Assembly: GCF_000165425.1 (NCBI RefSeq)
Contig: NW_001799042.1
Coordinates: forward strand, 62,001 to 126,000
Source of the DNA: Paramecium tetraurelia
Lineage: Eukaryota; Ciliophora; Oligohymenophorea; Peniculida; Parameciidae
Direction of reading: 5' to 3'
Length of the DNA stretch: 64,000 nt
Numbering within the stretch: position 1 is the stretch's first letter; each line of letters begins with the position of its first letter. The notes under the pieces were generated by a model. That model saw only the letters and a program-made list of their open reading frames with translations, had not been told where the DNA came from and searched no databases. Shown one piece after another: positions 1 to 64,000 of this stretch. The position numbers and the translations under genes were made by a program.

Positions 1-20
1 AAATCCAGTCAATAAAAATC

Positions 21-2351
21 TCATATCTTTGTTATCTTAAAGATGTTCTATAGCTTTAAATTCTCCACTTTCAACCTGTTCTTTAATTTCCAATTTCTTT
101 TATCTCAAAAGCATTTTCAACTCTTCTTTAGTGAAATCTTTGTATTTGGCTGATGGATCATTACTAGGAGGTAAATTGTCCACATTCATATCAATAGTAT
201 AAAGACTAACTGGGATGTTGGAACCCTTGACACAAACTCTGTCAATGTGTCTGATATATTCTTGGAATTCAGGTGAGAAATGCTCATAAAGTGATTCAGA
301 AATCAAAATGGGCACACCATATTGTTTAGTAGCTGCTTCTAGTCTTGATGCCATATTCACATTGGGACTCAAGTAAGAAGCATCAATTTTATAGTTGGAT
401 CCAATGGCTCCTTCGATTCCCCATCCCATGTGGAGTCCAAACCCTATCTTGACCTTGTAATTGTCCATTCTCGCTTAAAGTCTTTTATCTTGTCTGTAAG
501 CGAGGATCTTGGGTTCTCTGTTTATTTTGCATTGAATCTTCATAAACGAGATCAAGGCACAATCAGACAAGGTTGAAATATATCTATGATTAGAATAATC
601 AATTACTATTTGTCATGCCAAATTACATTGTCATCTTCAAAAGAATATGTTTCTGGTCTAGTTTTCCACACCAATAAAAATGCATCGCCAATATTCTTGT
701 TTGCTGCTCCCATGTATCTATCGACCATGGTGTGTACAATGTCTCCAATATTATTCACAAACACCATGACATCCTCTTAAAGTACTTCGGTTGCATCAGT
801 GAAATTTCTGATATCACAAAATCCATAGATAGCTACTTTTTTTATTCCAGGCAACATGGGATCGACATCTCCTTACTTTTTCATATTTATTCTAATAATT
901 TCAGTACCAGCATCACCAAATCCTAAGGCAAGCAATGTTCCAATTTTAACAATTGTATTTTCAATCTTAACTGTTTCATTTGAGTTTTCATTCTGTATCA
1001 CAGCCATTTCTGTAACAATTTAAGGATCATTGGCTATTTTATTAATTTTTTCAATCATTCTTTCCAAGGGTCTCAATGCCAAATCATTAGAATCCTTTGA
1101 AAACATCATAGCTCCAAAAGTCAAGACTATGCTCACAAAGATAGTTCTGATAATTGATAAGATACTTGTCATCACAGCTGCTTATCTTGTACTCAAGATA
1201 CCCACAACATCAGGGTTGTCCTTGCTAAAAGAATATAATTTATTAAAATACTCGAAAGACGCAATGGCAGCATCAGGTAGATTAGTAGTTTTGATGAGAG
1301 TGTCATAATCTAAGGTGTATGCACCGACATCCTACTCGTCAGTTCTTAAATTTGGATAGTCATCATTCTAATAAATGGGGAAATCCTCATAATTGTAAAG
1401 GGGACTAGTGAACAACACAATGTAATTATCGATTCCACTATGATCAATGATAATTTATGAGTATGCATTTTTAACATCTTCATATGTTGAGGCTTCTGAT
1501 TCAGCAAGTTTTACAAATTATTAAGATTACATCAACATACTTGTTGGAGGAGACACAAAGTAATCCACAGAAAACAAGGGAATTAAAAACAATAAAGCCA
1601 AGACCACTATAATGACCTTCTTAGTAGTTGAATCTGATAGCATTTTTGAAACCTTCGATTCTTTAGTTTCTAGTTCCTCACCTTATCCAGGATTTTGTTA
1701 TTCAACTCTATCTTATAATTGTGGTTCCACTGCATTAGTCTTTCTTTTCTATCTTCTTTGTGAAAGCAATTTTTAAACTTTATCTTCGTCATCCTTGTTA
1801 GCAGATTTATAAACTTTAACCAACCTTATCAACCTCACCAACCTAACTACTCTACCCGCCTTAGTTCCCACTCTAGATGCTCTTCCTGCTCTTGCCAGGC
1901 CTGCTGTGTTTTTAGCTTAACCTCCAGCTCCACTCAATCCAACAGCCTAATTGAAAAGACTAATATCAAGCAATAAAGAAATTGTTGAAATTGTATCAAG
2001 CCAGAAGAAGAAGGACAGAAAGTATCCCTCTTTAACTATTACTGACAGTATGATTTCTGTAGAAAACATTATCTAAACCCATTAATAAAACTGTTTTTAC
2101 CAAACATGTAATGTTCAATGCATCAAAAACTATGTCTGCGCTTAACCGAAAAGCAGCAACTCTTACATCATCTCCAAAAAGAGCATACAGAGTCAGAATG
2201 TTGATTATTACTTAAAATAGGGTACTCTCCAGAATTATTTCAAAGATTGATGCACGATGAGAACTAGACTTATACACTTTTAGATTTACTTCTTTTCCAT
2301 TGTCTGTTGAAAGATGTCCACATCTGGTGGTGCTTGTGCCTAATCAGTCAT
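21..2351 (-). CDS. Voltage-sensor-like membrane protein with class III nucleotide cyclase domain
   Basis: About 758 residues after removing two introns (2264-2289 and 2073-2100). Seen: N-terminal hydrophobic helices followed by an S4-like helix with regularly spaced arginines (RVVRLVRLVRLVKVYK). Next come one TM segment, a roughly 125-residue extracellular stretch, another TM (around 1,120-1,200), and a C-terminal cyclase domain. The cyclase shows the metal-binding core FCDIRNFTD, a GDAFLLVW strand and NVNMASRLE, which carries the transition-state Asn and Arg. Known: ciliate adenylyl and guanylyl cyclases are often fused to channel-like membrane domains. Inferred: it makes cAMP or cGMP at the plasma or ciliary membrane in response to voltage or an extracellular signal. 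No selectivity-filter motif was found, so it is not called a K+ channel. The start codon has no in-frame upstream ATG and the stop TGA is at 21-23, so the gene is complete. Nucleotide specificity cannot be read. Confidence 0.85.
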
Positions 2352-3030
2352 ATTTAATTTTATATTTAATATTAACTTTATTATTCACATTCTTTTCTCC
2401 TTATCTCATCAATTCCCCATGCTAATTCAAATAACAATCTCACACAAAATATGCCTCATCCAATATTCCTGCCATTCTTGATTCTAGCACCTCACTAATC
2501 GTATATCTAGGGTATTAATACAACTTATTAATCATCACTTATCCGCCCTACCCACTAGACCGAGACAAGTACTGGTACATACTGATACATATTGACATAT
2601 ACTTGATTAGATTTAAGAACTAAAGATTTTAAATTCTATATTATTCACAATATAATTTAAGAAATATTTCATGCATTTTGATTTGCAGGAAAAAACGCAT
2701 AAAATTTAATATAATCCATTTTCTATTAAATCATCCCATTGAATTATAAATCTCATTATTATTGTCTTGATATTCTTAATAAACACCCTTTTATTCGTTT
2801 CCCATCTTCAATTCAATTTAAAGCTGGAAATCTAAGGTATTGTGTACTTTATCACAAATAATTTTTACAGGTTTGAATTTATTTCAAATAATTTAATTAT
2901 AATTAATAAGGTTTCTGTAATGAAATACAATTAGTTGCTAATAAGTTTAGCATGACTTGGGAAGATGCAATTTAATAAAGATATTAATAATATATTGATG
3001 AATAATATCATTTTCCCATTTATTGTTTTA
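2352..3030. other. Intergenic, no gene recognised
   Basis: About 680 bases between the start of the cyclase gene and the end of the next gene on the same strand. It should hold the cyclase promoter. It is AT-rich with scattered short open frames. The longest plus-strand one, starting near 2451 (44 codons), has no recognisable protein character. No RNA motif was seen. Confidence 0.5.
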
Positions 3031-4120
3031 TCATTATTATTTAATTCTTAAACGACTTGAATTGCCTCCTTCCCATTTGATTCCAAAACTATATTCATCA
3101 AGTTATGCAATTTCAAATTTATTGTTGTGAACTTTCGACCATGTATTCTTTGAATTACTGAATTTTTGATTTGATGTAGTCTAAGATTTTTTTATGCTGC
3201 CGGTCACTTATATTGGGTGATGGTATTAGTAGGTAATGAATTCTCCTGATGGATCGAAGTAAAGAGTCATATTCTTTAAAGTTACTACGGAATCCTTGAC
3301 TTATTAAATTCTAAAGTTTAATGAATCTCTTTTACCTTTATTCAACAGGAAGTCCAACTTATTGACTAGCTGCTACTGCTGGCTACAGTGCCTGAACTGG
3401 CTAAAGGTTTTAAAGGTTTGGTTAAGGATCATTTTAACTATTAAGAACTATTGATTAATATTTACAATCTAGGTTGCTATTGAATTGGGCTTTAGATTGG
3501 ATTACTATTGAGTTTATTTTGATTTTATGGATTATTTTGAATTATTTGTTAAGATGTTGTAAGTACCAAATTCAAAAAGGGATAATTCATAAAACTTCCA
3601 AGATATTAGTTTTGATCATCAGTCAATTGATTTCCTTCATGATCATATAGAATATTTGTTTCAACTGTCAGACCGTATTATAATCCCAATTAGATAACAT
3701 ACTTTTATACATTTCTATAATTACTTATCCAATACTTAGGTTTGGATCAGCATATTCCTAAGCTATTTATCTATTTTCACCGAAATCTGCTACAAAAGTG
3801 TTAACAGGTACACCTTGACCAGCAACAGGTACACCTTAACCAGCAACAGGATTCTAAAGTTCATTTTAAACAACATTTTAATCACCCCCTACCATTATAA
3901 ATAATTAAGCATTTGCATCATATATTGATTTTAGATCAACGGCAGGATCCAAGTACCCCTATTGACCATCTTGTAATTAAAATCCAATTTAAACATTTTA
4001 ACCCTAAAACCCTTAACTCAAATAATCAAACATTTCCTTTGCCTTAGCTGATTAATCATTTGTTTAAAATGGTATAGGTAACTCCATCTCAAAATTTCCA
4101 GCATAAAGTAGAAAATTCAT
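3031..4120 (-). CDS. Gln/Pro-rich protein of unknown function
   Basis: A 337-residue protein appears once three short introns are removed (3702-3724, 3438-3465, 3311-3335). The first ends in AAG rather than TAG. Not recognised. The N-terminal half contains a compact region with a two-copy heptapeptide repeat (PVAGQGV). A second segment (IGQYVIQLGLQYGLTVETN) resembles a folded beta/alpha unit. A Gln/Pro-rich linker follows, then a C-terminal block (MTLYFDPSGEFITYQYHHPI) ending in a basic tail. Frame agreement across all three introns, and the different amino-acid character of intron and exon, support a real gene. The start could instead be the Met at 4087. No function is proposed. Confidence 0.7.
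3806..3847 (-). repeat. Two-copy 21-nt coding tandem repeat
   Basis: Two adjacent 21-nt units differ by one base and encode Pro-Val-Ala-Gly-Gln-Gly-Val twice. The difference swaps CAA for TAA, both glutamine here, so it is silent. This is direct support for TAA meaning Gln. Confidence 0.85.
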
Positions 4121-4149
4121 CTATATGATAAATTTATTAATGTTTTCAT

Positions 4150-4371
4150 GTGCCTTTTGTTTTGATTTATCGATCGATTGCTAATTCTATTAATCGAAAA
4201 AATCAATTATATTTATTCATAAACAATTACGATGAATACGATTGGGATGTTAAAATTAGTCTTAAAGGAAGAATTTTAAAGCAGCTCTTCGATTCAGATG
4301 GAAAAATACTTAAAGAAAGAGATTATTAATTTATGGTCAACTATTTGGATTAAATATTGCATAATAATTGA
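4150..4371 (+). other. Orphan open frame without a start codon, possible gene relic
   Basis: One plus-strand frame is open here and ends with TGA at 4369-4371. Its last 45 codons read like protein (for example DWDVKISLKGRILKQLF, then FDSDGK). There is no in-frame ATG upstream, and no AG acceptor that would let an intron connect to one. It may be the end of a decayed paralogue left after genome duplication, or chance in AT-rich DNA with a single stop codon. The rest of 4121-4711 shows nothing. Confidence 0.2.
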
Positions 4372-4711
4372 TATAATATTTAATAAAATATAAATTCTTT
4401 TCCGCATATCTGAGAAACGAGAGATGATATGCTCTCCCTCAGGTTCATCTACAATTAGAATTAAGAAAATCTATATTTTAATTAATAACAAATTATGAAT
4501 AAAGTTTTTATTGGATTTTCTGAAATACAAAAAAGGCAAATAATATATGAGATTAATGTTGGATTGATATGAAATCAATTTTTAATTTTCTATTTGATTT
4601 ACATTTGACTATGACATCTGCTTTTAATATTTTTCTTGCTGTCAATTTTCGAGGAATTAGCGAGACTGAACTATTTCCTATCTGATGTTTTAGTTTGTTG
4701 ATATGAGAGAC

Positions 4712-5383
4712 TCAATAGATAATCGAATATAGAACAGCATTTTTAGATAGGGCTAGTTTTTTGTTTTGATAATTTTTTGAAGTTTAACATACTATTTAAG
4801 ACTAAGATATTTTGTGTTTTAAAATACCCTATTTGTTCTCCACAATTCCGGTTTAACATCTCTTGTGGGATGGCTTTTTATCTGAAGATTTTTTGAGTTG
4901 GACACTTGAGATAAGAACATTCTATTTATTGACATTAATGGTAGATTGTTTTAATTTTTAAGTTGTATTTTTTGACTTTTCTAATCTAATTGGGGATGTA
5001 TTTTTGGTGAATAAATCGATAGCATTCATGGATCTGCGACGTTAGAACATTTGTGGTTCAATGATGAGTTAACTCTAAAGTGTTGGAAGGTAGATAATAA
5101 CATAAATTTTTACTTCATTCAATTAAAATTGATGTTGACTTCTATCAGTAAGTAAACTCAATTCATGAGATTCAATTAAGAGATTCGAGAAGTCGTAACT
5201 AAATGTTTTCTTTTAACATTTTGAACATTGAATCCAATATTTGTTTTATAATTAGCTTTTGATACAAATAGGATAAACAAATACCTTTATTGTAATTGCT
5301 TATTTTTATTTGTGCATTTGAGACAGATGTGATGAGAGCAAATCAATTGAATCAACGCTGTATTTTTCAAGCAAAGTTGACAT
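4712..5383 (-). CDS. Small basic protein of unknown function
   Basis: An open frame of 223 codons starts MSTLLEKYSVDSIDLL and is rich in Lys, Ser, Asn and Gln. Near residues 33-60 are two Cys pairs (YPICIK and CSKCQKK), which might bind a metal. Not recognised. The end is uncertain. The first in-frame TGA is at 4712-4714, but the same frame stays open for about 86 more codons beyond it. A 25-nt GTT...GAG intron removing that TGA would give a stop near 4642. One 39-nt GTA...TAG stretch inside the frame may also be an intron, which would not shift the frame. It lies tail-to-head upstream of the unknown Gln/Pro-rich gene. Confidence 0.55.
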
Positions 5384-5457
5384 GTTTGCATTTATTTGTA
5401 ATAATTTCTTTTTATAAATACATAAATGATTATTTGTAATGTACTTAAATTATAAAC

Positions 5458-5964
5458 TCATTTCTTAGCTGGAGCTTTCTTTTAGGCTTATGGCTTATCT
5501 GCAGCAGCAGCAGCGGCAGCAGCTTTTTGGGCAGCCACGACTTAGGCGTTGACAGTGAAGATGTATTGTTTGGAGTTTTAATCACCGACTGGAACCAATA
5601 AACCTGATTTTGTGAAGTGTCTGATGCATCTTCTGGCTAAAGAACTAGATTTATGATTAGGGAAGCATAATTACCCATTTACTTTGAATTTATCTGACAC
5701 TGTTGAGACTGTGACCAATGCACCCATTTTTGGCAATTGAGTCTCGATTTATTTATAGGATGCTTAATCTAAAAATACGGCGTTGTTCAACTTATCCTTT
5801 GCTCTGCCCTTGGTCCATTTCTATTGTGCATAATCAATATGGATGTAATACCTTCTTTGTTTAATTACTTCTTTGTGATGCAGCTTTAGAAATCTAATCC
5901 TTGGTTTTCTTTTAACCTTAAGTTGGTTGTTTTCCCTATTGAATATTAAGAGAAGTATTACCAT
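5458..5964 (-). CDS. RPS25: Ribosomal protein eS25
   Basis: A 139-residue small-subunit protein. The N-terminus is Lys-rich. The conserved core KWTKGRAKDKLNNAVFLD is followed by VSDKFKVNGSLARRC and a recognition helix ending HFTKSGLL, the winged-helix fold typical of eS25. The tail carries an alanine run plus Lys/Gln, as is common in ciliate ribosomal proteins. Three introns: 5936-5961 directly after the ATG, 5821-5851, and 5645-5674. Each gives correct frame and family-matching sequence across the junction. The start codon is therefore a one-codon first exon. It is head-to-head with the RidA gene with 48 bases between their ATGs, so both probably share a promoter region. Confidence 0.95.
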
Positions 5965-6012
5965 GATTTCAAATCTTTAATAAAAATTTTGAAAAAAATT
6001 TAATATCAATTA

Positions 6013-6443
6013 ATGCAGCAATAAGTCACCACAGTCCACACAGATAAATTCAAAGCCATTGGTCCCTATTCGGCTGGTAAAATCGTTGCTCCAACTGCCA
6101 ATCTAGTCTATTTGTCAGGTCAATTGGGTATCGTTCCAGAGGTAAATACTTAAAAATCTATATATAATAGACAGGAAATCTGATTTCCGAAGATGTGGCA
6201 GAATAAGCAACCCAAGCTATGACCAATGTGGGAATCTTGTTGGAAGCATCCAAGTCTAGCTATAAGAATGTCGTCAAATGCATTGTTTATCTGGTCGATA
6301 TGGCTGACTTTGCAAAGGTCAACGAAGCCTATGCCAAATTCTTTGATGGAGATTACCCAGCCAGAGTTTGCATTGCAGTCAAATAATTACCCAAAGGTGG
6401 TTTAGTGGAAGTCGAAGTCATTGCGGTTTAGGATACAGAATGA
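6013..6443 (+). CDS. RidA/YjgF/UK114-family enamine deaminase
   Basis: A 133-residue protein matches the RidA family along its whole length, with one 29-nt intron at 6142-6170. Visible family features: AIGPYSAGKIV near the N-terminus, YLSGQLGIVPE, the ASKSSYKNVVKCIVYL helix, and YPARVCIAV with its conserved Arg, which in RidA contacts the substrate carboxylate. Known role: hydrolysis of reactive 2-aminoacrylate and other imines produced by PLP enzymes. Some eukaryotic members are mitochondrial. There is no obvious targeting peptide here, so a cytosolic location is likely. Confidence 0.95.
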
Positions 6444-6695
6444 TCAAGAATATATTGCATAAAAAATTGTATAAAAAGGATATTAGTTTAAATAATATTA
6501 GTTAAACTAAAGACTTTTCTATTCTTATTGGCCTAACCCTATTGGGATATCAAATTATTAAGAAACAGAGGCGGTTCATCACTTATCAAAAAAAGACACA
6601 AATAAAAAATGAATATTCCTTATGATTTATCCCTTTCAGATTTATAAACCAGATTTTCGTGTTATCTATATGATATTTTTTAATAAAATAAATTA

Positions 6696-8493
6696 ATGAT
6701 GAAAGGAAGTTAATAAAGTGTTCTCTTGAAAGAGTTAAAAGAAATTCCTATATATTCTGATAACTGGTTTTGGAAACTTCGAATGAGAAATCAAGCACTG
6801 CTTTAATTTTCGATTATTTTTGTCCTAATGCTAGGAGTGGTTTTAGGAATTTATTTAGTCAATATGGCAATAATTGTTCCACTTTTAGAATAATCTTCAT
6901 TCGAGATTTATAATAGTAATGCAAAACATACATTGCAAAGTCATTTAAGAAGCTATGACGGCATTCTTAATGGAATTTTTAATATAAGTAATATTTTAAA
7001 TTAATTAAGATATTCACTAATTGGAGATACTCCATTAAATTTATACTTAGTCATACAGAAACTTAGAAAAATAGGATAATATTACATTGGATTATAGAGC
7101 GCATATGAATTATGCAGGTACAAATTAAATGCCTCAAATACTTGTAAATTAGCCATCTGGTTCTTTGCAAAAGACACATTCATTTATGTGTTACACGAAC
7201 AAAACCAACATAACATATCCAATGGACAAGGTTACCTTAATAAATTTAAAGATTTAAGAAACAATGTATCCTATAGGTCACATATTGGATGCAACCAAAT
7301 TAAACATCAAATCTCTTTTCTACGTAGGGACCCTAGAGGAACCCTAGGTATACTTCTCATATCCTTGCACCAATTTTAAATAAGCTATTTATGGCTTAAA
7401 CATTCCGAAACGACCCTGGTTTTTAAAAGGAATAAGTATTTATAATCAATCAAATTTCAGTGATTACGATTATTAATTTACTGATCCCTTTCTTTGTAAC
7501 TTAATTATAATAATATTTATATAGAATTCACCAAAGACAAAATCGAAGTAACCTTGGTCATGCCTTTGCTTGATAAAGATCTTAATTTGAAAGGAGTCAT
7601 GGCTTCAGATTTAGGAACAGATCTCAACAGGTTTGTAGTTAGAACTGATCAGAATGTCCATATGGTCCTATTGGCCAATGACAAGGGTTTGCTCATTTAT
7701 CACAGTTACAATGTTAGTTTATCTCTCCTTCCAATTTATATCTTCAATACATCACTAACAGGATTTACAATGGATGACTGGACTTCGATAAAAGGTACCA
7801 AATAGAGCAATTGCTCATCGTATCCTAAGAATTCGAGTTTGATTTGCCGTTACAATAGTGTGTATGATAAGGATCTGGTGATTACAATTCACGAAATCAA
7901 GAAATTCAATTATCTCTTTATGATGTAAGTAGTTAACTTCAATCTAGTTAAGATTCCATGACACCAATGACTATACTGATTATCAAGTTAAATCAACCAA
8001 GGAGATGTTGAACAAACTTTAAACGGATGCAATTCAATTTCTGCAAATCGCCATAGGAATATTCCTTGCAGCCATGTTTATCGCCATCTGCATCCTTATT
8101 TTAATCTTTTATCCCATTTAGAACATCATCGACAATTGTCATTATATCATGGGTATAAAGAATAAATAAAATGTGCATAAGAATATTCTACTAACCAAAT
8201 TCTTTATCCCCTTTTTGAATCCTCAATTATAGATGCTCTATTTAGCCTACACCAATTTGGTGAAAAGGTTTTTGTCCTTGTCGCAATCAAAAGGGACTCT
8301 TTGTAAAACCTTAGAGGCATTGCAATATCCCAAAAAGATCAAATAGAAGGCTCATCTTTCTCTAAATCGATACTTGAAGAAATGCCTAAACCTAATAGAA
8401 ACAAACAAAATGGTATACATGGCTCCATTTCACCTTCCATCTTAGTTAATGGGAAGATTTGTTGAGAAGTTGCTAATGACATTCTACTAATGA
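6696..8493 (+). CDS. Two-TM protein with extracellular Cache-like sensor domain
   Basis: About 570 residues with introns at 7231-7258, 7496-7524 and 7925-7952. TM1 lies near residues 30-55 (FSIIFVLMLGVVLGIYLV). It is followed by an extracellular region of roughly 370 residues containing a dCache-like core: FSYPCTNFKQAIYG, PKRPWFLKG, then LVMPLLDKDLNLKGVMASDL. TM2 is near the C-terminus (IAIGIFLAAMFIAICILILIF), followed by about 110 cytoplasmic residues. Known: Cache domains bind small extracellular ligands in receptors. No kinase, cyclase or HAMP domain follows TM2, so this is a stand-alone sensor or a partner of another protein. The first intron uses a GTT donor and is the least certain. The gene is convergent with the senescence-domain gene, with only 23 bases between stops. 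Confidence 0.75.
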
Positions 8494-8516
8494 TAATAAT
8501 TATATGATAATAATTT

Positions 8517-9605
8517 TCATGAAGATGCTGCTGGTTGTTCTTCAATTAAAGGTTGATATTAATCCAACTATTGTTATTGCTATTACTATTATTATTATTG
8601 TAGTTATTATTATTGTTAATCACCGCCTAAATAGGTATTAACAACTTCAGTTCCATATTTCTTTTAAACTATTTGTTTTGTTCCATTGCCAATAGAACTT
8701 CCTACTTAACATAGGGCTGTGCCTAATCCTGAAAGAGCAGTGCCTGCTGCATCCCAAGTAGCTGAAGTCAATTGTTTGCTCTACTTCAAAACTAAGAATA
8801 GATATTATATTCTATTTACTATTGTTCTATGAGTTATCTATTTTCTGTCCTAATTCATTGGTCAATTCTTTGGTCTTTGCTGCCACTGGCTTAAATAATT
8901 AACCCAGATAGGTTCCAGTAACATCAAACACTTCACTAACCTTTTCTTTGGTTGACTAAAATTTGGTCTTTGTATTTGGATCAACTTAAACTTCTTAGCC
9001 TGGCTAAATTTTATCATTCAAATATTGAGTCCCTTTGTTTATTCCTGTTGCCATCACGGTGCCCAAGAACAAGAATCCCTTCTTTAGATAGCTAGAGATG
9101 AATAGAATAATGAAATTTACTCTCCTCCCTTGACAATGTAGGATGCAGCATCATTAGGATTATCCAAAGGGTTGGTAGCGATGTCTTTGGAATGCAGTTC
9201 AATGGTGTCTTTGAATTGCTATATTTGCATAGCCTAATCAAATGGGACCATGGACACAACTGTGTTTAAGGCTGCGTGGAATACATTCAATAAGTCACTT
9301 TGTGGAATAAAGATTCCATTTAAACCTAAAACATATTTTGGTTTTCACTGGTTACCTTGGTCTATGTGAGGGAATATAAGTGTCAATCCAGATTCAGATT
9401 GTATGTATACGAAAGGAGTGCCAGGAACAATGTTCTGACAGAATTTCTCAATAGTAATGAAATGGGTTTTTGAATCTTAAAATTAGGCCAACTTTACAGT
9501 GCCTTAGAAAACCTTAGTTCTGGAGTTTTGTATCAATCTGAAGAATTGAGCATTTTCTGCAATCGAAACCACTTGTGCCATTTCTCTAGGTTGTTCTTCT
9601 TGCAT
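8517..9605 (-). CDS. Senescence/spartin-domain protein
   Basis: 333 residues after removing introns at 9326-9355, 9092-9120 and 8792-8819. The C-terminal half has the hallmarks of the plant-senescence/spartin domain: FLFLGTVMATGINKGTQYL, VSEVFDVTGTYLG, and a Gly/Ala-rich amphipathic part (WDAAGTALSGLGTALCQVGS). The protein ends with a glutamine run. The N-terminal half (about residues 1-170) resembles a folded regulatory domain of unknown type. Known: spartin and plant ERD7-like proteins bind lipids and associate with lipid droplets or membranes. Inferred: a lipid-droplet or membrane-associated protein. It is head-to-head with YKT6, with 32 bases between ATGs. Confidence 0.8.
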
Positions 9606-9637
9606 ATTTAATATTTAAAATAATAGATACGTGTAAA

Positions 9638-10355
9638 ATGAGAATTATAGCAATGTACCTCCTGAAATACCATCCTGAAAATCCTCTGTTCGTTTCCTAG
9701 AATTATGAGTTGTCGTTTGTGAAGTATAGATTCGGCATAATATTTTGATAGTTGGTTTTAGCGTCCATTCTTTAAAGAAACTCTCAATTTCGGAGCAAGA
9801 ACATGTGCAGCGTATTCCATATAGTTTATAACTTTAATAGACGAGCAAAACCTGGTACCAGATGTGCAGTCACTAACCAAGAGGCTCATGCGGTGTCCTA
9901 TATATGCATTGACAAAAATAATCTAGCAGCTCTTGTTATTGCAGATGATTAATACCCTGAAAAAGTAGCATTTATGGTTATTCAAAACATGTACTAAGAA
10001 TACTATCGCCAATACAATTCCATGTTCTTGGACACCATAGTCGGTATTCATCATATTTTATCATTTTTACAGCTGATCAAAACTTAAATATTCCAAAATT
10101 CGAAGAATTCATCAAACTCTATCAAGATCCAAAGGAGGTTGACAAATTACTCAAGATTGAGAATACTCTTAATGAGGTTACTATGATAGTGCATTAGTCT
10201 CTTGATGATGTAGGTCTCTTCTATAAAATTAGCTTTTAAAAAGAGGAGAGACATTGGAATCATTGATGGCCAAATCGAAAGACATGAGTAGTGTGAGTTT
10301 GGACTTCTACAAAAATGCTAAAAAAACAAATAACAAATGTTGTAGTTTGTATTGA
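9638..10355 (+). CDS. YKT6: R-SNARE YKT6
   Basis: 202 residues, matching the usual YKT6 length of about 200. Four introns: 9724-9751, 9812-9840, 10044-10072, 10210-10232. The N-terminal longin domain starts MRIIAMYLLKY and continues ENPLFVSQNYELSFVNWFQR. The SNARE motif includes the central-layer arginine in LLKRGETLESLM. The C-terminus is KCCSLY, giving a palmitoylatable Cys followed by a CaaX-type prenylation box, the lipid anchor characteristic of YKT6. Known role: lipid-anchored SNARE in ER-Golgi, vacuolar and autophagosomal fusion. The start at 9638 is chosen because it supplies the first longin strand. A start at 9653 would cut it. Confidence 0.93.
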
Positions 10356-10400
10356 ATGACAATTTATATCTATATTGAATTTTTAATATCTATATTGATC

Positions 10401-10791
10401 TCATAATGCTGCAGCCTGTGAAGCCATTTCCTTTGCCTTGGCTTCGTTATTGCCCAAGAATGTTGATATTTGCTTGCCTTTATGGAATAAATACACAGCT
10501 GGAATTCCTTAACTCTAAAATACTTCATTTAAGTCCTTACTGCATATGTGGATGAAATCTGTTGTAATTCCTCAATGTCAACGTTGACCACTGCCAATTC
10601 CCATTTTCCTTGGCCTTCTTCGTGAAACTTGTGGAGTTTGGGTTTTAACACCTTGCATGGTCCACACCTAAGAGTATAAGCGATTTAAAATACCAATCAG
10701 CATAGAAATCGACAATGACAGGCTTTGGATTGTTAAGCACGAGTGCATCCCAATCATTTTGTGTCTTGACTGCTAGAGTATGATCTTACAT
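10401..10791 (-). CDS. Thioredoxin
   Basis: 112 residues, the standard single-domain thioredoxin length, with introns at 10668-10693 and 10515-10540. The first intron splits the active-site codon region. Once spliced, the motif reads PVIVDFYADWCGPCKVLKP, with the redox-active CGPC pair. The cis-proline loop is present (GIPAVYLFHKGK). Known role: cytosolic disulfide reductase. There is no signal peptide. It ends 45 bases from the convergent YKT6 stop. Confidence 0.95.
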
Positions 10792-10906
10792 TTGAACAAT
10801 AAAAAAATTAATATTTTTCACACTTTATTTTTATTAGCATTTAAAGTCCTCAATGATTAAAACAAAAACAAATCTCAAACAATTTTAATTAAAAATACAT
10901 ATGTTC

Positions 10907-12185
10907 TCATTCTCCAGAATATTCTAAATTCTTATTGTCCGTAACAAATATTTTGAATAGGTCAGATATTTAAAAAATAGAGACCACTCTTTATTCGTTA
11001 TCCAAACACACCAAACTACCTCGAGGGGATAATAACAGATTTTCGACAACCTATAAATATTATTAGTTCCAAATACTTGCTTAATGGTTTGATTAAAGGT
11101 GAATTACTATTTGTTTCTGATGTAATAGGCCAAATATTTAGAATCTTCGGTTTTGATCAGTGATAAAAACTTCTCAGCTGTAGATGCTAACTATTTAATA
11201 GGATATTATATCATTTACTATATCGAACATCTAATATTTCAAAATAAATACGAAATCTCGTCTATCAATCAACCCCAAATATTTATTGTTCTTATCTACA
11301 ATGGCTATGGTATTCCTTTTGTAAATGTAAATTAATTTATAAAATAGACTATTAATACTATTCAAAGTGATACTCATAAACAGGTATATCTGCTGGTAGA
11401 GTGAATTGTAATTTTGTAACTTCCTCCTTAAAATACTCCATCTGCAATTCATGCTATTCATAATGAACATTCGTTGTTTTATTTTAGTGCTTCTTCAAAG
11501 CAAAATACTAGCTAAACCCCTTCACGAGGAAACTAAGGATGTCTTTCTGTTGAATGATTCCAGAGACCATTTTCGATTCCTTCTCTATCACAATGATTCT
11601 GGTAATGTTTTCGGTAATAAATTTTTGGCACACATCGTTCAAATTTTCATCCAATTCTGCTTTTATCAGACAATTCTAATGCAGATTCTCACCAACACTG
11701 TTAAACCAAGTCTTGATGGAAATATTCTTGAAGTCTTGTAATAATTGATTGAATTAATCGATTGTCAATCTCCCATATATGGTTCTCTTGATTGGCGAAT
11801 AAGACTCGTCTTCATTCTCCATTTCAATAATGGCTGCTATATTATTAGTCGTCCAAACTATCTAAAAATAGATTTATAGTAAATTACTATTCGGAATATC
11901 ATACAGAACATTGTAATAGCATTTCAAAACTGACTTGATGAGATCTGTCTAGGTAAACACTCCGTCGTAGTTAGCTATCTCCTGATTCCAAAACAAAACC
12001 TCGTCAACATGGGAGTCAATAAATATCTTGAAAGTATCAAAAAGAGACAATGTCATATCAACAACAGAAACCTGATTGTTTATCGATAAACAATCATAAA
12101 CACTACTATCGCGCAAGAAGTAAGTCAAAGTGGTCACATATTCTTCCTTTAACAAGTCTTCTTTGCTGGGCTGACTACGTTTCAT
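10907..12185 (-). CDS. CBS-domain protein, AMPK gamma (SNF4)-like
   Basis: About 382-392 residues with introns at 11349-11373 and three more downstream (near 11232-11252, 11194-11221, 11049-11074). A 30-nt in-frame stretch near 11866-11895 is probably also an intron. Four CBS-type repeats are visible. Two of the clearest are ITRIIVIEKESKMVSGIIQQ with KDILSFL, and NTIAIVDKNNKYLGLIDR. The last ends with LLLSPRGSLVCLDNEQRVVS. Known: four CBS motifs form the adenine-nucleotide-binding gamma subunit of AMPK/SNF1. Inferred: an energy-sensor regulatory subunit. The ATP/AMP-contacting residues were not individually verified, so other multi-CBS proteins remain possible. Confidence 0.75.
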
Positions 12186-12370
12186 ATTAAAATATATTTA
12201 TTATTGTAATCAATGTGCAAAGTTCACATTTTTCTTACGTAATATTAATAAATTAAACATGTGCTTAGTTTAAACTATTATTTGAATTATTAATCAATCA
12301 TTAGGATATCTTGGATTAATCGAGAGAATGCAATCGCATATGTGTATTTTAGTTTATATAATTTAATAAA

Positions 12371-12927
12371 ATGCTAGAGAGTCTTAAGAAATCAGCCATT
12401 AATCTTCTCATATCCTAGGATGACTAAGCCTAATTTTATGAATACAAATACTTTATTGGGTAATTCAATCCCAAGAATGATCAAGATAAGTGAATAATAT
12501 TATTTGCACATAAGGAGTTTGTGATCAAAATCCAATAGCGTTATTTCACTTATCAATGTGCTGGATTATGCTTTGCCGCTTATATCATGTTTGCCTATCG
12601 AAGAATGTTGAGTGGTGGTGTACTATCTCCACTTACCAAGATCACCGTAGATCTAACCCTATTATCAGCCTCCCTATTGTAGTATTTGATTCATAATAAA
12701 GTCTATCATCCAAAATAGGAGTCACTTCTGTCATGAGGGATCTAGTGCCTTTGCGTAAGAAATTGCTAAATGAACCAGATGTTGATTATTTGAGACATCT
12801 TCTTAGTAAATATAAGAAGTTTGATTTTTACAAAGAGAACGAATTCACATTATATCATGATGTGTTGACAACATCTGAATTCAAGGAATGGAAGGAGTTA
12901 CACAAATTTGATGTAACCAAATTCTGA
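12371..12927 (+). CDS. Two-TM protein of unknown function, gene model unresolved
   Basis: The protein starts MLESLKKSAINLLISQDD. It has two hydrophobic helices (CAGLCFAAYIMFAYRRM and ITVDLTLLSASLL) and a soluble tail reading LRKKLLNEPDVDYLRHLLSK to the TGA at 12925-12927. Two junctions do not resolve cleanly. An in-frame TGA at 12491-12493 sits inside what looks like a 25-nt GTG...AAG intron, but removing 25 nt breaks the frame. Near 12690-12730 a frame change is needed, and a 23-nt GTA...AAG intron would provide it. Either splicing is unusual, an indel is present in this copy or assembly, or the gene has begun to decay. No family was recognised. Only cDNA can settle the model. Confidence 0.55.
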
Positions 12928-13328
12928 GTATATAAAAGAATGAATTATTAATCATTTGATTTCTTTCCTTAATAAATTCTGTTATTGCTAACTCTTAGAT
13001 TCTCCAAATGACTGAGTTCCTACTTCATCAAACATTCACTAAATTTTTAATGAATGGTGGGAATATTAAAATAATTAAGTGATATTTCGTGGAAATAATT
13101 TAAATGTCTTACAATATAAAATTATTATTGAGTACCAATTAAATTGATTAATTCATCTGATTTTAATGTTAGTTTATCCAAAAAATCGCTTAAACACATA
13201 CATGATTGACATTTTTATTGAAATATTACTTTATATATGTATGATTAATCAATTAGTAAAGATTTATCAATTCATATTCAAATCATTCTAGATCTCAAAT
13301 TAGCTAATTTAAATTATTAAACATAAAA
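12928..13328. other. Intergenic, nothing recognised
   Basis: About 400 AT-rich bases between two plus-strand genes. It should contain the promoter of pseudokinase 1. No open frame or RNA gene was recognised. Confidence 0.5.
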
Positions 13329-14970
13329 ATGGGTGTTTGTTAAACCAAAGTTAAGAAAACCACAGAAAATCCAAAAAAAAAGCTTAATAATAAAATTGAA
13401 AGAGTCTAAACTGAATTTACTGCTACTTAAGAAACAGGATCAAAAAATCCAGGACTTTTGTAATTAAATAGCTATAACGTAATCAACTCACCTTAATCCT
13501 CTGGATATGTGATACCAAGAAACCAATAAACTAAAACAGGATAAGTAAAGTTAAGTGGATTCACATAAAACACTCCGCAAACAGGACAAATCAGCATCCT
13601 TGAGATGAACGCTTCTAAAAAATATTCCATAATTAAGAAACGTTATTTGGACGATGTAATAAATATATTGAATTATTTTTAGTAGAAAAGTATATTGTCC
13701 AATAATAAGACTGGAATAATAGTTGAAATGGAAACCTATTTAAAAGAAGATAAAGAGTCATCAGAATACGTACTATGGATATCGAAAGCCTAATTGGTAT
13801 AGATAACTCATTAATAACATAGGATCATCCTAATCTCAATCGTATCCTTGAAATATACCAAGATTAAAATTCTTATCAGGTCATTTATGAATTTTTTGAT
13901 GGGAAATCATTGTCAGAACTAGTATCTGAAGACAATCGACTTCCCGTAGTTTAAATTAATCAGATTATGACCTAAATAATCTCTATTGTATCTTACTTAC
14001 ATTCTCTAAATCTCGTTCATGGAAATCTGACTCTTGACTCATTCTAATTTAAAAGAAATCAAAATGAAATCTCAATCAAATTAATTGATCTAAAAAGAGT
14101 TAAAATCAAAGAACCAGAATCTCTAAATCTGTTAAATTTCACATCTCCAGAATGCTTGGCTCATTTCACTAATTACACAACTGCAAGGGATGTTTGGGCT
14201 ATTGGTGTTATATGCTATTCTCTTGCCTAAGGTCATTTGCCGTATACAATACCTCCAAATACTGATTAAATTTCAGCCATTCAACTAATCAAATAAACTG
14301 AGATTCATTTTTAAGATAATGATCAGCCAATTGCTCAGTTTATTCAGAAAATGTTAGTCCATAACCTAAAAAACAGAGCCACCTTGAACTAATTGAAATA
14401 GGATGAATTCTTAAAGCAGAATAATCAGAAATAACTTCTTTCACAAGAAATCCTATTAAAAAATACATAATTCGCAAAGCCTTGTTGTTTCCTATAAGAA
14501 ATTATACTAGGCTATTTTTTGTAAGAATTCAACTGGGAACAATATCTTTAAATCCAAAAACTATTTTCAGAAGGAGATTCAGACATGGATGGCTATTTAA
14601 GTAAATAGGAATTATCAAATCTGTATAAACAGTATCTCAATGTGACAAATCCAGAAGAATTGGTAGAGTAAGTATTTTAAAACTATGGTATTAATAAAGA
14701 AGAAGGAGTTAGTATCTAATAGTTCTAGTGTCTAACTGCTAGTAGAGATATACTATTAACCGATAGCAATATTGAAATAGGATTCTAGATCTTCTCAAAT
14801 GGCAGAAAGGAAATCAATCTCAGAGGATTAAAAAAACACTTAAATTCTGATTCCGAACAATTGGTTGATGAATTCAATCGTATGACGAATGAAGAAAAAA
14901 TTGTATAAATTTTATCTTATTTTAGTTGAATCTCAAGTAATTTCACAAGTTAATTCAATTGATTATTTGA
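13329..14970 (+). CDS. CDPK-like pseudokinase 1 (MGVC), with EF-hand
   Basis: 521 residues with introns at 13656-13682, 13797-13822 and 14903-14925. The start MGVC suggests N-myristoylation plus palmitoylation. A Gln/Ser/Lys-rich leader follows, then a kinase fold. The beta3 region reads TGIIVEMETYL, with no VAIK lysine. The catalytic loop is HGNLTLDSF in place of HRDLKPEN. The DFG position is DLK. ARDVWAIGVICY keeps the F-helix Asp. The EF-hand region has one canonical loop (DSDMDGYLSKQE) and degenerate ones after it. Known: CDPKs are kinase-plus-EF-hand proteins. Inferred: this one cannot phosphorylate and acts as a calcium-sensing scaffold or allosteric partner at a membrane. The 13797 intron lies at the same position and phase in all five paralogues here. 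Confidence 0.85.
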
Positions 14971-15812
14971 CATATTAATTAATCATATTAAGTTATTAAA
15001 TAAATTTATTTTCTATTAAATGATGCAAGCTATTCATTATTACATTAAAATTGAAAATTTCATAATTCATCCATTTAGGATTACCTTCACTCAAAATTTA
15101 TAAGTGAATGTATATTTTAGATATTTTTTTAAGTTTAAAATTATAAATTTATTGAGTTGAGGATTAAATTGCAAAGGATAATTATATAGATTATAACCAA
15201 ATTTTCAAATGTAGAAGGAATATTGAGAAAAGATAAAATAGTATGGAGCATCGATTGCATTGAAAGGAAATACTTATGAATTCTACTAATAATTAAATCT
15301 ATGAAAAAATTGAGGGTTTTAGTTTAAAATCTTTAATTTAAATTTGAAAACAAAAGATTAAGCAATTAAAAGGTTTTTCTAATTTCTTGAATATAAATTC
15401 AATTCTCAGGACTAATTTAGAATAATTCCTAAATTTACGCTTTTTAGCTGGACATTAATCAAAATCAAGAGTAAATAAGAAATATCACATCCATTTAGTG
15501 GTGCAATCTTTTTGTAGTCAGAATAATAATTTAAACACTCTAAATGGGTTAAATAATTTAAATTCTAATCCTTCCTTACTGAAGACAAATTCAGTATTTA
15601 TTTTTATCCAAATGAGTAGCTGCTCACTAAAATGTTGATTTTTCTAATAGTTTAACATAAAATTAATTCAATCTTATCTAAAATAGAAATCAATTAATAC
15701 TATTTTTCATAATAGTTTACCCTCTATTTGATTATCTTGACAATATTTTCATTTATATAATAAGTCCTCTTAAAACTAATTATAATTGAGATTATTTATT
15801 ATAAAAAAATTA
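14971..15812 (+). other. Intergenic with uncertain open frames
   Basis: 842 bases before SMU1. Two plus-strand frames stay free of TGA for long stretches (roughly 15,376-15,935, and 15,150-15,640 with two TGAs in the same frame). They give protein-like text, but neither has a convincing start, intron structure or family. One runs on inside SMU1 in another frame, which argues for chance. A decayed gene is possible. No gene is called. Confidence 0.25.
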
Positions 15813-17289
15813 ATGGAAATAAATAGAAACGATGTGATAAAGTTGATTTTATAATTTTTACAGGAGAATGGATTCAAAAAATCGCAAGAGGAATTGCAAA
15901 AAGAAAGTGGAATCTGTTTAAATTTGGTTGATTCGAAATAAAATCTTAAGAAAGACATCATAGATGGTAATGAATTATTTGAATCATTTAGGAAAATGGG
16001 ACTAAGTGCTGAATTAGATTAAGTTGTTCAATTTTACGGGTGATACATTATTAGATCTTTACGAATTGATAGTCTAAGAGTTAGTGGAAGTAAATGAGAC
16101 ACAATCAGCGCATTAATTTTTTCTTCAAATGATTGTTCCAAGTCTGCAGGAATACAAAGAGAGACTCCTAAAATTGGATTACTTAATAAGAAAACCTGGT
16201 AAATTGAGTATGAATGAGATTTACAATGATAATTTGAGTAAGGAATAAAGAAGAAGCAAGGTGGCTGATAGAGTGATTAGTGAATGCATAGAGGCTCCGG
16301 CTTGTAGATTGTTGGAATTGATTGGTGATAGTTTAAGACATTTAAATGCGAATAAAATAATCACGAATAACAAATATGACTTATTTATGGGTTTAGGATA
16401 GTCAGAGCAAAAAGTGACTCAAATTAGTAGAATAGAGAAGGTAATTAAATATTCAGAGAAGATGAGAGTTAATTGTGCGACATTTACTCCTGATGGACAA
16501 AACCTTATTACAGGATCTATAGATGGAATTATTGAGGTTTGGGATCCCACTAAATACTCAGTCAGAAATGATATAGAATATTAAGTGAACGATCAATATA
16601 TGATGCATAATAATTGCATAATTAATTTAAGTGCTAATAATGAATTGCTAGTTAGTTTGGATAATAATGGATAAGTAAAAGTTTGGAAATTGAAGACTGG
16701 TAAGTGTCTAAAGATAATTGAAAGTACACATCCTAAATAAATTGCAAGTGTGTTATTAGGTAAGGATCCTTAATAGATCTTCATTGCATCTGATTACATC
16801 TAATTATTCGCACTTAAGAGTGGAATCACTTAGAAATAGTATAGGGGACATAGTGGATTGATTTAATCAATGTTCTAGAGTTCAGAAGGTTCCAGAATAT
16901 ACAGTGGTGCTTTGGATCAATATTTTAAAGTGTGGGATACTCATTCTGGAGAATAGATTTACAGTCTGAAATTAGAGACAGCATTGGAGAAGATATTTTA
17001 CATTCAAGGATCTGTTCTGTTATGCCCAAGAGGAAAATAAATGGTTTTATTGAATAGCAATTTCTAAGAGGTTAAGAGATATCATTCTGAATCTGAATTG
17101 ATTAGTTGCGTGGCTTAAGGTGATTTTGCTTATGGTTTAGGATAGGGGTAATTATATAGTTATGAGGTTAAATCAGGAATTGGGTTGAAACTACTTAAAT
17201 TGCCAAGTGAGAATATGCAAGATATATGCATAGGACAGAATGTAATATTTTGCTATTCACAGAATGGTCATCTAATATTTATACAATGA
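15813..17289 (+). CDS. SMU1: Splicing factor SMU1-like WD40 protein
   Basis: 483 residues with one 25-nt intron at 15967-15991. The N-terminus carries LisH and CTLH modules matching SMU1: NDVIKLILQFLQENGFKKS, then KWDQVLNQIKL and DLYELIVQELVE. A SMU1-type linker follows (CRLLELIGDSLRHLN). After that come WD40 repeats, including NCATFTPDGQNLITGSIDGI, VKVWKLKTGKCL and SGALDQYFKVWDTHSGE. Known: SMU1 with RED acts in spliceosome activation at the B complex. That fits an organism with thousands of tiny introns, though this link is general. The later WD repeats diverge from the animal protein. Confidence 0.9.
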
Positions 17290-17318
17290 GTTAAAATTAA
17301 AATATTTGTTAATTAAAT

Positions 17319-17604
17319 ATGTCAACCAATCGAAACAATAGTTCAAGTCCTAGAGACTAATTGAGAGTATCTTCATTATCTTAAGAAAAGGAAGACACAC
17401 TTGAAAGCATTTGAGGATGATTATAATTAAACATGAATTGTCTTAAATTTTATAATTTTGGATAGATAATAATAGGGTATTACAGAAAATGGTGTAAATC
17501 CTGGAAATTTGGTCTACTTTGTTGAATCAAACGATAATTGGATTAGAGTGTTACAAATAGATTCATAAATAATGGAGGAATCATAGTTGTAATTTGTGTC
17601 TTGA
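17319..17604 (+). CDS. Probable small protein, exon structure unresolved
   Basis: An ATG at 17319 opens MSTNRNNSSSPRDQLRVSS. The region ends with a well-formed stretch (GVNPGNLVYFVESNDNWIRV), stopping at TGA 17602-17604. The two parts are in different frames. No single donor/acceptor pair joins them convincingly. Either two introns are involved or the true start lies elsewhere. The protein-like C-terminal part is the main support. No family was recognised. Confidence 0.35.
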
Positions 17605-17997
17605 CTTATTTGTTTAATGTTTAGTTTAAGGGGTTTTTAAATTAATTTATTGATTTTTTACTATGAATATTTTATCAAATTTTATATATAAACTATTAAA
17701 CTTAAAATAACATATTGATTACAATTATGAGAGATTAAGTTGTGATCCTGTACAATTATATATGGAATTGAGATTAAATAATGAATGAGGTATTTCTATT
17801 TTGGTGCACTGAAATGTGAAAAGGGTTGTCAGTTAAACTATAACTTAAATAGAGAAAGTAGCTTTGTAAAGAACTATTTTTGGTTATTGTATTGATTATA
17901 GGTTTAGTATTAAAAGAAACAAATATTCAGTTTTATCAAATAAATTTTTTACTATATTAGTGTTGTTTTCGATATCAATCTATAATTAATTATAAAA
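17605..17997. other. Intergenic, nothing recognised
   Basis: About 390 AT-rich bases upstream of pseudokinase 2. No coding or RNA signal was seen. Confidence 0.5.
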
Positions 17998-19579
17998 ATG
18001 GGGCCTTGTTAATCTTAATCTAAATTGAAATCAAGAAAAGATTTGCAACAACCAACATTAATCAGAAAAACCGATCAAGTACTCACAAATAACAACCCTT
18101 CACTAAATCTTCCAAGCTTTTCCCCTAACCAAGAGGTTAATAGCGAGCCTTATGACGACACTAAAAAAAACTTGTCCCAACTAAAAGTGTATAGGTTTTC
18201 ATACAAGCAGTTTTACAGTGAAATCACTTAAGGAAACATGAGATGTAAGTTTTTGTGTTTATATAATAAAGTGTAGTTGAATTAGAAGTTGGTTCAGCAT
18301 AATCTAACAGGTAAAATCAGAGTAGTTGAACAATACGAAAGAAATTAATAAAATGAAGAGTTCATCAGCCAATTGAAGAGATATCCCCTGGTATTACATA
18401 AACCTTATCGTTCTATAGGACAACCCTCGGATCGTAACTGTGCACGAATTGTTCATCGTTGAGGAATACTACCATCTGATTGTCGATTATTGCAGCGGAG
18501 GACAACTCTCCAATTACTACGTTGACAAATCCATCATCCCATTCACTGAAGCTGAAATAGCCTCGATCATCTATCAAGCTGCAGAATCTCTTCGATATTT
18601 GGAACAGATTGGATTGACACATGGCTTCCTGGATTTAAATAGTTTCTCCAGAGTCGATATGTCACATCATTTTCAAATCAAACTTAGCGACATAAGGGGT
18701 CTATTTGTAAAGCCGAACTTGAATAGACATAATGTTTTCAGTCTTCCACCTGAAGCCTGCATTAAAAAAGACTAAAGTGAATTCGATCACCAGAGAGATC
18801 TTTGGAGTTTGGGAGTGATGGCATATTAGATGATATGTGGATATCCTCCCTTTGAAGGAAATACAATTGAATCAGTGAAATCGTAAATTAAAAAGATGGC
18901 TGCCCAATATAACAATTTTCAATTCGATAGAGTATCCAAATTATGTAGACAACTGATTCAAAGAGTGTTGGTGCCTGCTAAATAGAGAATATCGCTGTAA
19001 GCCTTTATGAATGATCAATGGTTCAAGATCAGAACCAAGTAAAATGATCAAAATCTTTTAACGAAACTTTAGTAAAATAAGGTCAAAGTTTCAGAACTCT
19101 AACAGTTGTTTTTGATATTCATAATTAAGAACATTTGCTCAGCTGATTAACAATAACTCTATACGGAATTTGCCAATTTGGATGAAAATCAAGATGGACA
19201 ATTAACCAAAGATGAGATTCTCAGAGTGTATTCGAATCGGTTTGATTCAAAGGCAGATGCGAAGTTGTTCATTGAAAACATTTTCAAAATAGCTGATGTC
19301 GATAAAAGTGGTACAATAGATTTCGGAGAATTTCTGGTAGCCATTACTGATAAATCTGGATTACTGACTGAAGAAAATCTTAAAACAACATTTAAGATGG
19401 TTGCATCAAGCAATGGTAAATTGACCACATAAAAACTCAGATTTCATTTCAACACTTCAGTCTCCAAATTAGATAAATTGTTTTTAGAAAACTTTAATAA
19501 TCCATAAGTAATTTATAAATATAAAAATTAGAATGTTGGGTATTCGGAATTTGAAGCACTGATGAAATAGTTATTGTGA
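17998..19579 (+). CDS. CDPK-like pseudokinase 2 (MGPC), two EF-hands
   Basis: About 500-517 residues. Introns: 18391-18418 (family-conserved position), 19508-19531, and a possible 27-nt in-frame one at 18245-18271. It starts MGPC (lipidation signal). The beta3 region is LTGKIRVVEQYER, without lysine. The catalytic loop is HGFLDLNSF instead of HRDLKPEN. The DFG position is DIR. The activation segment is very short before LPPEA. RDLWSLGVMAYQM is retained. Two canonical EF-hand loops lie near 19,180-19,350: DENQDGQLTKDE and DVDKSGTIDFGE. Inferred: calcium-binding, catalytically inactive, membrane-tethered. It has the best-preserved EF-hands of the five together with pseudokinase 3. Confidence 0.88.
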
Positions 19580-19723
19580 TTTATACCTATATATTTATAT
19601 ACAATTATTCGAGTTGATTTATTGCCAACTGCATTCTCTTTTAATGAATAATTGCTCTTTATAATTATGAATTCCAGAATCATTGAATGATTAGTCTAAT
19701 ATTTTAAAGAAAAAATAAACAAA

Positions 19724-22553
19724 ATGGATCCCTATTAATAAATCACACCTATGTTCATTAAATAATGCTTATTGACAAGTGAGAGTTACAATCAAGCTAA
19801 GATAATCAAATAGGCTGTGAAAGACAATAAAGAGTAGTTATTTTAAACAATATGCATCACAATTTCAGAAGTTTTGGTTTTGAATCCAGTTAATGACCCG
19901 AATCCTCCCATGGCTAAACTATAAGCTGTAAAGGTATGTTTTAGATCTATCTTTGTAGTTGAGCAAAGATTTATTTGATATTTTTAATAAGAGTTTTGTA
20001 CATCTATTTGAAATACATGCTATATAATAATTTATATACTATGTAGAATTTGGAGATCCAAAAGACTCAAACAGAGGAAGCACAATCTTTGGATAAAACT
20101 CAGGTAATTAATTATTGATAATTCAGAAACATAAATTAAAAATATTGGAAAGTCCCTTGTATAATTTACTTCAGAATGCATTATTGCTTGGGCTTTGTTT
20201 TTTCCTAAAACCCCCTCAGGTTAAACCACTAAATTTGTATAGATTTATCAAAGTATGCAAAGTAAAGGATATAAAATATCTGGCTGGAATTATTATAAAG
20301 AAAACTTTGTAAGAAGTAATCAAGCAATAATCTAAGGTGAATAAATTGTTTAAATGCCAGTTGATGAAAATGGTGTCATTCTCAAAAGATAACTCTATTT
20401 TATTAAAGGATGTTAATAGATTTTAGATTATATGAGAAATATTTGCATCAATAATGAATAATGGGTACCTGATATGTTTAAACAATATTAAAACGAAATT
20501 ATAGCTAAAAATAAAGATGTGTAAAAATAGATTGATGATCTAAGATCCATAAAGAGGGAGGATCTAGTAAAATAAGTTACTGAATAGGCTATAATATTTG
20601 AATCTTTAGAAAAAGATCTATTGTCACTTACTAGTGAGAATTATATGGAATTTAGAGAAAAATATACCAAAAATAAGGATAATGAAGCACAAAATTAAGT
20701 TGCAGTATAGAAGTAAATAATATAGAAAACAGAATTACATCAACCATCAGGTGTTAATACTATTGAAATTTAATAACCGATTATAGTGAATGATGATTCT
20801 AAAGCATAATATCTCTAACTTGAACAAGAAAAATAACAAATTTAAGAAAAACTTTCTAATGCTCAAAAGGAGTTTAATGAATATAAAATAAACTCTTAAA
20901 AAGTGTTTTAATAATTAAAAGACTAATATGATTTAGAGATTAAAAGTAATGAAATCGAAAGACAAAAACAATATTAAGAAAAATAAAACTTAATGAATTA
21001 AATTGAAAAATTAAAGGCATAATTAAATAATGGGATTGAATAATAAAATAATTTGATGATAGGTTAATTAAAAAGAGATATTGAAAACTTAAAATAAGAG
21101 AAAGAATTAAAAATTTTTAATTTCCAATAAGAAATAAATTAATATTAATAAAAAGCTACTGAATTTGAAACTATCCAATAAAATCTTACACTTTAATTGA
21201 ATTTATACAATTCTTAAATACTAAAAATGCAAAATGAATATTAGATTCTAAAAGAGAATTAATAAAAGGAAAAATAAGAATTTTAAAAACAGATACTTGA
21301 GTCTCGTTAAAAAGAAGAAGATATGTAAAAATAACTGATAATTAAAGAAGAAGAAATGTAAAAATAACTGATAATTAAAGAAGAAAACTACAATAAATTG
21401 TACTTAAATTATTAAGCACTTAAAAAAGAAAATGAGAAATAGAAATGTATAATTTAAATTGAAATCTAGATGAGATTTAATAGAATTTATAACAAAAATA
21501 AATATCAAAAGATATTAAGCCCAAGTAGTTATAGACATTTCCATTTCCTGCCTTCTTCCAACATTTTCCTTAAATCCAAAAGTTTACGAGCGAAGAGGTG
21601 CCTTACAGATAGAAACCTATTAGTAATGAAAACTTAGAGCTCATTTTCCCTTATTTAAGCCCTCAGGATTATTTTAATTAGAAACCACAAAAAACTCGAA
21701 AAGGAAAGGAAATATATTTAGGTTAAGACATTAACAATTTTTCATATTTAAGCGAAAAAAACTTAATTTTCTTCAAACGGAGATGCTCAGGAACTTAAGG
21801 TATTTTGAATGTATCTTCTGAATTGGAATTTGGTTTGTCCTATTTGACTCAAGAATCATAAAACAAAGTTTATTTCACTTATGGTTTGTATATCAAAAAT
21901 TAATAAATAGCAAAGTAAAATTTGAAAGTTGAATTTTTAGAAATTGAAAGTAACTATTTATGCTATTTAGAATTCTAACAATTTTAAGCTTCTTCTGATG
22001 TATTTTCAAAATAATTAATTGAAAATTAAATTGAATTAATAGAGATATTAATAGAATCAAAAGTTATTCATCTCTAAGTCTTGACATTGTAAATTACTCT
22101 TTTTGAAACAAAATCATTCTAAATATCCATTCCTATTTGCATTTGTTAATAAATAATTTACGCTGATACCAATTTAGATAAATTTAAAAAAGAATGGAAA
22201 TAAAAGAATACTAACATAGTCAGAACAGCTTAACTCAAGCTAAACAAATATGTTAGGAAAGATATTTAAAGCATTCTAAAGTTGATACCAAAATCAATTA
22301 TATTGAATTTCAATAGAATTCAAGATTTTGAATAGGGCATAGCTGCAGTAAAATTTGGAGGCATTGGGAAGTTTAAAGATATTTCATTCTTAATAAAAGT
22401 ATAAATTGTAATTGATATTGTTTTCAGTTTGAAATTTAGCCAAACAATACATTTTTCATTTACCTATCTTGTCAATCTGCGCATACTAATAAAAAGGACA
22501 AAATTGAGTAAATATTAAAAGGGTATGCCTTTATATTGTAGTCGAATAGTTGA
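19724..22553 (+). CDS. Adaptor with VHS/ENTH-like N-terminus, coiled coil and alpha-adaptin ear
   Basis: 909 residues with introns at 19934-19958, 20104-20126, 21447-21469 and 22399-22427. With these the frame closes exactly. Residues 1-160 are helical and VHS-like (NPPMAKLQAVKLSKDLFDIF, then SLVQFTSECIIAWALFFP). About 300 residues of Gln/Lys/Glu-rich coiled coil follow. The C-terminal 250 residues match the alpha-adaptin appendage: a beta-sandwich part, then the platform part with KFKKEWKQKNTNIVRTAQ, AAVKFGGIGKFKDISFLI and a final helix KKDKIEQILKGYAFIL. Known: GGA proteins combine VHS and a gamma-type ear. Here the ear is of the AP-2 alpha type. Inferred: a clathrin-route cargo or accessory-protein adaptor. 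The VHS call is weaker than the ear call. Confidence 0.75.
21323..21388 (+). repeat. Two-copy 33-nt coding repeat in the coiled coil
   Basis: A 33-nt unit occurs twice back to back. It encodes MQKQLIIKEEE, then the same again up to its last codon, which reads AAC instead of GAA. The unit is 11 residues long, a common coiled-coil hendecad, so the duplication preserves heptad-like phasing. Confidence 0.85.
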
Positions 22554-22740
22554 TATTCTTGATTAATAATTTATTATGATAAATTTAGAAACACATTTGT
22601 TTACTTAAATTATATTAAAAATATAAATTCAATATATTAGCAATATTACAAAAATATAGGGCAATTGGGTCGATGGGGAAGGAGTTTATTATAATTTGTG
22701 ATATAATAAATTAAAACGGATACGATATGGTATTAAAAAA

Positions 22741-23636
22741 TCAACTAAAAATAGAATGAGGTAGAAGAGCATTAAAAAAGTCTAACGGAAATTTAGATTT
22801 TCCATTTCTCGGAATGACTAATTTATTAGGCTACCTTGCATTGATTTTAGAGTTCCCTATTCTATTATGTTCGGCGAATTTTTTTTTTAAATCTTAAGTA
22901 GACAAACAAAGCAAATCTAAAATTCTTTCTTTGGTTTCTTGAGTTAAGGCAGGCATTTCTTTATTTTTCATATTTTATTTGGTTTCCAAGAAGAATTAAC
23001 TATCTTCTTCTAGTTCGATATAGTTTTCTGTTTTCTTTTCAATTTTCTTTATGCCACTAACAATTTTATCTCCCAATATGGATTCAAATTTATCCCTTGG
23101 TTCTGTTGGAATTGATTATTTATGAAGACGAAATAAAATATCTTGAGACTCATCTTGTTTAGAAATGGAATGAGTGGCAATTTCATTGGGCTCTGTTTTC
23201 ATTTTAGTTAAGGGAGTAAAATTTTTTCTTCTATCAGTTCGAAGCTTGATATTATTGATATGTTGACTCTTCTGTTTCTTTGTAGGTATAATATTAGAGG
23301 TTTAATCGTCAGATTTGATTCTTCTGGTGGTTGGTAATTTGTACACTGAGAAATCGTTGATAATTTTATATTTTGATATGGATCCATCGTGCAATGGAGA
23401 ATTGAGAGTAGGAATACGTTTATTCGGGTTAATGCGATGTCTTCATATGTATAATAGAGTTACAAATCTTTGAATTGGGTGGGAGAGTGCAAGGGCTGAG
23501 CAATAATTGGAGTTTTCCTTCGAACTCCTTAACTGTTCGAAGGGGTTTCCTCTTTATTGAGAAAACTAATCTTATTTGTTGAGTGACGAGATGAAAGATT
23601 AGGAGGTCTTATGAAATAGGGTTGTTGTTGTCTCAT
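22741..23636 (-). CDS. Basic hydrophilic protein of unknown function
   Basis: 290 residues with one 23-nt intron at 23441-23463 (AAG acceptor). It starts MRQQQPYFIRPPNLSSRHS. It is rich in Lys, Arg, Ser, Thr and Pro with no hydrophobic segment, so it is probably largely disordered. The C-terminal third (LTQETKERILDLLCLSTQDL, then KKFAEHNRIG) looks helical. No family was recognised. Its ATG is 28 bases from the oppositely oriented ATG of the next gene. Confidence 0.75.
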
Positions 23637-23664
23637 TTATTTTACAAATAAATAAAATATAATA

Positions 23665-25459
23665 ATGAGATTTCTAATAGTAAATGGATTCAATGCTTCT
23701 ACATCTTGTGCTAAAGTGTTTGACTATTTTAGGAATAACATTTAGAATGTATATAATTATATTTAGTTTTAGATGATATCAAAATAACGAGAAGTAGCAG
23801 ATACAGAGTGTGAGTATCATTTTCGAGATCGCCATTCTTTAGATGATTTTCTGTATGAGCCCGAGACAAGTTTAATCAGAATGGAATATGGGTTGAAATT
23901 TAATTCTATTGATATTGTCTTCATTATAGCTTCCCCAAATTCAAGACCTTGGAATCCAAATATGAGGAAGGTATAAATACTATATGAATAAGATAATCAC
24001 TTTGATTAGAATGTGTTTGAAGACCAAGAAGCTATTATTCTGTACTTCATTTGGTGCACAGGCTATAGCTTACCTTTGTTCAACAAATTTTTCAGTTGTA
24101 ACTAGTTTATTTTTGACCCAAGCATGCTTCCATTACTAACAATCATGGGGAAGGTTGCAAATTGGTGGATTTTCCAAAATATACACTGTAAGCATTGAAA
24201 AATGGCCCTAATGAATACTTCTTGGATTCCACCACTGGCGATCTTTACTTTTACTGTAAAATAACTGATGAGTGGTTACCGAAAGCCAACATAGGATTGC
24301 ACAATAGAAGAGATGCCATGGAGTATCAGTCGATTGGCAAATACATTGTCAAATCACCGACCTATAAACCTAAATAGAACATGTTGGAAAATCAAAGTGA
24401 AATGATGTGTTTAATCAAAAAATAATTTTTGCATCACTGGTTATTTAGAGGAGTTGCCATGGAGTTTGGCATCACCTCTTATAATTAATGGGATATCCAT
24501 GCAATCACGTTTACCAACCCAGACAAAGTAGTTATTGAGGTTATTTAGAAATTCAACTCGTTGGCAGAGCATAATTTAAGAGGACCCTTAATCATTGAGA
24601 GTGACAATATAATAGCAACGATGTTCGAGTTGGAACCCAAATAGAAGGATACTGTAAAAATATTGCAGAATTTTATTGACAATGCTGTGAAAATGATTAG
24701 ATTCAACAACAATTATAACCTTATTAGCATCACCAATGAGAAGTACTTTTCAGGAAATAAGGGATTAGACAATATTGAGTTAGTGTTTTAATAGAAAAAG
24801 AAGGTGGGCAATTTGAATCCTGAAGATTTGTTAAAAAGATAATAGAAGAATTTTATGCATGAATATAGGAAATTACTGAACACAGCCATCTAAGAAACAG
24901 AAAGAGATAAGATATTTCATGTTGGATTCTCGGTCAAAAAGGATAGATTACCAGAGTATTACCTTATTAATATAGTTTTGTATAGCAAAATAATATCCAG
25001 GAGAAGAATTATAAAGTGGTGAGACGAAAATCATTTCAAATGAAAAAGGCTCACTTCTTAAGGCAACAGAGTTAGATTAATGTGGGAGGAGATGATGATG
25101 AGTAGATGAGGGATTTGTTAGAGGAGGCTCCCAGAAAGCCTTTGCCATTCCAACGTGTCGTAACGACTGCCAACAACAGTAAACGGATAACCTCAAAAAA
25201 AAATTCAAATCCTAAGACACCAAATACTATTGAAAATTAAGACAATGAATTCCAAGAGTTTGAAATCAAGATGATCAATAATGGGTCTGTTAGAAAAATG
25301 CTACATCCTTCACTAGATGAAGAATTCTTAGGATCAAATAAGATATGGGTTCCAGGATTCCTTTCGAAGGATAAAAGCAAGAACAATCACATCATTCACA
25401 GTCAGAGAGGCTAACACAATCAGAATAACAGATTTCACACTGATTCACTTGTCGGTTGA
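23665..25459 (+). CDS. Protein with glutamine-amidotransferase-like N-terminus
   Basis: 573 residues with introns 23971-23992 (AAG acceptor), one of 25 nt near 24098-24122 (AAG acceptor), and one of 26 nt near 24976-25001 (GTT donor). The first 200 residues resemble a class I glutamine amidotransferase fold. A first strand MRFLIVNGFNAS leads to a nucleophile-elbow-like LLFCTSFGAQAIAYL and a later NNHGEGC. In that family the elbow is GxCxGxQ. Here the nucleophile position appears to be Ser (TSFGAQ), so activity is doubtful. The rest (about 370 residues) is unrecognised, ending in a basic, Asn-rich tail. It could be a ciliate-specific protein that reuses the fold for binding. Confidence 0.6.
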
Positions 25460-25496
25460 TAAGAATAATTATTCAAATATAAATTATTTTATTTTT

Positions 25497-27425
<1,929 letters not shown>

Positions 27426-27584
27426 TTATCTAAATTTATATCATATTATCATTCATTTTTAGTTTTCAATTGAATATAAATTATACTCTTTTTTTGATCT
27501 TATTATGATTAAATCAAGTCTCAATTATATGTTTATATAATAATAATAAATATGAAAATAAATATTCAAATTGCAATTAGTATT
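27426..27584. other. Convergent intergenic spacer
   Basis: About 160 AT-rich bases between the CDKL stop and the stop of pseudokinase 3. Nothing is coding. It should hold both poly(A) signals. Confidence 0.5.
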
Positions 27585-29230
27585 TCAGAGGGCATCAAAC
27601 ATCAATTGTTAAAATTAATTGAAATTTATCTAATAATTATAAATTATTATTACTTAATTATTTTCATAAACAGAAAATTGCTATTTCAACTATTGTTTTT
27701 TGTTGTGGTATAATGTACAAATTTTCGATAATGAAATGAAGCCTTCCACATCTGATAGTATTTTAAATGTCTCTTTAAGATTGTCTTCAGTAATTAATGT
27801 CTCTTTATTTATAACTCCAATCAAAAACTCTTAGAAATCAATTTCCCCATTTTTATTGATATCAATCCCTTTAAATACAGCATCTACATGTTCCTTAACT
27901 TCTTGGATACTACTGAAATGTTTGATGTAAGCGATTGTTAGATCTTGCTTACTGATCTTGCCATCATGATTAACATCGAATTGCCCAAAAAGTTGATAAA
28001 GGATCTATTCTTAATCGGCTGAAAAAGTGGATATCATAAATTACAAGAAGCAACACTAAAGAAAACTCAATTAATGATTATTTTCTAATTGCTTAACTAT
28101 TAACTTCTATTCTTCATACTGAGTCTCTATATTGTGTTTTAGCCAATGATCATTTAAAACTTAATTCAAATTAATTCTTTTGGCAGGATCAAATTTGAAG
28201 AATCTTTTGATGATATCTACAGATTCAGGTGGCAAACATTGTGAATTTAAATCTTCTTGCACCGAATAATTCATAATCTCCTCAAATACTTCCTCTTTAT
28301 TATTGCCTTTAAAAGGGAATTCCCCAGTCAGCATTTAGTAGAATATTACTCCTATGCTCCACACATCCCTTGCAGGAGTATAATCTTCAGGAAATTTGAT
28401 AGCCTCAGGGGACATATATAGAAAGATATCTTTTTCAGAAATATATGATTTTAAGTAAATAGGTTTAAAATCGACTAATTTAATAAAATTAGAGTTTGAT
28501 TGATTACATTTCTAAAAAGAAGCCAGTGTTAATCCCCCATGATTGACTTCGTATTAATGAAGATGCTTGACAATTTCAATCATCTGTTTCAGAATCAATG
28601 CTGCTTACTATTGAGTGTAAACACATTTATGTAGGTGTTGGGACAAAAGAGGTCCATTGCAGAAATCATGAATTATTTGATAATTATTACTATCCTAGAA
28701 GATTTCGAAAATTCTTGTTAAATTAGGATGGTACTAAAAATATATCATATATTTTGTACCAATTAAGTTTTGACTATTGACTCAATGAGCTAAATTCCTT
28801 GGTCTGTTTTTTTAATCATCTCAGCCACCATTATTCTACCACTGAGATTATGTTAGACTACTACAATGTGATCTAACTATTTAATTCGATAACAAAATTG
28901 GTCTTTGCTTAGCATAGTGTAATGTTTTGAGAATTGGGCATTCTTAATCGATACCCAAGTTTTGAGGGTTCCACGAAACCCTGCATTTTCGACTATTTAA
29001 TCTGCCCATACCATATGCTTTACTTAACGAGTAGAAGGAGTTGCAGCAAACTTAGACAATACTTACTTTGGTGAGGAAGCAGTTGGCTTTATGCTTTTGA
29101 TGCTTCTTTCAGACCTAACCTATCTTTGAATATCAAGAGAGTAATCATTTTGAAGAGTCTATTTTGTTTGTTGTTCCCCATGTTCTTTAATTTGAACATT
29201 CTTTTGTCGTTTAGCTGAACAGATTCCCAT
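27585..29230 (-). CDS. CDPK-like pseudokinase 3 (MGIC), two EF-hands
   Basis: 531 residues with introns 28734-28759 (family-conserved) and a 24-nt one near the 3' end (second conserved position). It starts MGICSAKRQ. The beta3 region LSGRIMVAEMIKK lacks the expected lysine. The catalytic loop is HGGLTLASF. The DFG position is DFK, the closest of the family to the active motif. MSPEA and ARDVWSIGVIFYQMLTGE are well preserved. Two canonical EF-hand loops: DVNHDGKISKQD and DINKNGEIDFQE. Inferred: an inactive kinase fold with working calcium-binding lobes. It is the only family member on the minus strand here, about 8 kb from pseudokinase 2. Confidence 0.88.
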
Positions 29231-29576
29231 ATTTAAATTTTTATTTTTTGTTTGATGTGATCAGTTTATTTAAGAAACTTGTATACTTAATTACTGTATA
29301 AATATATTTTATCAAATTAAGAAGAGAATTTAGAGTATTTTCTATATTAATTTACAATTTTCACTTTATGTGTTTCCTGGATATCAAATTAAATTAATGA
29401 AGAATTTGCGAGAAAGGAAGAATATTAAAATTGACTAAAGTAGAATTTCAGGGACAGGAATTCCATAATGATATCATTAAGTTAGTTTAAATGTCTTAGA
29501 TTTTGATTGGTTTGTAATGATACATAACTATTTATTTGTATGTATTTGGTATTATAATAGGTGATATTTTAATTAA
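29231..29576. other. Divergent promoter region
   Basis: About 345 AT-rich bases between the ATGs of pseudokinase 3 and the deubiquitinase. No open frame or RNA gene was recognised. Confidence 0.5.
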
Positions 29577-32500
29577 ATGAACGTAGAAGAGTTAAAGGAA
29601 GCTATTAAAAGAATTGGGCAGTGTTAATAAGAGTAAGCTGAATACACTAATAATAGGTCTTAATATGAGTTGGATATTGTGTGGCAGCAAATCCAGCACC
29701 CTGTTGGATTCGATTTATTGTTTCAATGTGCAAAGAACGTAATCGAATTCAGACAATACACACTGTTTTGGAAAGTAAGTACCATCTTATTATGAATAGT
29801 CTGCGAATAAAATCTTGATGCACATAGTGAAGTTGTGTTTAAATAATCAGGATTAATTGAAAGCCTGGGAGACACTGCGTCTAACCATAGATCCAGATAA
29901 ACATTTTTACAAATGCCATGAGTTAGTATAGATGGATGAGGATCAGGTATTAGAATCCAAAAGATTTTTAGTTTTCGCACTAGGAATTCTCTTAATAGGA
30001 GTTTTGTGCTAATCTATAGGAAGGATAAGATGTGGATGCATTATATGAGGATGAAAAGGGCAATGTGATAGGATGGTGTAGGGCAAATATCGTGAAGATT
30101 AATGAGAAATATGTGTGGGTTAAGTGGCATGAAAATGATGAAAAGAGAAAGATTGCTCGATATTCAATGGATTTGGCGCCGTATAAAAGTCAAGTGACAG
30201 ATGAAGAGTGGCAATGGAGACATTCCCTTAATGCTGGCGATATAATAGATTGTTTCGATAATCGTGTATGGTAGAATGCTACAATTGTTACTGCTTTGAA
30301 TGAAGAAGATAAGGAGTATGTCGTTGGATTTAGAGTGTATGATGAGAAGGGCAATTAGTATGACTCATAAAGCAGGAGATTCTTTGGTTGGAATCAATAA
30401 TATGACGAAAGAATCAAGGCAGTGAGTCCAAGAATTCAGAAAAGAAATGTATTTTCAAGAGGACAGCCCTCTAATCCTCATTGTCAAGAGGAAAATATCC
30501 ATGATTGCAATGATTTCCTCTATCCAAACACGGATTATGCAGTGCCTCGATTTTAGACCAAATAGGCTAGGAGATCAATTGTTATTTGCGAAATGATCAA
30601 TGAATTCGGACGTGCTGGGTTATTTTAACACATCTTAGATTAGATTCTCAATAAATGCACCATTGATTTCTTACATAGTTATATGGTAGTGTTGAATAAT
30701 TTCCATGAAATGTTACATAGAGAATTTGTTTCGGCATACGTTCCCTAATTGTTTGAAGCAGTCCAAAATAATATTTTGTTATCAGCTGATAACAATCTTA
30801 GAAACTTTTCATCCTAAAAGATAACTGATATTTTACAAGCATTGAACAATTTATTGAAAAGAGTGTATGCATTGCAAAAAAGATAGGAAATGATAGATAG
30901 ATTGGATTTGGATATAGCGTATAAGTGTTTTACCAGTGACTTTTTAGAGAGAAAGATTTAAGGTTTGAAGGCTATTTAGGAGGTGATAAAGAAGTCAAAG
31001 GATCAATATAATCAATACGGAATGTAGGAATGGTAGAAACAAGCAACTACTTAAATGATATTGGAATGGTTGAATGAGAAGAAGATCTTTGAGAGTCTGT
31101 ATGTTGGGTCTGGAAATTCGCATTTAGTATAGAGAAGTGCAGAATTCTTTAAGTTTTTAATAGAGGAAAAAATGATCAGTATTAATAATTTCAAGGACAT
31201 ATGGAATAGTTTGGATAAGGCTGAATATGAACATAAGTTAGCTATCTTTAAGTTATTCAAAGACGTTTCAAATTCGTTAGAGAAGGAGTGGTTAGATTTC
31301 TTGACTGATGCTGTGTGCACTAAGGATCCTAAGGATGTCACTAAGGATGATTTAGAGTTGCTGCTGGATATAATAAAGATGAATTTTAGATATAAAGATG
31401 AATATATCTAGAAGTGTTGCAATTACTATTGGACAATGTTGAAGAGCGGATAATTGAACTAGACAATGTAGGAATAATACATATCATATTACATTGATTA
31501 AGTCACTTAATATGAAATGAGACCACACAAAGGAGCTTAGATTAGTATGATTGGGGAAAGTATTGTGAATGGAGAATAAGTGAATGTAGGTTTGAGAGTG
31601 TTGATCAAATTGATAGAGAAACTGGATATCTAGCCAGCAGCTTGGGAATAATACACTAGAAATGTGGCTTTGACAGACTTGGAAAGTAAATTCAAAATAG
31701 TGGAGGAGATAATCAAATCTATTCCTGAATTGAAGAAGTAGAAGGATTATTTGGAGGAAATCAAGGTTAGAATGCAATTCATCTAATTCTTCTATCAGAA
31801 CATAAATACTTATGAATACAGATTAACTTTCAAGATAATTTCAAGCATATGGGAATAATTGGTTTGTTAATCATCAAATCAACAGGAGAAGGATCTTGTG
31901 TATAAGTGGTTTAGTGCCTTATCGACTTAGGATGGTCAATCTCAATTAACATCGATGGTGGCTATTTAAGATCTCAAGGCCTTCTTCAATGAGAAGATGA
32001 CAAATGACCTAATTCAGTTGACTGAAGAAGGATTTAATTGTTTTAAGACAGTAATGACAGCAATAAATAAATAAGATGATAACAGTTTTGGTCTTGATGT
32101 ATTGTGGCAAATGATTTTGGAAACTGAAAATGAAAAGGTCTCATAATCTGCAATAGATTATTATCTTTAATTTGAAAGCACATTAGATGTGTTATTCAAT
32201 AAATTACAAGAGAATAGAAACAATGATCAGAAATTACACAGATGTTTGCTGGTATTGGAAGGATTCATAGATCAAAGTGAGGTCAATGGAGTAGGCAATT
32301 TGAAGAGTTTAAATGCTTTATCACAAGGAGAAGAATTGTAAATTTAGGTTTCATATGAACATGGAAATTAAAAGAAGTTTACTATTAAAATTAATGATAA
32401 CCAAACTATTATTGAGTTGAGATTGGCAATAAGCAAAGTCATTAAATAATAATGGGATTCCATTGGATTGAATAGTTTGAAAGGAGAAATTAAGTTTACA

Positions 32501-35500
32501 GAAAATGGAAAAATGATCAAAGATTTAAGATTAAAAAAGGGAGAAATCATAATGGTTTTCAGAAAGTAAGTTAAAGAAATACAAGAGGCTAGTCTCTTAG
32601 ATGGAGATGTGTTATCAGAGGGTGCAAAATAAGTATTTGGAGAGATCTTTAGTGAATATTCTACTGATGGTAAAATGAGTAAGGAAGATTGCACTCGATT
32701 TGTTACTGGATGTACAGGCAATCCTTGTAGTATTGATGATGCCAATATCCAAAGAACATTCGAATAATATGATAAAGACAAAGATTCCATTCTGACTTTG
32801 AGTGATTTCTTCGACTTTTACACTGATTCTGCAAGGACCAAGAAATCAACAGTCTGGCTCAATCTCCAAACCTTACATTACAGAAATGATCTAATCAGAG
32901 GAGATAGAGTACCCCTACCCTAAGTCAATGCTTAGTTATTGCCCAGAGGATAGATTGTGTAGAATCAAAGATATTTGGATTTGCTCTTTGAACTTTTACA
33001 GAATTCTAGTATTGAAGTTTAAGAGAAGACTTGGTATTTATTGAGGAGGTTGCCTCCCTCCCCTTAATTGATTAAATAGATGCTCACCTTTGAGAACATC
33101 TAATAACCAACTGATTGGGATCAGATCTTAGTTAGCAGTCATTACAGATTACTTTACAGTCTATATATCATTGAGTTTCTGATGAATCAACATGACTCGA
33201 ATAATTTGTAAGCATTGATAGATGATCAAGAGATTTTGGTGTTAAAGGATAAATGGATGAGCAAGTTTTTACAACTTGGAGGATTTGATAAATTATTGCA
33301 ATTCTTTAAATAATATTAAGGTAGAAGTGTGAGTACATTGCCTCAAATCGAAAAAGAAATCTTGTCATTTCTTTTAAAAACATTCCAAAATTATGTTATT
33401 GCTGCTTGTGCCTCTAATGTACCTAATTTGTACAAGGCATCAAGGGGTATTCAAATCATCAAACCTTTGGATCAAGTGTTACTCGATATTAGATAATCTG
33501 AGGATCCTGAGGAGTTTAAATTACTGGTGCAAAAATTGAAAGAGAGTCGTCTTGGTGATAGTATAACTGAGAAGATCGAGAAATTCATTGGTGTTTTAAT
33601 CAACTTGATTTAAGAATTGCTTAAGAGTAATGAATTAGAATAGGAAGATAGATAGATTATTGAACATAGTGTTATAGTAATAATCGTAATCTTATTGCAT
33701 AATTAAGAATTACTTACAAGTAGCATAGAAAATGTCGAGTTCATTAATATTTTCTTCAGTGGAATCTTTACTGATAAATCTGATACTGTACGTAACTTAT
33801 TTAGTAGAGCAATACTAGTGCTTTGTCATGAAAGTCAGAAACGAAACAATCAACCTACCAAAATTATATTATAACAATTGATTTCCATGTAAAATCAATA
33901 AGCCAATTCATCCTAATATTATGAATTATTAAGTCAATTGATCGACAGTGCCTTTGAGAGTGAAGACTCTTAATAATTCATTGATTATCAACAATTGGCA
34001 TAATAAGTGATTGATGGTTTGGTTAATCATAAAAGTGTAGAGACAAGATAAAAGTCAACGGTTGTTGATAAGGTCCTTGTTGGTCTATTGAACCTATTGA
34101 CCAAATTGTACAAATTCATTAAGTAGCCAATCCATGAAATCATATTTAACGATTGCTTGTTTAGTCTTTAAGAGGAGAAGGAGGTGAAATGCAAATCGAG
34201 TGAAAGTAGATAAGCTGCATTCAAATTGCTTTACTAATTATCTTATCAGTAGAATAATTGCGAGAACATTCTTTTAAATATGTAATAGTTGAGTTAGAAG
34301 ATCCCAGTTATCAATAGGTGGAATTACATACCTTCAAGCGATATGAGAAGTTCCTTTGGCTACTGCGGAATAAGAAACCTTAGATGCATTTGCTATATGA
34401 ATGCCATGCTTCAACAGTTTTATATGACCATTCCTTTTAGATATGGTATCCTATAAGCTGATGACGGCAAAGAACCTGATCTTTAATAAAGCAAGACAGG
34501 ATTTTAGTTTGACGACAATGTTCTTCATCAATTACAATAAATGTTTAGTTATCTTGAGTTATCTGATCGAGTTGATTATAATCCCTAGGAGTTTTGTGCA
34601 GCATTCAAAGATTATGCAGGAGAACCAGTCAACATTTTCATTCAATAGGATGCTCAGGAATTTTTGAATATGATTTTTGATAAGCTGGAGAATCTCCTTA
34701 AGAATACAATCTATAAGAATATTTTAGATGGAGTTTTTGGAGGCAAAACCTGTACCTAAATTGAATGTCAGAATTGTAAGGCAATAAAGAACAAGGATGA
34801 GATATTTTATAATTTGTCTGTTCCTATTAAGAATCTCAAAAATCTATAAGAATGTTTCGATAAGTTCGTGTAAGGTGAAATCATCTCAGATTTTAAATGC
34901 GAGAGTTGCAATTAAAAGGTTGAAGTCAGTAAGAGATAATTGTTAGCTTAATTACCAAATGTTTTGATATTACATTTATAAAGAATTGTATTCAATTTGG
35001 ATACATTCATGAATGAAAAAATTAACTCTCGTCTAGAATTCCCAATTAATTTGGATTTAGCATAGTATACTATAAATTAAGATTAATGTACCTAATATAA
35101 GTTGGTTGGCATAGTAGTTCATTTGGGAACTGCTGACGTAGGACATTATTTTAGTTATATTGATATCAAAACTCAAAATTAATGGTTAGAATTCAATGAT
35201 CATAAAATTAAGGAATTCAAATTAAAATAAATGGAGAATGAATGCTTTGGTGGTCAATCTAATTTAGAATACAACGATAATGATGTTTGGGGGAACGGTT
35301 TTAGAGAGAACTCTTAAAATGCTTATATGCTGATTTATGAAAAGGTTGAAAAGGACAAAATTCAATTAGAATTCAACTCTTAAGAGGAATTACAGTTATC
35401 ATTGTCCAAATTTGAGAATTACACTATTCAACCAAATAATGTACTATTAGTAGATTATAATTCATTCCAACCGCATATTCCTAGTCAATATCATAAGAAG

Positions 35501-37603
35501 GTGAACAGTGATAATCAATAGTTTTTATTAGAAAGGAATCTTTTCAATCAAGAATTCATGAAATTCATATTGGAGATAAGTAACTTTGCGAATAGTGATA
35601 ATGCAACTGTGATAATAGAAATTCTCATTCGATTTAACTATGATTTATTGGCTCGTGCCTATGATAATTCTATTTCAGAACAATTTAACACAAAGATCTT
35701 GCAACTGATTCAGTAATATCCCAATAGCAACTATCTAGATTTGATATACTTTGGAAAACAAGCCAAAGTATTAGATCTCTTGCTGGTTTGCCCAGAATCT
35801 AGAACTCGTAAATACTTCGGGAAATTGTTAGCAACTTTATTCAATCAAGCAATTCAAATTCAAGGGGAAATCACAGAAAAGATTTCTGAGGGATTAGATC
35901 AATTATTCCTTATGATATAAGATCAAGTACCTAAGAATTGGACACGCTTTGATTAATATTTCTAATTTTGGCTAGACTTCATTCAGGAAGGTAAAGTCTA
36001 GATTTCATATTGTTTGAAGAAAGAAATGATTTTGTACATGATTGATTTCATTCTGGATAAGAGCAGTCCCTTGTAGTTATATGAAAAGAAGACTCAAATG
36101 GGAAATGCCTACTTTCCAATCAATTGTTAAATCCCTATGCAAATTATAAGCACTCTACTTTAATAAAATCATAAACTCACTCTCCAAGAGAAGAAATTGC
36201 TTTATTCACCTAAATTTTATGACAAGGCTCTTAAAAGTACAAAAATTGAAGAACTAACTCCAATCATACTTAAATTTGCTTATAACAATCGATATTTTTC
36301 AGAAATAATATCAGGATGTATTATGAGAGGTCTTGGAAATGGGGATATTGATGAGTTCAAAAACTATCTCTAAATGGCCAAACCATTCTTGTTAATCAAA
36401 GACAATCTATAAATTGAACGTTTGGAATGGCTAGTAGGAATCCCCTCATCGAAATAGAAGGACTCAACTAAGGTTTATGATAGTCAACTTACAGAGTATC
36501 CACAATTTGGACTTTTTGGATTGACCAGTTTAGAAGAAGATTACTGGACATTTGCTAGTCCTTTGGGATGGTAAAATAGTCTCTTTGATAATTTCTGTTC
36601 TCACAGGACCATTAAGAATTTGGATAATCAATGTTTGTTAATCCTTAAACTACTATTAATGATTAGTCTCGAATGTGAGACCTGTTATGATTATGTCTCC
36701 AAACTGCCTTGTGTTAATTATCAATATGTAATTATTCGTTTTCATTTTAATAGAAATAAATGGAGGAAATCTTCAGAGCATTCATTGAAACCTACATCAT
36801 AGATACAAAACGATTCTATTCCCCATTTCCTCGAAAACAAGAAACCGAGGAGGTGAAGGGCTACTTGGATTAATATTTTACCAAAGTGTCACAGATTCAT
36901 AATGAATTCTAACCTCAATTTGATTATATCATTGGAAAGACAGTAGAGATGAATAAAGTTAGAAAAACCTATTTCCTGTACAATCCTAACACAAAGGAAG
37001 AAACATAGATAGATGAAGGATCTGAGGGTTTCCCAGAAATCAAACAGTAGATCGAAGAAGGTAATTTGCAAAAGGTACTTACAATGGAAGTAATTAATAC
37101 GTTAATAATTCATATAGGAAAAGATATATAAAACAAATGTGTGCGATAATCTACCTAATGGAACTACCAATGAGTCCTTACCTTAATAATACGTTAAAGG
37201 AACCTAAATTCTTACTTATTCTGTGGATCCCAATTGTTAAGCTGCCAACTTCCTCTAATCCAATGCCTGGAGTGCTGAGAGTGACGAAAAAGCCACAGTA
37301 AGTAATCCAAGAATTGCTGATACGGTTAAATAGATTTAGATTCAGAATCACACAAATAGAAATTTACATGTGATCTTAGAAATCAAAGGTGAACCTAATC
37401 CTTGCCATTACATTCCCAAATCCAAAATACAATCACTTATGAGCTCTAAGAGTTCGACTACAATGTTCACAGCCATTAAAAACAACTGTAATTAGGAATT
37501 CCCACCACTTTAATTGACATTAGTGTATAAAAAATAAGAGCCGAGACAAGACTCTTACCTATATTTATCGTCTTAAGAAGAAATGAATTTGGAATTATTA
37601 TGA
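29577..37603 (+). CDS. Giant ubiquitin-specific protease, USP9X/USP24-like
   Basis: 2,639 residues with four introns: 25 nt near 29777, 29971-29998, 26 nt near 36729, and 28 nt near 37093. With these the frame closes exactly. In order: an N-terminal Tudor/agenet-like pair (KGNVIGWCRANIVKINEKYV), long helical repeats, a ubiquitin-like domain near 32,340-32,570, an EF-hand-like pair (YDKDKDSILTLSDF), more helices, then the USP catalytic domain. Its Cys box is GIRNLRCICYMNAMLQQF, with Cys codon at 34391-34393. The zinc-ribbon Cys pairs are ECQNCK and CESCNQK. The His box is GHYFSYI near 35,141. ECFGGQ and a C-terminal helical region follow. Known: this class removes ubiquitin from many substrates. 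The usual Gly before the catalytic box is Arg here. Confidence 0.9.
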
Positions 37604-37753
37604 TATATCTATAAAAATATATATACAACATTTATTCTTAAATTCATTATCATTCAAAATACTAAATCCAATTAAAAATCCCAGAGCAACTCATGCAGAA
37701 AAATAGATATATATATATATATGAATTTCGTTTGTTTAATTAAATACAAAAGT

Positions 37754-37868
37754 GGGGGGGTCTTTCGACCTCTAAAAATTTATGTAAGTCACCGGTATGA
37801 GCCCAACCCACGGTAATCTTTAGTAAAAGGCGAAAAATTAGCACGTTATAGGGTGAGCTCGGTGATGA
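37754..37868 (-). ncRNA. U5 spliceosomal snRNA
   Basis: The minus strand carries the invariant U5 loop I (GCCTTTTACTAA, complement of 37820-37831) inside the longer context CGCCTTTTACTAAAGATTAC, which matches U5 from animals and yeast. It is closed by a stem: CACCGAGC and CACCC on the 5' side pair with GGGTTGGGCTC and CGGTG on the 3' side. Downstream is an Sm-type site AAATTTTTAGA (37771-37781), then a perfect terminal hairpin GGTCGAAAGACC. Order and spacing are exactly those of U5. Ends are approximate. Known role: aligns exons in the spliceosome. The segment also stands out as GC-richer than its surroundings. Confidence 0.92.
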
Positions 37869-38678
37869 ATGACTTATATATTAATTTTAATTTACTTAAA
37901 TATCAAATCCAATTTTCTCTTTTTATGGGTTTTAATTTTCCATTAAAATAATTTTAAATTAAAATATTTCTTCCCTCCCTTTCTTTGGGTTTACAATCAT
38001 TGAAATTATGCCAACCATATATCACACTTTCCTTATTACTTGTAAGAAGAGAGTCTAAATCTGTTGCTTAGAGACTTTTACCTTAAAGTGATATCAAAAC
38101 TATTAATTGATAATTATAAATGGATTAAGAATCAAGATGGAATTTAATTTCCTTTATTTATATTTAGTTGCTTTGAAATGTCATATTAATAGACATCTCA
38201 TTTTGATTGGGTGTTCCTTAACATTTTTAATTCTGAAGTAATAATAAATCTACTCTGTTTTAGAATTAGTTTTCCCTTTCTATCTGTAGGTTTCCTTTCC
38301 TTATTGACTGTTCACTTCTATAGATAATTGATATGATAAAAAGAAGAAAATATAAGACTCAAATTTCCCTTTTGATATGTGTTTTTTGATTTTATAATTC
38401 TGATCGTCAACATCAATAATTACTCATGAGGTCCATTTTAAAATCCAGTATTCTAGTATTATTATCAATTAACACTATAGATATTTCATCCTATCATAAA
38501 TAATGATTGAATGGGTAAATGAAAGTATAAATAATTAATCAATTCTAGTTGGTAGGAGTAACATTGAAATTAACTTAATCTCATAGATTGACATGCTATA
38601 ATTAGAATCGAAGAGAGATGCAGATTAGTAATTTGTAATTTCATATAATTTACATTTTAATAATTTTAACAGTTAGTT
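37869..38678. other. Intergenic, nothing recognised
   Basis: About 810 bases between the 5' end of U5 and the next gene. It should include the U5 upstream promoter elements and the promoter of the next gene. No open frame with protein character and no second RNA gene was recognised. One of the longer empty stretches in the window. Confidence 0.45.
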
Positions 38679-39799
38679 ATGAACAAGGCTTTTCAAAGAA
38701 GTAATGATTAATAACAATAATAGAGCATTCAGACAATAGTATTCTCAAAGGCAAAACACAGCATAACACTCAACAACGAAGTCCATTGAGTACAAAAGAA
38801 AATGATATCAAATTTAAATATCCTGAAGTTCTTCGTCGAAAAGAATCCAAACCTTTGTAAGTACAAACCAATTAATCAGACATGAGATCTCCAAGTGCAT
38901 AATCTACATAATCTCCAATTAATAGTAATAATTGAATATATTCATAAGAGAGCATTCTCATTACTCATAGATCTCAATCAATGTTTTAAGATGCATAATA
39001 CATTGATTATATTATCACAAACAAAGAAGTGAATCAATTTCTTAAAAAACACTTCCTACATGAACATATGCATACAAATAGTTCCAGAAATACAAATACT
39101 AAATTGATTTGTGATTCTTGGGATAAAGTGCCTGTAACCTACTTTATTAAAGCTCTATTTAATGAGTATCCTGAAATCATAGAGGATCATCATTTAAATG
39201 AAAAATTGAACATAAAATTGAAAACTCTCATAAAAGATTTGATATCTGAAGATGGACAAGTCTTATCATTGAATAAACTATAAATCCATACTCGTCATTT
39301 AGGATTGCTGGGATTGTTGCTGACTGCTCTCAGAGACATTCAAGATGCACCTACTGTCAATCATAATACTCCTCATAATTAATCTATCTCACATGAATAG
39401 GAAATCTCTACTACTTAATAACAATAACAATAGAAGTTTCATAAGATGGCTTCAGATATGGCATAATCAGCTGAAAATAGAATTAATGAATTGGTTAATC
39501 TGAAATTGCAATAATTCACAGTCAAACAAAAAGAATTAGAAAAATAGATTTAATAATTGAAATAGAAGGCAACTGAAAACTTTGATCTGTTCTAACATGA
39601 AGCCAAAAACAAATAAGTGATCAACAATCTAACCTAATAATTACAATAAAAAGATCAAATAATTGCAGATCTAGAATAAAAACTCATTAAGAAATGGATG
39701 AACTCATCAATCGAAGAAGAAATGCATGCGAATAAGATTACCTAGCCAAAAGCATCTCCAATCAAAATTTAGAGTCCAAGCCAATCTCCCTTTTAATGA
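38679..39799 (+). CDS. Coiled-coil protein of unknown function
   Basis: 357 residues with introns near 38737-38759 (CAG acceptor) and one of 24 nt near 38912-38935 (AAG acceptor). A Gln-rich start and Ser/Pro/Gln leader come first. A folded block follows near residues 90-190 (YIDYIITNKEVNQFLKKHFL, then DKVPVTYFIKALFNEYPEII). A coiled coil of about 110 residues comes next, then a Ser/Pro/Gln tail. TGA at 39797-39799. The next reading frame (-1) is open across this stop, reads SPFNDSNQYLQRMISN, and leads straight into the following gene. The two may therefore be one gene whose junction I could not resolve. No family was recognised. Confidence 0.65.
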
Positions 39800-39821
39800 T
39801 AGCAACCAATATTTGTAAAGA

Positions 39822-40943
39822 ATGATTAGTAACTTATGTACTGTGTGGGACTTAGGTTGTATTAATGAAGATTACAGATTTGCTTAGATTATAACAGCCT
39901 AAGAAAATAATTAAATGCCTTACTAACATTTTCAATTAATTCCCATTATAAAGACAATTCCTGGCTTCAATGATTTTATTTTTAAATCACAAAACAACAA
40001 TCACATCATCACTAATTTTATTTAGAATTGCATGAATAATGATAACAACATCATTTTGGATTTGTATTATGAAATTATCACTCTACTTCCAAATTTAAAA
40101 ATTAGCGATCAGGATTAATATTTAATAAATATAATGTAATTGTTTCTAAAATTAACAGTTACAATTTTGTAGATCAAAACTGTATTCAACATTAATAAAC
40201 TAAAAGAATGGGGAACCATCAAGAGACAACTTACTGAATAACAGAACTAATTTGTTAAGAATCTAATTAATCAGATAGTCTAAATTAATCAATACAGTAT
40301 CAAGTAAGTACCTCAATCCAAATTATGGAGTCAACAATAAATTTATCATGATCAATTTGTCTCAGAATTTAACAATAGACTAATTGAGAATCAAGTAATC
40401 AATAACATCTTACGAAAACAACTGAGTCAGATACATAATAAATAGAATACAAGGTTGTCTCTTATCATTAGGATTATTCAGTGCTTTTATTATAATGATG
40501 TTGAAGAATTAATTGGTCTCATGTAATCAATCCAAGGGGAAACAGATATAGACATCTATCTATCTAAACTAATCTTAGATTGCGATTGCATCAACCTAAT
40601 ATTGTTTCCTAGTTTGTTCAATCCCAAATTTGTTCTTAAATCAATTACTAACTTACTTTAATTTAAGTGTCCTGGACAATTCTACTTATTGTATACGAAG
40701 TAAGTGTGTTAAATTAGGAATATCGATCTATTGATCGACTTATTAACTAAAATGCATAACTCTATGAATTCAGATGTTGTTGTTAAATTATGGGATGTGC
40801 TTGGAGCTATTGCTAAGAGCGCAACCTTAAAGGAATGTAAAGAAGGTCTCTAATTTGTAATAAGATTATATTCAAATTCTCATCAAGCAACAATATTACA
40901 TAATATATAATAAGTATAAAAAAATTTAGCAATCCCAATCTGA
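39822..40943 (+). CDS. Helical-repeat protein of unknown function, possibly continuous with upstream gene
   Basis: An open frame of 373 codons starts MISNLCTVWDLGCINEDY. It is all-helical, Leu/Ile/Asn-rich text with armadillo- or HEAT-like spacing (for example NLKISDQDQYLINIMQLF, LLIDLLTKMHNSMNSDVVVK). No TM or catalytic motif. Only 22 bases separate its ATG from the previous TGA. No catalytic family was recognised. An 18-nt GTA...TAG stretch near 40,700 might be an in-frame intron. The end TGA at 40941-40943 lies 39 bases before the RPN9 start. Confidence 0.6.
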
Positions 40944-40982
40944 TTTTTTATTTTCAAATAATATTAAATAAATTAAATTAAA

Positions 40983-42117
40983 ATGAATATTTTGAATTAA
41001 CACTAAAATGCATTTCCACATCTCTTGCCTATCATTGATAGCATGAGAGTTTACTAAGAAATGAAATTGTGGAAGCAGCTGAGTGATTAATTGTTGGTCT
41101 ACATCAAGGATCCTCAAGTCAATCAAGGAACCCATTTGAAAGATCTTTTTGAGGGCTTTGTCAAGAAGTTTTATTAGGAAATTGATGAAATGAAATTAGT
41201 GCGTATTCTCATTAAGACTGCAGAATAATATGGAGATTTCCAGAGCAGAATTGATTTCCTCAAATAATTCAAATTGGATGAACAACCTCAATTAGTCATT
41301 GAAATTTTGATTGCCTTCTTCAAGTTGTAGTAGGGACAACTATAAGAAGTTGATGAATTACTAAAACAATACAAGCAAAAAAGTGAAAAATTACAAGAAG
41401 TCGATCCACTTGTATATTCCATGCTCTACTATTTGGCATACAATTTCTACAAAATCAAGAATGTCTATGAAGAATTCTATGTGAATGCCCTTCAATATCT
41501 TGCATACACAAATGATTAAGACATGTTGCAAGAACAAAAGGTACAACTCTCATATGAGATGGCTCTTGCAGTTTTGATTTCACCAAACATCTATAATTTC
41601 AGTGAATTGTTGCAACAACCAGTGTTAGTTAGCTTAAAAGAAAGTGCCCAATACACTTGGGTCTATCAATTGTTGGATATCTTCAATAGGGGCAGTGTGA
41701 GGGAATTGAATAATTTCTAATGGAATGAGGAGAGAAAAAGAGTTATTCCCAATTTCCAAGTTTTGAATGAAAAAATTAGAATAATGGCATTTCTTGAATT
41801 AGCATTCTCTTTGCCTAAAAATAACAGGGTTTGCACTTTCGAGGAATTGTCTTAAGTGTCAGAGTTACCCTTAAGTGACATCGAAAGATTGGTAATGAGA
41901 ACCATTAGTAAGGGGTTGGTCAAAGGCAGAATCAATTAAGTAATGCTATTGTATTAATAAATTTTAGGTAAAACAAACTATTACAATTTCCTATGTTGTT
42001 CCAAGAGTTTTGACTTTGGATAAAATTGAGATTATTAATAAGAAATTCGGTAATTGGGAGAAATCATTGAATGTCTTTCTTAAAGAAGTTGAAGATGTGA
42101 GGAAGACATTTAATTGA
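40983..42117 (+). CDS. RPN9: 26S proteasome lid subunit RPN9/PSMD13
   Basis: 368 residues with one 28-nt intron at 41940-41967. It matches PSMD13 in order: N-terminal helical repeats (LVRILIKTAEQYGDFQSRID), YYLAYNFYKIKNVYEEFY, SPNIYNFSELLQQPVL, then the PCI winged helix (KIRIMAFLELAFSLP, RTISKGLVKGRINQV) and the VVPRVLTLDKI strand typical of the family. Known role: a non-catalytic PCI subunit of the regulatory particle lid. Start chosen at 40983. It shares the window with a deubiquitinase, a Skp1-like and a RING protein, but these are not adjacent enough to suggest more than coincidence. Confidence 0.92.
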
Positions 42118-42278
42118 TATATATAAATGTATAAAATCAATTAATTATTCACAAAAAGTATATTTTTTGATAGATTTAATCATTAATATTTGATAGACCA
42201 CACATATTAGATGACACATACAATCATAATGAATTAGAATGAATGAAAATATGGTTGCAATCACTTAATTTAATAGAC

Positions 42279-42903
42279 TCAAATTCTAAATTTTGGTTTA
42301 TGTGAAGACTTCTTTTTCAAAGAGATATCTATGTTTTCTTTGTCGTGACCAGGTTCTTATACTGAATAACTAATGTTTCTTAATGGTTATTTGGTTATTA
42401 ATTCTATAGAGTAATTTTGTTTCTTCTTTAGAGGAGTGTATGTCGAAAATTAATCACTAACATTATTTGAGACTTATTTTAATTTTACTTTAAGATCTTC
42501 ATTTGAAACATTCAATTAATTTATGGTGATTTAATTTTCTGAATGGATCATTTTTAGAGTGGATATTTCTTGTGTGTAGTTATCCAATTTTTTAGAAAGA
42601 AATCTTTCAAATTAGGACAATTAAGTGTTGATTTTAGATATTATTTGATTTTAATCCAATTTTAATGCTATTTCATGAATAACCCATTAGCATAACTATT
42701 TATATTCGATGAGAATAGACTCTATAAGATTCCCACAGTGATAGGATTTTTTGGAAAGACAATTTAATTGAGAACCACCTCTAAAAAGTAGAAAATCAAA
42801 TATACTTGTAAGGTACTCTCATAGGAGTGATTGATTATTCAGATTTGCAAAAAGCTCTGCAATTATTTGATATGCTGGAAATACTAGAAATAGTTGATTT
42901 CAT
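42279..42903 (-). CDS. Small coiled-coil protein of unknown function
   Basis: 199 residues with one 25-nt intron at 42781-42805. It opens MKSTISSISSISNNCRAF. Residues 55-130 form a likely coiled coil (NTQLSQFERFLSKKLDNY, then LNVSNEDLKVKLKQVSNNV). The tail is basic with a KENIDISLKKK segment. No TM. No family was recognised. The frame closes exactly after the intron. Confidence 0.75.
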
Positions 42904-43220
42904 ATTATTCGTTAAAATAATTAATAAAAATAAATAAAAAAATAGCTTAAGACAATTATAATTAAGAACTTTAATGAATTTTACATTGAATAAACTTCCA
43001 TTCCCAATATCGATACATTTTTAGACATTCTTATAATTTAGAATCTATAATAAGTAATTTACTAAATTATATTGGTATAACTAAATGGAACTTGAATGAT
43101 CTCGATATTGAAAATTGTAGTAGAATAACAAACTATTTCTGTTGAAATCCTTATCCATTTAAGGAATAAATTCTGTAAATTATAAGATTTTAATAATAAT
43201 TTTTATAACTAAATTTGATT
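42904..43220. other. Divergent intergenic region
   Basis: About 315 AT-rich bases between oppositely oriented ATGs. Nothing coding was recognised. Confidence 0.5.
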
Positions 43221-44123
43221 ATGGCAGCATCTTTGCATATTTAATTTTATCTAGATAAACTGATGAAAATTGATCATGATTTAGGAGGAACAGCTGCAGC
43301 TTGTATATAATACTTATATATTTCAATAGAGAAAAAGACAGGAGATGATTTTATTAGTTTAAAAGATTCAATCCATAACTTGCTGTTTAAGTTGAGATCG
43401 AAGATCGAAGAGAAACACAAATATGCTAATGTTTAAAGAAATCAAGATGCTATAAAATTGGACATTGAAATAAGAGATCTAATCACTGATATTGAAAGAT
43501 TGTTAGATAGGCTGAATGAGGCTTTGAGAAAATAATCTAAAGATAAAAAGGTATTACAAACTCATAAAAGTTAAGAAATACCCCGAGTAGAACATCCAAG
43601 CTAAACAAAAGGCTTATTCAAATTACAGATAATAACTTTATGACTTATAATAATTGCTAGATCCAAATGCAGTCTTTGATTAATAGTAAACCAACAATAG
43701 TGTAGAAACAGTCAGTACATTGAAGATGAAATTGATGGATCAAGATGGTAGAAAGCCTCCCCCATCATAATAGATGAGTTAAGAAGAGAAGGATGCCATC
43801 TAAAGATGGAAATAGAATGATGAGTTAATGGATAAATAACTTGATAATCTTGTAGATGGTACTTAAAAATGGAAGGAGAATGCAATGGCGATTGGTGGAG
43901 TATAATTCTGAATTGATTTTTATAGAAAATTGATCATACAAGTAAATAAATTGACCATTTGACTGTTAAAGTGGATGAAACTAATGCAGAATTATACAAA
44001 TAGAATAGCTAGTTGAAGAAGATTGTCGAAAAGTACAGACAACCAAATAAGTTCTGTTTGGACATGGTTCTAGTATTCATACTAATTGGATTATGTGGTG
44101 TAATCTATGTAATCCTAAAATGA
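43221..44123 (+). CDS. Qc-type SNARE, syntaxin-8/SYP7-like
   Basis: 283 residues with introns of 25 nt near 43552-43576 and 26 nt near 43901-43926. The N-terminal helical region runs through residue 120. The SNARE motif follows near residues 180-250 (DKQLDNLVDGTQKWKENAMA, then IDHTSKQIDHLTVKVDETNA, with a plausible zero-layer Gln). A single C-terminal TM anchor ends the protein (LDMVLVFILIGLCGVIYVI) with one Lys left after it. Known: tail-anchored Qc-SNAREs act in endosomal or trans-Golgi fusion. Exact orthology among Qc-SNAREs cannot be fixed by eye. Confidence 0.85.
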
Positions 44124-44340
44124 ATGTATCAATACATGAACAATTCATAATTATAACAAATTAAATAATAAAATTAATAATTATAATAAATATTAATACT
44201 GATAAATTCAAAATTAGATAATAATATCATTTTAATAATACTATACTATTAATAAGCAAGTAATCAACATCTTCTTTTTGATATGATATTACATTTACAC
44301 TAAATAATCAGCATTATTTGATATTATTTATTTCACCTAC

Positions 44341-44694
44341 ATGTTATAGCATGAACCCCATACCCATGAGTTACTACTAAGATGTGTTTTTTTGAGAAAT
44401 GCTCTCTCATGCGTTTATAATCTTCTGAGAACCTCTCAAAAAAATCTTAAATTGATTCAGGATATTATTGGATCACTTCCTCATAAGGTTCATTCAATAA
44501 TGGATATTATTCAAAGATGTGCATATAAATTGAAGAATGTTTATAATAATGAAGATCTGACAATTTATCTTTATCAAACCAGTCCTATCTAAAAAATTCT
44601 CCTAATTCTTTTGCTATATATCATTTACACACATCTCAAATATGGTTATGTAACTAAAACCATATTCTCGATTGATTGCTTATTAATTTTATGA
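44341..44694 (+). CDS. Possible small membrane protein
   Basis: A 117-codon open frame, of which 66 codons lack even TAA/TAG. A helical middle (LIQDIIGSLPHKVHSIMDII) is followed by a hydrophobic segment (ILLILLLYIIYTHL). No family was recognised. It stands alone in an AT-rich gap of 1.2 kb, so chance is possible. Confidence 0.35.
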
Positions 44695-45338
44695 AGATTT
44701 TTACTAATTTCAAAATCTTCCTTATATATTTCCCTGTCTTTTTTGCCTAGGTTTATCCATTTAAAGATAAATGGGGATCAAATTTAAAAACAATTCTTTA
44801 CTTTTTAGCATTTGTGCTATCATCTGCCCTTTCACCATGTCAATTATTATTTTTATAAATTTAATTATATATACGCTAAATTTTTAATGAAAATATAACA
44901 ATAATATTGATAATAATTATGTGTTTTTAACTTCAATCATTTCTTTTAAGAGATATCCAATAAAATAAATTGTATAATTATTATTAATTATCATATAAAA
45001 CTATGATAAACTATCATCCACTATAAATTCTTCAAATTCTTCTACAGATTGTTGGTAATAATATTTAACTTTAAATTAATATTAATTATTTTAACATCTG
45101 AATAGGCATGAATACAAATCATAATGAAGTATTGTTTAAAATATTTTCTATTGTAGTTTTGAACTTATTATTATAATATATAAATAGAATTAGAAATGGA
45201 ATAAATAACTTTGTTTTTATTATAATCTAAATATTTTCTTATTTCATTAGGTATATTTGATTGATTGTGATTCTTAAGGACAAGGCATAATTCCATTTAA
45301 TAAATAACTATTATATTTAAATAAGACTAATCATTCCG
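44695..45338. other. Intergenic, nothing recognised
   Basis: About 640 very AT-rich bases with many ATAAT runs. No coding or RNA signal was seen. Confidence 0.5.
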
Positions 45339-45824
45339 TCAATTTCTTTTGATAATTGTATCAAATTGCTTTTATATTTCTTTTTCTAATTCCGGTGTAT
45401 ATTCAACATTGATATTGCATTTTTTCAAGAACTCCTATGTTGTGCAGCCTACAAATTCGCAAGCAAAGGATGCTAACATTAGATTAGATAGATGTTCTAA
45501 GCCCAAGTCATCTGCAAGTTTTAATATGGTTTGTCTTTCAATTGGAGTAATTGATTTTAAGAAATTGCATTCTATCTCATTCAAATAGGTCTCTATTTTC
45601 CCATTGGGCACAGGCTTTGGGATGATTGAAATCTCAGAAGTTAACAATTTTTGTAGAAAATCGACGACTTTGATAACAATAACACTTTCCACTTTAAAAT
45701 TGAAAATTGTTTTATTTCTAGAGTTTTCTAGGAAAATAAATTTAGATTTTTTTACCTTGAATTTGGGAATTAGTTTTACTAAACTTCTATAAAATTGGAA
45801 CTGGAATGTTAACTTATTTATCAT
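45339..45824 (-). CDS. Divergent Skp1-family protein
   Basis: 161 residues with no intron needed. The C-terminal half follows Skp1: VVDFLQKLLTSEIS, an acidic LNEIECNFLKS, LKLADDLGLEHLSNLMLASF, and the end CTTQEFLKKCNINVEYTPEL, which matches the Skp1 tail (EEIRKTFNIENDFTPEEE). The N-terminal BTB-like strands are poorly conserved and basic. Known: Skp1 links F-box proteins to cullin-1 E3 ligases. Inferred: a diverged paralogue whose F-box or cullin contacts may differ. Confidence 0.75.
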
Positions 45825-46012
45825 CTAAAGTATTGATGATCATTTTGACAAAATAATTTAATATAATAATTATAATTATAATTAAACCAAGCTTATCTTG
45901 GTGAAACACCATGGACAGTAAGACTTTGTTATACTAACCAATCGTATGAAGAGTATTTTGATATCATTCTATTATAATCTAATATGCTATCAATAAATTA
46001 TTAAAATCAAGA
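45825..46012. other. Divergent intergenic region
   Basis: About 190 bases between the ATG of the Skp1-like gene and the ATG of pseudokinase 4. Nothing coding was seen. Confidence 0.45.
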
Positions 46013-47570
46013 ATGGGGTCTTGTACTTAGAAACTGAAAAAGGCTAACTAAGAAAATCTCCAAAGAAAGCATATGCAAAAAACTTTGTAGGTTTAGCATT
46101 CAAAAAATCAATCAATCCAAACTCAAGAATCTGTTCAAGAGAAAAAAAAGAAGGATAAGTTTTTGTAAACTGATTAATCTCTTAACATCCATAATTTCAT
46201 TCTGATTTAAACATGTAAATTGTCTAAAGTCTATTCCATTGTTTCCAACAACATTAAGGATAATTAAGTTTAAACCCAAAATAAGTCATACATTGAAAAT
46301 ATGCAGATCATATAGAATAATCTGACTGGGAGAATTAGAGTAATGGAGACACTAAAATTGGACGAGAAATAAACTAAACAATACATGGATAATATTATAG
46401 CAAATCCTTTAGTATTTTTAATATAAAGAATATTAGTCACATCCTAACATCGCACAAACACATGAGATGTATTAGGACGATGAAACTATCCATATAATTC
46501 ATGACTATTGCAGTGGAGGACGATTAAGTACCCTATTTGTAAAACTGGGCCAGGGGATAAGTGAGCATATAGCTTTGAAGATATTGGTATAGATGATAGA
46601 ATCCTTGAATTACCTTCACATGAAAGGATTCAATCATGGTCATTTGACACAAAATAGTTTTTCAAGAACAGATGAATCAGAGAACTATTTTATTAAACTC
46701 ACTGATATAAAACCAATTTACTTAAAGCCTTAGGTTACGTTTGAGCAATTATAGTTTTTTGCTCCTGAAGTAATTGATAACGATTAGGATTATTCAATTG
46801 CTAGAGATGTTTGGTCAATAGGCATCATATTTTATAAGCTTCTAACTGGAAATCTTCCTTATTCATCAACTTAATCGAGTAAATTGAAATAAGAAATACG
46901 AAAGGGTATTCTCTAATTTAGTGATTTATAATTTGATAAAGTGTCCACCAGGGCTAAGGAATTATTAAGTAAACTACTCTCCTTTAATCCATCAATAAGA
47001 TCTGATCTTAATTAAATCATCAAATCACCAATGTATAGAAAATTAGTATCTCAAACTAAACAAATTAGCCAATAATCTGTAAATGCCTTGACGAATATTA
47101 AACCAGCCAATGTTATATAATCATTGTTCTTATAATTTTTGGTTAGTTAATTTTGCCAAAACTAATAAAATGAAATTTATTAAATGTTTAATAAATACGA
47201 TCAAAATGGAGATGCTAAATTAAATAGGACTGAAATATGTGAACTTTTATATTAGTAACTTAGATCTAAAGAGTAAGCACAAAAACATGTTGATTTGATA
47301 TTTTAAGCAATCGATACAGATCATAATGGTACCATTGATTGTGATGAATTCATTAGATGCATTGTAGACAGACAGGCATTGATCACTACTCCTAATCTTA
47401 AGGCGATATTCAAAATATTGTCTAATGGCAAAGGATCAATTCACAAAAAACGATTTATGCAATGTTTCTAGGTTGATTAAAAATAAACTGATGAGATGTT
47501 TGCTTCCATCACCAAATCAAAGAGAATCACTTTCAAAGTATTTTCCAAAACCATGATGGAACTTGTATGA
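46013..47570 (+). CDS. CDPK-like pseudokinase 4 (MGSC), EF-hands
   Basis: 510 residues with one intron at 46412-46436, at the family-conserved position. The second conserved intron is absent here. It starts MGSCTQKLKKANQ. The beta3 region LTGRIRVMETLKL has Met where the lysine should be. The catalytic loop is HGHLTQNSF. The DFG position is DIK. FFAPEV and IARDVWSIGIIFYKLLTG are kept. EF-hands: a slightly altered loop DQNGDAKLNRTE, and a canonical DTDHNGTIDCDE. Inferred: a calcium-responsive, lipid-anchored pseudokinase. It is the nearest neighbour of pseudokinase 5, with one membrane-protein gene between. Confidence 0.88.
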
Positions 47571-47616
47571 GTGATATAAGTATTTCATACTAATTTTGAT
47601 ATATTATTTTATTTAT

Positions 47617-48273
47617 ATGGAAGAACCTTTAATTTAGAATGAGGAAATTGAATCAAAAATTCCAAATGAAAAAGTCATGACAAGACTCATCAAAGGCGAG
47701 TTTAGGTTTGAGAGAAGACAGTACATATTTTTAAACGTTAATACTGTGAATTTAGTAAGAGAATGCAGTAAGTAATTAGGTGTTAACTATTTATAACCTG
47801 ATTGGTCCTATCAATATTGAAGCCCAGAAATCTTTAATCTTTTATGAGGATACTAGAGTACCTTTAAATGATCAGGACTTCACTTTGATGAATTTATTAA
47901 ATGCCTTGATTGTAGTTCATCTCTTGAGAATCTTCACTTGTTTATTGGGTTTCTTCAGTGTTTCATAGGTAATCGAATGTATTGAATGGTGTAGAAATCC
48001 GGTAAAATTATGACTTATTTTATGATTATGTCTACAGTGTGTGTGCTTTGTAGAGGAATCATATCCTTATTGATTGTGCTAAATTATACAGCAATAAAAG
48101 ATACTTGTAATTTGATTTTTGGAGGTGGAACTGATGACATCGGTTCATTAATGGCAATGTAATTTTTAGTTGTACTTATACTTTTTGTAATTGCAGAAAT
48201 ATTGCTTGCTTTGATCTCATTAATATAATGTTCAAAAACTAAGGAGGAATATAGAAGTACAACTAATCTATGA
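47617..48273 (+). CDS. Four-TM protein of unknown function
   Basis: 201 residues with introns 47755-47779 and 47969-47994. The cytoplasmic N-terminus is short (MEEPLIQNEEIESKIPNEKV). Four hydrophobic helices follow: near residues 76-100 (LNALIVVHLLRIFTCLLGFF), 105-125, 150-175 (FLVVLILFVIAEILLALISL), plus a weaker one near residue 50. A hydrophilic tail KTKEEYRSTTNL ends it. No family was recognised. It starts 46 bases after pseudokinase 4 stops. Confidence 0.75.
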
Positions 48274-48752
48274 TATCTTAGTTTGGATTAAGCATAAGGA
48301 GAAAATGATGAAGAATTATGAATTGTGCTATGAAGTCGCCATTTGTTAATTAGATGAATGATTATTAAATATCTGTAACATTCAATTTCACATATTATAA
48401 ATTTATATAGATTTTAATCATTTAAATCCATAAAATGACATTTGATTTGCATTCGTATTTACTATTTCTTAAGGCATAGTAAGGGAATAACAGAAACATC
48501 ATGTACAGATTCTCACCAGTAGACATTTAAGTTTAAAACGATATTTTTGATTTCGTTATGTTTATGTAAGAGATTAGAATTAATTATAACCATAAGTTGA
48601 ATCATCATTAAATAAGCAAAAGTGGGTTGCATTTTACCAAGAAGTAAAATATTTTGCATTTGAGTTATTTTCTACAAATTACTACTTATGAAATAACGCA
48701 CAACATTTATTATCTGATAATAATTAAATAAACTCAATAATATATATTCGTT
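48274..48752 (+). other. Intergenic with an open frame in phase with pseudokinase 5
   Basis: From an ATG at 48434 a frame runs without TGA straight into the start of pseudokinase 5. Its first 50 codons read like protein (MTFDLHSYLLFLKAQQGNNR). It would add about 106 residues upstream of MGNC. Since all four paralogues begin at MGxC, the downstream start is preferred and this frame is probably chance or a separate small gene. Confidence 0.3.
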
Positions 48753-50288
48753 ATGGGTAATTGCAGCACCAAAAAGAAAGTCAAAAAAGATGTAGAAGTA
48801 CTTGTATCTACATAAGGACCCGAGGAAAAACCTAGAATTGATAGAAAATAATAAAAGTCTTACACATTTACTCCTATTCTTGCTAGATCACTTTTACCGG
48901 ACACAGTTAATGAGTCCGTTATTTCAATACGTTCCACCAAAAAATTTATTGATTCATCGAAATAACAAATCTAAATTCGAGCTGGACTCTTGAGAGTTTA
49001 TACCATATTAGGAGCCAAACCAGACTCTTATTTAGAAAAATTGGATGATAAACAAATAAGGATAGTCCAACACAATATAAGTGGAATTAAAAAGAGAGTA
49101 GAAACAATCAATAAATTTGATACTTCTACACAGAATTTTATTCTCAAAATCTAAAAAACCAGATTAGTATTTAAATATATAACATTAGTAAAATGATTAT
49201 ATCTGTCCAATAACTAATATTTATGAAGACTCTGATAAATACTACCTGTTATCCGACTATTGTAGTGGTGGCAGTTTAGCTGCATTAAAGGGAAAGTTAT
49301 AGGATAGTTAAGTGACTATCCTATTAAACTAGATGGTCACAGCCATTTCTTATTTGCATTCCAAAAAGATGGTTCATGGTAAGTTGTCTTTGGATAGTTT
49401 TCATTTATTAAGTGATTTAAATAGTTTATTTTGTAAGATGGTTGATGCAAACAGTTTATTTTATGGGAAAGAGTAGGTTAAGATAGAACCATCATTAGAA
49501 GATTACGCAGATGATGTCTATGCTTTAGGGACGATCGGTTATTAATTATTGACTGGTTTAATTCCTTATTAGATTAAAAACTATAAATAATAAGAAGATG
49601 GAGAAAATGAACTCATCTTATATTTTAGTGAAGGAACTTCAACTACTTTAAAATCAATACTGAAGAAAATGTTAGACAAGAATAGAAGTGAGAGAATTAC
49701 TTTGGAAGAAGTTAAAAGATAATTATCTAAAAATGATATGAGACATAAGTACTCGGATTTCTTAATAAAGCCTTTGTATTATTTATCAAAATGTAAACAA
49801 AGGAATTATTTTCACGTTGTAATTCTGGCTTTTATGCTGAACAAATTCAATTAGGAAGAAGAATGCATTTTATAGAAAATCTTCAATGATGCAGACCTTG
49901 ATTAAGATGGATTATTGATGAAAGACGACATCATTCGATTATATAAATCTATAGTTGAGTATGAGACTATAAATGTCGATATTCAACAATTATTTTAAAA
50001 ATTAGATGTAAAAAACAAAGAAGCATTAGATATAAAGGAGTTTATATCAGCAGCATTAAACCTCGATGAGTTATTGTCGTAAACATATTTAGAGGCCTGC
50101 TTTAAATATTTATAGAATCAAAGAGGGCAAATTACATGCAATAGTGTCAAAAAACATATTGAGATTAACGAATAATTGTTCAATTCGACTTTAGAGGACA
50201 TCAATGGGCAATTCAAGGTAATAAATCAATAGATATTTCTTAGGTAAATTATACTGAATTTACTGAGATAATGAGATAATTATAATGA
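48753..50288 (+). CDS. CDPK-like pseudokinase 5 (MGNC), most diverged
   Basis: 495 residues with introns 49167-49188 (conserved position) and 50218-50243 (second conserved position). It starts MGNCSTKKKVKKD, with a polybasic patch behind the lipidation signal. Beta3 is ISGIKKRVETINKF. The catalytic loop is HGKLSLDSF. The DFG position is DAN. The APE motif is lost, and the F-helix region is DDVYALGTIGYQLLTG. One canonical EF-hand (DLDQDGLLMKDD); the second is degenerate (LDVKNKEALDIKEF). Inferred: the member furthest from an active kinase. Its stop lies one base from that of the convergent MGCV gene. Confidence 0.85.
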
Positions 50289-50289
50289 T

Positions 50290-50784
50290 TCAAAGTATGG
50301 ATTATAATAGAGTTTATATTTGATTAATATTACTTTATATACATTAATATTATGGTTTTTTTATGTAGATATTTAGTTAAACAGTTAATTATAATTTATT
50401 TGGACTGTAATTTCTGAAGGATGCTACTTAAATAAGACTGAATTTTGGAATTCTACTTATTTACCACATTTAATATGGCTTTTTGATTGAGTAGATTAGA
50501 AATCCTCTAAATAGAAAGAGAAGTTACTTTTAGATGAAAATTGATAAATAAAAATCGATAATCAATCGTCTGATTGCTTTCTTTGATCTTGAGTGAATCT
50601 TCTTTACATAATAGGATTAAGTTTTATTTGGAATACATCCTTTTTATTTTCTTGGGGAGTAGTTTTTCTAAATTAGATCAGTTTATTACTAAGAATTGAT
50701 TCCATTTGGTCCTTTATCTTTATCAGCCTAGTCGGCATATAATGCATCCTATCTTTTGCTTTGTTTTTACTAAACACAGCCCAT
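50290..50784 (-). CDS. Probable small lipid-anchored protein (MGCV), 3' end uncertain
   Basis: It opens MGCVQQKQSKRQDALYADQA, giving an N-terminal Gly plus Cys (myristoylation/palmitoylation) followed by a basic, Gln-rich region. The unspliced frame reaches TGA at 50290-50292 (164 codons). The second half is less protein-like and holds at least one good intron candidate of 21 nt (GTA...TAG) that keeps the frame. The true 3' end may be earlier. No kinase or EF-hand domain. It shares only its lipidation-type start with the pseudokinases. Confidence 0.5.
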
Positions 50785-50832
50785 TTTATTTGGCTTGTTT
50801 ATTTATATATAAATGAATGATAAATCTTATAG

Positions 50833-51000
50833 TCATTAATATAATAACCTATTATTATTTTAATTATTTTCAAGCAATTTAATGTTTTAGGTTTATGCAA
50901 CAGCCATTTGAAATAAATGCGAAATTTCATCATCGCCATACTGATATTTGGAGATGATGACCTCAAACATAATAGTTTAAGGGTGATTAGCCAGATACAT
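50833..51000 (-). CDS. Possible 55-residue peptide
   Basis: A short frame starts MYLANHPQTIMFEVIISKYQ and continues YGDDEISHLFQMAVAQ, ending TGA at 50833. The text is protein-like but too short to identify. It could be an upstream exon of another gene. It lies head-to-head with the next gene, 48 bases between ATGs. Confidence 0.35.
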
Positions 51001-51048
51001 AGAAGTTAAAATATATATATCTGATTAATATATTATATTATTTAAATA

Positions 51049-51300
51049 ATGAATGAACGATTGGACACACAAGATTAAACTGACACCAGTATTTTAGGTA
51101 AGGATAAGAAATCAATACGGAGAAATCGTTTAAGATTGGATAAATTTAATCATCCTATCATTAAGGGTGTAAAAGGGAAGAGAATCGTCTTTAGAGATGC
51201 AATAGAAGGAAGAAATTTATGTGATGTTTATTTGGTTTAGAGGTACATTGAAAAGAAAGAATAAAATATGAAATGCAGATGCGCATGTTCAATCTAGTGA
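51049..51300 (+). CDS. Small basic protein with Cys-rich end
   Basis: An open frame of 83 codons starts MNERLDTQDQTDTSILGKDK. It is rich in Lys/Arg and has a folded-looking centre (KRIVFRDAIEGRNLCDVYLV). It ends KCRCACSIQ, where clustered Cys could be palmitoylated or bind metal. No intron. No family was recognised. Confidence 0.55.
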
Positions 51301-51430
51301 ATTCTAAATCCGGTTCTTAATGCATGGATGATTTTAGTTAATAATTAATTATAATAATACTAATAATTATTGATTTTAAATTTTCATATGAATTTAAAAA
51401 AAATGATGATGATGTATTTGAAATATTAAT

Positions 51431-53416
51431 TCATTTTTTAATAGCCTACATGTTCTGAAGGAATTCCTTACATCGATTGATTAACACGCTATTATTAGCA
51501 CCTAATTAAGACTAAGTTCTTTGATGATTAACTATTGTTTATTTGCTTCTTTAATCAGAAATGCCCTTTTGCATTAAATAAGTCTGATAGTTCATGCTCA
51601 TTGCTATTTTGAATATGTGGAATATTTACTTTTTTAATGCATCTATTATTATTATGGCTAAGGGATATTAGATTGGGTGGAGATATTATGATCCCCTAAG
51701 AAACTATTTTCTTTGGAGATTTTCTTACCATAATTGAAACTAGAGTTGGCTTTATCAGAGGGAATATAAAAAGATGTGCTTGTACCACTGGTAGGCATTT
51801 TTGCACTGATTCTCTTCTACGCAACAGCAGCATTATTGTTCTGTAGTTATTAGGGTATTTAAGATTTCAGTTGATTTGAAGAGGCCTAATTTAAAGTAGC
51901 ATAAACACTAACAGAGGGAGGTCTCTATTGTTGAGTTGTGATCTAAGGTTTTTGATTGGGTTAAGTCCAAGGAGACATAATTTATTTTTTGGAAATTGAA
52001 TTATCACGTTCTATTTTATTGATTGAAATGTCGACGACATTTTTAGATTTTTAGTTTTCTTTGTTCATTTCTTTACATAATTGGCCACTAATAAATTCCT
52101 TGCTCATATTGACACTTTATTATTATTATTATCCTAAATAATCTTTACTACAATTTGACAAGTATTCTTTCAGGTAATTTTGTGAAACATGTTGTTAAAC
52201 ATTAGGATCTTGCTATTTAATTATAGGTTATTCACTAGGAAGAGTAGAATTAGATGGAGCATTAGGTTTTTTAGATGCATGTTAAAAACTTTAAGTTCTT
52301 TTTCTTTCTTATTGATTTTGATCAGTGCTTTTGAATTAGTTCTCAAATTTATTCTCATATTTGGTTTCATATTTCTTACTAATTTCTAAGTACAAAGCCT
52401 CTCTATACTCTTTGATACTAAATTTCTTGTTATCATCCATAGAGATGATAATTGGATTTGTAGTGCTCTCTTGATTATCATGATGGAATGCACCTACATA
52501 TGGATGTCTCAAGGCTTCTTCTACAGAGATCCTTTGTGAAGGATTGAATGAAAGCAATCTTCTAATCAAATCCAATGCTTGAGGAGTGGCTTTTGGAAAA
52601 TAGTTTGTAAATCCAATTCTCTAGCCTTTAGGAATATTGTTGACGATTTGAGAGGCCAAGGGTGCTTAGACACTTTCCAATTCAGAGGTGGTTGGTCTGC
52701 CTATGACTTCAAGAACCCTTTCGATTTGATTGAGTGTGGAACTACCAGGGAAGATAGGTTTGCCATTAATCATTTCTCCCAGGATGCAACCAACTGACCA
52801 CATGTCTACAGCTTTGGTATATTGGGTGGATCCAAGGAGAATTTCAGGAGCTCGATACCAGCGAGTTGCTACATACTCAGTCAGAATGGAAGTTTCATCG
52901 ATTTGATTTAGTAGACTTCTAGCTAGGCCGAAGTCTGCAACTTTGACATTACATTCTGCATCGAGTAACACGTTTGATGGTTTAAGATCTCTATGTATGA
53001 TTTCAGCAGAGTGAATGTATTTTAATGCTTTGAGTATTTAATAGATAATATATCTGAAATTAAAGTTTAAGATTATACCTCTAGTGTATTTCTTCGAGGA
53101 TTCCTCCTCTAATTACAGCATGGAGGTCTGTTTCCATGAAATCGAAAACAATATACAGATCTTTGTTATTATCTGCTCGATGAATATTGGTCATTCGAAT
53201 AACATTGTCGTGGAGCATCTCCTGTAAAAACATGACTTCTCGAAATGTGCGTTGTGCATCAGTGGCATTATGAAATGCATCAAATACTTTTTTGAGTGCT
53301 ACAGTTTATTTTGTTTTTCGATCTATGGCTTTCCAGACTACTCCATATGCTCCTTTCCCCATTTTCTGTAATACTTCATACTTCTGCATTATGTGGGACT
53401 CGATTTCTTCGGTCAT
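51431..53416 (-). CDS. MAPK15/ERK7-type protein kinase
   Basis: 644 residues with introns 53054-53078 and one of 26 nt near 51602-51627 that keeps the tail in frame. The kinase domain is complete: [52 protein letters not shown] activation loop follows ([18 protein letters not shown]), then [20 protein letters not shown]. The substitution pattern and a long C-terminal tail (about 330 residues, Gln/Asn/Ser-rich) fit ERK7/8. Known: MAPK15 autophosphorylates its TEY and works at basal bodies and cilia. Its ATG is 29 bases from that of the divergent RING gene. Confidence 0.9.
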
Positions 53417-53445
53417 TTTAAAAAAATTAACTGTTAAAAATAATT

Positions 53446-54282
53446 ATGAAGAAACATAAATCCTACATCAATTACGAAGACATTATTGATAAACCTACTC
53501 CATTGATCAATATGTAATAATCATTTAATCTTAACGTGAATGTCAAATAACTCAAATAATAATAATCATCTCCACATATCCCTCTCATTAATCCTAAGAA
53601 ACCTTATCTTCAATCCAGAACCAATAATCGAAATAGTCTCCCAGTCATACGCTCTGCTATGCAATCACAAATTATGGACAGAGATACCCAATTTAATCAA
53701 AAGGAGCATGAAAAATTAAAAACTGATTATGAAAACCTTAAAATTGAGTATTCTAAGTAAGAATCGCTTGTCTAGCAATTGATGAATGAGAATGGCCTAT
53801 TGAAGAGTCTCAATGCTGACCTTAAAAATTAGGTTGATGATCTTAAAATCAATATCAAAAGGTATCAATAGAATGATGAAGCTGCTTACTAATAATATCT
53901 CTCAAATTAATAAGAGTTAATTATAAAAGAATTAAAATCGAAGATTAATTAATTGTCTGAGAAATTGATTCTTAAAGAAAAACAAGAGAGCCAACCAGCC
54001 AATTATCTTCTTTACGTGAATGAGATTCAAAGTTTGTGTCTGGATCTAAAGAGGCACTTGGAATGCAAGTACTGCGGAAAGGAATTGAAAGATCCAGTAA
54101 CACTAATTCCATGTGCTCATTCGTATTGCAAAGGATGTAGAAAGGGTTATTCCAATGATTGTTTTTTGTGTGGTAAAGAACTAAAATTAGAGGCGGTGTA
54201 TCTAAATTAATTTATGATTGACATGATGGCATTATATAAACGAAATATTGGACTCATTGAATAGTTGAAAAATAATTTATGA
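53446..54282 (+). CDS. Coiled-coil RING-finger protein
   Basis: 278 residues with no intron needed. A Ser/Pro/Asn-rich leader comes first. A coiled coil follows at residues 80-180 (LKTDYENLKIEYSKQES and on). The C-terminal RING finger starts LECKYCGKELKDPVTLIPCA and continues HSYCKGC, with a final CFLCGKEL. The Cys/His spacing fits a C3HC4-type RING, typical of E3 ubiquitin ligases with the RING near the C-terminus. No TM. It shares a 29-base intergenic region with MAPK15. Confidence 0.8.
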
Positions 54283-54581
54283 ATTAATAATCAAAGAACA
54301 AGTCTCTCTATTCCAAAAATATTATTCCTAAACACAATGAGCCCCAAGATATCGAGCATTGTCGATAGGCAATCAAGTAAATCATTGGCAATAGTGATGC
54401 TTCTCGCAATCAAGCATATCATAAGTCTGCCGAAAACCATCACCAACAGCCTTAACTGAAGAAAAACTTACACTCTACAGTGCAACAGTATAATGAAAAT
54501 GTCGGCAAGATGTTTACATCCTCTAAGTATGGTGTCGCATACATGTAGAAAAAGGTCATGCATAATATTGATTAACTATGA
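54279..54581 (+). CDS. Open frame overlapping the RING gene stop (ATGA)
   Basis: 100 codons starting MNQQSKNKSLYSKNIIPKHN and including NENVGKMFTSSKYGVAYMQK, clearly protein-like. Its ATG overlaps the RING gene's TGA in a four-base ATGA. Such overlap is normal in bacteria but odd in a ciliate. It may really be the 3' part of the RING gene joined by an intron or frame change that I could not place. Confidence 0.45.
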
Positions 54582-55197
54582 TATATTTGATCCACATTAT
54601 AACTTTTCTGTTATTACCAACAATTATCTCACTCTCCTTTTTTGGAAGATTACCTTTAAATTTTTCCAGAATGATTTGGTATCAATTTAAATTTTGATAC
54701 ATATTTAAAGTCGATCATTAATAATACAATTAAGTATTCATCATTTATTCTTAATTTTATTTATTCCCCCATCGATAAATTTAATTAAAAAGTATTAAAG
54801 AATGTTACAAATCCTTTTTGAAGAAAATTGATAGTATAAATATACGCTGTAAAGATATTTAAATATGTCAAACAATCGATTACCAATGTTATTTTATTGT
54901 TGTCATCCATTTCAAACTATTTATGTTATTTCTTATATATATAAAAATCTTTTTTATTATAATAATATTGATATATAGAAATAACATAAATAAGCATAAA
55001 TTTTAGATTCCCTCATTTTTCTATCCAAATACCACTATGTGATATTTAATAATAATAAATTTCTAAAATATATTTAGAAATACTTTTTTAATACATAATA
55101 GTAAATATGAATCTAATTATATAAAGTTAATTAGATATATTAATATATATAATGTTATAATAATAAATTTTATATTATGTTGAATATGTTATAATTT
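54582..55197. other. Intergenic, nothing recognised
   Basis: About 615 very AT-rich bases holding the 3' ends of two convergent genes. No open frame of note and no RNA gene was recognised. Confidence 0.5.
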
Positions 55198-58100
55198 TCA
55201 CACTTCAATCATCTCAAAGAAAATATTCGTTGCTGGATTAACAAATATTTTCACTAAAATTGTTTACAAAAGTCCAGTTGCACCTGATAAACTCAATTGC
55301 ACTGCCTTGAAAACAATTAATAATTTAATTGGGTCTGATACACAATGAGTGTTTAGGAATCCCATAATGAAGTTAAGACCCCACATATTTGATCTACTAA
55401 TATCACCACCAGAATCGCTTGCTTCTAAGGCCATGGCTATTAGGATGAAGTAAATTAACAATGTAGTTAAGCCTATGAATATTCCCCATCCTATTTGTCT
55501 AACCACAAACACTTTGTGTGGCATCAAGAACAGTATTACAAACATTTCAAAGTTAGACAATATAGCCGAGAAAATACTGAATATAACTGATTGTAAAGGT
55601 TCCAAGGGCACTTAGAAGAAGATGTTTATGTAGCAAGTGTTAAGTATGGTCATGTATAACACACAGAATCTGATGGGACGAGGCAATCTTCTTTCAAAAA
55701 TTAAAAAGATGCATAACAATTTATGGAATAGAGCCATAAACAATAGTACATTGGCAAGGGTGAACTTAAGTTGACATCCACTTTCTAAGAACTTCTTTCG
55801 TTTGTAATCTCTATGCCATTATTGAACTATTTGTTCTTTGATTTCATAAGTTGGTTCTGGCTCTTCTTAGAGATTTTCCTCTTCATTTGAAACATCTAAA
55901 AGATCTTTATCCTTCTCTTTTTCTTTTTCTTTCGCTTTATCAGTATGTTTACTCTTATTTCTCTTTCTCCTTCTCATTGTTGATTTTTTCTTTTGTTTAG
56001 GTTCAATGATTTCAGATTAACCAGCTTCTTTGACATCCTTTTCAAATGAGTCCTCTTAATTATTTTGAGCAGGTTGATTGACATCAGTGACTTTGATGGC
56101 ACTAAGTGCACATCCATCATCATCTTAAAGTTGAGGTAAATCATTTGATTGTAATTCCTGACAGAAGGGTGGTGTCATATTATCTCTTCTATTGAGGATA
56201 GGTGACTCTTTCAATTCTGGATGAAGTTCATACTATTAGCTATCACCCATATCATATTGAAGTGGTTAATCAGCATAGAGTTATTGCTGTTGTTTTTGTT
56301 CTTATTATTGGAATTGCTTTTCTAATTCTAGATTGAATTATTCTAGATCAGCAATACTCTCTGATTTGAATTATTATTATTATTAATCTTATAAGATTTA
56401 AGATTATTATTGTGACTATGATTTCTATTGCTATGATTATGATTTCTATTGTTATGATTATTATTATTGTTATTATTGATTTGAAACATTCTTAGATTTA
56501 ATGGTTGCAATAGACACAGAAGATTTGGAAAATTCAGGTTCCAATTATTTGAAGTATTTAGCTATTTCAGGTTCCTTTTGCTTTTCTCCTGGTTTCACAT
56601 CCAAAATGTTTTCAGGAACTTCATAGATACTTTCCATGTTGTCACTATTTTCACTATCTTCTTCATCATAGACTACTTAATTAGGTGGTTTATCAGAATC
56701 ATCAGAATCAGATCTATAAGTAGGCTCACTTTAAAGTGGAGGATTGGCATTTTATTCACCTTTGATTTCATCCATCTATCTAATCTTCATCAATTCTTCT
56801 GGTTCGATATCAGGTTGAACCATCTTAATATCCACTGGAGCTTCCTCTTATAATGGGAACTAGACACTGGTGTTGATTTGTCTCTCAGGATTATCTTGTT
56901 ATTCCTCAAGTTGCTTTTATTACTCCTATTCTAATCTTAGTTATTCTTCATATTCTTATTACAGTTTCTACTCTATTTCCTTTTGCTTTTCCATTTTCAA
57001 TTTTTGTTATTCTGATCTCTTGGATTGGTTTTCTTCAGCCTTGATTCTAATATATTCTGATTCAACAAAATGAGGAGCCAATAATTTCTTCTCATAATCT
57101 TCCCTATCCTTTTTGAATCCATATCTGACTGAAAACACTAAAGCAATAGTCATAATGGCTAAAGCATAAACAATGACTGATTTGTAGAAAGGGAAGTTGA
57201 GTAAGGCTAATAAAGCTTCCATGGAGAATGCCTTAGCGAATTTATCAAATGCTAGAGCATCTGCAATAGCATCACCAACTGAAGTAGGAGATAGTTCTTC
57301 GCATTAGCAAGTGACAGTAACAGCTCCAGTTGCATCAACCAGTGTAACAGATTTACAGTTTCCTCCTCCTGCACTCCAACTTCCATCAGCACCTTTTCCA
57401 ATACAAAATATGGCTTAAGATTCTGGTTCTTCATCTAACTCATATAAATCCTAATAATATTGCATGTTTCTTCTGCCATACAGTCTTCTGAGTCTTCTTA
57501 ATCTTGCTGCTTTTTTGGCTGCGGTGACTCCAAAGGACATAGGTATTGGTTATTTGGGAACAATGACTGATCCATTGGCTAATTTTGGTTCAATGTTTTA
57601 GACAGATGCTGGTACAGATCTACTTGGGAAGGAATCGTCAGTTGCATAAGGATTGTTATTGAATTCAGCTTAATTGTAAGTAACAGTTGAGATAGAAGTG
57701 TCATCAGATGCTGAGGATTCATCATCATCGCTGATTTTGATATCCTTCTTTACTTTAGTGGGATCTGCTCCTGCCAAATATTCAGCCATCTTAGAAGGAG
57801 TAGCAATAGATGATTTCATAGAGAATGATCCACCTGAGAATACTTTAGGAGGTGCATTGGGATCAGCAGTCTATGTTAAACCAAATTTAACAGATTCTTG
57901 GACTTTAAACATTTTTGCATTATTCTCCTTCATTTTTTACCAAGCTTCATCAGCATCACTTGTTGAATTACTGTCAGTTGAATTAGTTGAATTGGTTGAT
58001 GCAGTTGTACTGGTTGAATCTATAGAATCCATTTAATTCTATCCAGCTGCCAATAGTCCATTTAATAACCCAGCAGTTCTCATGATGTCATTTTGGAGAT

Positions 58101-61100
58101 TCTCTTTTATTCTAAACGATTTGAAGTCGACATTGCCATTCTCAATATCTCCTTGAAGATCACTGACTCCATTGGTACTGGCTGAAACAATACTATCTGC
58201 TTTATCTAATTCAGCATCCATATTTGCAGAACTCATACTCAATTAGATATCTTCATCATTCATTAGTTCTTCAATGGATTTGGTCAGAGCACTCTTAGTA
58301 GCAACACTGACATCTTGGGATTGCAATTCTTTGAGTGATGCCAAAATATTTTGTTTGAGTGTGACTAATTTAGACTACTCTGCGTTGACAATAGCTGTTT
58401 CATTAGTATCTTGATCAGAAGTTGGGTTATCGATAGTGATATCCTTGACACCAACAGCAAGAAGGTTAAGTAAATTAATTTACTCTGGGATTGTCAAAGT
58501 TGTTCTGTTCTAATAAAGCAAGATAAATCTATCTGTTGCAGCCACAATTTCTGCTAATTATCTTGATCTGAAGAAATAGGGTAATGGGGAGTACTTATCC
58601 TCTTATGATTCTCTCTTTTTCAAAAACTCAGCAACCTAAAGTTTATGTCTAAGATCTGCTTTATTCAATCCGACTACAACTGATGATGTAAGGTTTGTTA
58701 AGGCTCCCAAAGAATCTGATACTGATGCCATCAGAACTATGAATGGTTGAGTTACAGCTGAATCACTCAAAGGATTTGGTAGAATAGTATTCAATTCATC
58801 GTCTATTGAGTAATCAAGTAATAGAATCTGATTTAGTGAAGCAGCCTTCAAAATGTCATTGTCGTATTGAGTGGGAGAGTAGTAGAGTGTAAACTTATAA
58901 GTGAATGGTGAATCGCTATCTTCACAATCAACCACTTTTATAGTGAATTAGGTATCAAAGGAAAGCCCACTAGTAGGAGATACCTTTATTTTACAGTTAC
59001 GAGGTGGCAAATTGATATTAATAAGTAATGTAGTTGTGGAAGGCATGAAGAATTGAGGATTGTAAACAGATGCCCTGAATCCTAATTAAGCAAGATCAGT
59101 TAAATCATAGAAACTATCCCAGAACTTTATAGTTATTGAGGTGAAGTAGAATCTTAATGTTGCCACTACATTGAAATCATATACTATTGCACCACCATAG
59201 TACAGACTATCTGGATTCTTCGTGGGATATAAGAATTTAATGCTGATTTCTTAATTCATGTTAACTCTCTTTGAAGTCAAATATTCAGGTCTCTTGAGTT
59301 CTAAAACTGGGATGTCTAATTCCACAATTACAATAACTGCCTAAGCAACCTCAAACAATTCACCTTTGGTACCATTCAAGTAGAAATTATAGGCATTATA
59401 AGGCACTAATCTTTTTGCTGGAACAAATTGAGAGGTGGTTCTATTAAGTGGAATTTCTTCATCGTACACATCTGAACATGGTAGATTAGTATTTAGATTC
59501 ACACATTTCCATACCAACTCAATTCCTACACTCTAATCTGTTTTAATATTGGGATCCTTTGCCCATCCATTCACTCTCAAAGGTACAGCATATCCATTCA
59601 TTCTATTTCCTCCTTCAATTTCAACTTATAATCCTTAATTCAATAGTGTAATATCAACTGTGTAATTTGCTGAAATTGGTTTGGTTGTTAGAGTAGCTAC
59701 CAAAGTTACTTGATATTAGAAACCACCTTTTCCTGAATAAGGAGGGATGTCTAGTTGAACAAATTGAACATCTGGAGCTTTTACACCTGTAAGAGCAGTG
59801 GTATCCTATAGAAGATATGATTCAACAGTTCCCTTCTTAGCTTTATTTGACATCCACTCATAACTGATTGTTGATGCTATAATTTCTGTAGTTCCAGATA
59901 GACAACTTTAATGAATGATTGTACCCACTAATTTGATTCTTGCATTTGTGTAATACACATGTGGGGCTAGTTCTTCAATTGATACAAATGGTGATTCATA
60001 AGTAGTAGTTGAAACCTAGTAATCTGAACTGAACTCTGTATTCAAGAAATTGGTGAATGTGTATTTAAATACATACTTTGAGTATTCAGATAATAACAAA
60101 GGTGGAATTTCAATTTTACTACTCTTGGCGGCATTTGCAGTGTCAAATAAACCTTAGATTCTTCCTCTGACACTAGAGTTTTCTGGTTCAATTGAGACTA
60201 TTGACCATGATTTCATATTCAACCCTCTACCACCATCATTGAATATTTAACTTGGGAAGAATATGATCTTGCTGCATAAATTGCTATATTATGGGCCTGT
60301 AAATTTAACATAGGCAGCAGCAGGAGCATCTGGACCATTAATTTTGGCTGCCAAGAAGTTTGTGTAAAATATTCCTTAACAATCCTTCCTACCTATTACT
60401 GATTTCAGATTTAATGTGAGTAAGCCACCTATTAAAAATTAAGCATTATTTCCAAAGACTATTAATGCCTACTTCTAATTATTAGGATCCACATTACATA
60501 AAGGTTTTCCACTTCCTAACTTAGCAAAGTCATCATCGTTGAATAATTTCTGACATACATCTCTGCTAGGTATAGTTGGGTCATTGATTCCTTTTATTGA
60601 GATTATTCCACCCAGATTTATTGTCATGGAATCTAAACTATCCTTCATCTTAATATAAGGCACTCCATACTCGCAGGTTCCACATTCAGAGTATCCATGT
60701 TATCTTCTATCAATACCTGTAGTTGGACAATTACAAATCTTTACAATATCTGGGCCTTCTCTATTACCAGCACAGGTTAAACAACCATTTTTATCACAAG
60801 TAACACATTACAGATCACATTTTTAACACTTATCATTGACATCATCATCGAAGTAACCTGAGTCACATGTGCATTGTTCAGTAAGTATCCTATCACCTCT
60901 ACAAGTTAAACAATTGGAACTTGAACTAGTACAGCTTGTGCATTTAAAGTCACATTGAGGACAGTTTGTAGATTTGCCATCCTCAAAAAGTCCATTTGAG
61001 CATAAACATAATTTATAAATTGGATTATCTGGTAATATTGTTGAATATCTATTTCCTTTACAAGTAATGCAGTAATTGGCTTTGACTGCACAAGTTGAGC

Positions 61101-64000
61101 AAGTAGGATCACATATTGAACACATTTCCTTTTGAGCAGATGAGTCTTCGTACTTTCCAGCTGGGCAAACACAACTTTAACCAACTCTGTCTCCTTTGCA
61201 GGTTATACAAACATCACTTTTTCTTTGACAAGTTGCACATTGCCAAGCACATGGTTAACAAACAGCATTCTTATTGTCTTCATCATCAAAGTAACCAGGA
61301 GGACATGAACAAAATGGTGCATCTTGATTCCTATTAGCCGCACATTTCAAACAATTTATGAAAGCTTCTTTGCATGTAGAACATTTATAATAGCATTATT
61401 CGCAATCAGCAGTATGCGAATCTATCAAATATCCATTTGGACAATCACATTATGGTACTGTAAGTCTATTTGATGGGCAGCCTCCAGTACAATTATTACT
61501 TTTTGTTTAACAACTGTTGCATTGAATTGAACATTCTTGGCATATCAATGAATCGGGATCTCCATATTTATGATTTCCACAATCTTAAATACATTTTCCA
61601 TTTAGTAAATATGTCTATATATCAGTATTAGTTTGTTTCTGTGGACATGATAAACAACTAGTCTCTTTATCATCTGTACATGTTAGACATGATGTGTGAC
61701 AATCTTGACATTAGAATGTGGAAGGATTAAGGAATGATCTAACAGGACATTCAATATAACAAGTATTTTTATTTGGATAGAAATAGAGATCAGTAGGACA
61801 AGAAGTACATTGATTTGATTCCTTTCCAGTACAATTAAAGCAGAATTTATCACAATTTGTACAAACATTACCATTTTTAAAGTATTCATCTGGACAACCA
61901 GTTTAACAAGTGTCTTTATATAAATAGTATCCATCCGCACATGCAATACATTAAGTGGATTTAACACCATCACATTTAGAACATCCTTAATAACACTTTT
62001 CACATTTTTGATTGGAATCATTTGAGAAATACCCAGTAGAACACTCCTTAACACATTAACCAGTAGCAGAAAGATAAGTTGTTGAATAGCAACTGCTACA
62101 GTTAGTATCCAAAACTCCAAAGCAAGTCTTACAAGTTGCATTGCAAATCAAACAAATATTACCATTAATGCTATCTGCATATGCGTAAGAACCAGCTTAG
62201 CATGTGATTCTACAAACATCATTTTCCATATATCTAATTTATGTAGCACCTGTTTTTGGATGAGTAACTGTTCCACATTTGGTACAATCCAAACTTGTAG
62301 AATCTAAGCAAGTCTTACAGGTCCAATCGCAATTTGAGCATTAATATGAATCTAAGTTATTATATTTTCCATCGGGACATATCTTGTAACATTGTACATT
62401 TTTCAAGACCTTATTAGTATCATAAGTCTAGTCAATAAAGTAATCAGTATCGCATTTAAGGCATTTTGTAGATCCTAATAATTTTTCATCATACACACAA
62501 TTTTAACAATTAGGTACACATCCAACACAAATAGGTTGAGTAGCATGCTTAATATATTTCTCTGGACATGTACTAACACAATAAGAATCATCAACTCTCA
62601 AAGCAATATCTGAACAGGATGGACAAATTGTTGAATTATCATTACAAGTTTTGCATAATCTATTACAAAGAACACACGAGTTATTTTCTACAAAATATCC
62701 ATCTTAACAATTATTTAAGCATCTTGAATTGGACAAAATTAAATGATTACAAGATCTACAAGCGGTAGGTTAATCATTCAAACAAGTAGAGCAAGAACTA
62801 TCACAAGTATCAAACAAGCAAACAGAACTTTAAATATCAGGTGAATAGAATTCTCCACATTGTTATTCACATGTCCAATCATATACTCCGGTATCTGCAT
62901 TTAATGAAACCTTCAAGAAATAATCAGTTTCACAACTCAAGCATTGATTGTTATCTGGACCAGTGCATGTAATACATGAAGAATTACAGCTTTAACAATT
63001 TTTCTGAGTTGAATCAAAGTAATATCCAGAGGCACAATAATTATAGCAATTGTCTTCGAACAAGAAGAATTTAGAAGTATCACAAGCATTGCAAGTTGTA
63101 CCATCAATACATGTCAAACAATTTTCCATACACTTATCACAAGAGTGTGTAGTTTCATTCTAGAAGTACCCTTCAATACAAGAGATCAAACATTAAGAGT
63201 TAAATAGGAAAAGCTTATCGCTGCAACTTAAACATTAATTTGTGGAAGGACCACTGCATGTATTGCATGACAAATTACATTGGTTACATTGATCAACATT
63301 TAAATAATAACCATCTATACAGGTATCACTGCATATTCCCCCCATAAACATTAAAGTTCCACTGCATGTCAAACAATCATTCTCTTCAGGGCCTTAACAA
63401 GTTAAACATGTAGTATGACAAAGCTTGCATTTGTTGTCCACAGTGTCAGGATAGTAAGATGTATTACAATTTTGTAAGCATTTACCACTTGAATCACTCT
63501 CCTAAAGTTTTTGAAGATATAGTTCAAGGGAACAAGAAGTACATTCTTAAATATCATTTCCAATGCATTATACACAAGTGTAATGGCAAGAAACGCAAAC
63601 TTAATCAACGACCACATAACCGTCATTACAACTATCTAAACATTCCCTGTCTTATTTAACCAAAGGAGCTGAACACTCAGTACAATCTGTTGCATTTGGT
63701 CCATCACATTCTTTACATCTTGAATTACATTTGATACAAGATGAGGTGACAGAATATAAATAGGTACCTGAAGGACATCCAGATGAGCAAGTTCCTTCAA
63801 AGAGATAAAACCCTGTAAAGCAGGCTAAACATTAATTGCTTAAGTTTCCTTCACAACTTCTGCATGATACATGGCATTTATCACAAACCATAATTGAATT
63901 ATTTCTGTAAGTTAACGGTGGACATTTAGACACACAATTATAAGAAAGTAGATCTGATACAATATCACCATATAATTGTTAATCTGTTGAAGTTCCATCT
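55198..64000 (-). CDS. Giant polycystin-1-like surface protein (N-terminus outside window)
   Basis: At least 8.8 kb of coding DNA, TGA at 55198-55200. In protein order: a long cysteine-rich region of furin/growth-factor-receptor-like repeats (64,000 to about 60,660), a roughly 900-residue REJ-like region, and a degenerate GPS-like site near 57,290-57,420 (GADGSWSAGGGNCK, then TCQCEELS). Then a TM (SVIVYALAIMTIALVFSV), a 430-residue acidic/Gln-rich cytoplasmic loop with a basic KKKSTMRRRKRNKSK patch, four or more TM helices, and a short C-terminus. Known: REJ plus GPS plus TMs defines the polycystin-1 family. Inferred: a mechanosensory or adhesion receptor on the cell or ciliary surface. No PLAT domain was seen in the loop. 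The conserved GPS cleavage dipeptide is not evident. Introns were not exhaustively checked. Confidence 0.8.
60660..64000 (-). repeat. Cysteine-rich repeat array
   Basis: More than 3.3 kb encodes about 25 or more units of the pattern C-x2-C-x3-C-x2-C with CxxGY/F and NxCxxC elements, for example MCSICDPTCSTCAVKANYC and CDFKCTSCTSSSSNCLTC. Units differ in length (about 35-55 residues) and sequence, so the array is old and not being homogenised. It continues past the window end. Confidence 0.85.

Follow-up and report, generated by a model that had tools for sequence, protein, structure and literature searches.

The window analysed here, a 64,000-nucleotide stretch of the Paramecium tetraurelia genome whose own numbering is used throughout, carries five genes (PK1 to PK5) that encode proteins built like CDPKs. 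The residue patterns described below support the assignment of all five to one family of CDPK-derived pseudokinases. Because the CDPK shape was kept and the catalytic residues were replaced alike, these proteins are probably membrane-tethered, calcium-responsive adaptors; for the more precise reading that they act as non-catalytic, lipid-anchored pseudokinase adaptors or allosteric regulators under Ca2+ control, we estimate a probability of about 0.55.

Gene structure, domain architecture and relatives

Under the standard genetic code, the window holds a single open frame of at least 150 aa. Under code 6, in which TAA and TAG encode Gln, long frames are packed throughout the 64 kb. The gene model of the window, where GC content is 24-35%, comprises about 26 genes, with 54 introns whose lengths run from 19 to 31 nt (mean 25.6) and whose ends are mostly GTA...TAG, a form which the model itself favours. 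Taken together with the GC content, these features suggest Paramecium. PK1 (13329-14970, forward strand; introns 13797-13822 and 14903-14925) ends beyond its second intron and encodes, as the other genes do under code 6, a spliced protein with an MGxC N-terminus, in this case 530 aa starting with MGVC. PK2 (17998-19579, forward; introns 18391-18418 and 19508-19531) encodes 509 aa starting with MGPC, and PK3, the only copy on the reverse strand (27585-29230; introns 28734-28759 and 27630-27653), encodes 531 aa starting with MGIC. PK4 (46013-47570, forward; intron 46412-46436) and PK5 (48753-50288, forward; introns 49167-49188 and 50218-50243) encode 510 aa starting with MGSC and 495 aa starting with MGNC, respectively. 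One intron position, directly after helix C (...L / xHPN...), is common to the five genes. An intron near the 3' end is present in all genes except PK4; those of PK1, PK2 and PK3 were set by hand so as to obtain an alignable C-terminus.

In Pfam searches, Pkinase scored above the cut-off in every protein (E values of 1e-17 to 2e-31), as did the EF-hand pair PF13499, and single EF-hand models matched PK2 to PK5 in addition; kinase and EF-hand were the only families found. The spliced models and the Pfam matches thus bear out the initial annotation, in which five genes with an MGxC start, a kinase fold and EF-hands had been described. In a profile search of the PDB, full-length apicomplexan CDPKs ranked first (E values of 1e-63 to 1e-49), with matches across both the kinase and EF-hand regions. 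TgCDPK1, TgCDPK3, CpCDPK1 and PfCDPK2 have the same kinase-junction-EF-hand order, can be aligned over nearly the whole length and share the conserved fold residues. Consistently, CDPK structures were the first matches to a model of PK3 exon 2, folded alone and of moderate confidence (pLDDT 71, pTM 0.60). By descent and architecture, with a CAMK/CDPK-type kinase that continues in the same chain into a junction and EF-hands, the five proteins are CDPKs.

The family is known here from one species and one locus. Homologues were also sought in two collections without ciliates: the viral contigs gave no matches, and the genome contigs gave seven weak ones, six with ordinary HRDxKPxN loops and none with HGxLxxxSF, the loop motif of the five proteins. 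Likely pseudokinases have been noted in the kinome of Ichthyophthirius (PMC3341644). In the literature searched, which did not extend to the kinome study of P. tetraurelia (Bemm 2009), we found no CDPK-type pseudokinase family of this kind.

Several neighbours of the five genes are of separate interest. A short predicted gene adjoining PK5 (50562-50784, reverse), whose MGC-starting product of 66 aa reads MGCVQQKQSKRQ..., may have been modelled by chance or may encode a small protein with a lipid anchor. A gene of about 2640 aa (29577-37603, forward) encodes USP9X/USP24-like ARM repeats and a UCH peptidase domain, and directly downstream of this large ubiquitin-hydrolase gene lies a U5 spliceosomal RNA gene (37758-37866, reverse; Rfam RF00020, 79.5 bits). 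At one edge of the window, a gene that is open at this edge (55198-63999, reverse) encodes a very large protein of cysteine-rich repeats; towards its end this protein has apparent membrane segments, and by eye it resembles a polycystin or REJ-type surface protein. At the other, the product of the gene at 1-2351 (reverse) has an N-terminal segment like that of an ion channel and, after it, a domain that by eye resembles a nucleotide cyclase; the part of this product that was scanned had no Pfam match at 1e-5.

Loss of catalytic residues and the HGxLxxxSF loop

Profile alignments to CDPK3 (3hzt) and to a CDPK1-type chain (4m97) located the position of the beta3 lysine, and an invariant Glu falls on it in PK1 to PK5. 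The absence of this lysine had been recognised initially, while its uniform replacement by Glu had been missed. A search of the first 200 residues of each protein for GxGxxG gave no match, and the alpha-C Glu position is occupied by L, S, E, D and L in PK1 to PK5, respectively. In the catalytic loop, HRD reads HGx with N, F, G, H or K at the position of the catalytic Asp, the Lys position holds T, D, T, T and S, and Asn is replaced by Ser in every copy; the alignment thus agrees with the earlier statement that the catalytic Asp, Lys and Asn are gone from all five. The DFG motif reads DLK, DIR, DFK, DIK and DAN, its Gly being replaced by Lys, Arg or Asn and its Asp kept, as had also been reported. 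The HRD His and the DFG Asp do not vary among the five, nor do the APE Glu, the alpha-F Asp and the alpha-I Arg. Most residues of this kind hold the kinase C-lobe together, the exception being the DFG Asp, which binds Mg2+. The overall pattern indicates that the catalytic residues and most of those handling the nucleotide were lost and the skeleton was kept.

Judged by the features of an active CDPK (Gly loop, beta3 Lys, alpha-C Glu, HRD Asp, loop Lys and Asn, and DFG), the five proteins fall short. Unlike the active enzymes, they carry Glu at beta3, HGxLxxxS instead of HRDLKPEN and a replaced DFG Gly, have no GxGxxG, and are partly canonical in the first EF pair only. Pseudokinases are defined as proteins that keep the kinase fold and miss at least one of the beta3 Lys, the HRD Asp and the DFG Asp (PMC3019232). 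All five proteins fit this sequence definition, with the first two residues missing and the third kept. Absence of activity cannot be proved from sequence, and some pseudokinases are weakly active, as in the case of JAK2 JH2 (PMC4718504). Such low activity, together with the invariant DFG Asp and a loop more conserved than any other stretch of the protein, would suit residual or non-canonical catalysis, in which the nucleotide is still bound and a group is transferred by an unusual route. Nevertheless, the alpha-C Glu is not conserved, and most of the side chains that bind ATP or metal (the beta3 Lys, the catalytic Asp, the Asn and GxGxxG) are missing together, so that we give this possibility little weight.

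A six-frame search of the window for HGxLxxxSF gave five matches, compared with a mean of 0.04 across 100 shuffled windows, and each lies in one of the five genes: HGNLTLDSF in PK1 (14018-14044, forward; residue 222), HGFLDLNSF in PK2 (18620-18646, forward; residue 199), HGGLTLASF in PK3 (28515-28541, reverse; residue 222), HGHLTQNSF in PK4 (46635-46661, forward; residue 200) and HGKLSLDSF in PK5 (49375-49401, forward; residue 201). These degenerate loops are exactly those first listed, and the invariance claimed for their His, Gly, Leu and Ser-Phe holds in all copies. No sixth copy of the family was found in the window by tblastn. Two other kinases of the window keep ordinary loops, HRDIKPEN (25937) and HRDLKPSN (52995). 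The former belongs to a gene at 23984-27425 (forward) that is CDKL-like by eye, with a model that probably fuses two genes, and the latter to a gene at 51598-53416 (reverse) that is MAPK15-like by eye; with their catalytic loops intact, both are useful controls for the five pseudokinases.

In the alignment of the five proteins, 37 of the 455 ungapped columns are invariant, and the catalytic loop, with five invariant columns in nine, is the densest nine-column stretch. The hypergeometric P for this site is 2.7e-4. However, a maximum of five invariant columns in any nine is reached by 5% of shuffles, so that the density of the loop alone is modest evidence, and the derived residues shared by the five sequences carry more weight. 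The loop of PfCDPK2 reads HRDLKPENF in the profile alignment and already has the H, L and F of HGxLxxxSF. Since these three are also found in active CDPKs, Gly and Ser are the only derived residues among those invariant in the loop. HGxLxxxSF had been proposed as a new signature, and the proposal stands for Gly and Ser; three of the five invariant residues are ancestral, inherited from HRDLKPENF, and His-Gly occurs already in human MLKL. Together with the Glu at beta3, the Gly and Ser of the loop make a simple marker for finding further members.

The loop of human MLKL (PDB 4MWI and others), HGKIRSSNF, resembles those of the five proteins in having His-Gly-x for HRD, a hydrophobic residue next and Phe last. 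This His-Gly likeness is convergent. MLKL belongs to a separate kinase lineage and combines a helical N-terminal domain with a pseudokinase, without EF-hands. The domain order of the five proteins, in which EF-hands are present, is therefore not of the MLKL type. MLKL also differs in keeping the beta3 Lys (PMC4718504) and the loop Asn, and in having GFE in place of DFG. It is a non-catalytic switch, and its HGK motif has been discussed in a review (PMC4718504). TYK2 was found among weak, non-significant matches to the loop segment of PK5 (E value of 0.23). Its JH2 domain probably has His-Gly at the place of HRD; JAK JH2 domains are of the tyrosine-kinase lineage, have their partner kinase in the same chain and carry no calcium module.

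Divergence and selection among the five copies

Identity among the five kinase domains is 23-37%, PK5 being the most diverged copy and having a shortened activation segment. Synonymous sites were saturated in pairwise dN/dS counting (pS of 0.65-0.81), and omega was therefore estimated with a codon model fitted on the tree. The one-ratio model gave an omega of 0.099 for the kinase region, 0.048 for the EF-hand region and 0.081 for all columns, values that are rough owing to the saturation of synonymous sites but clear in direction. An omega of 1 was rejected in each case, with 2*delta lnL of 203 (kinase), 122 (EF-hand) and 366 (all columns), the log-likelihood being lower by 101, 61 and 183 units, respectively. 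In addition, the five frames are free of TGA codons, of which each gene would have about 10 at neutral equilibrium.

The initial claim that selection rather than decay shaped the family withstood these estimates. The divergence among the copies and the shortened activation segment of PK5 might suggest decaying duplicates, that is, relaxed CDPK copies heading for loss, but the frames are open and free of stops, the short introns are intact at the shared position, omega is well under 1, and identical derived residues are retained in all five proteins. Decay of the five genes is unlikely from these features, and a course towards loss of relaxed copies deserves hardly any credence.

The shared intron position and the shared derived residues point to a common origin. 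With their CDPK domain order, an identity of about 30%, and frames that are open and constrained, the five genes are, on all these sequence characters, paralogues. Parsimony suggests that catalysis was lost once, in their common ancestor, and that duplication then produced the five copies over 37 kb.

The retention of CDPK descent, fold residues and domain order is also what one would expect of dominant-negative or substrate-decoy proteins, which would titrate the partners or substrates of active CDPKs instead of serving as Ca2+-gated scaffolds. Ciliates have large CDPK sets, with about 101 CDPK-class proteins in P. tetraurelia (PMC3019232), which adds to the appeal of the idea. Nevertheless, the activation segment and the loops diverge strongly among the five, so that no common decoy surface is evident, and we regard such a role as improbable.

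Calcium control, membrane attachment and a candidate function

PK1 has one canonical EF loop and PK2 has two. PK3 and PK4 have one each (EF2), accompanied by a loop with D at position 12 in PK3 and by one with A at position 6 in PK4, and the single loop of PK5 is near-canonical, with D in position 12. These loops all lie in the first EF pair, and the second pair is degenerate in every protein. Each protein has one or two loops that are canonical or nearly so and does not have the four functional EF-hands of a CDPK. PK1 and PK5, with their degenerate EF2, may be only weakly controlled by Ca2+.

The state of the second pair, the loss of EF2 in PK1 and PK5 and the non-standard residue that EF1 of PK3, PK4 and PK5 has at position 6 or 12 leave some room for pseudokinase scaffolds with largely vestigial EF-hands, which would be constitutive membrane adaptors with a minor part for calcium. 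However, PK2 has two fully canonical loops, PK3 and PK4 have a canonical EF2, Pfam recognises the EF-hands, and omega is low in this very region (0.048). We thus consider vestigial EF-hands unlikely, albeit the leading alternative to the calcium-gated reading, ahead of the decoy role.

The MGxC N-terminus is invariant in the five proteins, and we infer from it that Gly2 is myristoylated and that palmitate is added to Cys4. A known protein with some resemblance is Oms3 (O3Pc-MSP) of P. caudatum, a ciliary-membrane protein of 489 aa that combines a kinase-like domain with EF-hands (PMC10974281). This mating-type kinase was set aside as a direct match, since it is described as having residues that bind ATP, four EF-hands and seven introns, each 20-23 nt long (PMC10974281).

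The role of a calcium-gated, membrane-anchored adaptor would suit the anatomy of PK1 to PK5. Lipidation at Gly2 and Cys4 would hold the protein on a membrane, either ciliary or cortical, where the kinase fold would no longer transfer phosphate and probably would not bind Mg-ATP. Binding of Ca2+ to the remaining first EF pair could change how the junction/EF module is placed against the pseudokinase core, and this change would expose or hide a surface for a binding partner, which might be a membrane protein or an active CDPK. The divergent copies may supply different partners or Ca2+ sensitivities. If we speculate further, HGxLxxxSF and the beta3 Glu could mark a ciliate-wide, expanded family of Ca2+-sensing pseudokinases, in which the once catalytic cleft was rebuilt as a conserved site for a ligand or partner and Ca2+ signals at the membrane are decoded without phosphorylation; this broader proposal is rather unlikely.

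In ciliates, apicomplexans and plants, CDPKs are among the major decoders of calcium, and those of parasites are studied as drug targets. If the five proteins act without catalysis, the CDPK calcium switch would be reusable as a pure adaptor. As dead kinases are well established as regulators, PK1 to PK5 would extend that theme and overturn nothing; they are probably one lineage's version of it and not a category of their own.
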